DNA of 64,000 bases from Flavobacterium sp. Root901. Its GTDB lineage: Bacteria > Bacteroidota > Bacteroidia > Flavobacteriales > Flavobacteriaceae. Within the stretch, counting starts at the first letter, position 1. Each line of letters starts with the position of its first letter. Location: contig NZ_LMJB01000007.1 of the NCBI RefSeq assembly GCF_001429765.1, positions 122,780 through 186,779 on the forward strand, given 5' to 3'. Shown in pieces: positions 1 through 64,000 of the stretch. Both the position numbers and the translations under genes were made by a program. Under the pieces are notes generated by a model. That model had not been told where the DNA came from. It worked only from the letters and a program-made list of their open reading frames with translations, and did no database searches.

Positions 1-2
1 CT

Positions 3-2894
3 GCGACCCAATCGGTTACAATTGCTGAACCTACTGCAATTTCTGTAACAGAAACTCATATAAATGTTTCTTGTAATGGAGGAGCAAACGGATCTGCAAC
101 AGTAAATGTTACTGGAGGAACCGGAGCTTACACGTATTCATGGGCACCTGCCGGAGGAACAGCTGCAACTGCAACCGGACTTACTGCAGGAACTTACACC
201 GTAACTATTACAGATGCTAATTTATGTTCTGCAACACAAACTGTTACGATTACAGAACCAGCGGTTCTTGCTGCAACAACATCTCAAACTGATGTTTCTT
301 GCAACGGAGGAACTAACGGAACGGCAGCAGTAACTGTTACTGGAGGAACCGGAGCTTATACGTATTCATGGTCTCCATCTGGAGGAACAGCTGCAACTGC
401 AACGGGTCTTGCTGCAGGAACTTATACCGTAACTATTACAGATGCTAATTTATGTTCTGCAACACAAACTGTTACGATTACAGAACCTGTAATACTTACT
501 GCCGGAATATCTAATACTAATGTTTCTTGCAATGGAGGAACTAACGGAACGGCAACAGTAACTGCAGCCGGAGGTACAGCGCCTTATACATATTCATGGT
601 CTCCTGCCGGAGGAACGGCTGCAACTGCAACTGGACTTGCCGCAGGGACTTATACTGCTACGATTACAGATGCTAATGGTTGTACTGTCAACCAATCGGT
701 TGTAATTACACAACCTTCTGCAATTTCTGTAACAGAAACTCATGTAAACGTTTCTTGTAACGGAGGAGCAAATGGATCTGCAACTGTAAATGTAAACGGA
801 GGAACAGGGACTTATACCTATTCCTGGGCTCCTTTTGGAGGAACTGCTGCAACTGCAACTGGATTATCCGCAGGAACTTACACCGCAACAATCACAGACG
901 CAAATGGTTGTACTGCGACCCAATCGGTTACAATTGCTGAACCTACTGCAATTTCTGTAACAGAAACTCATATAAATGTTTCTTGTAATGGAGGAGCAAA
1001 CGGATCTGCAGTTACTGGAGGAACAGGAGCATATACTTACGCATGGTCACCTGCCGGAGGAACAGCTGCAACTGCAACTGCAACTGGATTATCTGCAGGA
1101 ACTTACACCGTAACTATTACAGATGCTAATTCATGTTCTGCAACACAATCTGTTACGATTACAGAACCAGCAGTACTTGCTGCAACAACATCTAAAACTG
1201 ATGTTTCTTGCAACGGAGGAACTAACGGAACAGCAGCAGTAAATGTAACCGGAGGAACCGGAGCTTATACTTATTCATGGTCTCCATCTGGAGGAACAGC
1301 TGCAACTGCAACGGGTCTTGCTGCAGGAACTTATACCGTAACTATTACAGATGCCAACAATTGCACTATAACTAAAACTATTACCATACTTACAACTCCA
1401 GATGTAACTGCACCAGTACCAACGGTTGCTAATCTTCCGGAAATTAGTAATTATTGTTCTGTTTTAGCATCAGAAATTGCTGTACCAACAGCTACAGACA
1501 ATTGTGCCGGAACTTTAAACGGAACAACAACTGATCCTTTAAGCTATAACACTGTTGGAACTTATGTAATCACATGGAAATACGATGATGGAAACGGAAA
1601 TATAACGACTCAGCCGCAAACGGTAAAAGTAACAGCATCTCCACTTAACGCTGTAACCTTTAGCGATGCTCAGTTTACTTATGACGGAAATACACATCCG
1701 CTGCAGGTTGCTAACCTTCCAACCGGAGCAAGTGTTACCTATTCAGCCAATAATTCATCTGTAAATGCCGGAACTTACGTAATCACTGCAACGGTAACAC
1801 CAGCTGCAAGTGCACCAAATTGTTCTACAATAACGCTTACAGCAAATCTTGTTATCAATAAAGCGCCACAGCAGATTACATTTAACGCAATTCCGGTTAA
1901 AACTCTTGGAGGTACGAATACTTTTGATTTAACTGCATCATCAAGTTCAAATTTAGCTGTAACTTACACCTCTACTTACACTACTCCACTTGCTCCGGCT
2001 ACGGTTTCTGCAAGTGGTACTGTAAATATGTTAAGAGCTGGTGAGATTTTAATTACTGCTCATCAGGACGGAAATCAAAATTATCTGCCTGCAAATGATG
2101 TTTCTCAATTATTGGTTATCCTAAACAACAATATCGATGTTAAGAGAATCATTATAGGAACAAAAGTTTTTGACAATCCAGGAAAGACACTTTCTTATGT
2201 ATTGCCTTGCGGAGATACAAATCCAAATGTTTCTATTGTAAATGAATCTGGTGCGATTATAACTCCTTCTGCTAATTTTACAATTCAGACTCCTAAACCG
2301 GGAATTTACAATCAGAATGTAACCATTACATCACAAGACGGAAGTTTATCAGCAACATATTCTATTACTGTTGAGAAACCATTTAATTTCTTCGACATTG
2401 TTAAACAGAAATTTAATAACGTACTTCTTGTAAATAATAATCCACAGACAAATGGCGGTTATGAATTTGTTTCATACGAATGGTTCAAAAATGGACAATC
2501 AATTGGAACAGGACAGTATTTTTCTGCAGGAGAAACTATTACATCATTACTGGACCCAACGGCAGATTACAGTGTAAAAATGACAACTAAAGATGGAAAA
2601 GTACTGCATACATGTGCATCTAAAATCGTGTTGACAAATACACTGCAGGCTAAACTTTATCCTAACCCAATTGAATTAGGAAAAGTGATTACTATCGAAG
2701 CAGATTTCCCTACTGAAGAATTAGAGAAAATGCAGATTAGTCTTTATTCTGTTGCAGGTCAATTAGTTAAAACTGTACAGTCATCTACAGCTAAAACAGA
2801 AATACAATTACCTCAAACAACTGAAAGTAATATGTACTTGGTGATTCTTGAAACGCCAAACATCAAAAAATCTTTCAAAGTAATTGTAAAATAA
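3..2894 (+). CDS. SprB-repeat surface adhesin, C-terminal part (5' end outside window)
   Basis: The reading frame is open from the left edge to the stop, so this is the C-terminal ~963 residues of a larger secreted protein. Seen in order: six SprB-type repeats of about 76 residues (roughly residues 9-462 of the visible part), each with SCNGG, YxYSW and AGTYT...ITDAN signatures; an HYR-like Ig domain (about 470-545); an MBG-like beta domain (about 550-640); further Ig-like sequence; and a C-terminal T9SS type A sorting domain that begins KLYPNP and ends in KKSFKVIVK. SprB is the mobile gliding adhesin of Flavobacterium johnsoniae, and proteins of this build are exported by the type IX secretion system and anchored on the cell surface. 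The first in-frame ATG (2028) is internal and is not the true start. Whether this is SprB itself or another SprB-repeat adhesin cannot be told without the N-terminus. Confidence 0.9.
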   Translation, partial: ATQSVTIAEPTAISVTETHINVSCNGGANGSATVNVTGGTGAYTYSWAPAGGTAATATGLTAGTYTVTITDANLCSATQTVTITEPAVLAATTSQTDVSCNGGTNGTAAVTVTGGTGAYTYSWSPSGGTAATATGLAAGTYTVTITDANLCSATQTVTITEPVILTAGISNTNVSCNGGTNGTATVTAAGGTAPYTYSWSPAGGTAATATGLAAGTYTATITDANGCTVNQSVVITQPSAISVTETHVNVSCNGGANGSATVNVNGGTGTYTYSWAPFGGTAATATGLSAGTYTATITDANGCTATQSVTIAEPTAISVTETHINVSCNGGANGSAVTGGTGAYTYAWSPAGGTAATATATGLSAGTYTVTITDANSCSATQSVTITEPAVLAATTSKTDVSCNGGTNGTAAVNVTGGTGAYTYSWSPSGGTAATATGLAAGTYTVTITDANNCTITKTITILTTPDVTAPVPTVANLPEISNYCSVLASEIAVPTATDNCAGTLNGTTTDPLSYNTVGTYVITWKYDDGNGNITTQPQTVKVTASPLNAVTFSDAQFTYDGNTHPLQVANLPTGASVTYSANNSSVNAGTYVITATVTPAASAPNCSTITLTANLVINKAPQQITFNAIPVKTLGGTNTFDLTASSSSNLAVTYTSTYTTPLAPATVSASGTVNMLRAGEILITAHQDGNQNYLPANDVSQLLVILNNNIDVKRIIIGTKVFDNPGKTLSYVLPCGDTNPNVSIVNESGAIITPSANFTIQTPKPGIYNQNVTITSQDGSLSATYSITVEKPFNFFDIVKQKFNNVLLVNNNPQTNGGYEFVSYEWFKNGQSIGTGQYFSAGETITSLLDPTADYSVKMTTKDGKVLHTCASKIVLTNTLQAKLYPNPIELGKVITIEADFPTEELEKMQISLYSVAGQLVKTVQSSTAKTEIQLPQTTESNMYLVILETPNIKKSFKVIVK
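27..1388 (+). repeat. Six tandem 228-bp SprB coding repeats with a four-unit higher-order period
   Basis: Units begin at 27, 255, 483, 711, 939 and 1164, each with GAACC(A/T) or CAACCTTCT. The spacing is exactly 228 bp except for unit 5 (225 bp), which has lost 9 bp and gained 6 bp, both in frame. Units 1 and 5 are identical over about 100 bp from their upstream flank, and units 2 and 6 are also nearly identical, so a 912-bp block of four units has been duplicated. Confidence 0.92.
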
Positions 2895-2946
2895 ATAAAA
2901 CCTGCCAGTACTAGATAAAAATAGTACTGGCATAATATAACTTAAG

Positions 2947-3798
2947 ATGAAAAAAAATATTAACAGCTATATAACATCGCTTGCCATCTGTACAGCATTT
3001 CTTGCGACATCACTAAATAGTTATGGCCAGGACAAAAAACAAGAGTTTTCGATTTCACTGGGAGGACCTTTTTCCTATATAGATTCTAATTCTTCAGGAA
3101 AAACTGTTCCGGGAAATGGTGTCAGCGCTGGTCTTCGCTATTCTTATTATTTAAACGAAGGATTAAGCGTAGGAGTTGGAGTTGAATATCAGACTTACAA
3201 TTCTGATTTAAAATTTAATTCTCTAAGCGGAGCATATTTTACTACTGACGCTGAAAGTGAAAATTTTCAATTCAGATACCGAGGTACAAATGTAAGAGAA
3301 GAGCAAAAACTCGCTTATATCAATGTGCCAATAACGCTTCAATTTGAAACTCCGGGTACTTCTAAATTTTATATCGCGGGTGGAGCAAAAATTGGTTTCG
3401 CTTCAAGCGGAAGTTATCAGACAACTTTTCAAAATTTAACGACAAGCGGGTATTATCCGCAATACAATGTTGAGTTATTCAATCCGGCATTTGCAGGTTT
3501 TGCAAATACTAACAATCTTCAGACAGTAAAACAGGATCTGGATACTGAAGTTTCTTATTCAGCAACCCTGGAAACTGGTTTAAAACAAGAACTGGGCAGC
3601 AGAAATTCAATTTATATTGGTGTTTATTTTGAATATGGTTTGAATAATATCTACGATAAAAACGGAAACAAACCTTTAGTGCAGTACAATGCAGAATTAC
3701 CGGTAGAATTAGGATATAACACTTTATTCGATACCGCGTTGAGCAGCAATGTAAGACTAGTTTCATACGGTCTTAAACTAAGATTTGCATTACGATAA
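2947..3798 (+). CDS. Outer-membrane beta-barrel protein downstream of the adhesin
   Basis: A 283-residue protein with a signal peptide (cleavage likely after NSYGQ, about residue 28). It then shows alternating aromatic/glycine-rich strands such as GLRYSYYLNEGLSVGVGVEY and ends in KLRFALR, a typical outer-membrane barrel C-terminus. It fits the broad PorT-like/OMP_b-brl group of Bacteroidota barrels. The gene follows the adhesin by 52 bp on the same strand and shares its terminator, so the two are probably cotranscribed. In F. johnsoniae, sprB is followed by sprF, an outer-membrane protein needed for SprB delivery. This protein occupies the same relative position but does not look like the PorP/SprF family. 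A role in export or anchoring is inference from position only. Confidence 0.8.
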   Translation: MKKNINSYITSLAICTAFLATSLNSYGQDKKQEFSISLGGPFSYIDSNSSGKTVPGNGVSAGLRYSYYLNEGLSVGVGVEYQTYNSDLKFNSLSGAYFTTDAESENFQFRYRGTNVREEQKLAYINVPITLQFETPGTSKFYIAGGAKIGFASSGSYQTTFQNLTTSGYYPQYNVELFNPAFAGFANTNNLQTVKQDLDTEVSYSATLETGLKQELGSRNSIYIGVYFEYGLNNIYDKNGNKPLVQYNAELPVELGYNTLFDTALSSNVRLVSYGLKLRFALR

Positions 3799-3824
3799 TC
3801 TGATAATTACAACTGGTTAAAAAC

Positions 3825-3861
3825 AAAAAACCTGTAAGATTAAATTCTTACAGGTTTTTTT
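3825..3861. terminator. Bidirectional rho-independent terminator
   Basis: A 9-bp perfect stem (CCTGTAAGA at 3831-3839 with TCTTACAGG at 3846-3854) is flanked by an A run on the left and a T run on the right. It sits between the converging barrel gene and the small lipoprotein gene and can serve both. Confidence 0.85.
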
Positions 3862-3875
3862 CTTTATAATACAGT

Positions 3876-4103
3876 CTATTTTTTAATAGAATCTGTTTTT
3901 ATAGTTGTAACTGTATCTGTAACAGTTGAATCAATTTCCGGTCCTACAGTATCAATAATGGCTTCTGTAGAATCTGTGTATCCCGGAGACTCGGTTGGAG
4001 TCTCGTTCTTCTTGCATGAAAATGCTAATCCTGCTAACAGAATCAACAATGCAACTTTGGTTTTTAATAGCGTTTTCATAATTATATTTTTTACTGTTTG
4101 CAT
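3876..4103 (-). CDS. Small acidic lipoprotein
   Basis: A 75-residue protein, or 67 residues if translation starts at the second ATG (4079), which places the charged KTLLKTK stretch directly before the hydrophobic segment. The lipobox is LAFSC with Cys at about residue 30, so it should be lipid-anchored. The mature part is only about 45 residues, low in complexity and rich in Thr, Asp, Glu and Ser (for example DSTVTDTVTTIKTDS), with no recognisable domain. It is monocistronic and shares a terminator with the converging gene. The function is unknown. Such short acidic lipoproteins are common in Flavobacterium. Confidence 0.7.
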   Translation of the reverse strand: MQTVKNIIMKTLLKTKVALLILLAGLAFSCKKNETPTESPGYTDSTEAIIDTVGPEIDSTVTDTVTTIKTDSIKK

Positions 4104-4229
4104 GCATGTTAATATTTCAAAGTTAAAATACTCAATGCCAATATCCTTACATAATTATTACTATCATTTATAGAACTCAAAGAAATACATCAAATACTGT
4201 TAAAATTTTGTTTTTTTTAATAGAAAAAT

Positions 4230-5831
4230 CTATTCTTCATACATTTCCATCCAAAGGCGTGTTTCTTCCAAATCCAGTTCTTTTTCAATTTTTCTGAAAA
4301 TTTCCTCGTTGACAGAACCTTTCTTGTGCATGTTTTCCAGCTTGCTGCGTTCCACATTCAAAAGATCAATTTGAATTTTAGTGAAATCATTAAAAATCTC
4401 ATTTCCAAATACTTTTCCGTTTCCGAAAAAGTTAGCCGGAAGTTCTGTCTTTTGTAAACGATTAAATTTTACTTCATATTTACTTTTTATATTATGAAGC
4501 AGTTCATCATCTAATAATGAAAAATTATCTTCAATATGAGCAATCGTTTCTGAAACAATTATATTTCGAACATCATACTCTTCTGCTAAAATTGAATACC
4601 TTTCAATTTTAAGCTTTTTGATCAGCCACGGAAGTGTAAGTCCCTGAATTACCAGAGTCGAAAGGATAACACAAAAAACCAGATAAATGATAAGGTTTCG
4701 AAGCGGAAATTCTTCTGTTTTATTCAACATTAACGGCAGTGCCAAAGCGGCGGCCATAGAAACCACGCCACGCATTCCGGACCATCCAAAAACAATCATA
4801 TTTCGGTAATCGAATTCTTCTTTCAACCGGATTTTTTTACTGAGTAAACGCGGAATCATCGTTGCCGGAACTACCCATAAAAAACGAACTACGATCACAA
4901 CAATACTAATTACAGCCCCCCATATAAATAACGAATTTCCAGAGTAATTGCTGATTCCTTCAATAATTTGTCTCAGCTGTAATCCTATCAAAATGAAGAT
5001 TAAACCGTTAAGGATATTGCTTAAAACATCCCAAATGGCATTCGTCATTATTCGGCTTTCATGAGAAAAAATAGTACCGGACCGCGCTGCCAGAAAAAGT
5101 CCGGTTGCTACAACTGCCAAAACTCCGGAACCCTCAAAGTGTTCGGCAATCAGATAAGATGAAAATGGCGTTAATAAGGTAAGCGTTACTTCAATAATAT
5201 CATCACAAACGAATCTTTTATGAATATAATACATTATAAATCCAACGGCCAGACCTATTGCAATTCCTAAAACGGACATTAAAACAAAATTTAAACCTGC
5301 CTGCCACAAAACAAAGTTTCCTGCGGTTATGGCGGTTAATGCATATTTATAAGCCACAAGACCGCTGGCATCATTTACCAAACTTTCTCCTTCGAGAATT
5401 GCAATTAATCTTGGGTGCAGGCCCAGTCCTTTAGTAATAGCTGTTGCAGAAACCGCATCTGGAGGCGAAACAATGGCGCCAAGCAAAAATGCTAACGGCC
5501 AGGAAATATCATCTATCAGCCAGTGGGCAACAATAGCCACCAATCCGGTAGTAAAAAAGACCAGACCAACGGCTGCCAAAGTTATCGGCCGGATTGTCTG
5601 TTTAAATTCAGACCAGCTTGTATGCCATGCAGCATGATATAAAAGCGGTGGAAGAAATATAATAAAAACAATTTCAGGGCTTAATGCAATAACCGGAAGC
5701 CCCGGAACAACACTAATTATTACACCACACATAACCAATACAATAGGAATTGGAAAATTATACCTTTTACTTACTAAACTAAGAAAAGCTACGCCAAAAA
5801 GTAACATTATAATTACTGTGATATTTTCCAT
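4230..5831 (-). CDS. CPA1-family Na+/H+ antiporter
   Basis: A 533-residue inner-membrane protein that exchanges Na+ (or K+) for H+ and so serves pH and sodium homeostasis. About 12 hydrophobic segments fill residues 5-415. Family motifs are present: the ion-site region SPPDAVSATAI near residue 122 and GESLVNDASGLVAY near residue 147, with the Asn-Asp pair typical of electroneutral NhaP/NHE transporters. The last ~115 residues are a charged, probably cytoplasmic tail rich in Lys and Glu, as in bacterial YjcE-type members. The length is normal. There is no cotranscribed neighbour. Ion specificity cannot be read from sequence. Confidence 0.9.
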   Translation of the reverse strand: MENITVIIMLLFGVAFLSLVSKRYNFPIPIVLVMCGVIISVVPGLPVIALSPEIVFIIFLPPLLYHAAWHTSWSEFKQTIRPITLAAVGLVFFTTGLVAIVAHWLIDDISWPLAFLLGAIVSPPDAVSATAITKGLGLHPRLIAILEGESLVNDASGLVAYKYALTAITAGNFVLWQAGLNFVLMSVLGIAIGLAVGFIMYYIHKRFVCDDIIEVTLTLLTPFSSYLIAEHFEGSGVLAVVATGLFLAARSGTIFSHESRIMTNAIWDVLSNILNGLIFILIGLQLRQIIEGISNYSGNSLFIWGAVISIVVIVVRFLWVVPATMIPRLLSKKIRLKEEFDYRNMIVFGWSGMRGVVSMAAALALPLMLNKTEEFPLRNLIIYLVFCVILSTLVIQGLTLPWLIKKLKIERYSILAEEYDVRNIIVSETIAHIEDNFSLLDDELLHNIKSKYEVKFNRLQKTELPANFFGNGKVFGNEIFNDFTKIQIDLLNVERSKLENMHKKGSVNEEIFRKIEKELDLEETRLWMEMYEE

Positions 5832-5951
5832 TTACTGCGGATATTTAATTGTTTTGGATGATAAATTTGTGGGCACTAAAATACTATTTTATGAGAATTA
5901 AATTAAATTCTCTTTAAAAAGAATGTTGCGTTTATTCGGTTTGGCGTTTAA

Positions 5952-6088
5952 TTTTAAACACACAGAACATAGTTTCAATCTTAAAAAAGGCGTTTCACTT
6001 GTTTAAAAAGTATAGCTATGTGTAAAAGCGTGCTTTTTTTTAAAACTCTTTTTTAAAAACAATAATTCTATGTTTCTATGTGTTTAAA
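5952..6088. repeat. Dispersed inverted repeat (CACATAGAAACATAG type)
   Basis: Left arm at 5952-5972 and right arm at 6068-6088 are about 20 bp each and complementary apart from one indel and a few mismatches. The core is A/T-rich with a further CTATGTGT half-site at about 6014. It is a separate family from those in the PUL. Confidence 0.6.
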
Positions 6089-6132
6089 TTTAAAACCTTC
6101 TTTAAAAAAATAATCTAAGTGTTTAAAATAAA

Positions 6133-6160
6133 AAAACCGGAAAAATATCCGGCTTTTGTT
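6133..6160 (-). terminator. Terminator of nrdBA
   Basis: On the minus strand a stem AAAAGCCGGA/TCCGGTTTTT with a 6-nt loop is followed by a T run. It lies immediately after the nrdA stop codon. Confidence 0.8.
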
Positions 6161-6161
6161 T

Positions 6162-7859
6162 TTAAGATTCGCAGCTGCTGCAGGTAACAAGACTTGTTAC
6201 TAATTCTTTAGAAACACTTTGACTTCTTTGATAATATAAGCTTTTAATACCCAGCTGCCAGGCTTCTATAAGCAAACGGTTGACTTCTTTAACCGGAAGG
6301 TCTGCCGGAATGTTAAGATTAAGACTCTGTCCCTGATCGACAAACTTCTGGCGGATAGCTGCCTGCTGTACAATTTCAAGCTGGCTTATTTCTTTAAACG
6401 TTTTAAAAACATCTTTTTCAGATTGAGAGAGCTGTGTCATATGCTGCACGCTTCCTCCGTTCAGCATAATTTCTCTCCACACTTCTTCATTATCAAGACC
6501 TTTTTCTTCCAATAATTTTTTCAGGTATTTATTTTTGCGCATAAAATTACCTTTACTCAAACCGGCTTTATAATAATTACTGCTAAAAGGCTCAATTCCC
6601 GGAGAAGTCTGTCCTAAAATAGCCGATGATGAGGTAGTTGGCGCAATTGCCATTGTTGTCGTATTACGTTTTCCGTAACCTTTTAATAATTCAGGCTCGC
6701 CATAAATCCTTGCTAATTCCTGTGTCGCTTTATCAGCTTTGTCACTAATATGTTTGAAGATCTCTGTCGTTTTTAATTTGGCTTCCATTCCTTCAAACGG
6801 AATCATATTTTTTTGCAGATAAGAATGCCATCCTAATACACCCAAACCTAAGGCACGATGTCGTTTTGCAAACTTATTTGCCGCCGAAAGATAATAATTG
6901 CCCTCTGTTTTTTCGATAAATTCCTGCAGAACAGCATCCAGGAAAAATATAGCCAGCTTTACCGCTTCTGTATCTTTCCATTCTTCATAAAGCTCCAGAT
7001 TCATTGAAGACAGGCAGCATATAAAAGATTCGTCCTGAGTAGAAGGAAGCATAATTTCACTACATAAATTGCTGGCATTAATACGAAGGTTTTGATCCTT
7101 ATAAACCTGTGGTTTGCTTTTATTTACATTGTCACTAAAGAAGATGTAAGGCAACCCTTTTTGCTGACGGCTTTCTAAAACTTTTGCCCAAATTTGTCTT
7201 TTATCAATATCACCGTCAATCATTTCCTGCATCCAGTAATCTGGCACACAGATCCCGGTAAACAAATTCTGAATTGGATTTCCGATACTTTTAATTTTTA
7301 AAAACTCCTCAATATCCGGATGGTCAATATCCAGATAAGCTGCAAATGCACCACGGCGCACTCCGCCTTGCGAAATGGTATCCATGGCAGTATCAAAAAG
7401 CTTCATAAAACTTACTGCTCCACTACTCTTTCCGTTGTCTGTTACAGCACTTCCGCGCTCGCGTAGTTCTCCAAAATAACCAGAAGTCCCTCCGCCTATT
7501 TTAGTCTGCATAATGACTTCGCCCAATTTATGCGTAATTCCTTCAATTTTATCAGGAACATGAACGTTAAAACAAGAAATTGGCAGACCTCTTTCTGTTC
7601 CCATGTTGGCCCATACAGGCGAACTGATACTCATCCAGCCGCGTTCGATCATTTCTACAAAAGACTCTTTTAACTCCGGTTTGTATAATCTTCTTGCTGC
7701 TGCCGTACAAATTCTGTCAATTGCACCTTCAACAGTTTCTCCTTTTAAAAGATAACCGCGGTTTAAAATTTGTTCACTTTCAGAGTTCTTCCACCACATT
7801 TTGGTTCCTGCTTCATTATGCGGAAGATTATTAACTTCATTTATATCTGTATTCATCAT
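6162..7859 (-). CDS. nrdA: Ribonucleoside-diphosphate reductase alpha subunit, minimal class Id type
   Basis: The 565-residue catalytic subunit reduces NDPs to dNDPs. Visible active-site elements are Cys96 (PISCFNV) and Cys281 or Cys282 (FICCLSS) as the redox pair, Asn264-Cys266-Glu268 (NLCSE) for radical chemistry, the Tyr542-Tyr543 pair of the radical pathway, and a C-terminal swinging pair CSSC (Cys560/Cys563). The protein starts directly with the catalytic domain and has no N-terminal ATP-cone, so the usual dATP activity control is missing. This short form matches the minimal architecture described for the F. johnsoniae class Id enzyme. It lies 9 bp downstream of nrdB in one transcript. 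An adjacent second ATG makes the start uncertain by one codon. Confidence 0.92.
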   Translation of the reverse strand: MMNTDINEVNNLPHNEAGTKMWWKNSESEQILNRGYLLKGETVEGAIDRICTAAARRLYKPELKESFVEMIERGWMSISSPVWANMGTERGLPISCFNVHVPDKIEGITHKLGEVIMQTKIGGGTSGYFGELRERGSAVTDNGKSSGAVSFMKLFDTAMDTISQGGVRRGAFAAYLDIDHPDIEEFLKIKSIGNPIQNLFTGICVPDYWMQEMIDGDIDKRQIWAKVLESRQQKGLPYIFFSDNVNKSKPQVYKDQNLRINASNLCSEIMLPSTQDESFICCLSSMNLELYEEWKDTEAVKLAIFFLDAVLQEFIEKTEGNYYLSAANKFAKRHRALGLGVLGWHSYLQKNMIPFEGMEAKLKTTEIFKHISDKADKATQELARIYGEPELLKGYGKRNTTTMAIAPTTSSSAILGQTSPGIEPFSSNYYKAGLSKGNFMRKNKYLKKLLEEKGLDNEEVWREIMLNGGSVQHMTQLSQSEKDVFKTFKEISQLEIVQQAAIRQKFVDQGQSLNLNIPADLPVKEVNRLLIEAWQLGIKSLYYQRSQSVSKELVTSLVTCSSCES

Positions 7860-7868
7860 ATTTTGCTT

Positions 7869-8843
7869 TTAGAAAAGATCGTTTGCCGTAATACTTTTAT
7901 CGTGTTTTGTATATTCTACAGGACGTTTTGCAAAGAAATCATCCAGACTGTTAGCAAAAACTTCTTCCTCGAACCAGGCTAAAACCTTGTAATCTTCCAT
8001 ACTAACATTAAATATGGTTGGAATACCAATTTGTTTCAGGCTTTCGTCAATTCTAAACTTCATAAAATTTACTAAATCAGCTTTTTTGATGCTTTCAATT
8101 TCACCTTCTTCAAAAATCCAGTCCAAAATATCTGATTCAACTGCAATAGAATCTTTTACTGTTTCTCTAACTAATTCAAGAGTATCGGTATCAAAATAAT
8201 TTGGAAATTCTTCTCTGATTTTATTGATAATATAAATTCCGCCATTGGCATGAATCTGCTCATCAATAGAAGTCCACGCAATAATATTGCTCACATTTTT
8301 CATGTAACCTTTAAATCTTGTAAAAGAAAGCAAAATGGCAAACTGGCTGAAAAGAGAAACATTTTCAATCAGGATACTAAATAAGATCAGCGAAACCATA
8401 TATTTTCGATTGTCCTGAGAACGCGTATCTTTTAAAACATTTGAAAGATAATCTACACGCCTGCGAATAACCGGAACATCAAGAAGTTTTTCAAATTCAT
8501 CATTATAGCCTAAAACTTCCAGAAGACGGGAATAAGCTTCAGAATGCCTGAATTCACATTCTGCAAAAGTACTTCCCAAACCATTAAATTCTGGTTTTGG
8601 AAAATGTTCGTAAATATTTCCCCAAAAACTTTTTACAGCTACCTCAATTTGTGCGATTGCCAGTAAACTGTTTTTTACTGCTGTTTTTTCTGCTAAGGTC
8701 AAATGAGCATGAAAATCCTGAGTATCTGCAGTAAAATCAACTTCTGTATGAACCCAATACGCTTTATTTATCGCTTCTGTAAATTGTAAAACCTCCGGAT
8801 ATTCAAAAGGTTTATAATTGACTCTCTTATCAAATATAGACAT
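7869..8843 (-). CDS. nrdB: Ribonucleoside-diphosphate reductase beta subunit, class Id type
   Basis: A 324-residue ferritin-fold radical subunit. Metal ligands can be placed by motif: Glu67 (AQIEVAVKSF, where many class Ia proteins have Asp), Glu97 and His100 (ECEFRH), Glu160 (LIENVSLF), and Glu195 and His198 (DEQIH). Tyr104 is present four residues after His100. In the F. johnsoniae homologue, known work assigns this family to class Id, in which a dimanganese centre rather than a tyrosyl radical provides the oxidant and no NrdI activase is required. No nrdI or nrdF is seen nearby, which agrees. The gene precedes nrdA and starts the operon. A -7-like TAATTTTG lies at 8923-8930 on the minus strand. 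Confidence 0.92.
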   Translation of the reverse strand: MSIFDKRVNYKPFEYPEVLQFTEAINKAYWVHTEVDFTADTQDFHAHLTLAEKTAVKNSLLAIAQIEVAVKSFWGNIYEHFPKPEFNGLGSTFAECEFRHSEAYSRLLEVLGYNDEFEKLLDVPVIRRRVDYLSNVLKDTRSQDNRKYMVSLILFSILIENVSLFSQFAILLSFTRFKGYMKNVSNIIAWTSIDEQIHANGGIYIINKIREEFPNYFDTDTLELVRETVKDSIAVESDILDWIFEEGEIESIKKADLVNFMKFRIDESLKQIGIPTIFNVSMEDYKVLAWFEEEVFANSLDDFFAKRPVEYTKHDKSITANDLF

Positions 8844-8922
8844 ATATATAGTATTTTAACGGTGACTAAGTAAGGATAGAAAAACAGGATTTGAGGTGGG
8901 GGAACTGCATTTTCTATACTTA

Positions 8923-8930
8923 CAAAATTA
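8923..8930 (-). promoter_or_regulatory. Candidate -7 element of nrdBA
   Basis: TAATTTTG on the minus strand matches the Bacteroidota TAnnTTTG consensus about 80 bp before the nrdB start. No clean TTG -33 partner is seen at the expected distance. Confidence 0.4.
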
Positions 8931-9533
8931 ACCCGTGCTTTCTCTTTGAACTAGGTTTTGATGTTAAAAATCCGACCAATTATCAACAGCAGAAATCAAC
9001 GTTCAAAAACATTCAAAAAACATTTTATTAACAGGCATATAATTTTTCGTATTGTGCGAATTATCAGTTATTTAAACTGAATCTAAATAGATTTGTCAAC
9101 AAAAAAAATAGAAAAAACATTCCCGTTTTAAAAAACAGTTATCAACAGGCAAAGTCATTTTTTTAAGTTTTTTATCTTAAATACTCGCTTTAAAAAACGT
9201 CAGTTTTGATATAAAAAAGGATTTGATTCTGATAAAAAAGAAAATCTGAATCTTACAAAATGTTGAACTTTTAAAATATTAAAAACCTAATTTTAAGCAT
9301 TTTAATTTTTTTAAATTAAAAAAAGATTAAACAATTATTAAACCAGAATTAAAAACCGGAGTCTTATGATATTTAAACATCATATCTATAATAATGATAA
9401 CCGAGTAATTTAAATTCAAAGAAAAAAAATCTAATTTCTATCAACTTTACAAGCAATAAAACTTGCTATAAAAATATTAATCTTTACATTTGCCATTATT
9501 TTGATTTATTCTAAATAGATAGTAATTCATCCA

Positions 9534-9541
9534 TAATTTTG
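9534..9541 (+). promoter_or_regulatory. Candidate -7 element of the ankyrin/DUF2271/PepSY/ApbE operon
   Basis: TAATTTTG matches TAnnTTTG and lies 33 bp before the ATG. The nearest upstream TTG (9501) is farther away than usual, so the call is tentative. Confidence 0.4.
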
Positions 9542-9574
9542 GAAATAAGCCTCCAATAAACAACATAATAAAAT

Positions 9575-11062
9575 ATGAAAAAGAATCTTTTTATTTCTTT
9601 AGCATCAGTAGTTACCCTATTCGTCAATGCACAGCAAAAAAATACACTGTTAGACGCAGCGTTCTGGAAAACTTCTCCAAATATTGAGACTGTAAAATCT
9701 GAAATTGCAAAAGGAAACAATCCTGCTGAAGCTAACATCAATGCATTTGACGTTACAACGCTGGCTATCAATAATGATGCACCAAATGAAATTATTAAAT
9801 TCTTAATCGATCAGCCTGGAAATTCAGTAACAAAATTAACACATGACAACCGTATTTATCTGCATTGGGCTGCATACAGAGGAAATACCGAATTAGTACA
9901 ATATCTTATAGCTAAAGGTTCTGATGCGAATTTTGAAGACAGCCACGGTACAACTCCCGTAGATTTTGCGGCTTCAAACGGCCAGACAAATCCTGCTTTG
10001 TATGAAGCTTTTTTTAAAGCCGGAATCGACCCAAAGAAAAAATATGCAAATGGCGCAAATTTGTTACTTTTATCTATTCCCGCAGATAAAGATTTAAAAG
10101 CTGCAGAGTATTTTTCGACAAAAGGATTATCACTTAAAGATACTGACAATGAAGGAAATACTGCTTTTACTTACGCAGCAAGATCTGGAAATATTACTCT
10201 TTTAAATAAACTTCTTGAAAAAGGAATCAAACCCAATGATAATGCTCTTTTTACTGCAGCACAGGGAAGCCGCAGAGAAACTACTACAATTGAAACCTAT
10301 AAATATTTAGTTGAAGAAGTAAAACTAAAACCAACAGCACAAAACAAGGCGGGTCAAAATGTACTTCATTTTTTGGCCGGAAAACCAAATCAGTCAGAAA
10401 TTCTGAAATACTTTTTAAGCAAAGGCGCTGACGTAAATAAAGCTGATAAAGAAGGAAATACACCTTTGATGATTGCTGCTGCTGCCAAAGAAGCTGCTGC
10501 TTTAGAAATTTTACTTCCTGCTTCAAAAAACATTAATAATAAAAACTTAAAGGGAGAATCGGCTTTAACCTATGCTGTTAAATCCGGAACTCCGGAAGCG
10601 GTAACTTTACTTTTAAACAAAGATGCTGATGTAAATGTACTTGATAAAGACGGCAATAATTTAGGATTTTATCTTGTTCACTCATACAAACCTACAGGAA
10701 AAGAAAATGCAGCAGATCCTTTTGATGCCAAAGCAAAATTGCTTCAGGATAAAGGATTAAACTTAGCAGCAGCTCAAAAGGATGGAAATACTTTATATCA
10801 TTTAGCTATTGTAAAAAACGATATTACACTTCTTAAAAAAATAAATAATTTAAAAGTCGATGTAAATGCCAAAAATAAAGATGGTCTTACTGCTTTGCAC
10901 AGAGCTGCCATGGTGGCCAAAGATGATGCCGTTTTAAAATACCTTATTTCTGCCGGTGCGAAAAAAGACATCAACACTGAATTTGATGAATCTGCATACG
11001 CTTTAGCCAAAGAAAATGAATTACTAACAAAGAGTAATATCTCCGTTGAGTTCTTAAAATAG
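9575..11062 (+). CDS. Exported ankyrin-repeat protein
   Basis: A 495-residue protein with a signal peptide (MKKNLFISLASVVTLFVNAQ), so it acts outside the cytoplasm, probably in the periplasm. The mature part is a string of about 12 ankyrin repeats. Clear examples are HWAAYRGNTELVQYLIAKGS near residue 91 and NTPLMIAAAAKEAAALEILL near residue 295, with ALHRAAMVAKDDAVLKYLIS near residue 440. Ankyrin solenoids bind proteins and have no catalytic role. It is the first gene of a four-gene plus-strand cassette ending in apbE, so it may act as a scaffold for the redox proteins encoded after it. That role is inference from synteny. Confidence 0.88.
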   Translation: MKKNLFISLASVVTLFVNAQQKNTLLDAAFWKTSPNIETVKSEIAKGNNPAEANINAFDVTTLAINNDAPNEIIKFLIDQPGNSVTKLTHDNRIYLHWAAYRGNTELVQYLIAKGSDANFEDSHGTTPVDFAASNGQTNPALYEAFFKAGIDPKKKYANGANLLLLSIPADKDLKAAEYFSTKGLSLKDTDNEGNTAFTYAARSGNITLLNKLLEKGIKPNDNALFTAAQGSRRETTTIETYKYLVEEVKLKPTAQNKAGQNVLHFLAGKPNQSEILKYFLSKGADVNKADKEGNTPLMIAAAAKEAAALEILLPASKNINNKNLKGESALTYAVKSGTPEAVTLLLNKDADVNVLDKDGNNLGFYLVHSYKPTGKENAADPFDAKAKLLQDKGLNLAAAQKDGNTLYHLAIVKNDITLLKKINNLKVDVNAKNKDGLTALHRAAMVAKDDAVLKYLISAGAKKDINTEFDESAYALAKENELLTKSNISVEFLK

Positions 11063-11081
11063 TGATGAGTTTTTAGTCTCC

Positions 11082-11161
11082 GTACTCAAAAACTTTGTCA
11101 AAGTTGAGTAACTCATAACGAAAAAATTCAATTAACAATTTATAATTCATAATTAACAATT
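11082..11161. repeat. Short palindrome and direct repeats before the DUF2271 gene
   Basis: A palindrome ACTCAA...CTTTGTCAAAG...TTGAGT lies at 11084-11109, of the same CTTTGTCAAAG family as 11704-11736 and 44308-44340. It is followed by two copies of AATTAACAATT at 11130-11140 and 11151-11161. The 103-bp spacer may weaken readthrough from the ankyrin gene. Confidence 0.6.
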
Positions 11162-11165
11162 AAAA

Positions 11166-11648
11166 ATGAAATCAATATTAAAAATTGCCCTTACCAGCGT
11201 TGTTATCTGCCTTTTTTCCTTTCATTCAAATGCACAATCAAGCAAATACAAATGCATGCTGCAGATGTCAAATTACATGGGAGAAGGTGCTTATATTGTG
11301 GTTTCGCTTATAAACCCGGCCGGCGGATATGAAAAAACACTTTATGTCATGGGCGACGATAAAAAATGGTACAAATCGCTAAAAGAATGGAATAAATTCC
11401 ATGCTCAAAAAAGCGAAGACATTAGTGCAAAAACGGGCGCTTCTGTAACTGGAGGCGATCGCAGCGTTACCACCATAGAAATCGAAGATTCTAAAATAAA
11501 TAAAGGATACAAACTTCGTTTTGAATCGGCTGTAGAGGATCAAAAATATTATGTAAGCGATCTTGAAATTCCGCTTACAACTGAAGGCCTTGCTGATAAA
11601 ACTGAAGGAAAAGGTTATATTAAATATGTAAGACTGAACAAAATATAA
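11166..11648 (+). CDS. DUF2271 periplasmic protein, candidate FMN carrier
   Basis: A 160-residue protein with a signal peptide ending SNAQ (about residue 24). The rest matches the DUF2271 build: YMGEGAYIVVSLINPAGGY, a central WYKSLKEW region and a C-terminal beta strand pair. DUF2271 genes commonly neighbour PepSY reductases and apbE. Residues 88-95 read AKTGASVT, which resembles the ApbE flavinylation motif of NqrC/RnfG ((S/T)GA(T/S) followed by xT). The equivalent acceptor would be Ser93. The usual upstream Asp is not at its standard spacing (Asp85 lies two positions early), so the site is a prediction. The likely role is a periplasmic one-electron carrier fed by the next gene product. Confidence 0.8.
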   Translation: MKSILKIALTSVVICLFSFHSNAQSSKYKCMLQMSNYMGEGAYIVVSLINPAGGYEKTLYVMGDDKKWYKSLKEWNKFHAQKSEDISAKTGASVTGGDRSVTTIEIEDSKINKGYKLRFESAVEDQKYYVSDLEIPLTTEGLADKTEGKGYIKYVRLNKI

Positions 11649-11703
11649 CATAATTTTAATCATACAAGCTCGAATTTATTTTTCTGCTTAAACTTAAAAT
11701 ACG

Positions 11704-11736
11704 AGCTTTGTCAAAGTTTTTTACTTTGGCAAAGCT
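11704..11736. repeat. Palindrome AGCTTTGTCAAAGT / ACTTTGGCAAAGCT
   Basis: A 14-bp stem with one mismatch and a 5-nt T loop lies in the spacer before the PepSY reductase gene. It may act as an intercistronic hairpin. It is of the same family as the palindrome at 44308-44340. Confidence 0.65.
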
Positions 11737-11770
11737 TTAAACATTTTAATACATTTCTAGAATACATTCA

Positions 11771-13954
11771 ATGACTCTTTCTTTCTGGCGTTACGCTCAC
11801 CTGGCTTTGGCTCTTTTTTCATCGATATTTTTGCTTTTGGCTTCCGTTACCGGAATTATTCTGGCGGTCGATGCAGCACAGGAAAAAACACTGCCTTATA
11901 ACGCTGAAAATTTTGACAAAATCACTTTAGGCCAAACGCTGCCCATATTAAAAAGAGAATATTCAGAAATTACAGAACTAAGTGTCGATTACAATCAATT
12001 TGTAACGCTTCAGGCCATTGATGCCGATGGAAATGATATTAATGCTTACATTGATCCGAAAACCGGAAAAAAATTAGGAACTCCAGAAAAGAAAAGTGAA
12101 TTTATTCAGTGGGTTACAAGTTTTCACCGCTCCCTTTTCCTGCATGAAACCGGACGATTTTTTGTTGGTGTAATTTCATTTTGTTTATTGCTGATTTCGA
12201 TTTCTGGTTTTGTTTTGGTTTTAAAAAGACAAAGGGGAATCCGTAATTTCTTTTCGAAAGTTATAAAAGAATATTTTGCCCAGTATTATCATGTTATTTT
12301 AGGTCGGCTGGCTTTAATTCCAATTTTCATTATTGCCCTTACAGGAACGTATTTATCACTCGAAAGGTTCAACTTTTTTAGGGGTGAAGAAAAAGCAAAA
12401 CCTGTAAAAACTGAACTTTCGGCAGAAGCAAAAAAAACTTCTGTATTTAAAACTACACTTTTAGCCGATGTAAAAAAAATTGAATTTCCTTTTACAGATG
12501 ATCCTGAAGAATATTATATCATCGAACTAAAAAATCGTGAAATTGAGGTAAATCAGGCAGACGGTACATTGATTTCTGAAAAACGTTCGCCAGTAACAAC
12601 TCAATTATCTGCTTTAAGTTTAGATCTTCATACAGGAAGAATTAACGGAATCTGGGCCATCATTTTAGCCATTGCGTGTATAAATATTCTATTCTTTATT
12701 TATTCCGGTTTTGCCATTACCTTAAAAAGAAGGTCAAGCCGAATCAAAAATAAATTTAAAGCTGATGAAAGCCATTACATTCTTTTAGTGGGTTCTGAAA
12801 ATGGAAGCACTTTTAGATTTGCCAATGCTATTTTGAAGCAATTAACCAGTCACGGAAAAAAAGCTTTTATCGCCGAATTAAACAGTTTCTCGGTTTACCC
12901 GAAAGCGGAACATATTATTGTTTTTTCTTCGACACACGGTTTGGGAGATGCCCCATCTAACGGAACTAAATTTAAAGCGCTTTTACAGAAGCAAAATCAG
13001 GAACAGAAAGTTAAATTTTCTGTTGTGGGCTTTGGTTCAAAATCATATCCGGATTTCTGCGGATTTGCGGTTGAAATTGATCAGTTTTTAGAAACTCAAA
13101 ATTGGGCAGAACGTTTTTTAGATTTAAAAACCGTTAATGATAAATCGGCAGTAGAATTTGTAGAATGGGTTAAGTTGTGGAGCTCCAAAGCTGAAATTCC
13201 GTTAGCCGCTGCGCCTTCTATATACAATCATATTCCGAAAGGTTTACAGAAATTAATCGTTTTAGATAAAACACCTATTTCTGACACAGAACATACTTTT
13301 ATACTGACTTTGGGCACTAATAGCAGAACTAAATTTGCTTCGGGCGATTTACTGGCAGTCTATCCTGCAAACGATTCCAGAGAACGACTTTATTCTATCG
13401 GGAATCATTCCGGCAACATACAATTGGTTGTGAAACTGCATCCCAACGGATTAGGTTCCGGATTTTTAAATAATTTAGAAATTGGAAATACCATTAAGGC
13501 CAGAATCATCAATAACAAAGCTTTTCATTTTCCTGCAAAAGCTCCAAAAGCTGCTTTTATTTCTAACGGAACCGGAATTGCGCCATTTTTAGGAATGATC
13601 GAACAAAATAAAAGCAGGAAAGAAATTCATCTTTACAGCGGATTCAGAATGATAACCCCAACTCTTTTAGCATATAAAAAGTTTGCCGGAATTATGATTC
13701 AAAAAGAACATCTGGACAATTTTCATGTTGCATTATCCCGCGAAGCAGAACATATTTATGTAATGGATTTGATAAAAAGAGATACTGCATTTTTTGTAAA
13801 CTTACTAAAACAAGGCGGCGTTATCATGATTTGCGGTTCACTTGCGATGCAAAAAGATGTTGAAGCTATTTTTAATAATCTATGTCGCGAAAACGAAATT
13901 AAAAATCTTGAAGAATATAAAAAAAATGGACAGTTATTAACCGATTGTTATTAG
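11771..13954 (+). CDS. PepSY-TM / flavodoxin / FNR-type membrane reductase
   Basis: A 727-residue fusion. The N-terminal third is a PepSY-associated membrane module with four membrane spans (about 8-33, 132-153, 176-198, 295-320), periplasmic loops and His residues next to the spans (FHRSLFLHETG, LHTGR) that are candidate haem ligands. A flavodoxin-like domain follows (about 335-470: GSENGST, SSTHGLGDAPSNG), then an FAD/NADPH reductase domain (about 485-727: RLYSIGN for FAD, SNGTGIAPF and CGSLAMQKDV for NADPH) with a C-terminal Tyr. The layout implies NADPH oxidation in the cytoplasm and electron delivery across the inner membrane, like PepSY siderophore reductases fused to a CysJ-like module. 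It is one base from apbE, a tight operon. The electron acceptor is unknown; ferric siderophores, the DUF2271 protein or a respiratory acceptor are possible. Confidence 0.88.
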   Translation: MTLSFWRYAHLALALFSSIFLLLASVTGIILAVDAAQEKTLPYNAENFDKITLGQTLPILKREYSEITELSVDYNQFVTLQAIDADGNDINAYIDPKTGKKLGTPEKKSEFIQWVTSFHRSLFLHETGRFFVGVISFCLLLISISGFVLVLKRQRGIRNFFSKVIKEYFAQYYHVILGRLALIPIFIIALTGTYLSLERFNFFRGEEKAKPVKTELSAEAKKTSVFKTTLLADVKKIEFPFTDDPEEYYIIELKNREIEVNQADGTLISEKRSPVTTQLSALSLDLHTGRINGIWAIILAIACINILFFIYSGFAITLKRRSSRIKNKFKADESHYILLVGSENGSTFRFANAILKQLTSHGKKAFIAELNSFSVYPKAEHIIVFSSTHGLGDAPSNGTKFKALLQKQNQEQKVKFSVVGFGSKSYPDFCGFAVEIDQFLETQNWAERFLDLKTVNDKSAVEFVEWVKLWSSKAEIPLAAAPSIYNHIPKGLQKLIVLDKTPISDTEHTFILTLGTNSRTKFASGDLLAVYPANDSRERLYSIGNHSGNIQLVVKLHPNGLGSGFLNNLEIGNTIKARIINNKAFHFPAKAPKAAFISNGTGIAPFLGMIEQNKSRKEIHLYSGFRMITPTLLAYKKFAGIMIQKEHLDNFHVALSREAEHIYVMDLIKRDTAFFVNLLKQGGVIMICGSLAMQKDVEAIFNNLCRENEIKNLEEYKKNGQLLTDCY

Positions 13955-13955
13955 G

Positions 13956-14936
13956 ATGATGAATAAATTATTCTTTCTACTTATCCTTATTTGTTGTTTT
14001 ACAGCAGATGGTCAGGTACTGCGAAAACGTACAACGCTGCTTATGGGAGGCCGTTTTGACATTAGCATTTCTGCAAAAGATTCGTTAACTGCCGAAGAAA
14101 ATATCAATGAAGTTATTGCCGAAATTACACGTATTGAAAATCTAATTTCAGACTGGAAACCTGATTCGCAGGTTTCACAAGTAAATCAAAATGCCGGAAT
14201 TAAACCCGTAAAAGTCGACCGGGAAGTTTTCGAGCTTACGCAAAGAGCTATTAAATTTTCTGAAATAACAAACGGCGGATTCGACATAAGTTTTGCCGCC
14301 ATGGACAGAATCTGGAAGTTTGACGGATCGATGACTGAAATGCCTTCGGCGGAAGCCATACAAAAATCGGTTGAAAAAGTAGGCTATAAAAACATTGTTC
14401 TGGACAGCGCTCAATCAACAATTTTCTTAAAATTAAAAGGAATGAAAATTGGTTTTGGAGCTTTAGGCGAAGGTTACGCAACTGATAAGTGCAGGGCTAT
14501 GATGATTAAGAAAGGCATTCCAGCCGGAATTATAAACGGCTCCGGAGATATGAGCACGTGGGGAAAACAGCCAAATGGACAAGACTGGAAAATTGGGATT
14601 ACAAATCCGTTTAAACCTGAAAAACTTTTGGCTAAGGTTGCTTTAAAAGAAGGCGCAGTAACAACATCCGGCAGTTATGAAAAATTTGTTGTTTTTAACG
14701 GAAAACGATATTCACATATTATAAATCCTGCAACCGGATATCCTGCAACTGGTTTATGCAGCGTTACCATTTTTGGACCCAACGCCGAAACCGCAAACGG
14801 ACTAAGCACTTCAATGATGGTTTTAGGTCAAAAAGAAAGCTTGATTTTACTTCAAAAATTTCCTGATTACAGCTGTGTTATGATTACAGACAAAGGAAAA
14901 GTCATTAAATCTAAAAATTTCTCTTATAATTTGTAA
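13956..14936 (+). CDS. apbE: FAD:protein FMN transferase (ApbE)
   Basis: A 326-residue exported protein with a signal peptide MMNKLFFLLILICCFTADGQ. ApbE attaches FMN from FAD covalently to Ser/Thr of extracytoplasmic proteins. Family features are LMGGRFDIS near the mature N-terminus, GFDISFAAMDRIWKFDG, the FAD-binding GFGALGEGYATDKC, NGSGDMSTWGKQ, and the Mg2+/FAD region SHIINPATGYPATG, with SGSYEKF ahead of it. The presence of the enzyme beside a DUF2271 protein and a PepSY reductase says that a flavinylated carrier is likely made by this operon. The start overlaps the preceding stop region, indicating translational coupling. Two adjacent ATGs make the start ambiguous by one codon. Confidence 0.93.
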   Translation: MMNKLFFLLILICCFTADGQVLRKRTTLLMGGRFDISISAKDSLTAEENINEVIAEITRIENLISDWKPDSQVSQVNQNAGIKPVKVDREVFELTQRAIKFSEITNGGFDISFAAMDRIWKFDGSMTEMPSAEAIQKSVEKVGYKNIVLDSAQSTIFLKLKGMKIGFGALGEGYATDKCRAMMIKKGIPAGIINGSGDMSTWGKQPNGQDWKIGITNPFKPEKLLAKVALKEGAVTTSGSYEKFVVFNGKRYSHIINPATGYPATGLCSVTIFGPNAETANGLSTSMMVLGQKESLILLQKFPDYSCVMITDKGKVIKSKNFSYNL

Positions 14937-14964
14937 AAAGTAAAAAACAGGTAAGTGATATAAT

Positions 14965-14991
14965 TTTCAGTTAAATTTTGATTAACTGAAA
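14965..14991. terminator. Hairpin at the end of the apbE operon
   Basis: A 10-bp perfect stem TTTCAGTTAA / TTAACTGAAA with a 7-nt loop lies between two converging genes. There is no strong T run, so termination strength is uncertain. Confidence 0.6.
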
Positions 14992-15010
14992 TCTTATGGC
15001 TCACAAAAAA

Positions 15011-16399
15011 CTAATCTCCGCCGCAGCCTCCACAAGAAGAACCGCAAGAACTTCCACATGAACCGCCACCTGAAGAGCCGCATGATATCCCGCTTGAATC
15101 TGATCTCACAAAATTATTCCAAGAAGATGAACTGGTTTGGTAATTTGTTAATGGAATAAATGAGTTTACTAATAATAGATTTCCATATAAAAAATAATCC
15201 CATTCCCACGCTCTTTTATTTTCGCCTTTATCCAGAATTTCCACTTTGACCGAAGAAGGAATAATGTTGACAAACATTAAATTCAAGACCTGATTTAAAT
15301 AATAACGTGAAATTAAAACTAAAGGAACAATCGCTATTAGTAAAAACAGCACTGGTTTTCCTCTCCAAATTCCTGTTATAAACCTACTGAAACCAATACT
15401 TAATAAAAATCCCAAAACAATCATTACCGTCATTATAACACGAGTAAATTCTTTAGAATTTATTATTCTGTTCCTTATTCTGTAAGTCGCTTTTTCAATC
15501 TGCTCAAATACTGGCTTCTGAATAGCAGTTTTGCATAATTGCTGGTAAGGCATTGGATCAAAATCTCTCATGATTTCGATAATGCAATTCTCATATTGAT
15601 TTTCAACAAAATTATCATCGATTAGTTCTAATCTGTCATTCGCTAAAACCTTGATTTTATGGCTCATTATCAAATTATTTACTACACCATGAATTACAAC
15701 TTGCAATTTATCTTCTTTAAAATAAACCATCTCAAGCGGTGTCAGATTTCGCAGAATTGAATTTGATTTTATCTTATTATATAAAGAAGTAAAGCTTTTA
15801 TGAACATAGATTTTCAGGATTAAAATTGTTGTAACAAACAACAATAGGTATCCTATTAGAAAGTCCGGATTTTTAATTTTTATTAAAAGAGAAAAAATAA
15901 TCAGGCAGACTGGGAAAGACATAATTATAGTATATCTCAAAAAGTTTTTTCTAAGTTTTGAAGCTTCATATTTACTCTTTTCAAGATGAAGAGAATATAA
16001 TTCATTTTGATAATACCAAATCTCAGCAGGCTGTTTTCCAAAATTAATTTCATAAAGCCCTGTAGTCCTTTCTTTTGCTGTTTGAAATTTTTCAAACTCC
16101 GATCGGTTATGAGTAGAAGGAATATGCTCTATTCTTTTGCCTAATACATTGCAGAAATCAGTGTATGAATTGGTAAAAATAAGATGTTCATGCCAGACAA
16201 TATCTACAATTTCAGAAGGAGAAACCATTTCGTTATTGGTCGCAGCCAGGAGCATAAATTTTTTATATTCAATTATGGCGCTTTGAGTGAAATTAACAGT
16301 CCAATGATTTTTTAATGCAAGTCTTGTCGAAAATCCATATTGATCATTTGGTTGATCAAAACTAAATGCTAAAGCTTTTTCCCAAAGTGTTTTATTCAT
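15011..16399 (-). CDS. Membrane protein with GRDP-like N-terminus and Cys/Gly-rich tail (TIGR04222-like)
   Basis: A 462-residue protein of unknown function. The N-terminal ~120 residues resemble the glycine-rich-domain protein (GRDP) motif: VDIVWHEHLIFTNSYTDFC, including the WHEH signature. A middle membrane part has two pairs of spans (about 153-195 and 325-365). The C-terminus is a striking tail of about 30 residues made of Ser, Gly and Cys only, with eight Cys in the pattern SCGSSGGGSCGSSCG and on. TIGR04222-type proteins share this combination of a membrane core and a low-complexity Cys/Gly tail. The tail could bind metal or form disulfides. No partner gene is evident. Confidence 0.65.
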   Translation of the reverse strand: MNKTLWEKALAFSFDQPNDQYGFSTRLALKNHWTVNFTQSAIIEYKKFMLLAATNNEMVSPSEIVDIVWHEHLIFTNSYTDFCNVLGKRIEHIPSTHNRSEFEKFQTAKERTTGLYEINFGKQPAEIWYYQNELYSLHLEKSKYEASKLRKNFLRYTIIMSFPVCLIIFSLLIKIKNPDFLIGYLLLFVTTILILKIYVHKSFTSLYNKIKSNSILRNLTPLEMVYFKEDKLQVVIHGVVNNLIMSHKIKVLANDRLELIDDNFVENQYENCIIEIMRDFDPMPYQQLCKTAIQKPVFEQIEKATYRIRNRIINSKEFTRVIMTVMIVLGFLLSIGFSRFITGIWRGKPVLFLLIAIVPLVLISRYYLNQVLNLMFVNIIPSSVKVEILDKGENKRAWEWDYFLYGNLLLVNSFIPLTNYQTSSSSWNNFVRSDSSGISCGSSGGGSCGSSCGSSCGGCGGD

Positions 16400-16510
16400 A
16401 AAATCACTTATATTTTAGTTATAAAAACCAGGTTAAATCTAAAAATCTTCTTGATTAATCTCGAGCTAAAATAGCATTATTTCTTTCACAAAAAACATCT
16501 TTACAAAAAA

Positions 16511-17281
16511 TTAAACCATTTTCAATATTCTACTTTTTTCTAATATTAAACCATTATCTAATTCAACTTCAATTTTTATTTCATTATAATTTTTTAACAC
16601 CTTGAAAAACCCATTTGGAAACCAAAATGAAAAGTTTGTGATTAAAAATTTATTTCCAGAAGTTATATTTTTATTTGAGAATCCAACTTCAAATTCTTGA
16701 TTATCAATGTTATTGAACCAAGTAACAAACTCGTCAGGATTTTTAAAAATAGGGACATTTTTTGGATTCACTTTTCGAAAAACCCTTCCTCCTAAATAAT
16801 TTTTGTTTAAATATTCAATATATTCTTTTTTCTTTTCATCAAAACAAATACAGCTAAAATCATTTTTATCAAATAATCTTTTATCAAATTTTTCAAAGGG
16901 ATTTAATAGAATTGATTCTTCTTTATTAAATAGTATTTTAGTAACATCCATTTCGGTCTTACCTTTTTTAAACAAAATTTTAAGACTTTTTATACTGTCA
17001 TTTGTACCTCCAAGACCAGGTTCAATTACACAACCACAATTTGAAGAATTGTTTTGCGGATTATATTTTACATCAAATTTAAATACAATACCAATTTCTT
17101 CGTGTTTTTTAATAGTATCTGTTGCGTTATACAATAAACACGGAAAATTATTAAGTTTTTTTGAATAGATAATTGCTATATCAACTTCTTTAAGACTGAA
17201 TGAATTTCCCTTTGGAGTTTCTGCCTTATTTGTGCATGAAATGAATAGTAAAAAAATTGCAAAACATAAAATTTTTCTCAT
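16511..17281 (-). CDS. Orphan lipoprotein of unknown function
   Basis: About 256 residues from ATG 17281. An upstream TTG at 17287 is less likely because the ATG gives a normal MRKILCF signal start. The lipobox is FISC with Cys at about residue 16, so it is lipid-anchored. The mature protein is Lys/Asn-rich with seven Cys beyond the lipobox, including a CGC motif near residue 85 and a CIC motif near residue 145, and no family I recognise. Composition is more A/T-rich than the neighbours, which could hint at acquisition. It lies between two terminators and seems to be transcribed alone. Confidence 0.65.
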   Translation of the reverse strand: MRKILCFAIFLLFISCTNKAETPKGNSFSLKEVDIAIIYSKKLNNFPCLLYNATDTIKKHEEIGIVFKFDVKYNPQNNSSNCGCVIEPGLGGTNDSIKSLKILFKKGKTEMDVTKILFNKEESILLNPFEKFDKRLFDKNDFSCICFDEKKKEYIEYLNKNYLGGRVFRKVNPKNVPIFKNPDEFVTWFNNIDNQEFEVGFSNKNITSGNKFLITNFSFWFPNGFFKVLKNYNEIKIEVELDNGLILEKSRILKMV

Positions 17282-17344
17282 TGTCAATCTTTTTTATTTA
17301 TGCGAAAGTTATAAAAAAGAATACATTAAAAAGTTTATTATTAA

Positions 17345-17380
17345 ACAAAAAACTCCATTAGAAATAATGAAGTTTTTTGT
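17345..17380 (-). terminator. Terminator at the downstream end of the PUL
   Basis: On the minus strand, CAAAAAACTTCATTA pairs with TAATGGAGTTTTTTG (one mismatch, 4-nt loop) and a T run follows. It lies about 40 bp after the GH2 stop, so it closes the enzyme gene array. Confidence 0.8.
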
Positions 17381-17420
17381 TTAATAATCTGTATCGATTA
17401 TTTTAGGGTTAGTCAACGAA

Positions 17421-19844
17421 TTAATTTACTTTAACTTCAATTGTTGAAGCTGGCAAATTAGCAGTCGTAGCTTTCAACTGAATTTTCTCTTTCTTCCCAT
17501 TCGACTGAATAATCGCAATACATTTTCCATTAAACAATTTACAGGAATTCGCTTTAAATGAATCCAGATTCGCCTGATAACCATTATCAACGCCAACCAA
17601 TTTTCCTCCGCCGGAAACTTCAAAATTAATTAAATCCATTGCGTTTGGAAGCATATTTCCGTCTTTGTCAACTAATGAAACGGTTACATAAACCAAATCA
17701 TATGTATCGTTTTTAATTGTGGTTTTATCGGCTTTCAAATCAATTTTTGAAGCTTCTCCAGCCGTTTTGATTTCCTTTTCTAAAACTACTTTTCCATCCT
17801 TTCTGGAAACGGCTTTTAAAGTTCCCAGTTCGAATTTCACTTTCCATGAAATGTGTAAATCATCATTTTGTTTTGATTTTTTTCCGAGAGATTTTCCGTT
17901 TAAGAATAATTCCACTTCATCTGCATTATTGTAATACGCCCAAACCTCTACTTCCTGATCTTTTTTCCAGTTCCAATGCGGGAAAATATACAAAACGTCT
18001 TTCTTCGACCATTCGCTTTGGTACATATAATACACATCTTTTGGAAGTCCGGCCAAATCGACAATACCGAAATACGAACTTCTTGCCGGATATGGGTACG
18101 GATCTGGTTCACCGATATAATCGAAACCAGTCCAGATAAAAGTTCCCGCCATAAAATCCTGTTTCTTGATCGTTTTCCAGTTTTCTTCGTGCGTTGCACC
18201 CCAATACGATTTCACCTGATCGTAAGCCGAAACGGTCCAGTCTACATTTCCGTCAAACGGAGCGCCATGTTTTGTTGGCCACGCTTTAATTCCATCCGGA
18301 GCATCATAATGTCCGCGCGTTTCCAAAGCCGAAACACTTTCTGATGCCAGTATTTTTTGTCCTTTAAATTTCGTTGGAAAATCTTTATAATCTTCATGTT
18401 TGTAATTGAATCCCAAAAGATCCAAAGCGCCCGATTGGTAAATAAAGTTTTTCTCAATTACATTTTCCGTCAAAGCGGAAGTTACGGGACGGGTTGTATC
18501 TAAAGATTTTACGATTTTAGCCAATTCTCTCGTAATTGCAATTCCGGTTGAATCGAATTGCTCACGGATTTCGTTACCAATACTCCACATTATAACCGAT
18601 GGATGATTACGGTCTCTTTTTATAAAATCTTCTAAATCCTGTTTGTGCCACGCATCCCAGTCTTTGTGGTAATCGTTGGTTACTTTTTTCTTTTTCCAGA
18701 CATCAAAAGCTTCGTCCTGAACAATGAAACCCATTTCGTCGCACAATTGCATCATTTCCAAAGAATGCGGATTATGAGACATCCTGATCGCATTCACACC
18801 CATTTCTTTCATCAAAGTGAGTTTTCTGTGAACAGCGTGAATATTTTCAACTGCACCCAAAGCACCATTATCATGATGCAGACAAACTCCTAATATTTTT
18901 GTCGGAACACCATTTAAAGAAAATCCTTTTTCAGCATCAAAATTGAAATAACGGAATCCTAAAGGAGTTTCGTAATTGTCCACCAATTTCGATTTCTCGT
19001 ACACTTTTGTAACCACTTTATACAAATACGGATTCTCAGTATTCCATAATTTTGGCTGTTTTATTTCCAGATTGTGAACTTTTTTCTCAGAAGTTTTAGC
19101 GCCAATTTTTTCTGTTGAAGTGAAAGTTGCAACTTCTTTATTATCAGCATTTACAATTGAAGTAACCAGTTTAAACTCTTTTGCAGAACTATTATTATTA
19201 TCAATCGTAACTTCCACATTTACTTTTGATTTTTCTGCTGAAACTTCCGGAGTTGTAACAAAAGTGCCCCACTTCCCTACATGCAGTTTTTCGCTTGCTA
19301 CTAATCGAACGTTTCTGTAAATACCAGAACCGGTGTACCAGCGTGAATTTGGCTGGGCATCATTATCGACCTTTACGGCAATAATATTCGACTTTCCAAA
19401 ATTCAAATAGGGCGTTAAATCATATCCAAAAGAAATATATCCGTTCGGACGTATTCCTAATGATTTTCCATTGATGAAAACTTCGCTATTCTTAAAAACA
19501 CCGTCAAATTCAATAGAAACCGTTTTGTTTTTCCAGTTCGCAGGAATCGTAAATAGTTTGCGGTACCAGCCTTTTCCGGCAGGTAAAAAGCCTTGCGCTT
19601 GTTTGGTTTTACTGTCTTTATCAAAAGGCAATTCGATACTCCAGTCGTGCGGTAATTGAAGCACTCTCCAGTCTGATGCATTGTAATTTGCATTTATAGC
19701 TTCTGGGTAATCACCTAGTTTGAAGTTCCAGTTTTTATTAAAATCTTCTACAATTCTGACTTGTTTTTGGGCAAAAATTATTGTAGAAAATAATGCAATT
19801 GCTACAATTGAAATTTTTTGAAAAATGTTTTTATGCTTAATCAT
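17421..19844 (-). CDS. Glycoside hydrolase family 2 (beta-galactosidase-like)
   Basis: About 807 residues from ATG 19844. A GTG 33 bp upstream is in frame, but the ATG gives a standard signal peptide MIKHKNIFQKISIVAIALF ending FAQ. Domains are the GH2 sugar-binding jelly roll (LPHDWSIELPF, GWYRKLF), an Ig-like sandwich, and a TIM barrel (from about residue 320). The acid/base Glu lies in WSIGNEI and the nucleophile Glu in ILASESVS. A DUF4982-like module (EVEVWAYYNNADEVELFLNG) and a C-terminal Ig-like domain follow. Retaining exo-cleavage of beta-galactosides (or beta-glucuronides) from pectin side chains is likely. Specificity cannot be read from sequence. It is the last gene of the PUL transcript. 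Confidence 0.88.
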   Translation of the reverse strand: MIKHKNIFQKISIVAIALFSTIIFAQKQVRIVEDFNKNWNFKLGDYPEAINANYNASDWRVLQLPHDWSIELPFDKDSKTKQAQGFLPAGKGWYRKLFTIPANWKNKTVSIEFDGVFKNSEVFINGKSLGIRPNGYISFGYDLTPYLNFGKSNIIAVKVDNDAQPNSRWYTGSGIYRNVRLVASEKLHVGKWGTFVTTPEVSAEKSKVNVEVTIDNNNSSAKEFKLVTSIVNADNKEVATFTSTEKIGAKTSEKKVHNLEIKQPKLWNTENPYLYKVVTKVYEKSKLVDNYETPLGFRYFNFDAEKGFSLNGVPTKILGVCLHHDNGALGAVENIHAVHRKLTLMKEMGVNAIRMSHNPHSLEMMQLCDEMGFIVQDEAFDVWKKKKVTNDYHKDWDAWHKQDLEDFIKRDRNHPSVIMWSIGNEIREQFDSTGIAITRELAKIVKSLDTTRPVTSALTENVIEKNFIYQSGALDLLGFNYKHEDYKDFPTKFKGQKILASESVSALETRGHYDAPDGIKAWPTKHGAPFDGNVDWTVSAYDQVKSYWGATHEENWKTIKKQDFMAGTFIWTGFDYIGEPDPYPYPARSSYFGIVDLAGLPKDVYYMYQSEWSKKDVLYIFPHWNWKKDQEVEVWAYYNNADEVELFLNGKSLGKKSKQNDDLHISWKVKFELGTLKAVSRKDGKVVLEKEIKTAGEASKIDLKADKTTIKNDTYDLVYVTVSLVDKDGNMLPNAMDLINFEVSGGGKLVGVDNGYQANLDSFKANSCKLFNGKCIAIIQSNGKKEKIQLKATTANLPASTIEVKVN

Positions 19845-19898
19845 AAATATGTTTTTATCTAATCTAAATTCTTTCACAAATTAATTCCGAACGTTTCC

Positions 19899-19972
19899 GT
19901 AGAGACGCACTGCAGTGCGTCTAACATACAGTATGACATTTGGAACGTAGACGCACTGCGGTGCGTCTCTAC
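19899..19972. repeat. Inverted repeat, GAGACGCACTGCAGTGCGTC family (R8)
   Basis: Arms 19899-19923 and 19948-19972 are 25 bp each with one mismatch. Each arm is itself palindromic (GACGCACTGCAGTGCGTC), so it can form one long or two short hairpins. It fills the gap between the two GH2 genes. Confidence 0.85.
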
Positions 19973-20016
19973 AATGAAAATCTTTGCGACTCTGCGTCTT
20001 TGGGAGATTATTTTTT

Positions 20017-23000
20017 TTATTGAAACTCAAAATTATCGATCAACAACCCTTTCAAATCATCTCCTTCCAAAGTGATTTTATAAGTTCCCGCGTTGATATA
20101 ACCTCCTGATGTTGTGTTTAAAACCTTCCATTTTTCTGATGAAGGAAAGAATTCAATCGCATCGTTTCGCATTAAAATTCCGTACGCATCTTCCATTTTG
20201 AATTTTACTTTTAATGGCGTTTCATTTCGGTTCATAAAACGGAAACGCATTAAATAAATTCCGGCAACTCCGGGTTTTACTTCAAACTCAATGCTGTTAT
20301 TCGTTTTCTTCGTAAATTCGACATAATCAGCTTTTTTGAAATTGCCCTTTTCTATTCCTTCTCCGGTTGTTTTTGTTTTTTCTGCTTCGATGATTACGAC
20401 AGGTCTAGAATCGTCTTTTTCGCCCATATCGTACGTTGGAACGACTGCGATCGAAGTTGTTGTTTCTGAATTATCAAAAGCAACTTTCTCGCCTTTTTTT
20501 ACTTTTTTAGTAAAAACCTCAAAAGTAGTTCCAGCAATGTTTTTTGCTTTTTCTTCTATTTTTTTATAATCCGAAAGCAAGTTTAAAGATTTAATTTTAT
20601 TATCAACTAAAAAATAAATATTCGATTCTTCTTTTGCTGTAAACGAACCTGAACTTTTCGAATCTGTTGAAAACTGAATGAAATCAGCACCAAAAACTTC
20701 AGAAGGTAATTTGGTAAATTGAATTTCTGAGTTTACGAATTGTTTTGAATTGATATCCAGCCACGAAGCAATTTTAAAATCTCTGGAATCTAAACTTACA
20801 TTTTGAATATTTCTAGCCGATTCCTCAGCAGGTCTTGCGTGATAATCTTTTGTCGCGATAGCAATTGCCGAAATAATCGCTTGTCCGACTTTTACATTTG
20901 GAAACGAAATTTTAATTTTCCCTCCAACACTTTTTACTTTCAAGGTTTTCTTTAAAGCATTATCGTGTCCCGCTTCCGCCCAAATATCGAAATCTTTTAA
21001 AACCACATTATCGTTAACTGCCACATCAAACAAACGCCAGCCTTTGCAATCCATACCGCCGCCTGTTCCATACCACGGTTCTGTGAAATACAATTCAATT
21101 ACATATTCTCCATCCGGTGCAGGAAATTCATAACTTAATTTATCTACTCCGTATCTGAAAGTCTGAAATAAAGTTTGGTCTTTTGTTCCGTTTACGGGAT
21201 CAAAACTGCTTCTTTGGCTGGCAAAAAAGTCAGGAAGTTTTTCAAAATTATCTGTCCACGATAAAGAACCCCACGTATTTTTCCCGCTTTTGTGTGTATC
21301 GGTTAACCAAGTATTTCCGTTGCTATCTGTAAATTCTGAACCACCGCAATTTACTCTGTAAATGTAATTTAAACCACTTTTTGCTTTTAGAATATCGGTT
21401 TTATTTGGCGTTAAAGCTTCTAAATTCGGCGCTTTCGGAAGAGTATTCAAAACAATATAATCTTTGGCAACTGCTTTTCCGTTTACGTAACCAACGGCAA
21501 ATAAAACATTGTATTGAACGTTTACATTATTAAACTGAAAATGCTTGCCAATTCCCGGATTTTTTAGTTTTCCTAATGACATTTTATTGACATCATTAAA
21601 CAATTCGACTTCGTCACAATTCGAGTAAATATCGATTCCGTTTTTGATTCCTGCACTTTCCCAACGACTTGGCCAGGTATGCGAAACGATATATACCATC
21701 GGATTAGTTTTGTTCGAAACATAATTGGCGCGGTACATATAATACGCATCCAGCGGTTCGCCCCAAATGGTAAAAAGTCCTTTGTAATTTACGGGTCCGA
21801 CTTTGTCTATATCTCTAAATCCTTCCCCGTTTTGTACGCGTCCCGGATTTTCATGCGAAGCAAAAAGCCAGTTGAATTGTCCCGCAATTTTATCACGAAC
21901 CGATTCGGCCTCGCGGACTTTAATTTCCATTAATTGAGAAAAACGGTTTTCGCTCAACGTTCCTTTTTGGTCAAATTCGCCCTCGGTATGTAAATCTGCC
22001 GAACGCCACGCACCATATTCGCCGTTTAATAATTGCGTTGTCATTTCTAAATGATACTTTAACGGATCTCCGCCATAGGTTCCAGACCAGTTTTGCACGA
22101 CGTTCCAGTCTGTTCCTTCTCCTCCGTTGCAAGTTGTTACAATTCTCTGTTTATCGGATAACGGATCCATTTCACGAATGATTTTAGTGCATTCTTCGGC
22201 AAATGCTGCCGGAATTGTACTTTCATTCTGTAATCCCCACATTACAACTGAAGGACTGTTTCTGCGTTCTTTAATCCACTCGCGTAAAAGGGTTTTGAAA
22301 TTTTCTTTGAATTCAGGTGTGTCGTACCATATATGTGCCGAAAACTGACTCCAGAATAAGATTCCGTTTTCATCTAATGCTGCCTGATATAATAAATTAT
22401 GAGGTTGATGTGCTTCTCTAAAAGCATTAAATCCAGCCGTTTTAATTTGTTCAATTCTGGCATGAATTTGTTCGTCTGAAAACGCGTGACTATTCCCAAT
22501 CTGATGCTCATATTCGCAGACACCATTTATAAAAACTGGTTCATCATTAATAAAAAAACGATTGTCTTTTCCGTCACGACTCACCGGCCAGCTCACCCAA
22601 CGGATTCCGTAAGGCGTTGTTAGCTGATCAATTATTTTTCCGTTCTCATAAACTGAAGTTACCAGTTTATATAAATACGGATTGGATGGCGACCATAATT
22701 TCGGATTTTCAATTTCCGGAAGTGTTTGTGTTATTTCTTTTGTTTCTCCTGAAACGTTTTTGATGTCTGTTTTTTTGATCACAACTTTCTTTCCTGAAGC
22801 ATCAAAAAGAATATTTTCAATGGTTACATTTCGGTCTAAAGATCCGTAATTTTTGATTTCTGTTGTAGTATGAAGAATTGCTTTCTGTTTAGAAACCGAT
22901 TTATCATTCCAAATATGAACGCCAAAAGGCTCTATTCTGACATCGTTTGTAATGACTAAAGAAACAGGTCTGAAAATCCCCATTGGCTGTGAACCTTCTG

Positions 23001-23532
23001 AGAATCCCCATTCGCCCGAACAGCCACCGCAAACCCACGGAAGATCGGCAATAAAAGAGGGATGCGAGGCTTTTACTAAAATCTGATTTTCTTTATCGAA
23101 AGAAACTGCGTTGGTAATTTCTAAGGTAAAAGTCGTTCTTCCGCCTTTGTGCTGACCTACTTTTTTACCGTTTACCCAAACATCTGCATACGAACTTACG
23201 CCTTCAAAAAAAAGGAAGAGTTTTTTAGCAACCGCAGATTTATCAAGTTTTAAAGTTTTTTTGTACCAGGCTGTACCGTGTAAATTTCCATGTTTTGTTC
23301 TTCTGAAACCATAATACTGATCCCAATTGTGAGGCACACTTACCTTTTGCCAATTGGAATCAGTTTTTGGATTTTCTACAAAATCTTCTTCTTTCAGCGG
23401 AAGATTATCCAGCATTACGGTCTCCCAAGATGAATTCAGCGAAATTTCTTTACGTACTGAACTTTTGCCCTGACTCCAAACAGTGCAAAAACCTGAGAAA
23501 AAACAAAAAATAAAAAAAACTATTCTGTTCAT
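20017..23532 (-). CDS. Large GH2 enzyme with malectin and C-terminal carbohydrate-binding-like domains
   Basis: An 1171-residue exported protein (signal MNRIVFFIFCFFSGFCTVWSQ). Seen in order: GH2 jelly roll (VPHNWDQYYGF, GTAWYKK), an Ig-like domain, a TIM barrel with acid/base in MWGLQNES and nucleophile in LLNGEYGAW, a DUF4982-like strand region (CDEVELFND), a malectin domain (YRVNCGGSEFTDSNGNTW, about 690-860), and a C-terminal CBM6/35-like sandwich (IEAEKTKTTGEG, about 1040-1171). GH2 enzymes of this large type occur in rhamnogalacturonan loci of Bacteroides. The accessory domains suggest action on complex polymer or large oligosaccharide. The substrate linkage is not resolved. Confidence 0.88.
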   Translation of the reverse strand: MNRIVFFIFCFFSGFCTVWSQGKSSVRKEISLNSSWETVMLDNLPLKEEDFVENPKTDSNWQKVSVPHNWDQYYGFRRTKHGNLHGTAWYKKTLKLDKSAVAKKLFLFFEGVSSYADVWVNGKKVGQHKGGRTTFTLEITNAVSFDKENQILVKASHPSFIADLPWVCGGCSGEWGFSEGSQPMGIFRPVSLVITNDVRIEPFGVHIWNDKSVSKQKAILHTTTEIKNYGSLDRNVTIENILFDASGKKVVIKKTDIKNVSGETKEITQTLPEIENPKLWSPSNPYLYKLVTSVYENGKIIDQLTTPYGIRWVSWPVSRDGKDNRFFINDEPVFINGVCEYEHQIGNSHAFSDEQIHARIEQIKTAGFNAFREAHQPHNLLYQAALDENGILFWSQFSAHIWYDTPEFKENFKTLLREWIKERRNSPSVVMWGLQNESTIPAAFAEECTKIIREMDPLSDKQRIVTTCNGGEGTDWNVVQNWSGTYGGDPLKYHLEMTTQLLNGEYGAWRSADLHTEGEFDQKGTLSENRFSQLMEIKVREAESVRDKIAGQFNWLFASHENPGRVQNGEGFRDIDKVGPVNYKGLFTIWGEPLDAYYMYRANYVSNKTNPMVYIVSHTWPSRWESAGIKNGIDIYSNCDEVELFNDVNKMSLGKLKNPGIGKHFQFNNVNVQYNVLFAVGYVNGKAVAKDYIVLNTLPKAPNLEALTPNKTDILKAKSGLNYIYRVNCGGSEFTDSNGNTWLTDTHKSGKNTWGSLSWTDNFEKLPDFFASQRSSFDPVNGTKDQTLFQTFRYGVDKLSYEFPAPDGEYVIELYFTEPWYGTGGGMDCKGWRLFDVAVNDNVVLKDFDIWAEAGHDNALKKTLKVKSVGGKIKISFPNVKVGQAIISAIAIATKDYHARPAEESARNIQNVSLDSRDFKIASWLDINSKQFVNSEIQFTKLPSEVFGADFIQFSTDSKSSGSFTAKEESNIYFLVDNKIKSLNLLSDYKKIEEKAKNIAGTTFEVFTKKVKKGEKVAFDNSETTTSIAVVPTYDMGEKDDSRPVVIIEAEKTKTTGEGIEKGNFKKADYVEFTKKTNNSIEFEVKPGVAGIYLMRFRFMNRNETPLKVKFKMEDAYGILMRNDAIEFFPSSEKWKVLNTTSGGYINAGTYKITLEGDDLKGLLIDNFEFQ

Positions 23533-23550
23533 ATTTTTACCTTATTTCGT

Positions 23551-23633
23551 CCTGCAAGGTTTCCAAAACCTTGTAGGTCTGAATTTCGCAACGTTTAACT
23601 AAAACACCTACAAGGTTTTAGAAACCTTGCAGG
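23551..23633. repeat. Inverted repeat, CCTGCAAGGTTTCCAAAACC family (R5), copy 1
   Basis: Arms 23551-23578 and 23606-23633 are 28 bp each with one mismatch around a 27-bp core. A second copy with perfect arms lies at 44204-44290. Confidence 0.88.
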
Positions 23634-23660
23634 AGACGAAACGTTCTTGTAGGTCTGTTC

Positions 23661-23752
23661 GCGTGAGGGATGGCAGTGGAGCTCTTTTTTGAGGCAATTT
23701 TTCTTTGCCTCAAAAAAAGCGGGAACGTACAGCCCGACCCGGAGGGGCACGC
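23661..23752 (+). ncRNA. Structured RNA-like element, possibly Flavo-1 type
   Basis: Outer pairing GCGTG (23661-23665) with CACGC (23748-23752) encloses GAGGGAT, then a strong hairpin GAGGCAA/TTGCCTC with long T/A extensions (23681-23720), then GCCCGACCCGGAGGGGC. The layout resembles a multi-copy Bacteroidota intergenic RNA motif. I associate it with Flavo-1, but the name is from memory and was not searched. The plus-strand orientation is opposite to the PUL genes and is itself uncertain. Confidence 0.4.
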
Positions 23753-23766
23753 CCAAATTATCTTTA

Positions 23767-26496
23767 TTAATAAAACAACCAGTCTACAGCGCCTTTTTCT
23801 CCCGCATCGATGTACCCAACATCACGCGGTGTTATATTTTGATCTGCGTCGATGAAACCTAAAATTAATACTTTTCCTTTTCCTAAATCGAGTTTGTTTT
23901 CGCCTGGCTGGAACGTGTAGGTATGAATGTTTACACGTGGCAACTCTTTTAAATTGATGGCGCTTGCCAAAATTACTTCGGCCTGACCTTGTGAATTTCC
24001 TGAGGCATCGGTTTCTAAACTTGGCGGTAATAAAAATCGTTTCTGATCTGAATTGAAATATCCGACTACTAATTTAACCGCTTTTGTGTTTCTAAACTTC
24101 AAATGTGTTCCTTTTTCGTTCTGACCGTTTTCTGCGAATGAGAATCCTTTTAGGTTTTGCAGTTCAGGAGCAATTTTGATTAACTCAGAAATATCTGTTC
24201 CGTAAACTTTTGTTCCGGTTTTGACTAAATAAGTTCCCGGTTTTTCGTCGATGAAAGTTACATCTGCCGTTTTCCATGGTTTCCCTTCTTTGGTTTCGAT
24301 TTTACCATCTTTAGACGATTTCAGCTTTTCTAAATTTCTCTTGAAATTAGCCAATTCACGCTCGTAATGCGGTAATAATTCAGCCCAGGTTTTATTGTTT
24401 CCGTCGTCTCCTCCAATTGGGATTCGACGTTGCGCGGTCTGCATACTGTTTGCATAATAATAGGTATCTTTTGTCAGTTTTACCAATAATTCGTAATATT
24501 CGATGCTTTTTTCTAAATGAGGCAAAACTTTGTCTAAATCGGCAATGTCGTTGGAGTAACTATAACGCAAAACCAATAAGGCCGCTTTTACTTTTTCTGA
24601 AAAGAAATCAGCAAAAGCTTTATAGGCATGAATATCGTTTTTAAGGCGAGCAAATTCTTCTTTGTCTTTGGTTACGCCGGCTTCGGCTTTGTCGATGGCT
24701 TCAACAGCCAGTCTTCCGTGTTCTGTAATTTCGGTAATAATCTGCGTTGGAAGTTCGCCAGAATGCGGTTCTTTGTTCCATTCTTTTTTGGCATATTCTA
24801 AAAGCAATTCGCCCGCAGGTCCGCAAGATTCGTGGAATCCCGGATAAACTCTCCATTTTGACGGATTTACCAACTGGCTTTCGAACATTCCTAATAATAA
24901 GGTTTGACGATTTCCTTCTGTAATTCCGAAACGTCTTAAGGTTTTAGGAGCGATTTCGCCTGTTTCTTCATAGGCTTTTAAGATGTTGTTTGCTGATTCT
25001 GTATCAGTTCCGTATTTTGCAGCTAAGTCATTATCCCAGAATTTAACTTCTTCGTTTCGATCTCTTTTGCTGTCCCACGCATATCTTGCCCAAGCTTTGT
25101 ACCAAATCCAGTCGCGATCCATTTCTAGCAAACGCTCGCCAGTTTTGGTTTTATCGGCAGAATATGGCCAATCCCAATACGATGCCTGTGGATATAAGTG
25201 TAAAGCATTGGCTCCGTGAACGCTGTGCATTGCTTTTACGGTTTTTTGGATAAAATCTGGTGAACCGTATCTGAAAGGCTCTAAGTTGGCTAAAATGTGA
25301 ACGTTCTCAATATGAATTGATTTTAAAGCACTTAATTGTTTGTGCGTTTCCCCCCAAGGTCCGCCCGGCGTGTAAGTCGTTAACGATTCTCCTGTATATT
25401 TACTTTCGGTATATAAATTTTTGTATAATGGAAGCGATTTTTCCATCACCAAAGGTCCGTCTGTATCGTGCGAACGCAAAATAATCGGCGGTTCTTCTGT
25501 TTTTCCTAATGCCTGTAAACCATCGCGAACGCCCGGAATAATCGTTTTGGTAAACCATTCTACGTCGTCGTCTACAGTATTGATGGCTTCTCCCAAACAA
25601 ATCATTAACCCAACATTTGGATATTTTTCGATAAATGCTGCAATAGATTTTCTGGTATAATCAGACAATAAAGGCGTAATTGGTCGCGAACGATCCTGAG
25701 TTTTAATATTGTAATGTTCTGCAAAAGGCTTAGAAACGATAATATTGTAAAACATCTGAATTACCCAGATTCCTCTTTTGTTGGCTTCGACAGTTAAGAA
25801 TTTATAGATTTCTTCGTTCTTTTTGAAATCTTCGTCGCTAACTTCGACTGCAAACTGATATTCTTTTAATTTTACCAAAGAAGCAAACGGATGTCCGTTC
25901 CATAAATACAAAGAGTTCATGCGGTTTTCCACCAGCATATCCAAATACTTAATCCATAACGCTTTATCGTAAAACCACGGAAAAGTTTCTGGTGTGTATG
26001 GATATTCGTAAACATCACGTCCCGGAAGATAAACCGGTTTCTGCATTCCGATACAAGTGCCACGCAAAACCATTTCCGGACTGTCTTCGATATTGATTGC
26101 TGACGGAAGTGCGCCTGAAGTTTTAATACGGTCTACGAGTTCTAAAGCACCATACAAAGTTCCTGTTGCATCTGCTCCTTCAATATAAATTATATTTTTT
26201 TGAGTGCGGATTTGAAAACCTTCTTTTTTACTTAATTTACTATCGTCGATTTTGGCGTTTTTGGAGTTTTGTTTCCAAAAATCGGTTCCTTTTTCTCCAA
26301 TAACTATTACTTTGTCTTTTGAGCTTTTTAGTTTGTCGGCAGAAGCAACTTTAAAACCTTTTGAAGTCAAGGTTTCGGCTAATTTTTCTGCTCCAAATTT
26401 GGCTCTCGGCGAAGAGGCATCACTAACAATTGTGACATTCTGCGCTGTCGCGAAAGTGACATAACAACATAAAAAAAGTAAACTTAGGTATTTCAT
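23767..26496 (-). CDS. Exported GH67N-type glycoside hydrolase (alpha-glucuronidase-like, family uncertain)
   Basis: A 909-residue protein with signal peptide (ends TFATAQ, residue 19). The N-terminal domain (about 20-150) has the layout shared by GH67, GH115, GH20 and GH84 leader domains: VIVIGEKGTDFW, EGFQI, GTLYGALELVDRI. A probable TIM barrel follows (about 160-520), with YLDMLVENRMNSLYLWNGHP and WVIQMFYNII, and aromatic-rich YPQASYWDWPYSAD. The remainder is helical with a C-terminal beta domain. The hallmark catalytic motifs of GH67 (NHWDN type) and GH115 (GIFINDE type) were not found, so the alpha-glucuronidase label is weak. In this pectin locus it more likely removes a uronic acid or other side-chain sugar. 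Confidence 0.65.
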   Translation of the reverse strand: MKYLSLLFLCCYVTFATAQNVTIVSDASSPRAKFGAEKLAETLTSKGFKVASADKLKSSKDKVIVIGEKGTDFWKQNSKNAKIDDSKLSKKEGFQIRTQKNIIYIEGADATGTLYGALELVDRIKTSGALPSAINIEDSPEMVLRGTCIGMQKPVYLPGRDVYEYPYTPETFPWFYDKALWIKYLDMLVENRMNSLYLWNGHPFASLVKLKEYQFAVEVSDEDFKKNEEIYKFLTVEANKRGIWVIQMFYNIIVSKPFAEHYNIKTQDRSRPITPLLSDYTRKSIAAFIEKYPNVGLMICLGEAINTVDDDVEWFTKTIIPGVRDGLQALGKTEEPPIILRSHDTDGPLVMEKSLPLYKNLYTESKYTGESLTTYTPGGPWGETHKQLSALKSIHIENVHILANLEPFRYGSPDFIQKTVKAMHSVHGANALHLYPQASYWDWPYSADKTKTGERLLEMDRDWIWYKAWARYAWDSKRDRNEEVKFWDNDLAAKYGTDTESANNILKAYEETGEIAPKTLRRFGITEGNRQTLLLGMFESQLVNPSKWRVYPGFHESCGPAGELLLEYAKKEWNKEPHSGELPTQIITEITEHGRLAVEAIDKAEAGVTKDKEEFARLKNDIHAYKAFADFFSEKVKAALLVLRYSYSNDIADLDKVLPHLEKSIEYYELLVKLTKDTYYYANSMQTAQRRIPIGGDDGNNKTWAELLPHYERELANFKRNLEKLKSSKDGKIETKEGKPWKTADVTFIDEKPGTYLVKTGTKVYGTDISELIKIAPELQNLKGFSFAENGQNEKGTHLKFRNTKAVKLVVGYFNSDQKRFLLPPSLETDASGNSQGQAEVILASAINLKELPRVNIHTYTFQPGENKLDLGKGKVLILGFIDADQNITPRDVGYIDAGEKGAVDWLFY

Positions 26497-26541
26497 TGTA
26501 TTTTGGTTTTATTCTTGGCAATCAATATTTTTCATCCAGTT

Positions 26542-26644
26542 TGTCATTTCGACGAAGGAGAAATCTCCGCAAGTAACTCCAGAAAACTAAATCGACAATC
26601 TTTGACGAGCTTCTCGCGGAGATTTCTCGTTCCTCGGGATGACA
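26542..26644. repeat. Inverted repeat, TGTCATTTCGACGAAGGAG family (R3)
   Basis: Left arm 26542-26570 pairs with right arm 26616-26644, 29 bp with a few mismatches. The core has AGTAACTCC and CGAGCTTCT half-sites shared with the other R3 copies. Confidence 0.85.
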
Positions 26645-26663
26645 AAAAATGAGAATCTTTTTT

Positions 26664-26726
26664 TTGCCACAGATTAAAAGATTTTCACAGATTAAAAATC
26701 CTTTTAATCCTTTTAATCTGTGGCAA
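26664..26726. repeat. Inverted repeat, TTGCCACAGATTAAAAG family (R1)
   Basis: TTGCCACAGATTAAAAG (26664-26680) pairs with TTTTAATCTGTGGCAA (26711-26726). A second AATCCTTTTAATCC block lies inside. It directly follows an R3 element. Confidence 0.85.
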
Positions 26727-26739
26727 ATAATTTTATTTT

Positions 26740-27627
26740 TTAATTCTGAAAAATCTTTTTCAAATAAGCCACATTTGCTCCGTAATTGGCTTTTACATTA
26801 TGAACTTGTGTTACATCTCTTGAACGTTCAACAATCAGCCATCCGCTCCATTTCATTTCGTCCAGCGTTTGTTTGATTTTTGGCATATCGATCGCAGGAT
26901 CGTTTTCTAACCAAAATTTATCGGTATTTGAAGCGTGAATCTGTGCTAAATGTTTTTTTCCTAAAATTTTTAATTCAGCTGAAATATCTCTTCCATTATC
27001 AACTGCATTCGCAAAATTGAACGAACTTTTAATGTATTTTGAACCGATTTCTTCTAAAAGTTTTTTCTCGTCTGTGGCATTTAATGAAGTTTCAATTGCG
27101 ATTACTCCGCCAATTTTACCGACTTGTTTTCCGGCCCATTTTAATCTTTCAATTACGATTGGACGCAGTTCCGGATTTTTGGTCAAATCGCTTTCTGTTC
27201 CTAATGGTAAATACGCGACTTTCACTTTCATGTTTTTCATTGCTTCCACGCAATCGTTAATCATTGGTTCGATGGTTTCTCTTTTGGCAAAAGACTGTGC
27301 ATAAAAACCAGACATTGCGATAGAACTGATGCCAACATTTACTGCTTTGGATTTATCTAAGAATTTTTGTCTTTCTACAGGATCGCCTAGTTTGCTGTCA
27401 AAGGTTGGTCGCTTTCCTAAACCGCCCATATCAAGTTCGATTCCGTCTGCTTTTATTTCAGATGCTAATCCGAAAGCACCTAATTTTTGTCTTTTTAAAA
27501 TCATCCAGTCACAAACCGCCACTTTGTATTGCTGTTTGTTTTTTGATGCCTGAGCCGTTGCACAACTGTTGAATGTTGTTGACAAAACAACCAGCATGGC
27601 AACTAATAAATGTTTTTTATATATCAT
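26740..27627 (-). CDS. Exported sugar-phosphate isomerase/epimerase-like lipoprotein
   Basis: A 295-residue protein. The lipobox FNSC puts the lipidated Cys at about residue 22. The rest has the xylose-isomerase-like TIM barrel pattern of the isomerase/epimerase superfamily: KADGIELDMGGLG, VAYLPLGTES, GGVIAIETSLNA, AQIHASNTDKFW, GWLIVERSR. Acidic and His residues at barrel strand ends (Glu in IETS, His in QIHAS, Glu in VERS) fit a metal site. Cytoplasmic relatives act on sugars or inositols. The lipid anchor implies an action on free sugars or oligosaccharide ends in the periplasm or at the surface. The substrate is unknown. Confidence 0.78.
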   Translation of the reverse strand: MIYKKHLLVAMLVVLSTTFNSCATAQASKNKQQYKVAVCDWMILKRQKLGAFGLASEIKADGIELDMGGLGKRPTFDSKLGDPVERQKFLDKSKAVNVGISSIAMSGFYAQSFAKRETIEPMINDCVEAMKNMKVKVAYLPLGTESDLTKNPELRPIVIERLKWAGKQVGKIGGVIAIETSLNATDEKKLLEEIGSKYIKSSFNFANAVDNGRDISAELKILGKKHLAQIHASNTDKFWLENDPAIDMPKIKQTLDEMKWSGWLIVERSRDVTQVHNVKANYGANVAYLKKIFQN

Positions 27628-27640
27628 TGGGTATTTTTTT

Positions 27641-27775
27641 TGCCACAGATTAAAAGATTAAAAAGGATTTTTTTTATCTCCATAATCTGCTAAATCTGCG
27701 AGAGTAAATTTTTTCACGCAGATTTGGCAGATCTAACAGATTTTTTAATCAGTGAAAATCCTTTAATCTGTGGCA
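27641..27775. repeat. Compound inverted repeat: R1 arms around an R2 element
   Basis: The R1 arm TGCCACAGATTAAAAG (from 27641) pairs with CTTTAATCTGTGGCA (27761-27775). Nested inside are TCTGCTAAATCTGCGAGAG and CACGCAGATTTGGCAGAT, which belong to the R2 family. Confidence 0.85.
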
Positions 27776-27783
27776 TTATATTT

Positions 27784-28929
27784 TTACTCTTCTTCCACTT
27801 TTACAGCTGTCACTACTTTTCCTTCTTCGCCTGGCCAGATTCCGTTTTTGATTGGAAGTGCCACCAGTTTACTTGGATCGATTTTTACATATTTCAGTTT
27901 TTCTCTTCTCCAGGTATATACAATATGTACCATTCCGTCTGAACTTTGAATCATAGATGGATAAGAATACTGGCTGATTTTTGAATCTTCTAAAACTAAA
28001 GCAGCGTTCCAGTGAATTCCGTCTTTAGAAACCGAAACATTCAACGGCGTTCTTGGACCTTTTGCTTCTTTTCCCGGAGGCAGGACGTGATTATAAACTA
28101 ATAAATGTCTGCCGTCTTTAAGTGTAACGGCATCTGTTCCTGAGTTGTTATTTGGAAGTCCGATTAATTCTACATCCGACCATGTTTTGCCGTTATCTTT
28201 TGAAAAAGTACTAAAAATAGCGCGGTTTCTGGTTCTCCCGATCGCCTGAATACTTCCATCTTTGTGGAATAAAATACTTGGCTGAATCGCATTGATTTTC
28301 TCTTTTCCTCTCGGAAGCGTATCACCCATTACCCATGTTTTTCCGAAATCGGGAGTAGATTCCATACGAAGTCTCCAACCATCGCCTTCGATACTTGACG
28401 GACATAAAAGAGTTCCGTTTCTTAATAAAACAGGTTTATTTTTGATTGGTCCTAAAAACCCGTCTGGCATTTTTTCTGCTTCAGACCATGTTTTTCCACC
28501 GTCAGAAGATTTTCTGATCATGCCCCACCATTCTGATGGTTTTGGTCCGATTTTGTAGAAAAGCATTAAATCGCCACCGGGGATTTGATATAAAACCGGA
28601 TTCCATGTTGGTAATCTCGGTCCATCTTTCATAACGCCGTCAGCTACTTTTACACCTTCGTTCCATTTATCGCTTCCTTTGGGTTTGATTGCAACATAAA
28701 TACAAACGTCCGGATGTCTTTCGTGCGTTCCTCCAAACCAGGAAGCTACAAGATCGCCATTGGTTGCTTCTAAAATTGTTACGGCATGGCAAGAAGGATA
28801 AGGCGCTTTATCATAGATAAACTGATCTCCTAAAATGCCTTCTTTCCAGGTCTTTTTTTCTAAAGCCGATTTACAGCTTCCTAAAAGAATTAAACCAAAC
28901 AGGATAAACGTTACTTTTAAAATCTTCAT
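27784..28929 (-). CDS. Sialidase-superfamily (BNR) lipoprotein
   Basis: About 381 residues from ATG 28929, the start that gives the lipoprotein signal MKILKVTFILFGLILLGSC. A TTG 63 bp upstream is in frame but unlikely. It shows three Asp boxes (SSDGGKTW, TPDFGKTW, SKDNGKTW) and an SWFGGTHERHPD segment, typical of the six-bladed propeller group annotated as BNR_2 sialidases. No sialic acid metabolism genes are near, and the pectin context argues for another acidic sugar or for cleavage by a different mechanism. It has its own candidate promoter (28990-29053) and probably starts the downstream transcription unit that runs to the GH2 genes. Confidence 0.75.
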   Translation of the reverse strand: MKILKVTFILFGLILLGSCKSALEKKTWKEGILGDQFIYDKAPYPSCHAVTILEATNGDLVASWFGGTHERHPDVCIYVAIKPKGSDKWNEGVKVADGVMKDGPRLPTWNPVLYQIPGGDLMLFYKIGPKPSEWWGMIRKSSDGGKTWSEAEKMPDGFLGPIKNKPVLLRNGTLLCPSSIEGDGWRLRMESTPDFGKTWVMGDTLPRGKEKINAIQPSILFHKDGSIQAIGRTRNRAIFSTFSKDNGKTWSDVELIGLPNNNSGTDAVTLKDGRHLLVYNHVLPPGKEAKGPRTPLNVSVSKDGIHWNAALVLEDSKISQYSYPSMIQSSDGMVHIVYTWRREKLKYVKIDPSKLVALPIKNGIWPGEEGKVVTAVKVEEE

Positions 28930-28989
28930 TCCAGTTTTATTTTGAATTACAATTTTGGACATTAAATGCATTCTCAATATTTTTTTGCA

Positions 28990-28997
28990 CAAAATTA
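28990..28997 (-). promoter_or_regulatory. Candidate internal promoter -7 element
   Basis: TAATTTTG on the minus strand matches TAnnTTTG about 60 bp before the sialidase-like gene start. A small palindrome AGTGT...ACACT (29007-29023 region) lies upstream, where the -33 region would be. Confidence 0.5.
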
Positions 28998-29035
28998 TTA
29001 GTTAAGTGTAAAAATGACACTAAAATTTTAAAGAT

Positions 29036-29053
29036 CTATCCTGTACTGTCCCG
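29036..29053 (-). promoter_or_regulatory. Tandem direct repeat, candidate activator site (copy 2)
   Basis: On the minus strand it reads CGGGACAGTACAGGATAG: two CRGGAYRG half-sites 10 bp apart, in the same orientation. It aligns without gaps to the site upstream of susC (61040-61057), 13 of 18 identical, and every difference is a transition. It lies 38 bp upstream of the candidate -7 element. Confidence 0.55.
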
Positions 29054-29071
29054 AATTAACTGAAAAGCGGA

Positions 29072-31822
29072 TTATTTAACATTTAAAATATAAGAACCTG
29101 ACGAAAGTGTAAGTACAAGATTACCTTTTTCTGTTTTAAATGCATTTGAAGTTTTATTTAGTTTTTGATTATTAATGGTAACGTTAGCTGCATTTTCTGT
29201 CGGAAGATAAACAATTGCTGATGTATTTGCCGGAATTGAAACATTCCAATTTAAGGCTTTTTTACCTTTCTTCCAGTCACTTTTTATAGTTCCATAAATA
29301 GATTCGTAAGAAGCATTTACATAGGTCAATCCAGCATTAAAATCTGGTTTCATAATGATTTGTTTGAAGCCCGGAGTTTCAGGATTGCTTTTAATTCCCG
29401 CCATATTTTCGTAATACCAAATCAATAAATCTCCTAATAGCATCACATGGTTTTGCGAGTTCATAACAGGATCTGCGGTATTTCCGTTCCAAAGTTCCCA
29501 GATTGTGGTGGCGCCATTTTCTACCATATAACCCCAGCTCGGATAGGTTTTATTGGATGCTAATTTGAATGCCAGATCACCGCGGCCAAAATTGGTTAAC
29601 GTCCGCATTAAAAATTGCGTTCCGATAACACCTGTGCTTATATGCCCATTTTTTACAACTTCTACCTGATGTACTAAATTTTCAAATATTTTCGTTTCAA
29701 GTCCGTCCGGAACCATTCCGAAAGTTAATGGCAATAAATTAGCGGTAACGGTATTATTGGCGTAACTGTTTTTATCTGCATTTAAATATTTGGCATTGAA
29801 TGCTTTCTTGATTCTTAAAGCCAATTCATCATAATGCTTTATATCATTTTGCTGATTCGCAACAACGGCAAATTTCTTCATGATAGTCAAAAGCTGATAA
29901 TAAAAAGCACTCGAAATCAATTCCCCATCCGTTAAACGAGCAGGATCTTTCGAACGAATTAATTCCAATGATTCTGGCGGAACACACCAATCGCCGTATT
30001 TATCTTTATACATCAAATCATTAGAAAGATAATTTTCTTCCATATAATCCATCCACTTTTTCATATTTGGATATTGTTTTACAACGACTTTTGCGTCTCC
30101 AAACTGATTATACAACATATCGGCAACCGTGATATACGTTCCCGGCCAGGTTACATTGTCTCCGTAATAACGCCAGAAAGCCGGTGCAACATCCGGAAGA
30201 CCGCCATCTATGGTTTGTGAATATTTGATATCGTCCAGCCATTTTGCATATAAAGTCTGATTGTCAAACAAGAAACTTTCGCCATAAGCGCCGGTTGTTC
30301 TGTCTCCCAACCACGGCTGACGCTCGTTTCTTTGCGGACAGTCAATTGGCATTCCTTTATAATTTCCGCTGATTCCCCACCATGCATTTTTAAAAATCTG
30401 ATTCATGATTGGATTCGAAGAATCAAAAGTTCCTGTGGTCTGAATGTCGTCGTAAACGACTTTCCCAACAAAATTTTCTATTGTCGGTTTTGTGGTAAAT
30501 CCTGAAATCTCCACAAATCTAAATCCGTGGAAAATAAAACGAGGTTCCCAAATTTCTTCGCCTTCGCCTTTTAAAGTATAAATATCAGTAGTTTTTGCAT
30601 CGCGTAAATTGGCAATATATAATGATCCGTCAGGCTGAAGTGATTCTGCAAATTTCATTGTGATTTTTTCACCTTTATTCCCTTTAACTTTCAATTGCAA
30701 CCAGCCTACCATATTCTGTCCCATATCTAAGATATACGTTCCTTTTGGCGTCTGTTTGATCGAAATGGGTTTTACTTTGCGTTTCACTTTCATATTCGCC
30801 GACATCTGACCTTCGTAAAATCCGCCTGGTTCCTGCACATATTCTGCCGAAAACCATTTTTTATCATCAAAATTGGTCGTATTCCAGTATTTCATTTCTT
30901 TGCGGGCGTCGTATTCTTCTCCGTCGTATTCGTTGTTGGATAAAATTGGTCCGTCAGTTGTAATTTTCCAGGTATCATCGGTTCTAATCACGTCTTTGCT
31001 TCCATCAGTATATTCTACAAATAACTGTAAAGCCATTTTCGGGTAACCAAAAGTTTTAATTTTATAAGGCTTATAATCCTGTCGCATGGTAAAAAAACGC
31101 CCGTTTCCTAAAATTGTTCCCAGCATGTTTTTGCCTTCCTGCAACTGCGAAGTCACATCAAAAACATTGTATTTTACATTCTTCGTATAATCTGTCGGAA
31201 CCGGCGCTAAAACCTGATCGCCAATTTTATTTCCGTTAATATACAACTCATACAAGCCCATTCCCATAATATAGACTTTCGCATTTTTGACTTTCTTTTT
31301 TAGGTTGATTTCTTTTCGAAGATAACGCGCGGACAATCTGGAATACTGCGAAATACTATCTCCGGGAGAAACTTTTTCATAACCAATCCAGCGTGTCGAT
31401 TTCCAGTCGGCATAAGTTAAAATCCCGATACTAAAATGTGCATTTTCTTTGGATTGGATTTCACGTTTATTCGTGAAAATGGTTACTTTCCAGAAAACAT
31501 CTTGTCGGTTTTCCAGTTTTTTTCCGTTATAAACTACATTTACAGAAGCATCACTTTGTACTTTTCCGCTGTTCCATAAATCTCCATTTCCGGTATTTAA
31601 TTTTTCTAGACTCGAAGACGCAATAATTTGATATGCTATTTGTTTTACATCGTTTACCTCCGCTTTTATTTTCCAGCTCAGTCTTGGCTGTAAAACGTCA
31701 ATTCCTTCCGGATTCGTCAGCATTTCGCACTTTAAATCGGTTACTGTGATTTTGTCCTGGGCTTTCGCCGAAAGGGTAAAAAGTGAGATGATTAGGGTAA
31801 AATGTAAAAAAAACTTTTTCAT
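29072..31822 (-). CDS. GH78 alpha-L-rhamnosidase
   Basis: A 916-residue exported protein (signal ends LSAKAQ, about residue 21). Domain order is Fn3-like (PRLSWKI), N-terminal rhamnosidase beta domain (GLYELYINGNKIG), a second beta domain (LDMGQNMVGWLQLKVKG), the (alpha/alpha)6 barrel (about 470-830) and a C-terminal sandwich. The catalytic region carries DCPQRNERQPWLGDR and, for the base, TTIWELWNG. It removes terminal alpha-L-rhamnose by inversion, which fits rhamnogalacturonan or RG-II side chains. A second, different GH78 lies at 38220-41000, so the two probably cut different linkages. Confidence 0.92.
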   Translation of the reverse strand: MKKFFLHFTLIISLFTLSAKAQDKITVTDLKCEMLTNPEGIDVLQPRLSWKIKAEVNDVKQIAYQIIASSSLEKLNTGNGDLWNSGKVQSDASVNVVYNGKKLENRQDVFWKVTIFTNKREIQSKENAHFSIGILTYADWKSTRWIGYEKVSPGDSISQYSRLSARYLRKEINLKKKVKNAKVYIMGMGLYELYINGNKIGDQVLAPVPTDYTKNVKYNVFDVTSQLQEGKNMLGTILGNGRFFTMRQDYKPYKIKTFGYPKMALQLFVEYTDGSKDVIRTDDTWKITTDGPILSNNEYDGEEYDARKEMKYWNTTNFDDKKWFSAEYVQEPGGFYEGQMSANMKVKRKVKPISIKQTPKGTYILDMGQNMVGWLQLKVKGNKGEKITMKFAESLQPDGSLYIANLRDAKTTDIYTLKGEGEEIWEPRFIFHGFRFVEISGFTTKPTIENFVGKVVYDDIQTTGTFDSSNPIMNQIFKNAWWGISGNYKGMPIDCPQRNERQPWLGDRTTGAYGESFLFDNQTLYAKWLDDIKYSQTIDGGLPDVAPAFWRYYGDNVTWPGTYITVADMLYNQFGDAKVVVKQYPNMKKWMDYMEENYLSNDLMYKDKYGDWCVPPESLELIRSKDPARLTDGELISSAFYYQLLTIMKKFAVVANQQNDIKHYDELALRIKKAFNAKYLNADKNSYANNTVTANLLPLTFGMVPDGLETKIFENLVHQVEVVKNGHISTGVIGTQFLMRTLTNFGRGDLAFKLASNKTYPSWGYMVENGATTIWELWNGNTADPVMNSQNHVMLLGDLLIWYYENMAGIKSNPETPGFKQIIMKPDFNAGLTYVNASYESIYGTIKSDWKKGKKALNWNVSIPANTSAIVYLPTENAANVTINNQKLNKTSNAFKTEKGNLVLTLSSGSYILNVK

Positions 31823-31838
31823 GGTATTGTTTATTTTT

Positions 31839-31937
31839 TCTCGCAGATTTTGCTGATTCCGGAGATTTTTTTTCTGCCACAGATTTCTCAGATTAAAAAT
31901 GGATTTTTTATCTGCTTAATTTGCCAAATCTGCTAGA
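31839..31937. repeat. Inverted repeat, CTCGCAGATTT family (R2), with R1 half-sites
   Basis: TCTCGCAGATTTTGCTGATT (from 31839) faces AATTTGCCAAATCTGCTAGA (ending about 31937). A diverged GCCACAGATT piece lies in the core. Confidence 0.75.
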
Positions 31938-31957
31938 GTATATTGATTCTCATTTTG

Positions 31958-32054
31958 TGTCATTTCGACGGAGGAGAAATCTCCGCGAGTAGCTCGTCAT
32001 GCTTGAGCAACTTTGTAGAGTTTCTTACGGAGATTTCTCCTCCGTCGAAATGAC
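31958..32054. repeat. Inverted repeat R3, copy 2
   Basis: TGTCATTTCGACGGAGGAGA from 31958 faces its complement ending at 32054. Arms of about 28 bp are nearly perfect. The core contains AGTAGCTCG and AGAGTTTCTTA. Confidence 0.88.
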
Positions 32055-32080
32055 AAACTGGTCGGTTATCGTTGCGCATT

Positions 32081-32113
32081 AAACCTGACAGGTTTTAAAA
32101 ACCTGTCAGGTTT
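32081..32113. repeat. Palindrome AAACCTGACAGG / CCTGTCAGGTTT
   Basis: The perfect stem AAACCTGACAGGTTTT / AAAACCTGTCAGGTTT occupies 33 bp and forms a strong hairpin. It resembles a short relative of R5. Confidence 0.8.
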
Positions 32114-32155
32114 AAACATCAAAATATCTAGATTACTCCATAACAATAATTTAAA

Positions 32156-32202
32156 CTCTGTCGAGCTTCTCGCTAAGATTTCTCCTTCGTCGAAATGACA
32201 AA
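32156..32202. repeat. Solo half of an R3 element
   Basis: TCTGTCGAGCTTCTCGCTAA followed by the right arm ending CGAAATGACAAA occurs without a matching left arm. It looks like a decayed or one-sided copy. Confidence 0.75.
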
Positions 32203-32223
32203 TTGGATTGCAAATATTAGTAT

Positions 32224-33795
32224 CTACTCCGAAATCACACGCTCCAATTTCTCAGAAAACGCAATTTCTTTTCCGTTTTTAAAGACTCTGAAACCTTTTC
32301 CTTTTTTATATTTTTCTCCCGTTTTATCCCAAAGAATTGTAATTATGTTGCCGTGATACAAAACATTATCCAGACAAAACCAATCCCATTTTTCCTGAGG
32401 AATCAACGGATTTACTTCAATCTTTTCGTCCGCTCTCGGGCGTAAACCAACTAAACCGGTAATCACTAGATCATTGAAAGTTGAATGATTGTAATAACGG
32501 CTTCTTTCCCTGTCGCCCATTAACCAATAACCAGTAGTTTCGTCCAGATATTCTCCAAGATAAGGCTTTCCTCTATAATACTGCGATTGAACGTACAATT
32601 CCAATTGTTTAAAATAATCTGGTTTCTCTACAAAATCCTGATTGTAATTGTTCAAAACATTGGCCATTGCCGTCAAGGTCTGTGAAGTCGCAAAAGGCCA
32701 GATCGCGCCGTCCCACTCGCAGGTTCCGGTTCCGTGTGTTCTAAAACGCAGACTTCTTCTTTCTGCCGTTGTTAATCCAAATGGTGCCGAAAATCCTTTT
32801 TCATCTTTCACTTGTTCCCAGGCTTTTTCAAACCCTTTACTTTTCTCAGGCAGATTAAAATACCACGGAATAAATCCGATCGCTTCTCGAACCTGCGCTA
32901 AAGTATCTTTTTCTGTAAAAGTTTCAAAGAACTCACTTTTCTTATTCCACAATTTCGTTTCCACTAATTGCTGTAAAACATCCGCTTTGGCTTTAAATTT
33001 TGCTTCTGTTTCTTTATCGCCTTTCATCTCGGCCATTTTAGAAATCGCTACAGCATTTCCGTACATATAACTGTTGATCGTTGGTCTTGCATTTTGCACT
33101 TTTCGCCCGCCGCTTAAGGACTCTTCCATTCCATCTTTTACATCATGCTGCCAAAATAAACCATCCTTGCGCTGACGGTCTTTTTCCCAAACCGCATAAT
33201 CCGTAACCATGTCTGGATACAAATCCAGTAAGAATTTCTCATCTTTATTCACCAAATAACGATTGTACAAAGCATCGGCCGTCCAACTGCTGAATTTATA
33301 CAATTTGTTCATCGGTTTCCCTTCATTGCCTCGGTACCAGATTTTAACATCCTGTTCAATATATTTCGGATCATGAACCCAGCGAAATTCATTGATATGA
33401 TGTCCCAAAGCACAGCTGATCATATTGTATTTATCGGCATACGAACGATCCACCAAAAACTCCGTAATCGCAAATCCCTGCGGTGTATTTTTGATATGTT
33501 TACGAACACTCCACCATCTGAAATAATAGATTTCCTCAAAATTCTGCTGTGGACACTCAAACAACGGAATATTCTTTTCCATCCAGCTCCACGCACTGTC
33601 ATTCGGAATCGCAAATTTTAAATTTTCATCTTCCATCGTGTTGAAATAATCAACATAATGTTTGAATTTTTCTTCTTTTAAAACAACCGATTTCCCTTTG
33701 TTTGAAATATTCGCACCCGATTTACAACTGCTGTTTAAACTGGCAATTATAATTGAGAGGGTTATTATTTTATGTTTGAGATTTGTTAACATCAT
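32224..33795 (-). CDS. MGH1-like (alpha/alpha)6 glycoside hydrolase lipoprotein
   Basis: A 523-residue protein. The lipobox LNSSC puts Cys at about residue 23. The fold pattern is the trehalase/glucoamylase-like (alpha/alpha)6 barrel annotated MGH1-like: YYFRWWSVRKHI, KFSSWTADALYNRYLVN, GLFWQHDVKDGMEESLSGG, RTHGTGTCEWDGAIWPFATSQT, YYNHSTFNDLVITGLVGL. Acidic residues in the DGMEES and EWDGAIWP segments are the likely catalytic pair. A short C-terminal beta domain follows. A related catalytic fold is known in pectin-side-chain arabinosidases (GH142), but I cannot assign the family. It sits between GH95 and GH78, so it is probably an exo-enzyme for side chains. Confidence 0.75.
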   Translation of the reverse strand: MMLTNLKHKIITLSIIIASLNSSCKSGANISNKGKSVVLKEEKFKHYVDYFNTMEDENLKFAIPNDSAWSWMEKNIPLFECPQQNFEEIYYFRWWSVRKHIKNTPQGFAITEFLVDRSYADKYNMISCALGHHINEFRWVHDPKYIEQDVKIWYRGNEGKPMNKLYKFSSWTADALYNRYLVNKDEKFLLDLYPDMVTDYAVWEKDRQRKDGLFWQHDVKDGMEESLSGGRKVQNARPTINSYMYGNAVAISKMAEMKGDKETEAKFKAKADVLQQLVETKLWNKKSEFFETFTEKDTLAQVREAIGFIPWYFNLPEKSKGFEKAWEQVKDEKGFSAPFGLTTAERRSLRFRTHGTGTCEWDGAIWPFATSQTLTAMANVLNNYNQDFVEKPDYFKQLELYVQSQYYRGKPYLGEYLDETTGYWLMGDRERSRYYNHSTFNDLVITGLVGLRPRADEKIEVNPLIPQEKWDWFCLDNVLYHGNIITILWDKTGEKYKKGKGFRVFKNGKEIAFSEKLERVISE

Positions 33796-33819
33796 TTATT
33801 TTATTTTTCTACACAATCT

Positions 33820-33922
33820 TGTCATTTCGACGAAGGAGAAATCTTCATGAGTAACTCCGTAAAAGTGAATCGCCAATCTTTGTCGAGCTTCTAACGGAGA
33901 TTTCTCCTTCGTCGAAATGACA
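33820..33922. repeat. Inverted repeat R3, copy 3
   Basis: TGTCATTTCGACGAAGGAGA from 33820 faces the perfect complement ending at 33922. The core carries AGTAACTCC ... CGAGCTTCT in the orientation opposite to copy 2. Confidence 0.9.
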
Positions 33923-33943
33923 AATATGGAGTTTATTTAATCT

Positions 33944-36394
33944 TTATTTCCCCGTAAAAGTATACGTCTGCCCTGCTTTCATATTCACATCGTAAATATT
34001 ATAATTCGGTAAAACCACTTTTTCCAGTTTAGCTTTATCAGAAATAATCGGTTTTTTTACTTCCACATCATAAAACAACGGATTTGCATTTTTACCTTTT
34101 GCTTTTTTGATCGAAGAACCGCTCAAAGTATTTTCTACTTTCAAACGGCAGTTTCCTCCAATTTTCGAATAAATTTTTAAAGTCGAAACTTTATTGTTTT
34201 TCCAGGTCATATCAATCACAAAACCGCCTCTGGCAACCAAACCTTCAATGCTTCCATCTTTCCAAACGGTTGGTAAAGCGGGCAATAACTGAATCGCATC
34301 TTCCTGACTCTGCATTAGCATTTCAGCAATCCCGGCTGTACAGCCAAAGTTTCCATCAATCTGAAACGGCTGATGCGCATCTAACATATTCGGGTAAGTT
34401 CCTCCTCCTTTTCTCTGATCTGCCGTTACCAAATGCAACTGGTCCTGAATCAGTTTATAAGCGTGATTTCCGTCTAATAATCTGGCCCATAAATTCACTT
34501 TCCATCCCATTGACCAGCCTGTAGATTCGTCTGTTCTGTAAATCAACGATTGTTTGGCTGCTTCAAATAATTCCGGTGTTTTTGTTGGCGAAATCTGATT
34601 ACTCGGGTACAAGCCGTACAAATGAGAAACGTGTCTGTGGTTGTCTTTAGGATTATCCCAATCGTCCTGCCATTCCTGCAGCTGATTGTATTGTCCTATT
34701 TTCATTGGAGGCATTTTAGATAAAGCATCGCTTACTTTTTTCGTATAAACGGCATCTGGAGAAACCAATTTCGAAGCTTCAATAACATGCGTAAACAAAT
34801 CAAAAATCAACTGATTATCCATTGTCGTTCCTGATGCAATAGTTGCTTTTCCAGTTCCGCCTGCATGCGTATTTTCTGGAGAACTTGAAGGCACCACCAC
34901 CAAATATCCCGTATTTGGATCGATGATCATGAATTCCAAAAAGAAATCGGCAGCACCTTTCATAATCGGATAAATTTCTTCTAAATATTTTTTATCACCA
35001 GTATATAAATATCTTTCCCATAAATCCTGACAAATCCAGGCACCACCCGTTGGCCACATTCCAGATGCAGCAGAATCTACCGGAGCGGTTACACGCCAGA
35101 TATCGGTGTTGTGATGTAAAACCCAACCATTTGCATTGTACATCATTTTAGCTGTTTCTGCACCTGTCACACTTAATTCTTTTGCCATTTGCAAAAACGG
35201 TTCGTGCATTTCCTGCAGATTCGTCACCTGCGCCGGCCAGTAATTCATTTCGGCATTAATGTTTGTTGTGTATTTACTGTCCCACGGCGGTGTTACCATA
35301 TCGTTCCAGATTCCTTGTAAGTTTGCTGGCTGTCCGCCCGGTTGTGAACTTGAAATCAATAAATAACGTCCAAACTGAAAATATAACGAAGCTAATTCCG
35401 GATCAAACTGTTTGGAGAAATCGCGGATTCTTTCATTGGTTGGTTTTTTCGTATTTTCATTTGTTCCTAAATCCAAAGCAACTCTGTTGAAGAATTTTTG
35501 GTAATATGCTGTATGTGCCGTTTTTATTTCATCAAAACTTTTTGGTAAAGCCTGTTCTAAATACAATTTACTTTTCGCAATTTCATCACCCGAAATGTCC
35601 TGATAGTTTTTAAAATTGGTCGCAATTGAAATGTATAAAGTCACTTCATCGGCTTTGTCAATACTTAAAACGCCGTTGCTGGCACTAATTTCTCCTCCTT
35701 TATTTTTAGCCGTAAGTCTGCCCTGAAATTTTACTTTTCCTTTTACATTTTCAAAATTTGTCCCTAATCCAGAAAGTATAATTTGGTTTCCTTCTGTCGA
35801 AGCTAACGTTTTATCAATCGGGCTGTTCATAAAAACATTGCACGTAATTTGTCCTGGCTTGCTGGCGGAAAGTTTTACCGCAATGACCTGATCTGAAAAT
35901 GCGGTTATGATTTCGCGTGTAAATTCAACTCCGTTAATCGTGTACTTTACTTTCGCGGAAGCGTTACTAATATCTAAATCCCTATAATAATTCGAATATT
36001 TCTGATGTCCCGGAAACGAAATATAAACGCTCCCAAAAGTCTGATACGGCATTCCGTCATTGGTCTGCGACATGATATCCTGCGTAGCCAAATCCTGTGC
36101 TTCATCAAATTTTCCTTCAAAGATTAATCTGCGAACGATCGGAAGAGCTTTGATTGATTTTGAATGTGCATTACTGTTTGGAGATCCCGCCCAAATGGTT
36201 TCTTCATTCAATTGTAAACGCTCTACAGCCGGGTCGCCGAAGACCATCGCACCCAAACGTCCGTTGCCTAATGGCAAAGCTTCGTTCCAGATTGAGGCTG
36301 GTTTATCGTACCATAATTTCAGGTCGTTTTGCGCTGTTGCTGTAAGCGAAAAAATTCCAAGACAGATTGCTGTTATTTTAGTTTTTAAATTCAT
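33944..36394 (-). CDS. GH95 alpha-L-fucosidase / alpha-L-galactosidase
   Basis: About 816 residues from ATG 36394, which gives the signal MNLKTKITAICLGIFSLTAT. An in-frame TTG at 36418 lies inside a repeat and is unlikely. It has an N-terminal beta domain (WNEALPLGNGRLGAMVFG), then an (alpha/alpha)6 catalytic domain. GH95 catalytic motifs are present: NINAEMNYW (the two Asn), SPENTH (acid Glu) and FQIDGNFG (Asp), plus WPTGGAW. GH95 enzymes remove alpha-1,2-L-fucose or L-galactose. The RG-II enzyme of Bacteroides is an L-galactosidase of this family, so that activity is a fair guess next to GH140. The choice between the two sugars cannot be made from motifs I can see. Confidence 0.92.
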   Translation of the reverse strand: MNLKTKITAICLGIFSLTATAQNDLKLWYDKPASIWNEALPLGNGRLGAMVFGDPAVERLQLNEETIWAGSPNSNAHSKSIKALPIVRRLIFEGKFDEAQDLATQDIMSQTNDGMPYQTFGSVYISFPGHQKYSNYYRDLDISNASAKVKYTINGVEFTREIITAFSDQVIAVKLSASKPGQITCNVFMNSPIDKTLASTEGNQIILSGLGTNFENVKGKVKFQGRLTAKNKGGEISASNGVLSIDKADEVTLYISIATNFKNYQDISGDEIAKSKLYLEQALPKSFDEIKTAHTAYYQKFFNRVALDLGTNENTKKPTNERIRDFSKQFDPELASLYFQFGRYLLISSSQPGGQPANLQGIWNDMVTPPWDSKYTTNINAEMNYWPAQVTNLQEMHEPFLQMAKELSVTGAETAKMMYNANGWVLHHNTDIWRVTAPVDSAASGMWPTGGAWICQDLWERYLYTGDKKYLEEIYPIMKGAADFFLEFMIIDPNTGYLVVVPSSSPENTHAGGTGKATIASGTTMDNQLIFDLFTHVIEASKLVSPDAVYTKKVSDALSKMPPMKIGQYNQLQEWQDDWDNPKDNHRHVSHLYGLYPSNQISPTKTPELFEAAKQSLIYRTDESTGWSMGWKVNLWARLLDGNHAYKLIQDQLHLVTADQRKGGGTYPNMLDAHQPFQIDGNFGCTAGIAEMLMQSQEDAIQLLPALPTVWKDGSIEGLVARGGFVIDMTWKNNKVSTLKIYSKIGGNCRLKVENTLSGSSIKKAKGKNANPLFYDVEVKKPIISDKAKLEKVVLPNYNIYDVNMKAGQTYTFTGK

Positions 36395-36410
36395 GTTAAT
36401 ATATTTTTTT

Positions 36411-36629
36411 TGCCACAAATTACACGAATGGACACTAATTTTTTTTTAATTTTTATTTCAATTCTCTAATTTATTTTTGCCACAAATTAAAATGATTAGA
36501 AGGATTTTTTATCTCCTAAATCTGCCAAATCTGCGAGAGTAAATTTTTCCCCGCAGATTTAGCAGATTTTTATAATCAGTGAAAATCATCTAATCTGTGG
36601 CAAAAACAATTAGTGCAATTCGTGTAATT
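36411..36629. repeat. R7 element split by an inserted R1/R2 element
   Basis: The R7 left arm TGCCACAAATTACACGAATG at 36411-36440 and right arm AATTAGTGCAATTCGTGTAA at 36608-36629 flank a complete R1 element (36478-36602). This looks like an insertion of one element into another. Confidence 0.78.
36478..36602. repeat. R1 element with nested R2, inside R7
   Basis: TTGCCACAAATTAAAATGAT faces ATCATCTAATCTGTGGCAA. Inside are TCTGCCAAATCTGCGAGAG and CCGCAGATTTAGCAGAT. Confidence 0.8.
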
Positions 36630-36661
36630 GCTTCACCTGTTCGCTATCGCTCGGGTCGTGG

Positions 36662-38080
36662 CTATTTTTTAACCTCGTAAACTTTATTGTTTTTCTCTCC
36701 GAACATTTCGTATAATTTATTGATGTTTTTTAGCGCATTCGCAGGAAGCTTTTCTCCTTTATCTCCAAAGACAAACATCTTTTCTTTTGGCTCGATTACA
36801 CAAGTCGATTCATCGATTTCGCCTTTTGCGTTCTGCACTTTTTTCAAATCCAAATCTAAATATTTGGCCATAAACGGATACATTGCCATACGTTTTGAAA
36901 CGCCATAATCATGTCCTTCTTTTCCAAAATGCGCATTTTCTACCAAATCTTTTTTACCGTACAATTCATATGTTCTTTGAATGAACGGAAATTCCAATTC
37001 CGGTACTGCCAATGTCCAGTCTTTTCCGTCAGAAACAATCAATTGTGGTTTTGGCGCCATCATTGCTGAGATTTCTGCATTGTTTGTTCCGTTTCCACAC
37101 AAGTGAATTCCGCGTCCGCTTTCGCATGGGCAACCGCCTGAGAAATGTGATGAAACCATTACCACCGGAGCTGTCACTTTTACCCTGTCGTCAATTGCTC
37201 CCAAAAACATCGTATGCGATCCTCCGCCAGAACCGCCTGTGACACCGACTCTTGACATATCAGCATTTTTTATGGTCGACAAATAATCTAGTAAACGGAT
37301 TCCACTTAAAACCTGAACTGTCGATGCAATGCTGTTTCTGTGCGTTTCTTCCGGAAACTGAAGCAAGGATTCTCCCCACGCAAACAAATCGTAACTGACT
37401 ACAATTGCTCCCATTTTAGCTAAAATAGCACAACGTAATTGTTCGTCTTTTCTATATCTTCCGTCACCAAAATGTCCATCTGGAGTTAAGATTACAGCCG
37501 ATTTTTTATTCAAAGGATACGGTTTGTAAATCGATCCTGTTACGTAAACTCCCGGCAGAATTTCTAACCCAATATTTTCAATACTGTAATCTTTGTAAAT
37601 TCTCTTAGGAGTTAAAAGTGGTTTAGATTTTGGCATTGGGGGAGCCTTGTCTAAACCAAATGAGGTTATCATACATGCTTTTAACTCCTTTTTACGTTTT
37701 TCCCATTGTTCTTTGGTCGAATAAAGGCTTTCTAAATAAAACAAGCGTTCTTTTCCTTTGTCTACAGAAACTTTATGGTTTTCATATTTACGAATAATGT
37801 AGGTTCCGTCGGGTTGTTTAAAATACATCAGTTCAAAAGGCGCCAGAATATTCGTCAGCGAAAGCGCTAAATTTCCCGGTTCAATTCTCCAGTCGGCATA
37901 ATCCAGTTCTTTTCCTTTTAATAAACCTCTGTCGTCGTTGATGGTAACGTTAAAAGCCGTTTCGATTTTCTTTACTGTTTCTGAAACTGATTTTCTAAAA
38001 TTAGTATCAGAAGTACTTTGCGCATTGGTAACTGTCAAGGCAAAAATGGAAACTAAGAAGATGTATTGTATTTTTTTCAT
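36662..38080 (-). CDS. Alpha/beta-hydrolase esterase with STN-like N-terminal domain
   Basis: A 472-residue exported protein (signal ends TNAQ, residue 21). Residues ~30-100 resemble the small STN/secretin-type domain (FNVTINDDRGLLKG... DYADWRIEPGNLALSLTNIL), which is unusual ahead of an esterase. The catalytic domain follows (about 165-430): nucleophile in GGSGGGSHT, Asp in IVSDGKDWT, His in KEGHDYG, and a Cys-rich loop GGCPCESGRGIHLCGNG. It is probably a carbohydrate esterase removing acetyl or methyl groups from pectin. The RG-II methylesterase family CE19 has this fold, but membership was not tested. It lies between GH95 and GH78. Confidence 0.75.
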   Translation of the reverse strand: MKKIQYIFLVSIFALTVTNAQSTSDTNFRKSVSETVKKIETAFNVTINDDRGLLKGKELDYADWRIEPGNLALSLTNILAPFELMYFKQPDGTYIIRKYENHKVSVDKGKERLFYLESLYSTKEQWEKRKKELKACMITSFGLDKAPPMPKSKPLLTPKRIYKDYSIENIGLEILPGVYVTGSIYKPYPLNKKSAVILTPDGHFGDGRYRKDEQLRCAILAKMGAIVVSYDLFAWGESLLQFPEETHRNSIASTVQVLSGIRLLDYLSTIKNADMSRVGVTGGSGGGSHTMFLGAIDDRVKVTAPVVMVSSHFSGGCPCESGRGIHLCGNGTNNAEISAMMAPKPQLIVSDGKDWTLAVPELEFPFIQRTYELYGKKDLVENAHFGKEGHDYGVSKRMAMYPFMAKYLDLDLKKVQNAKGEIDESTCVIEPKEKMFVFGDKGEKLPANALKNINKLYEMFGEKNNKVYEVKK

Positions 38081-38102
38081 TTTAATATCGGTATGATTGG
38101 TA

Positions 38103-38218
38103 CGCTGATGACACGGATTCGCTATCGCGAAGACGCTGATTTACACGGATTTTTTATATTTTGAAAAAAAATCCGCTTTTATCCGCGTTTTTACGAAGTA
38201 AATCCGTGTCATCCGCGT
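38103..38218. repeat. Inverted repeat, GATGACACGGATT family (R6), copy 1
   Basis: CGCTGATGACACGGATT with the inner palindrome TTCGCTATCGCGAA on the left faces AAATCCGTGTCATCCGCG with TTTACGAAGTAAA on the right. It fills the whole gap between esterase and GH78. Confidence 0.88.
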
Positions 38219-38219
38219 T

Positions 38220-41000
38220 CTATATTTTGCATTCTATTACATATTTTCCAGAACCTAATTCTAAGCATGGTTTCTGAGCTTTTTCATCAAACCAAGTTCG
38301 AACCTTTTTTTTATCAATTTTTATTTCAGAGCTTTTAGAAACTGGTAATTTTATCGTTGCTGTTGTATTCACCGGAATCTCCACATTTAGAATCAATTTA
38401 CCGTCTTTTTTCTCCCATGCCGAAGCAATTTTTCCATAAATCGATTGATAATCCGCTTTCGCGAAAGTCATATCGCCTACTACTTCGGGTTGAATGAAGA
38501 AATGTTTGAATCCTGGTTTTTCCGGATCCGATTTAATTCCGGCTAAACTTTGATAAAACCATTCTTCAATTTGTCCCATCATAAAATGATTGTATGAGTT
38601 TCCTTTTCTAGGATCCCATTGTTCGGTCAAAGTGGTTACACCATATTTAATCTGAAAACCGTAACCCGGCGCATCGTAATGATTATTCATTTTAAACATC
38701 GTTTCGTTTTCTCCATTTCGTGCCAAAGCCTGAAACAAATAACGGTTTCCAACATCGCCCGTTGTCAGTCGATCGCCTTTTGCTTTTATATCAGCAATCA
38801 GATTTTGCATAACCGCTTCTTTATACTGCGGTTCTACAAGATCCATAAAAACCGGAACGGCATTGCTAAACTGACTGTTGGTCCCGTATTGTTTGGTTTC
38901 TTCGTTAAAAAACTCTTTATTGAAAGCTGTTTTAATTTCAGCTGTTAAAGTTTCGTACTTCTGAATATCTTCTGTTTTATTCAACAATTTAGCTGATTTT
39001 GCGACCAAACTGGCTCCGTAATAAAAATGAGAAGTTGCCGAAAGTGCAATCGGGCTATTTTTAGAATATCCCGCAGGATGCGTTCCGTAATCGTACCAAT
39101 CTCCCAATCCGTGCGAAACGATGTGATTTTTAGATTTTGATTCTAAATAATCTACATAGTTTTTCATTAACGGATAATATTTTTCGATTAAAGACGCGTC
39201 GCCATAATATTCATAATACATCCAAGGCAAAATTACGCCCGTCACGCCCCACTCCGGAGAATCGGTAAAGTCGCCTCCAAAAACAACATATTCGGGAACG
39301 ATTGTCGGAATCAATCCGTTTTCTCTCTGAGAATCCGAAATGTTCTGCATCGTTGCCGGAATGAAATTTTCCAGATTATAATTGAATAGTAATCCCGGGC
39401 CGTTTAAGTGAATTTCTTCGAGCCAGCCTAATTTTTCACGTTGCGGACAATCGGTAAAAACACTTTGAAAATTACTTTTTATAGCATAATTGATAATCTC
39501 ATGGCTTTTGTTAAAAAGTTCATTGGAACAAACAAAACTTCCTGCTTCTCCCGCCGAATTGTAAATAAAATTAGATTTTAAATCTATAATTGTCGGCAGA
39601 CTTTTATCTTTCGTATCTTTATAATTAATGTTCTCTATCTGAACAAATTGAAATCCGTAATAGCTGAATTTCGGTGTCCATTCTTCAACGTCTTTTCCTT
39701 TTAAAGTATAATCGTAATAGTATGGTTTTCCAGATTTTCCTTGTCCGACTGTTCCATCTTCATTTAAACTTTCTCCAACCCAAACGCGAACCGTCTGCCC
39801 TTTTTTTCCTTTTACTTTTATGGTTGGAAATCCGGAAAGATTCTGTCCCATATCAAAAACATAAAAATTAGGTTTTAATTCTTTTGAAGTCTGCACTTCA
39901 TATTGTTTCTGAATCGTGATTGGCGGTGCCGTTTGCGGTCTTAAAGTTCCTTTTGGTGCTTCCTGAATCACTACTTTTTTCCAGTTTGAATCTTTGAAAC
40001 CTTTTCTGTTCCAGCCTTTTTGCTCTAGATTGGCATTGTAATCTTCGCCTCCAAAAATACTATTATAAGTAATCGGACTTTTACTGTATTTCCAACTTCC
40101 ATCTGACTTTATTATTTCTTCTGAATTATCATTGTATTTGATTTTCATTTTAAAGAATAAAGTCGGCGGGCCAAAACTTACAAAGAATTTGGTATATCTT
40201 TCAGCAAGCGTGTTATACATTCCGTTTCCTAACAAAACACCAATTACGTTATCTCCTTTTTGAAGTTCTTTTGCGTTCAATTCGTAAACATTGTAATTAA
40301 CCGTTTTATCATAATCCGTCCATAAAGGCGCAAACTGACTGTTCCCTACTTTTTTTCCGTTGATCGTCAATTCGTAATGTCCTAAACCTGAGATGTAAAC
40401 AATGGCTTCTTTAATTTCTTTTTTGATTTCGAAAGGTTTACGCAACATAATACTTCTGCGTGACAATGAATCGGATGCCTTGATGATCGCCTCTTTTTTT
40501 TCTCTTTTGTAAGTGGTGCTATGAAAATTTCTTCCTTCCGGCAAATGGCTGTCGGCTTTTGTAATGGCGCCAATCCAAATTGGGTTTAACTCTGATTCTA
40601 AGGGAGCCGTTCTAAAAAAAGCTATTTTACTCCATGGAGAAACTTTTCCTGATTGATTCCAAACTTTTACTTTCCAGAAATATTTGGTTTCATTTTTCAA
40701 CGGACTCCCGCCATAAGAAATCTGAAGGTTTTTATTAGAATTTACTCTTCCGCTATCCCAAATATCGCCAAAATCTTCTTTTAGTTTTTCTTCCGAAGAA
40801 GCAACCAGTATCTTATACCCAATTTGCGATGAATTGGATTCTTTTGAAATTAACTGCCAGCTTAATCTTGGCTGATTCTGAACAACTTCTAATGGATTTT
40901 CGGCCATTTCTGTTGTGAGATGTACAGGCAAAATTTGTCCTTTAGAAACCAGGGTTACTAAAAGACAAATCATTAATACTATGTTTTTGAAATTCTTCAT
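38220..41000 (-). CDS. GH78 alpha-L-rhamnosidase (second paralogue)
   Basis: A 926-residue exported protein (signal ends VSKGQ, about residue 21). It has the same domain order as the first GH78: Fn3-like PRLSWQL, LGHYELTINGKKVG, FDMGQNLSGFPTIKVKG, an (alpha/alpha)6 barrel and a C-terminal sandwich. The catalytic segments differ: DCPQREKLGWLEEIHLNGP and GVTTLTEQWD. The two proteins are clearly divergent, so this is not a recent duplication and they likely act on different rhamnosyl linkages. The stop lies 1 bp from an R6 element. Confidence 0.92.
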   Translation of the reverse strand: MKNFKNIVLMICLLVTLVSKGQILPVHLTTEMAENPLEVVQNQPRLSWQLISKESNSSQIGYKILVASSEEKLKEDFGDIWDSGRVNSNKNLQISYGGSPLKNETKYFWKVKVWNQSGKVSPWSKIAFFRTAPLESELNPIWIGAITKADSHLPEGRNFHSTTYKREKKEAIIKASDSLSRRSIMLRKPFEIKKEIKEAIVYISGLGHYELTINGKKVGNSQFAPLWTDYDKTVNYNVYELNAKELQKGDNVIGVLLGNGMYNTLAERYTKFFVSFGPPTLFFKMKIKYNDNSEEIIKSDGSWKYSKSPITYNSIFGGEDYNANLEQKGWNRKGFKDSNWKKVVIQEAPKGTLRPQTAPPITIQKQYEVQTSKELKPNFYVFDMGQNLSGFPTIKVKGKKGQTVRVWVGESLNEDGTVGQGKSGKPYYYDYTLKGKDVEEWTPKFSYYGFQFVQIENINYKDTKDKSLPTIIDLKSNFIYNSAGEAGSFVCSNELFNKSHEIINYAIKSNFQSVFTDCPQREKLGWLEEIHLNGPGLLFNYNLENFIPATMQNISDSQRENGLIPTIVPEYVVFGGDFTDSPEWGVTGVILPWMYYEYYGDASLIEKYYPLMKNYVDYLESKSKNHIVSHGLGDWYDYGTHPAGYSKNSPIALSATSHFYYGASLVAKSAKLLNKTEDIQKYETLTAEIKTAFNKEFFNEETKQYGTNSQFSNAVPVFMDLVEPQYKEAVMQNLIADIKAKGDRLTTGDVGNRYLFQALARNGENETMFKMNNHYDAPGYGFQIKYGVTTLTEQWDPRKGNSYNHFMMGQIEEWFYQSLAGIKSDPEKPGFKHFFIQPEVVGDMTFAKADYQSIYGKIASAWEKKDGKLILNVEIPVNTTATIKLPVSKSSEIKIDKKKVRTWFDEKAQKPCLELGSGKYVIECKI

Positions 41001-41021
41001 TTCTTATTGTTGAGATTTATA

Positions 41022-41140
41022 CGCTAATGACACGGATTTACTTCGTAAAGACGCGGATAAAACGGATTTTTTTTAAAATCATATCAAAAAAAATCCGTGT
41101 CAATCAGCGTTTTCGCGATAGCGAATCTGTGTCATCCGCG
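41022..41140. repeat. Inverted repeat R6, copy 2, opposite orientation
   Basis: The left arm now carries TTTACTTCGTAAA and the right arm TTCGCGATAGCGAA, exactly the reverse of copy 1. The ~117-bp length is the same. Confidence 0.88.
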
Positions 41141-41153
41141 TTCTTTATTTTTT

Positions 41154-41231
41154 CGCCACGAATTACACCAATTTCTCGAATTTTTTTCTAAATCAAATAA
41201 AAATTAGTGCAATTCGTGTAATTTGTGGCAA
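41154..41231. repeat. Inverted repeat, GCCACGAATTACAC family (R7), simple copy
   Basis: CGCCACGAATTACACCAATT from 41154 faces AATTCGTGTAATTTGTGGC ending at 41231. Here the element is uninterrupted, 78 bp long. Confidence 0.88.
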
Positions 41232-41232
41232 A

Positions 41233-43098
41233 CTATAATTTTCTAGTAATCAAAGACTCAATATTAAATACCGCTTCAGGGATTAATTTTCCGGTTTGAG
41301 GCAGATCATCGTAATCGTCTGTGTCTGGCGCTGTGTCCGGATTTGGTGAATATCTTTGTTCTCCTGTTCTGAACATGATTCTTTCAAATCCGTCTGTTGG
41401 CGCATAGAATATCTTTGTTGATTCTTTTTCGTCGTTTACTTTTACGGTGTACGAACGATTTTTGGCGTCTAATTTAACCGTTATTTTATACGTTTTGTTT
41501 GCTTCATATTTTCCAATTCCATTAGAACGTGCTCCGGTTTTTATTTTAATCTGACCATCCGAATCAAAAGTCAATCTTACAGAAGGCAAACCTTGTTTAT
41601 TTTGAAATTCGACCTGCAATAAACCGTGATTGTTTTGTTCTGGTTTAACCGTAAAAACAGCTTCCATTTTTGATGCAAATGGAATCACCCTTTCTGCTCT
41701 TGAATAATCAAAATAATCCTGATCTCTTAAAGTCAGCCATTTTTTACCGTCGGCTTTCTTTTCAATTTTTGTGGATGCCCACGAAAGATCATACGTATTC
41801 CAAAATTTCAATTCTTCTCCGTTTGGTAGATCATTAAAAACATCATTTACATTTTCTGTCACCACTGAAGTTACGGGAACCGGAACTGATGCCACCCAAA
41901 TATCTTCTTTATTCATGCTGTAACCCACCCAAATTTTCCCGTCTGGCGGAGTTCCGTTTTTTTCTGTGATTCCGCGTACGTATTGAGGACCGGCAGATTT
42001 GTAGTTTCCGCCGTAACGCATCGGACTTACTTCTCCGTGAACCAACAATAAATCTTTATAATTCAGTCCGTCATCACTGGTTGAAATCGCCAGAGGCCAG
42101 CGGTATTCTGACGGATTGTATAATGCTGCATAACGATTGTCAGACGTTTTTTGTCCCCAGATTTTGGCGTTGCTGTTTACAAATCCCGGTGCGCGTAAGG
42201 GCATATAATCCCATGATTCACCACCATCTTTACTGATTGAAGTTAAGGCATGTTTCCATAAACCAACCACATTTCCGTTTGGTAAATGATAATAACTGAA
42301 TGCTTTATAAGGTTTCTGTAACGGAATTAATTCGTCATCACGATCTGCTTCTTCAACCCATTGTTGTAAAACTAAGGGTTCTGATAAAATTTCTTCGCAG
42401 GCTTTGATCAGACCTTTGTCTTTTGATTTGGTATAGAATGGAAATGCCGATTTTGACTTGTCCCAGGTTTTATTGTATCTGATGAAATAGATTTCGCCAA
42501 AACTTCCGTCTTTTTTGATTTCGCGAATCACACGTCCAATCCCTTTTCCATCGTTCGGATCGTCTTTTTCATCCATCGCGATTCCATAATAGCCTAAAGC
42601 AAAAAGTCGTTTGTTTTTAGAAGTATAAAAACCCATTCTCTGGTGCATAATGGCATCCAGATTTTTGGCAACTCCTTCTACACCTTCTTTTTTCCAGCCA
42701 TCAGGAATGCGATAAATAGGAAAAATTACCGTTGGTTTTGTCCAGGTTTGACCATCCTTAGAAGTCATTAATAAAGTCTGGCTCGGCGGAATATGTTCAC
42801 CAGAAGGATCACTTAAATAATGCAGGTAAAAGGTATTGTTCCAATACGCCATCATAGGCTGGTGGTTATAAGTCCATCCAAAATCATCTGCTTTTTCGGG
42901 ATGTTCACGGCTCGCACGCATGATCTGTGTGGCGTGAACTCCAACGGCCGGACTTAACTGCCCGTGATGATAATCGATGTTTGAAAGTGTTTTTCCAACA
43001 TAGCGCACTGTGTCGTTTTGGCCGTTTACAGTCGGGCAGGCCAAAATAATTGTGGCTGTAAGTGCGATGTTGGTTTTTATTTTTTGGAAAGCAATCAT
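41233..43098 (-). CDS. Sialidase-like beta-propeller enzyme with C-terminal lectin-like domain
   Basis: A 621-residue exported protein (signal ends TVNGQ, about residue 27). The propeller (about 35-430) has Asp-box-like motifs SKDGQTW, SKDGGESW and TSDDGLNY and conserved YNHQPMMAYWNNTFYLHYLSD and MRYGGNYKSAGPQYVRG segments. The C-terminal ~170 residues form a beta-sandwich similar to LamG/concanavalin folds. Proteins of this type recur in pectin loci and are usually labelled exo-alpha-sialidase, without support for that activity here. A lyase or hydrolase acting on rhamnogalacturonan or uronic acid ends is possible. Family uncertain. Confidence 0.7.
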   Translation of the reverse strand: MIAFQKIKTNIALTATIILACPTVNGQNDTVRYVGKTLSNIDYHHGQLSPAVGVHATQIMRASREHPEKADDFGWTYNHQPMMAYWNNTFYLHYLSDPSGEHIPPSQTLLMTSKDGQTWTKPTVIFPIYRIPDGWKKEGVEGVAKNLDAIMHQRMGFYTSKNKRLFALGYYGIAMDEKDDPNDGKGIGRVIREIKKDGSFGEIYFIRYNKTWDKSKSAFPFYTKSKDKGLIKACEEILSEPLVLQQWVEEADRDDELIPLQKPYKAFSYYHLPNGNVVGLWKHALTSISKDGGESWDYMPLRAPGFVNSNAKIWGQKTSDNRYAALYNPSEYRWPLAISTSDDGLNYKDLLLVHGEVSPMRYGGNYKSAGPQYVRGITEKNGTPPDGKIWVGYSMNKEDIWVASVPVPVTSVVTENVNDVFNDLPNGEELKFWNTYDLSWASTKIEKKADGKKWLTLRDQDYFDYSRAERVIPFASKMEAVFTVKPEQNNHGLLQVEFQNKQGLPSVRLTFDSDGQIKIKTGARSNGIGKYEANKTYKITVKLDAKNRSYTVKVNDEKESTKIFYAPTDGFERIMFRTGEQRYSPNPDTAPDTDDYDDLPQTGKLIPEAVFNIESLITRKL

Positions 43099-43113
43099 TG
43101 TTTTTTATTTTTT

Positions 43114-43170
43114 ATCTGCTCAATCCGCCAAATCTGCGAGAGTAAATTTTCTCCCGCAGATTAAGCAGAT
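43114..43170. repeat. Inverted repeat R2
   Basis: ATCTGCTCAATCCGCCAAAT with CTGCGAGAG faces CTCCCGCAGATTAAGCAGAT, ending 43170. Confidence 0.85.
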
Positions 43171-43194
43171 TTTGGAGATTTTTTTATTTTTTTT

Positions 43195-43267
43195 TGCCAC
43201 TGATTACACAGATTTTCACAGATTAAAAATTAAAAAAAAATCCATTAAATCTGTGTAATCTGTGGCA
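43195..43267. repeat. Inverted repeat R1
   Basis: TGCCACTGATTACACAGATT from 43195 faces AAATCTGTGTAATCTGTGGC ending at 43267. Confidence 0.88.
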
Positions 43268-43274
43268 TTAACTT

Positions 43275-44192
43275 TTATTTTCTTTCAATCAATCCTTTTA
43301 AAACTTCTTTTGAAATTGTTGTAATCGTTCCGTGTTTGTGTCCTTCCGGAAGACTTATTTTGGATGAAACATCTTCAAAATGAACAAAATCTGAAGTACT
43401 TAAAGCTTTATAATTTTTGGATCCGTAATTGTCATAATACAACAGCCAGTTTTTACCGACTTTTACCACCGTTGGACCTTCTGATAAATATTCTGTCAGA
43501 GGTTCTGAACTTTTCTCAAACGGACCTAAAGGCGATTCTCCGAAAGCTACTTTTATGTTTCGCATCGGTCTTGTATTGTCTTTCAAAACCAAAACATAGT
43601 CTTTTTTGCTTTTCTTGACAATTACGCAGTCAATGACGCTGAAACCCGGATCGTAATATAATTTGGTATCCGAAAACGTTTTGAAATCATTAGTCGTTAC
43701 ATAATACATTCTGTGGTTGTTTTTCTCTTCTTCCACTCCTTTTGGATATCGAAACGGAATTGTTGATGCCCAGATAATAATATATTCGTTTTTTACATCA
43801 TCATAAAAAATCTCCGGTGCCCAAACGTTTACCACTTCCGGTTCGTTTTTCATTACGGGAATGTATTGCTGTTCTGACCAATGTATTAAATCTTTAGAAC
43901 TGGCATATCCAAAACCGTTTCCGCCTTTCCAGTCGGTGGTCCAAACTAAATGATACGTTCCGTCTGCTCCTTTTGTGATTGACGGATCGCGCATGATTTT
44001 GCTTGCTCCGATTTCCGGTTTTAAAAACGACCTTTCCAAACCTTTCCAGTTGTAACCGTCTTCGCTGTAGGCTAAATACAAACCTTCTGTTGCGGGTTCT
44101 CTAAAAGACGTGAACAAGTAAAGTTCTTTCTTTTTCTGAGAATAGCTTAACGTGCAAATTGCGATTAATATGATTATAAAAAATTTCTTCAT
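43275..44192 (-). CDS. GH43-like five-bladed propeller glycosidase
   Basis: About 305 residues from ATG 44192, which gives the signal MKKFFIIILIAICTLSYSQ. A GTG 72 bp upstream lies inside a palindrome and is unlikely. GH43/32/62-type features are LYLFTSFREPATEGLYLAYS, the RDPSIT segment (transition-state Asp), VWAPEIFYDD and YLSEGPTVVKVGKNWLLYY (acid Glu in SEGP). The single-domain length is typical. GH43 enzymes remove arabinofuranose or xylose. In a pectin locus an alpha-L-arabinofuranosidase is the natural guess, but the sequence is divergent. Confidence 0.8.
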   Translation of the reverse strand: MKKFFIIILIAICTLSYSQKKKELYLFTSFREPATEGLYLAYSEDGYNWKGLERSFLKPEIGASKIMRDPSITKGADGTYHLVWTTDWKGGNGFGYASSKDLIHWSEQQYIPVMKNEPEVVNVWAPEIFYDDVKNEYIIIWASTIPFRYPKGVEEEKNNHRMYYVTTNDFKTFSDTKLYYDPGFSVIDCVIVKKSKKDYVLVLKDNTRPMRNIKVAFGESPLGPFEKSSEPLTEYLSEGPTVVKVGKNWLLYYDNYGSKNYKALSTSDFVHFEDVSSKISLPEGHKHGTITTISKEVLKGLIERK

Positions 44193-44203
44193 TCTTTCTC
44201 TTT

Positions 44204-44290
44204 CCTGCAAGGTTTCCAAAACCTTGTAGGTATATTTTTTTACGTTGATGTTAAACTTAAACACCTACAAGGTTTTGGAAACCTTGCAGG
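44204..44290. repeat. Inverted repeat R5, copy 2 (perfect 28-bp arms)
   Basis: Arms 44204-44231 and 44263-44290 are perfectly complementary around a 31-bp core, and the arm sequence matches the copy at 23551. Confidence 0.92.
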
Positions 44291-44307
44291 AGTGCAAAAC
44301 AGCTGAA

Positions 44308-44340
44308 ATCTTTGTCAAAGTTTAAAACTTTGACAAAGAT
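44308..44340. repeat. Perfect 33-bp palindrome (CTTTGTCAAAG family, R9)
   Basis: ATCTTTGTCAAAGTTT / AAACTTTGACAAAGAT with one central base. Relatives are at 11084-11109 and 11704-11736. Confidence 0.88.
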
Positions 44341-44354
44341 GACTATCGTTGCTT

Positions 44355-45923
44355 TTACTCTATAATTGCTTTTTTATCTAAGTCTTTTCCTTTTTTAATC
44401 GGAGTCGAAACGTTATTAAAAACATTATTTTTTACAAATACATTTTTCGTTTCTTTTCCTTCAGCTTCAATAAAAATATCGGTTGCATTAAAGGGAAAAC
44501 TATTATTAATCATTAAATTAGAAACATTATTCAGTTTAATAACCGGAACTGCTTTTATTGGAGTCGATGAACCAACATTATCCAGAATCAGGTTTTTAGA
44601 ATCTGAAATTTTGAAAGAAGAACCAACTGAAGCATTCACTTTTACATCATGAAATTCAACATCTGTCGCGGTATTAACTTCAAAACCTTCTTTTCCGTCG
44701 ATGTTGATATTTGAAAATGAAATGTTCTGAACCGGCATTTCTGCAATTCCTAAAATGGCTCCGGCTTTATTGACATTTGATCCCGTGATATTACTCATAT
44801 GGATGTTTCTGAAAATCGGCGTTTTCTCTGTTACAGGTTCTTGTTTGGTGTCTTTATCATAGAAAAGACTCAACACAAAAGCTTCTTCTTTGATATTTTT
44901 CATGACAATATTATCGACACGAATATCTTCTACAACTCCGCCTCTTCCACGAGCTGATTTGATTCTGATTCCGCGATCGGTTCCGTCGAAAACACAATTT
45001 GAAATCGTGATTTTTTTGATTCCGCCCGACATTTCACTTCCAATAACGACTCCGCCGTGACCGCTTAACATCGTGCAGTTTGTGATCGTAACATTTTCTG
45101 TTGCAACTCCATATTTTCGTCCGTCGGCGTCTCTTCCGGATTTGATCGTAATACAGTCATCTCCAACACTAATATGGCAATTTGAAATGTGAACGTTTTT
45201 ACAAGAAGAAGGATTGATTCCGTCTGTATTTGGTGAATGTGGATTAAATATTGTAATTCCTGTTATCGTTACATTATCACAAAATTCCGGATTGATCGTC
45301 CAGAAAGGAGAATTTTGAAATGTAACGCCTTCAATCAAAATATTTTTACAATTTAAAACCTGAAAGAATGATGGTCTGAAAAACTTTTTATCCATTGTTC
45401 TTTTATAGTAAGGCTCGTAAACCATTCCCGGATTTTGCTCGCCCCACATTTTTTGGTATTTCGTTTCCGGAATCGGGCCTTTTGCAGATTCTATTCGGTA
45501 CACTTCATTCCACCATGCTTTTCCTTGTCCGTCGATTACGCCTCTTCCTTTTATAGTGATATTTTCGGCATCTTTTGCATAGAATAATGGTGAGAAAGTT
45601 TTCATCATTAATCCTTCATAACGCATTTCTACGAAAGGCAGATAATCATCAAAATTCTCTGAAAATTTTAAAAGCGCACCCGAATCTAAGTGAATTGTAA
45701 TGTTGCTTTTTAGTTTTAAAGCTCCGGTTAAATATTCTCCGGCAGGGAAAAAAATTGTTCCTCCGCCATTTTTTGATGCTTTTTCAATAGCATTCTGAAT
45801 GGCTTCGGTGCATTTTATTCCTTTGTTATTGCCTCCTTCGTTCAGGATATTCAGCCAACCGTTATTCGCGAAAGCGGTGTTTAGTCCAAGTGTGAAGCAG
45901 AGTATGATTAGTATGTTTTTCAT
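44355..45923 (-). CDS. GH28 polygalacturonase-like enzyme
   Basis: About 522 residues from ATG 45923, which gives the signal MKNILIILCFTLGLNTAFA. A GTG 69 bp upstream lies in a repeat and is unlikely. The right-handed beta-helix carries the four GH28 signatures: PNTDGINP, GDDCITIKSG (catalytic Asp pair), GHGGVVIGSEMSGG and RGIRIKSARGRGG. The ~520-residue length and the FFPAGEYLTGALKLKSN leader match exo-acting bacterial members. It cleaves alpha-1,4-galacturonosyl (or rhamnogalacturonosyl) bonds of the pectin backbone. Endo or exo mode is not certain. Confidence 0.92.
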   Translation of the reverse strand: MKNILIILCFTLGLNTAFANNGWLNILNEGGNNKGIKCTEAIQNAIEKASKNGGGTIFFPAGEYLTGALKLKSNITIHLDSGALLKFSENFDDYLPFVEMRYEGLMMKTFSPLFYAKDAENITIKGRGVIDGQGKAWWNEVYRIESAKGPIPETKYQKMWGEQNPGMVYEPYYKRTMDKKFFRPSFFQVLNCKNILIEGVTFQNSPFWTINPEFCDNVTITGITIFNPHSPNTDGINPSSCKNVHISNCHISVGDDCITIKSGRDADGRKYGVATENVTITNCTMLSGHGGVVIGSEMSGGIKKITISNCVFDGTDRGIRIKSARGRGGVVEDIRVDNIVMKNIKEEAFVLSLFYDKDTKQEPVTEKTPIFRNIHMSNITGSNVNKAGAILGIAEMPVQNISFSNINIDGKEGFEVNTATDVEFHDVKVNASVGSSFKISDSKNLILDNVGSSTPIKAVPVIKLNNVSNLMINNSFPFNATDIFIEAEGKETKNVFVKNNVFNNVSTPIKKGKDLDKKAIIE

Positions 45924-45941
45924 TGTTGTGTTGTTTTTTTG

Positions 45942-46039
45942 CTCTCGCAGATTTAGCAGATTGTGCAGGATTTTTTTTGCTACAGATTTCACAGATTAAA
46001 ATGATTTTTTATCTGCTTGATCTGCAAAATCTGCGAGAG
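45942..46039. repeat. Inverted repeat R2
   Basis: CTCTCGCAGATTTAGCAGAT from 45942 faces ATCTGCAAAATCTGCGAGAG ending 46039, with a TACAGATTTCACAGATTAAA stretch in the core. Confidence 0.88.
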
Positions 46040-46058
46040 TATTTTTTATTCTCATTTT

Positions 46059-46145
46059 TGTCACCCTGAGTGAAGTCGAAGGGCGCATGCTATATCAAGC
46101 ATTGTGTCCAATTTTTGCGGTTCTTCGACTTCGCTCAGCATGACA
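46059..46145. repeat. Inverted repeat, CCTGAGTGAAGTCGAAGG family (R4)
   Basis: TGTCACCCTGAGTGAAGTCG faces CGACTTCGCTCAGCATGACA ending 46145. Confidence 0.88.
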
Positions 46146-46155
46146 AAGATTGCGA

Positions 46156-47556
46156 TTACTTTGTGCTTAAAATCAAAACCCAGTCGTTACCGTCTTCTTT
46201 TTTTCCAGAAGGCTGAAATTCTTTAGTTCCTTTATTATCAAATGTTCCAATTTTTGTTTTTTGTCCATTTCTTGGGTTGTACCAGGCTGCTGCGACTTTA
46301 TCTCCTGAAATTTCACCCATGTTCACTTCGATTTTTCTTCCGTTGTAAGTATACATCAGAGCATATTTTTCGCCTTTAATCGCCGGAATATAATCGTATT
46401 TTTCTCCCTGATTTGCTATTAAAGAAACATCCGGAACTCCTTCTAAAAACGGAAATTCCAACATCAGTTTTTTAATATAAACCATTTGTCCAGCACCTGG
46501 CGCATTAATCGCCGATATCCATAATTCTTTATTTCCGTATGCCGGTTTATCTCCTTTTCTGAACATTTGCATTACGGCATTGTGTCCGTAAGTATAACCT
46601 GCACCTCCTGAAAGTACCGACCAATAGCCATAACGGCGAACATCATTTGCAGTCCATTTTGGCTGTAAAGTATCGTGGAGTCCATGTGGAATTCCTTCGT
46701 AAGAAGGTTCTCCGTCAAGTGTAGGTTTTGTTGGTTTTAATTCGAAATCTCTTAGAACAAATTTGTAATTGTCTTCTTTGAAATTCGTTTTGCTTGAATC
46801 CTGATCGTATCTTCTGTGACCTGATTGAAACATATTAAAATCCAGCCATTTTGCATTGTGAAAATTCTCTGAAGAATCGGTTCTTCCGAAAGGGTGAAAA
46901 GTCATTAACTGATCTGGATTGTTGGTTTTTAAAGTATTTCCGATTTCGTTCCAGATATCCTGAAATTCGTTTCCATGTGTATCACCGCCGTTTAACCAGA
47001 TTACGTTGGTTCTGTTTTTATATCTGTCAGCCAAAAACTTAGCATATTTTCCTGCCTGTTCTTTACTTACTTTATCTCCTTTTGAAACATTGGTTCCCCA
47101 AACCGGAACCATCGCAAGGTAGATTCCGTTCTTTTGAGCAACATCCAGAACGTAATCTACGTGATCCCAATAATCGTATTCTGCCGGATTATTGAAGTTA
47201 TTTCCTGCGGTAATTAATGGCTTTGAAACATCTTCGTTGATCAAAGCTGAATCGCCATAAACGTTTACGGCATTTATATTATGCAAAACCATAACCTGAA
47301 CGACATTGAAACCTTTGTTTTTTCTGTCTTTAAAATATTTATCAACGCCTGCTCTGTCCAGCTTCCCGAATGTTAACCAGCCTGTGTCGCCTAACCAGAA
47401 AAATGGTTTTTCATTTTCGGTTACAAAGTAGTGCTGGTTTTTGGAAACTTTTAATTGTGGTAATTTTTTTGTTTTTGCAGATTGCGAAAATCCACTTTGT
47501 GCTGTAAACAAAAAGCTTATACAAATGGCGTATAAATATTTAATTTTCAGATTCAT
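46156..47556 (-). CDS. GH140 apiosidase-like enzyme (DUF4038)
   Basis: A 466-residue exported protein (signal ends GFSQ, about residue 25). The TIM barrel starts with FFWLGDTGWLTFGKLD and continues NVVQVMVLHN, YLAMVPVWGTNVSKG and NVIWLNGGDTHGNE. Acidic residues in GGDTHGNE and TLDGEPSYEG are likely catalytic or binding. A C-terminal beta domain (MYTYNGRKIEVNMGEISG, VAAAWYNPRNG) is the collagen-binding-like module that follows DUF4038. This build matches GH140, whose founding member cuts apiose from RG-II. It is the strongest single pointer to RG-II in the window. Confidence 0.82.
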   Translation of the reverse strand: MNLKIKYLYAICISFLFTAQSGFSQSAKTKKLPQLKVSKNQHYFVTENEKPFFWLGDTGWLTFGKLDRAGVDKYFKDRKNKGFNVVQVMVLHNINAVNVYGDSALINEDVSKPLITAGNNFNNPAEYDYWDHVDYVLDVAQKNGIYLAMVPVWGTNVSKGDKVSKEQAGKYAKFLADRYKNRTNVIWLNGGDTHGNEFQDIWNEIGNTLKTNNPDQLMTFHPFGRTDSSENFHNAKWLDFNMFQSGHRRYDQDSSKTNFKEDNYKFVLRDFELKPTKPTLDGEPSYEGIPHGLHDTLQPKWTANDVRRYGYWSVLSGGAGYTYGHNAVMQMFRKGDKPAYGNKELWISAINAPGAGQMVYIKKLMLEFPFLEGVPDVSLIANQGEKYDYIPAIKGEKYALMYTYNGRKIEVNMGEISGDKVAAAWYNPRNGQKTKIGTFDNKGTKEFQPSGKKEDGNDWVLILSTK

Positions 47557-47590
47557 TTTTGGTTTATTTTGGAATTATATTTTTTTTGTT

Positions 47591-47814
47591 TGCCACGAAT
47601 TGCACTAATTTCTCTAATTTTTTTTCTCTGTTTGTCTTTATTTTTTCACGCTGATTTGAGCAGATTTTAGCTGATTTGCGCAGATTCTATTTTAAAAATC
47701 TGTTTGATCTGCTTTTATCTTTTTAAATCTGCGTGAAATTTTACTCTCGCAGATTTGGCAGATTGAGCAGGTTTTATTTTAATTAATTCGTGCCATTCGT
47801 GTAATTCGTGGCAA
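47591..47814. repeat. R7 element split by an inner inverted repeat and half an R2
   Basis: R7 arms TTGCCACGAATTGCACTAAT (from 47590) and CATTCGTGTAATTCGTGGCA (ending 47813) enclose a 47646-47736 inverted repeat (TCACGCTGATTT / AAATCTGCGTGA) and a half R2 (CTCTCGCAGATTTGGCAGAT, from 47744). Confidence 0.8.
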
Positions 47815-47824
47815 ACCTTTCTCA

Positions 47825-50800
47825 TTATTTTTTCACTACAAAAAGCACTTTTTCTTTTATTTCGGCTTGGGGGATTGTGATTTGTTTTCCTCCGCTGATG
47901 TTTGCTTTTTTGGTGATGCTTCCTGTTGATGTATTAATTGCATATACTTCAAAAGTTCCTTTTTGATTGGAAAGGTCTATTGAAATATCCTGATCGTTTT
48001 TCATATAAAACAAATAACTTTTTCCTTTGTTTTCTAATGTCCAAAGATTGTCGGTGTATTTGTTGCCTTCTGCTGGTTTCATTTCGCTTAAAGCGGAATA
48101 AAACTCAGGCAATTCAATTTTTGGGATATTTGGCAATGACGCTCCGGCCATTAAAACCGGCCATCCAAATCTTGAAGATCCGTCTGTAGAATATAAAACT
48201 ACTTTTTCAGGATATTTTTGGCGGTATTCGCTAATCGCGCGATATACCTGATTGTCTGTTTCTTTTCCGGTTTTCAGTTTTCTGGCGTGCTGTCTTGGCG
48301 CTAAATTTACTCCGCCTTCTGGTGCGTATGCCGATCCGTCTTCTTTGTAATACCAATATCTGATATCCATTACGTCAACTGTTTTGTTTCTTTTGGCATC
48401 ATTCAAAATAGCATCCTGAACATCTTTTGTAGCGCTTAAGCCGATTAAACCTTTTTTACCGGTTTCGTCTTTCCATTTTTGAACTTCGTCCAGCCAAAAT
48501 TCCATAAAATGTAGTGGTCCAGTATATTCTGCGCTTGTCAATTGAATTACGTTGCTGTTTTCCTGAAAGTTTTCTAATGACTTACGAATGAATCCCTGAT
48601 GTAATTTTCTTCTCTGCGGATTCGTAATATCATAAAACTGTTCCGCCATAAAAATACGTTTGTCTCCTGCATACGGCGGTGGTTCGGGAAAACCTGTACT
48701 GTTAACATTATTTGCCGAACGCCACGGAGAACTTGCCCAGTGCGCCCCAGCTTCTAATATATTGTGCTGAAAATATTGCTGATTGATTAACAACTGCCCG
48801 TTTGGTTCTGCCAAATTTGCAAAAGTTGCAAGGCGATTCCAATACCAATCGTTGAATTTTGTCAAATCATATTTACTCAAATGATCCCAGGCCAAATCCT
48901 GACCGCTTCGAGCGAAAGGCTGTTCGTAATATGGAGGCCACGCATCAGCATCAATTCGGCGAACGCGTTCGTGATCGTCCATTCTGCGATCGTACCATAA
49001 ACCATAATTGTGCTCTAACGCTACAATATTATTTTTAGTTAAATAATTTACGGTTTCTTCAACCTGATCTGTTAATCCAACTCCGGTTCTTCCCGGTACA
49101 AAACGAGTTATGTGTGGTGTTGATTTTTTGACATCATCATCAATAAGACTTCCTCTCCACCATGCAACATTAGTTTCTTTTCCAGCAATTAATTTCCCTT
49201 CAAAAGTCAATAAACCATTTTCGATTTTTATTTTTGAAGTTGAAGCTGTTGCTTTTTCAGCAGCAATTTTTAAATCATTAGCATTTTTAAGTTTTGCATT
49301 ATTAACATCAATCGAATTTTGTTTTGCAACTTCATTAATCCATTCTGATAAAGTTTTTGCAATTGTAACCGAGTTGTTCGTTAATTCTTTCGCTACTTCT
49401 TTTGTCGGACTTGACGAAGGCTCTGAACCTAAATCGTAGATATAAGATGGCGTCGGAAGTTTTCCTAAACGGTTTTCTAATTGCGCGTAAAATAAACTAC
49501 GCGGACTAACATGCCCGTTTACATCTTTCCAGATTCCGTTTCCTCCAAATTGTCCCCAAACTCCAAAAGCCCAGTTTAAAGCTGTTGGCGGACTGTAACA
49601 TTCTATTTTTGATGCCGAAGATTCCCAGAAAACGCTGTTTCCGGCTGTCCATCCTGCTCCTCTTCCGCCTTGTTCTCTATTGTTGTAACTTAATGCTTTT
49701 CCGTCGATGTTTACAATATCGAATAAAACTCCGGTTGCCCAGCTTCCTATTGCTCCGCTATTTTCAAACGGCATATGAGATTCGCATTGTACGAATGCAT
49801 TGGGTCCCGCAGTTCCGAATCCGCCAACGGCAAAATCATGATATCCAAATTCTGAATAACAACGCTGAAATAATGTTTGCTGTCCTTCTGTATAAAAAGT
49901 ATTTCTTCTAAAAGAAGCGATTTCAGAAACAGGTTCTGTTGCAATACAATCTTCAACTGTAACTTGCTGTGTTGTTTTTAACAAGGTAACTGCCCCGCCT
50001 GCAAAGTGCTTAAAATTAACTTGTTTTACCCACGCATTTCTGGCATTTTCTATACTGATTGCCTGCCATCTGTGTTCTTCATCTTTTGGATTTGATGCAT
50101 TGAAAGTTGATTTTATTAAAATATTTTCGATTCCGTTTTGCTCAATTCTTCCGTTCCATGAATACGAAATTACTTTTGCTTGTCCGTACGCTTCTTCTAA
50201 AGCCATGGTTAACGGAGCATTTAAAGTGATTTCGCTTCCGCTGATGTTGGTAATAACCCGATTCCAGTTTACATCCCAATCGCCTTTTTTCCAGCCGATC
50301 CACGAAGTTTCTCCACCAAAATCCTGCATTTTCATTTCTTTGATCCAAGCATCAGTCAACGGTCTGCTGATGACAATTTCGTCTGAAACTTTTAATTTTG
50401 AAGCATTTTTAAGTTGCATTTTTTGAGTTCCCAGTGGAGAAAAAGCAGTTGCTAATTCGTAGGTTTCGTTGTATTTTCTATCGTCAATTCCTAAAACTCT
50501 GATTAACGCTTCTCTTTCTAATCCAGTTCCTAAAAGGATGGTTCCGTTTTCGGTATTTCCGCTTCCGCGAAGGACAACTCCGGATTTTCTGATGTATAAA
50601 GTTCCTTTTACTTTGAATGTTCCTTTGTCTAAAAGTACCGCTCCGCGAAAACCAGTTTTGTCTGGTTTTAGATTACTTACATAATCAATAGCTGTTTGTA
50701 TTCTTTTCGTCGCATCTTCTTCCTGTTTTGGGACAAAAATTTTATTCTCCACATTCGGAATCCCTTTTTCTGAAGCCATATATCCTGCAAAAGAGAAATC

Positions 50801-50968
50801 TGGAATTCTATTTCCAAGATTGTCTGTCGTGAAAGTAAGTTTTCCTTCTTTGGTTCTTACGATGTCCGGGAAAGTGGTTTGGGCTGTGATATTTATAGAC
50901 ATGGCAAAACACATTATTACTAATGTGTTTTTGAAGCAAGGGATTATATTTTGTTTAGTGAAATTCAC
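47825..50968 (-). CDS. Beta-helix plus TIM-barrel fusion protein, DUF6298-like
   Basis: A 1047-residue protein starting at a GTG right after an A-rich TTAAAAA box. The frame is closed just upstream, so the GTG is likely real (the next ATG would cut the signal peptide, which ends NITAQ, residue 30). Residues ~75-500 form a parallel beta-helix of the pectate-lyase/GH28 type (GAVLLDKGTFKVKGTLYIRKSGVVLRGSG and coils such as VTLLKTTQQVTVEDC). Residues ~570-1047 resemble a glycosidase barrel with sugar-site sequence (WWRGSLIDDD, YGLWYDRRMDDHERV, WDHLSKYDLTKFNDWYWNR, VMDIRYWYYKEDGSAYAPEGG). DUF6298-type proteins sit beside GH140 in pectin loci. A dual catalytic role is possible but unproven. Confidence 0.7.
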   Translation of the reverse strand: MNFTKQNIIPCFKNTLVIMCFAMSINITAQTTFPDIVRTKEGKLTFTTDNLGNRIPDFSFAGYMASEKGIPNVENKIFVPKQEEDATKRIQTAIDYVSNLKPDKTGFRGAVLLDKGTFKVKGTLYIRKSGVVLRGSGNTENGTILLGTGLEREALIRVLGIDDRKYNETYELATAFSPLGTQKMQLKNASKLKVSDEIVISRPLTDAWIKEMKMQDFGGETSWIGWKKGDWDVNWNRVITNISGSEITLNAPLTMALEEAYGQAKVISYSWNGRIEQNGIENILIKSTFNASNPKDEEHRWQAISIENARNAWVKQVNFKHFAGGAVTLLKTTQQVTVEDCIATEPVSEIASFRRNTFYTEGQQTLFQRCYSEFGYHDFAVGGFGTAGPNAFVQCESHMPFENSGAIGSWATGVLFDIVNIDGKALSYNNREQGGRGAGWTAGNSVFWESSASKIECYSPPTALNWAFGVWGQFGGNGIWKDVNGHVSPRSLFYAQLENRLGKLPTPSYIYDLGSEPSSSPTKEVAKELTNNSVTIAKTLSEWINEVAKQNSIDVNNAKLKNANDLKIAAEKATASTSKIKIENGLLTFEGKLIAGKETNVAWWRGSLIDDDVKKSTPHITRFVPGRTGVGLTDQVEETVNYLTKNNIVALEHNYGLWYDRRMDDHERVRRIDADAWPPYYEQPFARSGQDLAWDHLSKYDLTKFNDWYWNRLATFANLAEPNGQLLINQQYFQHNILEAGAHWASSPWRSANNVNSTGFPEPPPYAGDKRIFMAEQFYDITNPQRRKLHQGFIRKSLENFQENSNVIQLTSAEYTGPLHFMEFWLDEVQKWKDETGKKGLIGLSATKDVQDAILNDAKRNKTVDVMDIRYWYYKEDGSAYAPEGGVNLAPRQHARKLKTGKETDNQVYRAISEYRQKYPEKVVLYSTDGSSRFGWPVLMAGASLPNIPKIELPEFYSALSEMKPAEGNKYTDNLWTLENKGKSYLFYMKNDQDISIDLSNQKGTFEVYAINTSTGSITKKANISGGKQITIPQAEIKEKVLFVVKK

Positions 50969-51022
50969 TTTTTAATTATTTTAGATTTAGATTTTCTAAA
51001 GTTAAGTATTTCCTCAATTTTA

Positions 51023-51121
51023 TCATCCTGAGCGAAGTCGAAGGACACGTTAGTAGCTCGACAATCTGAATCAAACTTTGCGGAGTTTCTTGCGTGTCCT
51101 TCGACTTCGCTCAGGATGACA
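51023..51121. repeat. Inverted repeat R4, copy 2
   Basis: TCATCCTGAGCGAAGTCGAA from 51023 faces TTCGACTTCGCTCAGGATGA ending 51120-51121. The core AGTAGCTCG ... GGAGTTTCTTG matches the R3 cores. Confidence 0.9.
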
Positions 51122-51151
51122 AACTTTGTCGATATACTTTCGTTATGTAAA

Positions 51152-52858
51152 CTATTGCACTAAAGATTTTACTTTAGCCAAAGTGTCAACATTATTATCC
51201 AATTTCGTCCAGTCTACTTTTTGATTTGGATCGATATTGTTGAAATATTTCTCAATATTGGTATAACCGTCTCCATTTGAATCTTTGTTTGCATCAGATG
51301 CATCGTTTGCATTCAAGCCGTATTTCTTCTCCCAGGCATCCGGAATTCCGTCGTTATCGGAATCTTTATAAGCTTTTCCTTTGTAGATTGGATAACCGCC
51401 AACTTGATCAGGATGTGTAATAATTCCTTTTTTGTATGAATCGGCAGGCAGTCTTCTTTTGATATATTCTTTTCCAATTTCATTTTCTAAGCCGTCTTTC
51501 ACTTCAATTTTTCCAGTTCTGACTTGTTTAATAACTCTTTCATCAACTGCGTCTCTTTTTGGGATTGTCGCTCCAACATTCGTTAAAACAAATTCATATG
51601 CTTCTTCTGCTTTCATAATTTTAAATGAAGGCATTGAGAATGGTTTTGGTTGTTTGATAGCTTCTAAAAATTCTTTAGTTGCTTCCGGATTTTGATCTTC
51701 TAACTGCACTCCGCCATTCCAGTTATCGGCTGTAACTTCTGGAGAACCTACAATAAAATTCCCTGAAACATAAGCTCTTCCGTATTGTTTTGGCTGAATA
51801 TAACCTGATTCCGGTTTTACAATTCTATGAGCAATAGGTTCGCCTGTTGGGGTAATTGGTCCTGGTTTAAAGTAATTATTGATGATGTTTAACATCGAAC
51901 GATAATCGCCTCCGTCTAAAGTACGATTCCACCAATTAAATACTACGTTATTCACAAAATTAAAGTCGCCATACATCCCGATAGAAGCATTTCTGGAAAT
52001 GTTATCTGCCCATAAATTCCGCATAAAAGTACTATTTAATCCGCCAATCGTACTTCCAAAAGCGTGATTGTAAGTATCTAAACCTTCTGAAGAAATCGTG
52101 TTTTGAATAGTAATATTACAAGCCGGTAATTTTTCTAATTTAGACTTATCGTTAGCCGCAAACTGATGTCTGTATAATGAAATATTTTCGTCTAATCCCC
52201 AGCTTACAGAGCAGTGATCTACGATAATATTTCCCATCGGATTTCCGCCAAGTGCATCGTCTCTTCTGGTAACTTCGGTTGCACCGCGTCTAAAACGCAT
52301 ATGCCTTATAATTACATCGTGTGTGTCTATCTCAAGAGTTTCGCCTGCAATACAAATTCCGTCGCCCGGAGCAGTCTGACCCGCAATGGTTACGTACGGT
52401 GCACGCATGCTGATTCTTTTTTCCAATTTAATAATTCCGGAAACATTAAAAACAATTGTTCTTGCTCCAACGGCTTCACAGGCTTCACGAAAAGTTCCTT
52501 TTCCGCTGTCTGCTAAACTGGTAACGACAAATATTTTTCCGCCTCTTCCGCCTTGCGTATAAGCGCCTCCGCCTTCAGCACCGGGAAATGCCGGAATATC
52601 AGCCTGAACAAAATCTTTTGGATAAGAAGCCCAAGGCAGATAGGGTTTTCCTTGTTTTGCTTCTTCTTTAATTATATTGGCATTACTAACCCAAATTTCG
52701 TGCAGCCTTGCTTCTTCACTTGCTAAAAGTGCATCTGCTTTTTCCTGAACCGGTTTTGGAATTACAGGATACTGGGCATACGCCGAAGAAACAAGCGAAC
52801 AAAATGAAAAGGCCATTAATGTTCTTTTTAAAGTACGGTTTGAAGAAGTATTTTGCAT
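51152..52858 (-). CDS. PL1 pectate/pectin lyase with calcium-binding tail (second of two)
   Basis: A 568-residue exported protein (signal ends SSAYAQ, about residue 29). After a helical stretch the beta-helix begins FPGAEGGGAYTQGGRGGK. PL1 features are VTSLADSGKGTFREA, TIAGQTAPGDGICIAG, VIIRHMRFRRG, RRDDALGG and IIVDHCSVSWGLDEN. The C-terminus carries thrombospondin-type-3 calcium repeats (DSDNDGIPDAWE, DSNGDGYTN). It cleaves de-esterified galacturonan by beta-elimination. It is closely related to the PL1 at 53691, with DUF3826 between them, so a duplication is likely. Confidence 0.93.
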   Translation of the reverse strand: MQNTSSNRTLKRTLMAFSFCSLVSSAYAQYPVIPKPVQEKADALLASEEARLHEIWVSNANIIKEEAKQGKPYLPWASYPKDFVQADIPAFPGAEGGGAYTQGGRGGKIFVVTSLADSGKGTFREACEAVGARTIVFNVSGIIKLEKRISMRAPYVTIAGQTAPGDGICIAGETLEIDTHDVIIRHMRFRRGATEVTRRDDALGGNPMGNIIVDHCSVSWGLDENISLYRHQFAANDKSKLEKLPACNITIQNTISSEGLDTYNHAFGSTIGGLNSTFMRNLWADNISRNASIGMYGDFNFVNNVVFNWWNRTLDGGDYRSMLNIINNYFKPGPITPTGEPIAHRIVKPESGYIQPKQYGRAYVSGNFIVGSPEVTADNWNGGVQLEDQNPEATKEFLEAIKQPKPFSMPSFKIMKAEEAYEFVLTNVGATIPKRDAVDERVIKQVRTGKIEVKDGLENEIGKEYIKRRLPADSYKKGIITHPDQVGGYPIYKGKAYKDSDNDGIPDAWEKKYGLNANDASDANKDSNGDGYTNIEKYFNNIDPNQKVDWTKLDNNVDTLAKVKSLVQ

Positions 52859-52905
52859 GAATTGTGGTTGTCTCGTTAATAGTTATTAGTGTAAGTTTCG
52901 AGAGA

Positions 52906-53586
52906 TTATTCTTTGGTCACAGAATCTTTAGCTTTCTCTCTTTCTTCAATACGTTTGTGCCAGTCAGCACTTTCTTTGTTTAAATCGTAACCTTGTTTTG
53001 ACAAATAGTTATTGATTCTTCCTTTGTATTTTCCAAACCAGCCGTGTTTTTCTTTAGATGAACCTCCATCCATTGCATGTTCTCTGGCTTCAACCAAAGC
53101 TTTATAAATATAATCTTTTTGCTCTGCTGTTAAATTTGGAAGCATATCGTTGTAACCTGCAACCGTGATTGGAAGCACTCCGTATGTCATTCCGTCTTTT
53201 ACCTCAGTGATTTTGTCTTCTGATAATTCTTTACTTAATTTTTTAAGGTAAGCTTTGTGCAGTTTTGCAATTGATTCGTCTGCTTTTGATTTTAACTTAT
53301 CAATTTTTTCGTTTTGCTTTTCTTTGGCTAAACTGGTATCTTCTTTTATTTTTTTGATTTCAGCATCTCTTCCGTCCTGGATTTCGCTTAAATCTCTAAA
53401 TTGCTGTGCGATTATATTTGAAACAGCTGTTTCCTTTTTAGCATCTTTTAAATCTAATTTGGTAACAATTTTTGCAGCTCTTTCGTTGGTAACTTTGATG
53501 TATTCCGGGTCTAAATGCTGTTGCGCGATACTGCTTGCGAAAACCAGCAACAACATTAAAATGCTTATATTTTTTATTGATTTCAT
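52906..53586 (-). CDS. DUF3826 exported protein
   Basis: A 226-residue protein with signal peptide (ends SSIAQ, about residue 21). It is largely helical and highly charged, with a likely coiled coil (about 60-120, Lys/Glu-rich) and the conserved block TYGVLPITVAGYNDMLPNLT and MDGGSSKEKHGWFGKYKGRINNYL. DUF3826 proteins are repeatedly found in pectin loci of Bacteroidota next to PL1, but no activity is established that I can name. It sits between the two PL1 genes with short spacers, so it may assist the lyases or bind their products. Confidence 0.82.
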   Translation of the reverse strand: MKSIKNISILMLLLVFASSIAQQHLDPEYIKVTNERAAKIVTKLDLKDAKKETAVSNIIAQQFRDLSEIQDGRDAEIKKIKEDTSLAKEKQNEKIDKLKSKADESIAKLHKAYLKKLSKELSEDKITEVKDGMTYGVLPITVAGYNDMLPNLTAEQKDYIYKALVEAREHAMDGGSSKEKHGWFGKYKGRINNYLSKQGYDLNKESADWHKRIEEREKAKDSVTKE

Positions 53587-53619
53587 TTTAATAAAATTTA
53601 TGAATTACAATATTTTTTT

Positions 53620-53680
53620 CTGCTTGATCTCCCAAATCTGCAGGAAAATTTACTCTCGCAGATTTAGCAGATTTAGGAGA
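53620..53680. repeat. Inverted repeat R2, diverged copy
   Basis: CTGCTTGATCTCCCAAATCT faces CTCGCAGATTTAGCAGATTT; the arms are partly mismatched. It lies between the first PL1 and DUF3826. Confidence 0.75.
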
Positions 53681-53690
53681 TTTTTTTTAA

Positions 53691-55394
53691 TTACTCTTGC
53701 AATGACTTAACCAAAGTTTCGTGATTGTTGGCAAGATCTTTCCAGTCTGTTTTAGAATTCGGATCTGTACCGTTAATATATTCTTCAATATTATAATATC
53801 CGTCTCCATCAGTATCTAATTTTGCATCAGAAGCATCATTTGGATTCAAACCGTGTTTCTTTTCCCATTTATCCGGCATACCATCCTTGTCAGTATCTGT
53901 GTATGGTTTTCCTTTGTATTCCGGATATCCTCCAACCTGAGAAATATCTGTAATAATTCCTTTTTTATATGAATCCATCGGAAGACGTCTGTGTTCAAAT
54001 TGATAGAATTCTTTTTTCTCCAAACCTTTTGCATATTCCGGAACTCCGGTTTTTACCGTTCTTACAATTCTTTCGTCAACTTTGTCTCTGATTGGCAATG
54101 TTGCTCCAACATTTTTAAGAACAAATTCATACGCTTCTTCTGCTGGCATAAATTTATTAAACCATGGCATTGGGAAAGGTTTATCTGCTTTCATTTTATC
54201 GAAATAAACTTTTGCTTCATCATAAGTCATTAATTCACCTTTTTTATTTTCGAGCTGAATGCCGCCATCCCAGTTGTCTTTAGTCACTTTTTCGTTATTG
54301 TTTACGACATTTCCGTTTACATAAGCTCTACCAAAAACCATATAAGGTAATTTGCTTCTTCCTGATTCCGGTTTTAAGATTCTGTAGCTGATTGGCTGTG
54401 TCAAATCGGTAACTGGTCCCGGTTTGTAGAAGTTATTGATGATATTATAATTTGCTGTATAATCTCCGCCGTCTGTAGATCTGTTGTACCAGTTAAAAAC
54501 CACATTATTTACAAAATTGAAAATTCCGTTCCATCCGATAGAAGGGTTTCTTCCGGCATTATTTGCCCACATATTTCTCATGAACGAACAGTTTTCTCCT
54601 CCCAAAGTACTTCCGAAAGCGTGATTGTAAGTATCTAAAGCTTCACCAAATAAACTGTTTTGGATTGTAATATTTACCGTTCCAACTTTAATATCCGGAT
54701 AACCTGCCCCAGGATTGTACATGTGTCTGTAAATTGACATATTTTCATCTAATCCCCAAGTTGCCGAAACGTGATCGATCATAATGTTACCAACCGGATT
54801 TCCTCCAATTGCATCGTCTCTCCTTCCAACGAAAGTTTCTCCTCTTCGGAAACGCACGTGTCTAATAATTACGTCATGCGTATCGATCCATGTTGATTCA
54901 CCTGCAATACAAATTCCATCTCCAGGAGCTGTCTGACCTGCAATAGTAATATATGGTGCACGAATAATTAACGGACTTTTAAGTCTGATGATTCCGGCTA
55001 CATTAAAAACAATAATTCTTGCTCCACCTTGTTCGCAAGCTTCACGCAAAGTTCCAGGTCCGCGGTCTTCAAGACTTGTAACGGTGTATACTTTTCCACC
55101 TCGACCTCCAAAAGTGTACATTCCTCCTCCTTCAGCACCTGGAAAAGCAGGAATGTCTGCCTGCGGTAAATCTGTTGGTCTTGATGCCCACGGAATATAA
55201 GGTTTTCCATGTTTTGCCTCTTCTTCAATAACAACTAGAGCTTTTTCCCAGGCTTGGTCAGAAAGTCTTTGTGCTTCTTCTTTAATTGCTTTTTCCTGTG
55301 CCTGAACTTCTGGACTTATCTTTGGATATTGAGCAAAACACTTTGCACTTCCCAAAAACAGCAGACCTGCGATAAATAATGCGGAATTTTTCAT
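53691..55394 (-). CDS. PL1 pectate/pectin lyase with calcium-binding tail (first of two)
   Basis: A 567-residue exported protein (signal ends KCFAQ, about residue 22). It has the same architecture as the second PL1: FPGAEGGGMYTFGGRGGK, TIAGQTAPGDGICIAG, VIIRHVRFRRG, RRDDAIGG, MIDHVSATWGLDEN, and the type 3 calcium repeats DTDKDGMPDKWE and DTDGDGYYN near the end. It is the first enzyme gene after susCD, separated by a hairpin (55431-55460), so it should be among the most strongly expressed enzymes of the locus. Confidence 0.93.
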   Translation of the reverse strand: MKNSALFIAGLLFLGSAKCFAQYPKISPEVQAQEKAIKEEAQRLSDQAWEKALVVIEEEAKHGKPYIPWASRPTDLPQADIPAFPGAEGGGMYTFGGRGGKVYTVTSLEDRGPGTLREACEQGGARIIVFNVAGIIRLKSPLIIRAPYITIAGQTAPGDGICIAGESTWIDTHDVIIRHVRFRRGETFVGRRDDAIGGNPVGNIMIDHVSATWGLDENMSIYRHMYNPGAGYPDIKVGTVNITIQNSLFGEALDTYNHAFGSTLGGENCSFMRNMWANNAGRNPSIGWNGIFNFVNNVVFNWYNRSTDGGDYTANYNIINNFYKPGPVTDLTQPISYRILKPESGRSKLPYMVFGRAYVNGNVVNNNEKVTKDNWDGGIQLENKKGELMTYDEAKVYFDKMKADKPFPMPWFNKFMPAEEAYEFVLKNVGATLPIRDKVDERIVRTVKTGVPEYAKGLEKKEFYQFEHRRLPMDSYKKGIITDISQVGGYPEYKGKPYTDTDKDGMPDKWEKKHGLNPNDASDAKLDTDGDGYYNIEEYINGTDPNSKTDWKDLANNHETLVKSLQE

Positions 55395-55430
55395 GTTAAT
55401 TTTAACTTTTGGTAATTCTTTTTAAACAAA

Positions 55431-55460
55431 TCACCTGTATCTGGAATAGAATACAGGTGA
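55431..55460 (-). terminator. Intercistronic hairpin after susD (attenuator or processing site)
   Basis: A perfect 10-bp stem TCACCTGTAT / ATACAGGTGA with a 10-nt loop is followed on the minus strand by TTTGTTT. It lies between susD and the first PL1. A weak terminator here would keep SusCD transcript above enzyme transcript. Confidence 0.6.
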
Positions 55461-55519
55461 GAATTTGTCATGTTTTTTGTCTTTTATTAATTATAATCTT
55501 GATTTGGGACATTCAAGAC

Positions 55520-57487
55520 TTATTCCTGATAATTGTAATCACCTGTTCCACCAGAAGCATCGCTCCATCCTATGGTTTGTTTCAACCAAGGATTTTGGGT
55601 AAGAACTGCAGTCTGTAATCCCATAATATAATAATTAGGATTAAATTTAATTTTAACCGTTGCATTATTAACGTTATCCATTGGTGTTGGAGGTGCTACA
55701 AGAATGAAATTATCGTTATAGAAAGTAGCTAATGCTGCCAACTGTGTCTGGAAATTAGCAGAATCCGGATCTGCTGAAATATTTCCACGAACTGCTGCCA
55801 ACGGATCTGAAGATGTTGCTGTATTTTTATACTGAAGATAATTACCTGTTCTTTGTGTTCCGTTAATTGGCGTTAAACCTAATTTACTTACAGTACCGCC
55901 TGTCGTGCTTGGAAGTGTTGCGTTATCATAAAGCATCCATCTTTGTACGTCCCAGTAACGTTTTCCTTCGTATGCTAATTCAACTCTGCGCTCGTATAAA
56001 ACAGCTTCGATAGCAGCGTATTTATCTGCTAGTGTTCCAATTCCATAATTATTAGCTGACGGAATACCTACACGATTTCTAATTCTTCCTAAATAAGCAA
56101 CAGCATTTCCTGTTTGTCCTAATGCTGCGTAACATTCTGCAATGTTTAGCAATAATTCTGCATAACGATATTCCATGATATCATTTCCTGAATATTGAAA
56201 ACTACTGGCATTTGTAGCAGTAACATCGGTCATCTTTCTTACTAATGCCGGGCTTGTTTCGTTATTTGAGTCACTGTAATATGCTTTTTTTGAAGCATCT
56301 AACCAGCGATATGCCCAAACAACTGGTTTAGCGCTTTCTTTATAATCCCATTTTACTCCTGAAAAAGCAAATGTTCTGTAAAATCTTGGATCACGATTAA
56401 CGAAGAAAGTAAAGTTATCATATCCGTTTGCAGTTGTAGGTCTTGCACCATTTGCCATTGGAAACAAATCAATCATTTCTTTTGGAGCTTCCAAAGCGCC
56501 TGTACCTCCCTGGCTGATTAAACGAATTCCTTTTTCCCAGGAATTATTCATTCCAAGATTGGTTGTATTTGTTCCTAAAAGCTGAACTGTAATAGCCTCA
56601 GAACAAAATGCATTGTTTCCAAGTGCAAACATATTCTGCCAGTCTTTAGCAGAATTTCCGTATAAGCCATAACCAGCTCCTGATAATTCTGTTTCTGCTG
56701 CTAATCCTGCTTGCAATGCTGCATTCCAGCGCTCATTTGAACTATCCCAGCTTTTATTAAATAATGGACTTGCATAAGTTAATAAAACTCTCGATTTTAC
56801 TGCTAAAGCGGCACCTTTTGTAACACGTCCGTAATCTGCAGAATTCCAGTTTCTTGGCAGTAAACTTGCTGCCATATCTAAATCTTTTACTATTTGAGCC
56901 ACAACTTCAGTTACAGTTGCTCTTGGTAATTTAATAGCTTCATTGTCTGTACTTGGAGTCTGGATTTCTGTTACAATTGGTACACCTCCGTATACACGCA
57001 TTAAATCAAAATACTGAACAGCTCGCAGGTAATATAACTGTCCTTTTGCCTGATCGCGGAAAGTTTTGTCTAAACTTGCTCCTTTAACATCAATATCAGC
57101 AATGAAAGCGTTACAATCCCTAATTCTGTTATAAGGAACATTATTGATTTTATCTTCAAGTTTACCTCCGTAATATCCAGATGCATCTGCAGCATTTGTA
57201 TAGGTAAGTGTTGGGTTAATAAGAGGCTGAATACCCCCTATTTCTTCAGTCATTTTTGAATATACATCTGAATAAGAACCTACTAAAGTTTGTCCGGGAG
57301 ATTTATATGCAGAAAAATAATCAAAATAAACATTATTGATATAAGCTGTAGCGCGTTCCTGACTTTCGTAAAACGAATCGTCTACACTTCCATAGTTTTT
57401 CTTTTCTTCTAAAAAACTATCGCTGCAAGAAGTACTAAGCACTGCAAGAAGTGCTATAGTTATATATTTATTAATTTTTAGTTTCAT
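55520..57487 (-). CDS. susD: SusD/RagB-family surface glycan-binding lipoprotein
   Basis: A 655-residue protein. The lipobox LSTSC puts Cys at about residue 21. SusD family features are SFLEEKKNYGSVDDSFYES near the mature N-terminus, RDCNAFIADI, GQLYYLRAVQYFDLMRVYGGVPIV (TPR region) and YRYAELLLNIAECYAALGQTGNAVAYLGRIRNRVGI towards the C-terminus. SusD caps the SusC transporter on the outer face and captures oligosaccharides. It follows susC by 18 bp, so it is cotranscribed. The locus context suggests pectic oligosaccharides as ligand. Confidence 0.95.
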   Translation of the reverse strand: MKLKINKYITIALLAVLSTSCSDSFLEEKKNYGSVDDSFYESQERATAYINNVYFDYFSAYKSPGQTLVGSYSDVYSKMTEEIGGIQPLINPTLTYTNAADASGYYGGKLEDKINNVPYNRIRDCNAFIADIDVKGASLDKTFRDQAKGQLYYLRAVQYFDLMRVYGGVPIVTEIQTPSTDNEAIKLPRATVTEVVAQIVKDLDMAASLLPRNWNSADYGRVTKGAALAVKSRVLLTYASPLFNKSWDSSNERWNAALQAGLAAETELSGAGYGLYGNSAKDWQNMFALGNNAFCSEAITVQLLGTNTTNLGMNNSWEKGIRLISQGGTGALEAPKEMIDLFPMANGARPTTANGYDNFTFFVNRDPRFYRTFAFSGVKWDYKESAKPVVWAYRWLDASKKAYYSDSNNETSPALVRKMTDVTATNASSFQYSGNDIMEYRYAELLLNIAECYAALGQTGNAVAYLGRIRNRVGIPSANNYGIGTLADKYAAIEAVLYERRVELAYEGKRYWDVQRWMLYDNATLPSTTGGTVSKLGLTPINGTQRTGNYLQYKNTATSSDPLAAVRGNISADPDSANFQTQLAALATFYNDNFILVAPPTPMDNVNNATVKIKFNPNYYIMGLQTAVLTQNPWLKQTIGWSDASGGTGDYNYQE

Positions 57488-57505
57488 CTTCTTATTGAGT
57501 TAAAA

Positions 57506-60500
57506 TTAGAATGTAATATTTAAAGTAACAGCCCAAGTTCTAAGCGTTGGATAATTCTCAGAAGAACTATCGTACATATTACGGTAATGATCCGGATATG
57601 GGTTATATAAATCCCAAAGGTTATTACCTGTTACACCAACTGACCATTTTGAAATTTTAATTTTATCTAAAAGATCTTTTGGTAAATCAAATCCTAATGT
57701 AAGGTTTCTAACTGTACATCTAAATGTATCTAACTGCCAGAAATCAGATGGTACTGCAATATAATCCTGATTTGCCAAGTTAGGGTATCTTCCGTCAACG
57801 TTATCATCAGCATACATATCATTCCAGAAAGTTTCACGTCCCCACATATTATGTGTTGATGAAGTTCCTTGTTTTACAACATCTATTGCACGGTATCCTC
57901 CCCAAGATGTTGCGATCTGAGTTTTTAAGAAGAATGATTTATATCTTGCGCCTAAATTAGTTGTAAATCCGTATGTTCTGTTTCTGTTTACCAATTTTAC
58001 GTAATCCTCATTTTTAGTAATTTGTCCGTTAGGTCCTGCCTGAGAACCATCTGTACTGTTAAACTGTCCGGCAACATCTTCATAAGCAAGCATTCCTTTT
58101 CTCATGTTTGAAACGTTTGAAATCCCCATGTAGTTTGGATTAACACCAGCTGCTGTAGCACGTTCTGTAAGGTATGACCAGTAATTTGCCACATCTTCAT
58201 CTGTACGCAAAATACCATCTCCTGTAGAAGTTCCTTTCCATGTTCTGAATCCCCATTGTGGGAAAAATAAAGAGCGTCCTGCTTCTGTTAAATTGTTTGA
58301 AGGATGCATTAAAGCTGGTTCCGGGAATTTTTTAACTTCATTGTCAGATAAACCAAAGTTTACACCAATGTTATAGTTAAAGTTTTTATTTACATTATCT
58401 TTCCATGTTACACTAACCTCAGTTCCCCAGGAATCTACTGCTGCATAATTTTCTTCGGCAAAACCACCTCCTACAGAGATTGGAACTCCAACTGCTCCGG
58501 CCATCCCGGTCAGCATGTCTTTAGATTTATCATAATAGAAATCTGTTGTAATAGATAATCTGTTTCTTAATAACGTTAAGTCAAAACCTAAGTTATTTTT
58601 GATTGTTGTATCCCAGCCTACATTTCTGTTTGGCTCCACTCTTGGTGTAATACCGTTTCCTAATACTCCTCCGTTAGATCCAAACTGGAATCCTTTATCT
58701 GCAATAACATCATAAAGTTTCATCCATCTCCATGCATTGATATTGTCGTTTCCTGTTTTACCAATAGAGTAACGAATTTTAAAGAAATCTATGAAAGAGA
58801 TGTTATTAGTAAACCATTTTTCTTTAGAAACAATCCATCCTGCCTGAAGCGATGGAAAGAATCCCCAGTAGTTTTCTGGAGCAAATTTTGTTGAGGCATC
58901 ACTTCTAAAAAGAAACTGAAGCATATATCTAGATTTGTAGCTGTAATTAATACGTCCTAAATAAGATAGAGTTCCCTGTTCTCCTTTTAATGCAGTTGAG
59001 TTAGTACTTAAAGTTCCGGCAGTCTGATAAGATCCTCCATAATCCTTTCCTGTATTTTCAAAAGCTAAACGTGTGCTTTTAAATTCTGATTCTGAACGCT
59101 CTACAGAAAACATTGCTCCAACTTCATGATTATCAAATGTTCTGTTATAATCTGCAAAGAAGTTAGCCTGAATAGATTTAGAAAAATTACTATCATAATA
59201 AACTCTTGAATTACGAACATTTGTTTCAATAACATAATAGTTATCTACACCATTATTTTGAGTAGTTGGTAATGCTGCACTCGCTAAGTGACCGTCTAAT
59301 TTTTCATAACCCATAATTCTGGCTAAGTCATAAGGCAGCTGAACTTGTTCAGTACTTGAAGAAGTCTGGCTTCTTGAGTACGTTCCTTTAAGAGATAAAC
59401 CTTTTATAAATGGAACTTTATAATTTAACGACATATTTACGTTATAAGAAAAGTCATTTGAAGTTTGCTTAGAGCCATTGTTTATGGCCGCAAAATAATT
59501 CCATCCTGCAATTGTGTTATTTGCATTTGCAGATCCTAAAGTACGATCTGTTCTTGGAAATGGAGACATATAATATTCCTGACCATTAACTGTAGTCTCC
59601 CATGGAATATATTTTGGCATGTGAAGCAAAAATCCGTAATCTGCCTGTTCACCACCTGCAGCAGAACCGTAACTGCTGTCATTAATATTGGCAGACGCTT
59701 TAGTAAATGATTTTTCGATATCACCGGAATTACCAGAAACAGCCGCAGAAAAATCTAACGAGTTATTGATTTTTGCTGTCATCCCTGTACGGAAATTCCA
59801 TTTGTTGTAATCTTGTCTTCCTAAATTTGCTCCTTGTGTAAAGTAGTTAATACCTGCAAAATAGGTTGCTTTTTCAGTTCCTCCACTTACACTTAAAGTA
59901 TGTTTTTGCTGAATTGCCGGTTTCCACGCTTCTTTTAACCAGTCATAATCAAGATCTCTCATTTCATTTAACTCCGTATCTGTAAAAAGATTTGATCCGT
60001 TAGTACCAATATTATTTGAGCCTTTGAAAAATCTGTTTGAGAAAACACCATAATCATAAGCAGACATCGTTTTACTATGACTTACAGCATCATTTACTGC
60101 AAACTGGCTAAAATATGAAAATGTTGGCACACCGCTTTTTCCTCTTTTTGTTTTAATTACGATTGCTCCCTGAGACGCACGAGAACCATATATAGCCGCA
60201 GACGCATCTTTTAAAACTGTCATGCTTTCAATCTCAGAAGGATCTAATCTGTTAAATGCATCCAATGACGGTCTCCCGTTAATTGGGTCAACCTGAATCA
60301 TATCATCGATAATGATTAAAGGAGTTTTTGAACTTCCATCTTTTGAAAAGCCATATGTCTGACGAATTTCAAGTGAAGAAGCATCACCGGGACGACCTCC
60401 TCCATCGATTACACTTAATCCGGGAACTTGTCCTCTTAATGCTTCTGATAAGTTAGAAACCGGAAGTTCCTGAATATCTGATGCATTTATTGTAGCAATT

Positions 60501-60874
60501 GCTCCGGTAAGTTTTTCCTTTTTCTGACTTCCGTATCCTACTACAACTATATTCTGTAATTCGTTTGAGTCTTCTGTTAATTTCACATTTACTGTAGTAC
60601 GTGTTCCAACTGCTACTTCTTGCTTTCTCATTCCTATAAAAGAAAAAACTAAAGTTGCATTTGGTTTTACTTTAATTTGGTACTGACCATTAAAATCAGT
60701 TGTAACTGTATTTTTTGAAGATTTCTCAGTTACGTTTACCCCTGGAAGCAGACCAGATACATTATCAGTCACAGTTCCTGTTACTGTTACCAGATTTGAA
60801 TTTTGAGCATAACTCATCACAGTCATCAGTGTAAACAAAAGAAAACTACATCTCTTTAAAAGTGCTTGTTTCAT
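57506..60874 (-). CDS. susC: SusC/RagA-family TonB-dependent transporter
   Basis: A 1122-residue outer-membrane protein with signal peptide (ends MSYAQ, about residue 24). It has a carboxypeptidase-D-like beta domain (VTVTGTVTDNVSGLLPGVNV), a TonB-box region (LQNIVVVGYGSQKKEKLTGA), a plug (ALRGQVPGLSVIDGGGRPG, IIIDDMIQVDP, VLKDASAAIYGSRASQGAIVIKTKRGK) and a 22-strand barrel ending in ...VTLNITF. It imports bound oligosaccharides at the cost of the proton-motive force via TonB. It is the first gene of the main PUL transcript, with promoter and regulatory sites just upstream. It is the only SusC in the window. Confidence 0.96.
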   Translation of the reverse strand: MKQALLKRCSFLLFTLMTVMSYAQNSNLVTVTGTVTDNVSGLLPGVNVTEKSSKNTVTTDFNGQYQIKVKPNATLVFSFIGMRKQEVAVGTRTTVNVKLTEDSNELQNIVVVGYGSQKKEKLTGAIATINASDIQELPVSNLSEALRGQVPGLSVIDGGGRPGDASSLEIRQTYGFSKDGSSKTPLIIIDDMIQVDPINGRPSLDAFNRLDPSEIESMTVLKDASAAIYGSRASQGAIVIKTKRGKSGVPTFSYFSQFAVNDAVSHSKTMSAYDYGVFSNRFFKGSNNIGTNGSNLFTDTELNEMRDLDYDWLKEAWKPAIQQKHTLSVSGGTEKATYFAGINYFTQGANLGRQDYNKWNFRTGMTAKINNSLDFSAAVSGNSGDIEKSFTKASANINDSSYGSAAGGEQADYGFLLHMPKYIPWETTVNGQEYYMSPFPRTDRTLGSANANNTIAGWNYFAAINNGSKQTSNDFSYNVNMSLNYKVPFIKGLSLKGTYSRSQTSSSTEQVQLPYDLARIMGYEKLDGHLASAALPTTQNNGVDNYYVIETNVRNSRVYYDSNFSKSIQANFFADYNRTFDNHEVGAMFSVERSESEFKSTRLAFENTGKDYGGSYQTAGTLSTNSTALKGEQGTLSYLGRINYSYKSRYMLQFLFRSDASTKFAPENYWGFFPSLQAGWIVSKEKWFTNNISFIDFFKIRYSIGKTGNDNINAWRWMKLYDVIADKGFQFGSNGGVLGNGITPRVEPNRNVGWDTTIKNNLGFDLTLLRNRLSITTDFYYDKSKDMLTGMAGAVGVPISVGGGFAEENYAAVDSWGTEVSVTWKDNVNKNFNYNIGVNFGLSDNEVKKFPEPALMHPSNNLTEAGRSLFFPQWGFRTWKGTSTGDGILRTDEDVANYWSYLTERATAAGVNPNYMGISNVSNMRKGMLAYEDVAGQFNSTDGSQAGPNGQITKNEDYVKLVNRNRTYGFTTNLGARYKSFFLKTQIATSWGGYRAIDVVKQGTSSTHNMWGRETFWNDMYADDNVDGRYPNLANQDYIAVPSDFWQLDTFRCTVRNLTLGFDLPKDLLDKIKISKWSVGVTGNNLWDLYNPYPDHYRNMYDSSSENYPTLRTWAVTLNITF

Positions 60875-61012
60875 AAATGTTTTTTGTTTTTTGGTTAGGT
60901 ATTAGTGTTAGTTTAGTCATGTTAAATGTGATTTATTTTAATCGTATTAAAATTTAAAAAAAACTTTAATCAAACTTAAATTAAATGTTAAAAACACATT
61001 TATTTTGTATTC

Positions 61013-61020
61013 CAAAAATA
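61013..61020 (-). promoter_or_regulatory. Candidate susC promoter -7 element
   Basis: TATTTTTG on the minus strand matches TAnnTTTG. The tandem direct repeat starts 19 bp upstream of it, where a class II activator would bind. An alternative TAAGTTTG lies closer to the gene at 60971-60978. Confidence 0.5.
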
Positions 61021-61039
61021 TAACGATGACGAATTAGAA

Positions 61040-61057
61040 CCGTCCTGTGCTATCCTG
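61040..61057 (-). promoter_or_regulatory. Tandem direct repeat, candidate activator site (copy 1, susC)
   Basis: The minus strand reads CAGGATAGCACAGGACGG: two CRGGAYRG half-sites with a 10-bp period. The same pattern precedes the internal sialidase-like gene (29036-29053). Confidence 0.58.
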
Positions 61058-61295
61058 CTTTGATAGGATTATCTAAAAAAAACTAACTCAAAAAAACAAT
61101 ATTAATAAAAAAAAGAAAGAAAAAATGGACGAAACAGAAAAAACGAGCAATAAGTTTGAACATAATAAAATAGAAGTTCTTCTTTTAAAACGAAAACGAA
61201 AGAATTAGCATTAAAAATAATTATTCTCTGTTTTTTATGCAAAATTTGACAGTGAAACACTGTACTTTAATGAGTTAAGTTTAGCCTGTAAATAC

Positions 61296-61334
61296 AAAAA
61301 ATGACTCCTCCTTTTTACAGAAAAGTCATTTTTT
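61296..61334 (-). terminator. Terminator downstream of the CE8 gene
   Basis: An 11-bp stem AAAAAATGACT / AGTCATTTTTT with a 17-nt loop and a T run in either direction lies about 200 bp after the CE8 stop. It separates the CE8/GH127 unit from susC. Confidence 0.75.
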
Positions 61335-61355
61335 AAAGTATTAATCTTACAACAT

Positions 61356-61367
61356 GAAAACGTTTTC
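61356..61367. promoter_or_regulatory. GAAAACGTTTTC palindrome, LacI-family operator-like
   Basis: A perfect 12-bp palindrome with central CG fits the operator style of LacI/GalR regulators. A further half-site GAAAACG is at 61192-61198. It lies between the CE8 stop and its terminator, so any control would act on susC from a distance or on an unrecognised transcript. Confidence 0.4.
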
Positions 61368-61540
61368 GCTTTACAAAACATTCCTTAAATTTTTACTAAA
61401 AAAATATTTTTTTTAAACGTAAAATCTGACCAATATTCTTTTACAAAAGCTTTTTTCAGCGGTATTAAATGAGAATTAAATGTTTTTTAGTTAGTAATAC
61501 TGCTGTAAGAGCAGTTTGCATTTGAAAATAGCTTTAGAAA

Positions 61541-62524
61541 TTACTGGTTGGGATTCCAGCCATTCAGAACTAAAATTCTATCATACTTTTTAATATCTTC
61601 TTTTTTCAACTGATGCGACCAGGCGGCTCGTAGAGACAAATCTTTTGCGCCTGAACCTTTACTGGCAAATTCTGCATAATAAGCGGTTTTATCTTTGTCT
61701 GGAAATCTGGTATCAATCCACGCATTCCAGCCTTCCGGAATAATATGAGGCCCAAGATCTGTATTGATAAAAACGGTTTGTGCGTAAGGTCTCCAGGGCC
61801 TTCCCAGAAATACTTTATCGACCGATTTGTCTTTTGCAGTAAGTTTACAATCAACGAAAACAAACCCGTATGCCTGGCCTTGCGGTGTTGAAGCTGCTGT
61901 AATATAGGAATTTGTTAAACTCTCTATTGTACATTTGTAAAAATAAGCGGTAGCCGCGCCAAAAATAAAATCAGTAGTGCCGTTGATAAAACAGTTTTCA
62001 AGATATGTGCGAGTTTTTTCTTCAGATAAATAAAGCGTATCCTGATTCCCTAAAAGATTACAGTTTTTAATAATAACTCTATCGCTTTTAATATGAAGGG
62101 CCACCGCTTGTCCTACTCTTCCTGCTGTATTTTCGACAGTAAGATTTTCAAGCGTGCAGTCATTTCCTTTTATCAAAAAAGAATACGAAGTTCCGGTACC
62201 AAAAGCAGTTTTTCCAGATTGATCTTTCTCACGAAGCGGTTTTCCTGAATAGTCATCAAATGAAATAATCGTTTTATTTCTGTCAGTTCCTTTTAAAGTA
62301 ATGAACGTTTTAGAAACTGGAATTTCTAATTTCTCTTTATAAACTCCTTTCTTTATAGTAATCACCACACGTTTTTCTGAATTATCTTTTACATTATTGA
62401 CCGCTTCCTGAATGGTTTTAAAATCTCCAGAACCGTCTTGTGCAACGATTAAGGCTAATTTATTATCGAGCGTTTGCGCTGTTACTGAAAATGTTATTAA
62501 AAATAAAGCTAGAATATATTTCAT
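61541..62524 (-). CDS. CE8 pectin methylesterase
   Basis: A 327-residue exported protein (signal ends SVTAQ, about residue 17). The right-handed beta-helix of carbohydrate esterase family 8 is shown by GSGDFKTIQEAVN, GNQDTLY (first catalytic Asp), GTTDFIFG (nucleophile Asp) and FLGRPWRPYAQT (Arg/Trp of the active site), ending with GWNPNQ. It removes methyl esters from homogalacturonan and so makes substrate for PL1 and GH28. It lies downstream of GH127 and upstream of the terminator, separate from the susC transcript. Confidence 0.95.
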   Translation of the reverse strand: MKYILALFLITFSVTAQTLDNKLALIVAQDGSGDFKTIQEAVNNVKDNSEKRVVITIKKGVYKEKLEIPVSKTFITLKGTDRNKTIISFDDYSGKPLREKDQSGKTAFGTGTSYSFLIKGNDCTLENLTVENTAGRVGQAVALHIKSDRVIIKNCNLLGNQDTLYLSEEKTRTYLENCFINGTTDFIFGAATAYFYKCTIESLTNSYITAASTPQGQAYGFVFVDCKLTAKDKSVDKVFLGRPWRPYAQTVFINTDLGPHIIPEGWNAWIDTRFPDKDKTAYYAEFASKGSGAKDLSLRAAWSHQLKKEDIKKYDRILVLNGWNPNQ

Positions 62525-62544
62525 AGTTTCTTATTTATTGATTT

Positions 62545-62644
62545 TGTCATCTTGACGAAGGAAAGATCACACTAGAAATTCCGCAATCTTAATCGTCAAT
62601 CTTTGTCGAGTTACGCGTGTGATTCTTCGTTCCTCAGAATGACA
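62545..62644. repeat. Inverted repeat R3, diverged copy
   Basis: TGTCATCTTGACGAAGGAAA faces TTCTTCGTTCCTCAGAATGA ending 62644; the arms differ in the AGATCACAC part. Confidence 0.8.
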
Positions 62645-62680
62645 AACTGTACGGTTATTAACAGACATTTAAAAAATAAA

Positions 62681-62730
62681 AAATCCGTTTTCATCCGCGT
62701 CTTTACGAAGTAAATCCGTTTCATCCGCGT
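62681..62730. repeat. Partial R6 element
   Basis: AAATCCGTTTTCATCCGCGT then TTTACGAAGTAAATCCGTTT and CATCCGCGT: only one side of the R6 element is present. Confidence 0.75.
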
Positions 62731-62739
62731 CCCAAAACC

Positions 62740-64000
62740 CTAGTGCGACATCCAAACCGTCATTTCCCCTTTTCCTTTATTTCCCCACGCAAAATACGGA
62801 ATCAATTTCACAGGAACCGAAGTTGCATCTTTAGAAGAAAGCGGTTTATACAAAGCCTCATTCCACGAATTATTCGAATTGATAACCGCTTCTGCATCAA
62901 TACTTACTAAATTTCTATTGTTTAATGTAAAAGGATTAGTTGTAAATTTTGATTTCAAATCCAAAGCAACATCGTTTACACTGATTTTTGCCGGAAGCTG
63001 ATCTGATTCTAAACAATAAACAATCGGTCCTCGTTTTACCGCAACCTGATTTTTAACTTCTTCAACCAGCGGATTTGCCTGCATTAATTCAACCGGCATC
63101 GGAAGATTTAATTCAATAACATCTCCTTTTTTCCATTTTTGATTTATTTTAAAATAAGATTCTGAAACCAATTTTTCGTTCAGCTTTTTATTATTTACAT
63201 AAATCTCAGCGTTCTGACTCCAACCCGGAATTCTTAAGAAAAAGGCTTGTTCTCCTTTTGGCGCTTTTACGATTTTCAACGTTATTTTTCCGTCCCAGGG
63301 ATAATTGGTTTGTTGCTCAACTTCGAGAATTTCTCCGTTTAATGTTTTTGTATTTAATGAATTGCTTCCGTATAAATTCACATACAAACCTTCTTTCGAA
63401 AGATTGTAAGCATAATTTCCAACTTCGGCAATTGTTCTGGTTACGTTTGGTGCACAACAATTTGATAATGCAATATATCCTTCACGTTCATTTCCCCAAC
63501 GCTGATGAAAAGGCAAATCGTTTGAAACATTCAGCGGATTATTATAAAGGAATTTTTCTCCTTCTAAATCCATTCCGGAAAGTACACTATTGTAAAGTGC
63601 CAATTCTACAACATCTGCATATTTGGCATCTCCCGTAATCTGCAGCATTCTCCAGTTCCACAACACATTTCCAATATTAGCACAAGTTTCCGTGTGAGCC
63701 GTTGCATTTGGTAATTGAAAAGGTCTTCCGTAAGCCTGATGGATTTTCTGCACAACCGTTGGATCATAAGAAGTTCCGTCTGGTGAAACGCCATCATATA
63801 AAGAACCGCAGCCTCCCGTAATGTACATTTTACGATACGCTACATCATCCCAAATTGACTCTAAATTATCCAGCAATTTCTTTTCTCCGGTTTCTGCATA
63901 TAAATCGGCGATTCCGGCATACAAATAATTCGCTCTTACGGCGTGTCCCATAGCAGTTGTCTGCAGTCTAAACGGAATCCTGTCCTGATTGTCGTCTGTT
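62740..64000 (-). CDS. GH127 beta-L-arabinofuranosidase-like enzyme (N-terminus outside window)
   Basis: The frame is open to the window edge, giving the C-terminal ~419 residues. Motifs of GH127/DUF1680 are GHAVRANYLYAGIADLYAETG, ITGGCGS, AHTETCANIGNVLWNWRML (catalytic Glu and first zinc Cys) and YIALSNCCAPNVTR (Cys nucleophile and zinc Cys), followed by the C-terminal beta-sandwich. GH127 uses a zinc-bound cysteine as nucleophile. Known members cut beta-L-arabinofuranose, and one acts on aceric acid in RG-II. It is the first visible gene of a transcript that continues into CE8. Confidence 0.92.
   Translation of the reverse strand, partial: TDDNQDRIPFRLQTTAMGHAVRANYLYAGIADLYAETGEKKLLDNLESIWDDVAYRKMYITGGCGSLYDGVSPDGTSYDPTVVQKIHQAYGRPFQLPNATAHTETCANIGNVLWNWRMLQITGDAKYADVVELALYNSVLSGMDLEGEKFLYNNPLNVSNDLPFHQRWGNEREGYIALSNCCAPNVTRTIAEVGNYAYNLSKEGLYVNLYGSNSLNTKTLNGEILEVEQQTNYPWDGKITLKIVKAPKGEQAFFLRIPGWSQNAEIYVNNKKLNEKLVSESYFKINQKWKKGDVIELNLPMPVELMQANPLVEEVKNQVAVKRGPIVYCLESDQLPAKISVNDVALDLKSKFTTNPFTLNNRNLVSIDAEAVINSNNSWNEALYKPLSSKDATSVPVKLIPYFAWGNKGKGEMTVWMSH

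Follow-up and report, generated by a model that had tools for sequence, protein, structure and literature searches.

Dispersed palindromic repeats of several families fill the spacers of a long Flavobacterium PUL and often differ between species at the same junctions

Palindromes between co-directional genes, close behind stop codons, are known from the intercistronic REP elements of Escherichia coli operons. A single REP superfamily is found per genome in this species. Other REP doublets or REPINs (BIMEs) accompany transposases of the TnpAREP (RAYT) group, in whose subclass 2.4, known from Bacteroidetes, the transposase gene itself carries in-frame REP copies, according to the accessible part of PMC6006769; the GTAG families in the accessible part of PMC3733652 include no Bacteroidetes. 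The locus described here shares this placement of palindromes with the E. coli operons, but it has 11 families in one operon, and these differ between species. It also recalls MITEs, in that its elements are short inverted repeats with no coding content, which are dispersed and nest in one another, although the analysis showed neither target-site duplications nor a parent transposon with matching ends, and the ends of one class are degenerate word repeats. Whether palindromic repeats in operons are tolerated debris or working parts of the mRNA is an old question, which becomes testable here, because a single syntenic operon allows compact and variously filled states of the same junction to be compared between species. 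Among the open-licence matches listed, no paper described these elements under Flavobacterium inverted repeats or MITEs, none such a pattern under intercistronic mRNA stability in PULs, palindromes and PULs, or Flavobacterium RG-II PULs, and none a named class of iterated-word repeats; for ribosome stalling at REPs, no open-licence paper with 'REP elements' was among the matches listed.

The window (the whole 64,000-nucleotide stretch analysed) is dominated by a run of predicted genes on one strand (Table 1). The host is a soil-type Flavobacterium and the operon a long pectin-degrading PUL. It looks to be of the rhamnogalacturonan-II type, its enzyme set resembling that of RG-II PULs, and, going by gene direction only, it may be read as a single 43-kb transcript. 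Reading of all gaps between 17,288 and 62,739 revealed dispersed palindromic elements in 16 of 22. They amount to about 31 elements of 11 families, nested and one-armed copies included, so that the sequence-only reading, which had inverted repeats of several families filling these gaps, was right in substance and low in its counts (about 24 elements, about eight families). Two further gaps hold other hairpins, one AT-rich (17,337-17,388) and one terminator-like (55,431-55,460). The remaining four have no element (28,993-29,071; 52,859-52,905; 57,488-57,505, between SusD and SusC; and 60,875-61,540, upstream of SusC, where the promoter is presumed to lie). The spacers of this PUL consist largely of folded repeated DNA; indeed, the elements are the spacers, because most relatives from other genera have these genes almost back to back. 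Genes were called as the longest ORFs starting with ATG, GTG or TTG, so that in every group compared some 5' ends are over-long and some spacers come out shortened.

Table 1. Position of the host gene cluster and of the elements in the window.
Feature	Position	Strand	Remarks
Host gene cluster	17421..63951	-	same-strand run of predicted genes; basis, Pfam domains
F1	19899..19972	none	REP doublet, GTAG-footed; arms 25 nt, 96% complementary
F2 doublet	23550..23634	none	arms 29 nt, 97% complementary
Rfam Flavo-1 element (RF01705)	23653..23743	+	opposite to genes; 51.6 bits, cut-off 42
F3 hairpin	26540..26646	none	GTCATTTCGACG...
F5 iterated-word palindrome	26663..26727	none	TTTGCCACAGATT...
F5 with nested F6 palindrome	27641..27775	none	F6 at 27,685-27,732
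Mixed F6/F5 iterated-word element	31837..31938	none	
F3 hairpin	31958..32055	none	
F9 palindrome	32079..32115	none	AAACCTGACAGGTTT
One-armed F3 copy	32160..32200	none	
F3 hairpin	33819..33923	none	
Three nested palindromes, F8 > F5 > F6	36419..36661	none	F5 at 36,471-36,609; F6 at 36,518-36,569
F7 iterated-word palindrome	38102..38218	none	mini-palindromes within arms
F7 iterated-word palindrome	41021..41142	none	
F8 iterated-word palindrome	41155..41229	none	GCCACGAATT...
F6 iterated-word palindrome	43113..43179	none	
F5 iterated-word palindrome	43195..43267	none	
F2 doublet	44203..44291	none	overlaps over-long 5' end of called ORF 43,275-44,264
F10 palindrome	44310..44338	none	CTTTGTCAAAGTTT
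F6 palindrome	45942..46039	none	overlaps called 5' end of ORF 44,355-45,992
F4 hairpin	46054..46150	none	CTGAGTGAAGTCGAAG
F8 around F6 palindrome, plus one-armed F6	47589..47815	none	F6 at 47,644-47,738; one-armed F6 at 47,744-47,771
F4 hairpin	51016..51126	none	arms 49 nt, 84% complementary
F6 iterated-word palindrome	53620..53681	none	
SusD, in host cluster	55,520-57,487		basis, Pfam domains
SusC-type receptor, in host cluster	57,506-60,874		basis, Pfam domains
F3-like hairpin	62542..62646	none	
One-sided F7 element	62678..62730	none	

Repeats are far denser in this operon than in a sample of its genome. An ungapped detector (arm score at least 14, loop at most 100, gaps of 30-1500 bp; gapped elements are missed) placed 16 inverted repeats in the PUL, spread over 14 of its 21 gaps (3.8 per kb of gap). 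The genome densities are based on a 1.2-Mb sample of sixty 20-kb stretches, taken at even spacing from the same genome. It yielded 144 repeats, which fall in 137 of its 679 gaps (1.1 per kb), and 93 of the 466 same-direction gaps contained inverted repeats (Fisher p 8.5e-6 against the PUL). Chance was rejected as the origin of the PUL repeats, since dinucleotide shuffles of the whole sample gave only 0.7 per kb. The patterns for each of F1-F10 are also denser in the PUL than in the 1.2 Mb. RNA folding of same-direction spacers (16 shuffles each; 30 of the 60 sample stretches; spacers of 40 to 300 bp, in the window up to 450) gave z below -4 for 18 of 20 PUL spacers (median -7.7) and 48 of 186 in the sample (median -2.1); among spacers of 100-200 nt the figures are 10/10 vs 23/73. 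A targeted set of 20 stretches (0.371 Mb; 17 with a SusD match and three taken near PULs, some of the systematic stretches holding SusD genes as well) was intermediate by folding (37/84, median -3.6; p 0.0024 against the sample) and background-like by the ungapped detector (35/151 vs 137/679 gaps). This led us to reject a feature common to all PULs in equal degree: enrichment in other PUL stretches is moderate at best, and three of the 20 spacers that fall below z -6 in the targeted set come from locus L111, just past the right end of the window. Density is thus unequal, and high in this PUL, instead of equal everywhere, which leaves the earlier reading standing. Its remark that the first 17 kb hold few elements needs correction in one respect: the region is not empty, as three gaps (5,832-6,161, 11,063-11,165 and 11,649-11,770) were found by reading to hold related elements and three of five tested spacers have a fold z below -4. 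The ungapped detector, though, finds one inverted repeat in the eight gaps there.

Among the families, F1 comes closest to a described system. It has a GT[AG]G foot at the hairpin (GTAGAGACGCACTGCAGTGCGTCT at 19,899), an inverted partner that ends at 19,972, and a dispersed distribution (14 motif matches in the 1.2 Mb sample and 4 in the 0.371 Mb targeted set, in 10 of 80 stretches). No mobilising transposase had been noticed in the window, and Pfam scans agree; they covered 33 of the 39 listed frames with at least 120 aa, and the other six overlap a scanned gene on the opposite strand. A search of the genome for REP-associated transposases, as had been suggested, found four Y1 (IS200/REP-type) genes. 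One of them, L004, is a 305-aa open frame (Y1_Tnp, 26.6 bits) that contains four F1 motifs, all in frame, with none in its flanks. Judged by foot, hairpin, inverted pair, dispersal and in-frame copies within a Y1 gene of the same genome, F1 is a REP doublet and L004 likely its transposase, and the family would probably spread by means of a Y1 enzyme of the TnpAREP subclass 2.4 type. The resemblance to REPINs stops there: only F1 qualifies, no transposase was linked to F2-F10 here, and the PUL is a hotspot of multiple families. Within 400 bp on either side, each of the 33 best-scoring Y1 loci of the genus has at most one match of any of F2-F9; F2, F3, F4 and F9 do not occur there, and the iterated-word families F5-F8 (class B) are represented by no more than lone words of F5, F6 or F8 at six of the 33 loci. 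Class B lacks the GT[AG]G foot, its ends being GCCAC...GTGGC, CTCTCGCAG... or ACGC...; neither this foot nor a cognate transposase, the marks of REPs and REPINs, was found for it, and its elements fit no family found.

Flavo-1 is a further known component, and one window element exceeds its curated cut-off in Rfam. It was the only structured RNA above threshold; the other seven matches, all to miRNA models and below their cut-offs, are taken for chance hairpins. Unlike its Rfam entry, Flavo-1 acts in this genome as a dispersed repeat, with 33 matches, 28 of them over the cut-off, among the 150 of 1369 candidates scored. A Flavo-1 match should not be called a specific small RNA, nor a long PUL spacer regulatory, without a check for repeats.

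Gene order is kept across the syntenic PULs of the 40 congeners fetched, the proteins of the compared species being mostly 75-97% identical. The spacers are likewise packed with palindromes, and the family at one junction often differs between species: each junction has 18-33 spacer alleles in the 37-41 species counted. For the most part, spacers that occupy a given junction fail to align over their full length. Nesting recurs in congeners as F8>F5>F6, an order read in L118, L120, L122 and L124, and as F7>F11. At most junctions the closest pair of loci, L242 and L243 (97.3%), share their elements; turnover, then, is not fast in every case. The Flavobacterium group of this comparison includes three loci not so labelled (L226, L230 and L254), and the loci L204-L283 overlap partly with the further relatives (L204/G008, L266/G092), which makes these sets non-independent. 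Outside the genus, 37 of 48 measured junctions are 0-19 bp long, although very short spacers may come partly from over-long ORF calls; three non-compact loci there have junctions filled by other repeat families. Some congeners also have empty or nearly abutting junctions. At the junction u51152/DUF3826, empty and filled forms both exist, in species too distant to fix insertion points.

We consider it most probable, at roughly 55%, that these spacers were built by a ratchet from several unrelated dispersed palindrome families. Most operon genes would ancestrally have nearly abutted, and an element inserted just behind a stop codon would have opened the junction. The spacer, presumably free of internal promoters, would then accept more insertions, frequently in the loop of the palindrome already there, because without a promoter it needs only a ribosome-binding site. 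Its contents would be reshuffled in a nearly neutral manner by slippage, by deletions in the centre and by exchange from one species to another. The polarity of the process, gain and not loss, is suggested by the distribution of compact loci and not by a rooted analysis. The elements look less like fixed control signals than like interchangeable passengers of the genome, and the suggestion that they are mobile REP/MITE-like units tolerated in long spacers gains support from their dispersal and nesting, from their frequent replacement between species at a given junction and from the compact state in most outside relatives. Still, palindromes recur at most junctions in most congeners with more regularity than pure drift need give.

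This regularity bears on a role in the mRNA, which from the sequences is possible, also in the form suggested earlier, of processing or stability elements that set enzyme stoichiometry: intercistronic hairpins could be selected because they block 3'-to-5' decay, set processing ends or stall the terminating ribosome, thereby lowering expression, in which case any family would do and one would be kept per junction. We regard such selection as doubtful, if worth serious attention. The recurrence of structure in congeners (z below -4 in 131 of 178 spacers, all with the two expected genes at their flanks, vs 35 of 106 in random stretches of four congeners) is what it predicts, and so is the placement of elements often directly after stop codons, remarked on earlier and now seen as a median of 8 nt in 118 structured spacers; yet the latter is also expected if a spacer consists of little else than its elements. 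Moreover, most outside relatives and the Flavobacterium MAG L132/L266 retain the order of the genes while having hardly any spacers or none (five of six measured junctions are at most 18 bp in the 3.0-Mb L132), and 20 of 40 species have none of the typed families at u51152/DUF3826. A bolder version appears to us more doubtful still: each junction would need some palindrome behind the stop, selection would keep the hairpin and let its sequence be replaced, and unrelated mobile families would serve as interchangeable parts that uncouple once back-to-back genes, with the iterated-word class as a distinct, undescribed supplier of many of them. Intrinsic termination, in turn, was rejected and is very improbable. 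The two F2 elements do look terminator-like on the transcript strand, with weak T tails (23,633-23,607 on the minus strand, and 44,290-44,264), but short GC hairpins followed by a T tract were not above shuffles (13 vs 16.7, sd 4.2; 14 vs 15.4, sd 4.1) in a consensus scan of 16,500-56,300 with loops of 3-8 nt, where the sole other such site outside genes on that strand lies behind SusD (55,460-55,431).

The ratchet reading includes exchange between species, and it could be argued that exchange did most of the work, the PUL circulating among Flavobacterium species with spacers that are old, shuffled alleles and with new insertions being rare. Alleles found in more than one species do conflict with the coding tree, on which they need 110 changes where 57 would be the minimum (ten junctions taken together), although this tree was built with FastTree from six partial genes and these, too, may recombine. 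Similarly, L224 and L226 have 96.5% identical BT1020 DNA and yet differ in family at four of five junctions and in F3 subtype at the fifth. However, at most junctions the majority of alleles occur in one species only (8-29 singletons per junction), and both nesting and filled junctions beside compact relatives require insertion at some time, so that we find a mainly recombinational origin quite improbable. Only slightly less unlikely is an origin of the class B palindromes at their present sites, through slippage and hairpin-primed template switching in lieu of transposition. Template switching creates and maintains stems, as stated in the accessible part of PMC8794818. The arms of class B are iterated 9-10-bp words, whose number at one junction ranges from a single pair (L134) to many (L118), and some spacers differ by the word number of one arm or by a central deletion (L224/L238, L235/L236), all of which fits such an origin. 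On the other hand, the ends and words of F5, F6, F7 and F8 are common to many loci of one genome and across species, which points to dispersal. These palindromes merit a name of their own and a search for their mover. In a phylum-wide scan, the pattern CACAGATTNCACAGATT was found in 26 of 296 genomes and 12 of 139 genera, with 0 in the control.

The genes taken as real from position 17,421 to the right end of the window, which is part of contig C7 in a genome of 4.99 Mb in 12 contigs, all lie on the minus strand and form the pectin-type PUL. Their Pfam domains include GH2 (two genes), GH78 rhamnosidase (two), GH95, GH28, GH43-like, BT_1020-like (nearest named relatives in Flavobacterium), apiosidase, DUF6298, SusD, a TonB-dependent SusC-type receptor, pectinesterase, and GH127, an enzyme set that we take to be that of rhamnogalacturonan-II utilization loci. 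We read all 22 gaps between 17,288 and 62,739: 16 hold dispersed palindromic elements, two hold other hairpins, and four hold neither. The elements number about 31 in 11 families, nested and one-armed copies included, and the sequence-only reading, with about 24 elements of about eight families, was right in substance. Among the gaps read, no element lies between SusC and SusD or in the expected promoter region upstream of SusC.

The families form two classes, with the short palindrome F10 placed in neither (table). Class A elements are either doublets or long hairpins, and their arms are for the most part 83-97% complementary; in class B, degenerate words repeated every 9-10 bp form the arms. 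Where spacers hold class B only (n=184), the excess of arm autocorrelation over shuffles peaks at lag 9 (+0.074), followed by lag 10 (+0.031); where they hold class A only (n=72), the largest excess is +0.029, at lag 18. Elements also nest, in the order F8 > F5 > F6 at one site, and the same order was read in four relatives (L118, L120, L122, L124).

Element families and other features, with window positions unless stated otherwise
Feature	Class or kind	Sequence	Position
F1	class A	GTAGAGACGCACTGC	
F2	class A	CAAGGTTTCCAAAACCTTG	
F3	class A	GTCATTTCGACGAAGGAGAAATC	
F4	class A	CTGAGCGAAGTCGAAG	
F9	class A	CCTGACAGGTTT	
F11	class A, relatives only	CTCCAGCTAAAGCTGGAG	
F10	short palindrome, neither class	CTTTGTCAAAGTTT	
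F5	class B	CACAGATT	
F6	class B	GCAGATTT	
F7	class B	ACACGGATT	
F8	class B	CACGAATT	
Words in relatives, e.g.	class B	TTAGTGATTAG or GAATATAGAAAATAG	
Nested elements	F8 > F5 > F6		36,419-36,661
Small palindromes	in F7 arms	TTTACTTCGTAAA, TTCGCTATCGCGAA, TTCGCTTTAGCGAA	38102-38218; 41021-41142; relatives
~27-bp stretch	in one F8 arm	GCTTC.CCTGTTCGCTATCGCTCGGGT type	~36630-36656
Flavo-1	Rfam match		23653-23743
Hairpin directly behind SusD	terminator-like		55,460-55,431
Related elements outside PUL	gaps	CATAGAAACATAG-type word (one gap); CTTTGTCAAAGT palindromes	5832-6161; 11063-11165; 11649-11770
ORFs with GTG starts	start in or beside F2, F6		43275-44264; 44355-45992
L004	Y1 gene of own genome		G000:C6:675720-678917, 1420-2337 +

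Outside the genus the same operon is largely closed. We compared 11 loci, from Leeuwenhoekiella, Aestuariibaculum, Neptunitalea, Mariniflexile, Wenyingzhuangia, Tamlana, Sinomicrobium, and MAGs, at five junctions named by their flanking genes, and 41 of the 48 pooled cases are compact: BT1020 to GH78b measures 1 bp in 10/10, GH78b to CE 0-19 bp in 10/10, GH43 to BT1020 0-11 bp in 7/10, GH28 to GH43 0-6 bp in 6/9, and Apios (apiosidase) to GH28 3-13 bp in 8/9. The exceptions belong to two Aestuariibaculum loci (L272, L273) and one MAG (L276), whose open junctions are filled by other repeat families (fold z, the RNA-fold z-score, from -1.6 to -8.4 in the six spacers tested). At BT1020/GH78b, a single base separates the stop codon from a TTG start in four of the loci outside the genus, and from an ATG in the Flavobacterium MAG L266. 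Flavobacterium-group loci have junction medians of 78.5-161.5 bp, with 20 bp or less in 6/64, 10/64, 8/68, 2/67, and 16/68 loci at the five junctions, and fold z is below -4 in 33/52, 50/58, and 41/65 spacers at three of them. The 3.0-Mb MAG (L132/L266; L132 lacks two of the PUL genes) has five of six junctions compact, and a weak positive correlation links genome size to mean spacer length (41 genomes; rho 0.39, p 0.012, kinship uncorrected). As far as their sequences tell, the spacers themselves are the elements.

The DUF6298 protein of the PUL occurs in 26 of 150 genomes of the genus (68 of 398 in a larger, overlapping draw), and 40 orthologous 20-kb regions keep the gene order, barring isolated gene calls that are split, small and extra, or missing. 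In the first 20 relatives the spacers are nearly as structured as those of the window (131/178 below -4 vs 35/106 in stretches drawn at random from four of them). An ungapped detector (inverted repeats with arm score >=14 and loop <=100, in gaps of 30-1500 bp) finds an inverted repeat in 98/191 spacers of the window and the 20 relatives together, and places the PUL above its own baseline in each of four genomes (6/8 vs 9/41, 4/9 vs 5/38, 3/8 vs 4/28, 6/10 vs 9/36). What fills a given junction varies: CE/GH78b carries F7 in some species and F11 in others, with F11 inside F7 in two (L116, L130); motif typing gives many family combinations at each junction, and alignment clustering gives 18-33 spacer alleles per junction in 37-41 species. 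Summed over ten junctions, alleles common to at least two species require 110 changes on a coding-DNA FastTree vs a minimum of 57. For pairs whose coding identity is 91% or higher, the share of spacers that barely align is 19-84% according to junction, in a comparison restricted to the spacers of this PUL. Among close pairs, L224 and L226 (96.5% in BT1020 DNA) differ in family at four of five junctions and at the fifth share a flank but carry distinct F3 subtypes; L235 and L236 (95.8%) have some elements in common and others not; L242 and L243 (97.3%) have the same elements at most junctions, though at one a stretch of 186 bp sets them apart. Because such pairs vary, replacement can apparently be fast in some cases, by insertion and deletion, exchange between species, or both.

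We consider an insertion ratchet with spacer swapping the best explanation, at a probability of about 0.55; this level allows for the family difference between L224 and L226 extending to four junctions and not to all five, and for L242 and L243 keeping the same elements at most junctions. Compact junctions would be the ancestral state, a polarity drawn from how they are distributed. An element would insert behind a stop codon and open the junction; the new spacer, inside what appears to be a promoter-free stretch, would be free to take more insertions, later ones also hitting the loop of a resident palindrome, and whole spacers would get swapped. Across 118 structured spacers, the median distance from stop codon to element is 8 nt, and that from element to called start is 18 nt. 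Placement behind the stop codon speaks for a possible role in the mRNA, in which elements between genes act on the transcript, as does the fact that most junctions again and again hold a palindrome of one kind or another; against it, compact relatives have the same operon without elements, and u51152/DUF3826 is without any typed family in 20 of 40 species. A consensus scan does not support intrinsic terminators: outside genes on the transcript strand, it lists as terminator-like a pair of F2 elements and the hairpin that follows SusD. Partial termination at this hairpin could reduce the downstream enzymes.

The density of elements was set against a genome baseline of sixty 20-kb stretches (30 of the 60 for the fold test) and a targeted set of 20 stretches, 17 of them with SusD. 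The ungapped detector found 16 inverted repeats in 14/21 gaps of the PUL (a density of 3.8 per kb of gap sequence), 144 in 137/679 gaps of the sample, 36 in 35/151 gaps of the targeted stretches, and one in the eight gaps of the left 17 kb. Fold z of same-direction spacers, which unlike this detector also registers gapped elements, was below -4 in 18/20, 48/186, and 37/84 spacers of PUL, sample, and targeted stretches (Fisher p 2.3e-8 for PUL vs sample, 1.4e-4 for PUL vs targeted, 0.0024 for targeted vs sample). The window PUL is therefore the extreme among the stretches sampled, and other PULs are enriched over the sample by fold z but not by the ungapped detector. For every family from F1 to F10 the pattern has a higher density in the PUL than in the genome sample; F10 also matches twice in the left 17 kb. 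Greater spacer length in the PUL is not the cause, as the 100-200-nt bin still gives 10/10 vs 23/73 below -4. The left 17 kb is not free of structured gaps, since 3/5 of its spacers fall below -4; related elements outside the PUL were seen in three gaps.

As for what could move the elements, the REP-associated tyrosine transposases that the sequence-only reading proposed to look for offer a likely engine for one family: the genome has four Y1 genes, of which L004 is linked to F1. F1 is a REP doublet with a GTAG foot. L004 is an open frame of 305 aa whose Y1 transposase domain is weak, and it contains four F1 motif matches, in frame and without a stop. PMC6006769 describes TnpAREP subclass 2.4, a subclass numerous in Bacteroidetes and Cyanobacteria, with REP copies in frame inside the transposase gene, to which L004/F1 is close; L004 is likely the engine of F1. 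The other three genes (L001, L002, L003) have their own REP families in their flanks (GTCCCTACGGGAC; CTGGACTTCAGTCCAG; CCACGGG type), with 0 matches in the PUL. No engine was found for F2-F9, any of which has at most one match in the flanks of each of 33 Y1 loci. REP doublets and BIMEs have been described before, as have their transposases, and as far as tested F1 is of this kind. The open-licence literature on iterated-word repeats and on Flavobacterium inverted repeats or MITEs yielded no described family matching class B, nor did we find in open-licence literature a description of one operon filled by many families, replaced junction by junction, and compact outside the genus.

Some smaller observations concern the elements themselves. 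The small palindromes of F7 sit at facing positions of its arms, and their arm assignment varies from copy to copy. Stretches similar to the ~27-bp one in the F8 arm lie within arms of other elements in relatives (L121, L122, L129, and others), and the 562-bp BT1020/GH43 spacer of L202 holds several near-identical F6-type copies in tandem. Of 296 genomes of the phylum, 26 (in 12 of 139 genera) contain the F5 word pair CACAGATTNCACAGATT, with 0 matches for the reversed control. One window element is Rfam Flavo-1, and this 'sRNA' looks like another dispersed repeat because the genome holds 33 matches, 28 of them over the cut-off, among the 150 of 1369 candidates that were scored. Since two ORFs have their listed GTG starts inside or beside palindromes and their orthologs are called shorter in most relatives, their true starts probably lie further downstream.
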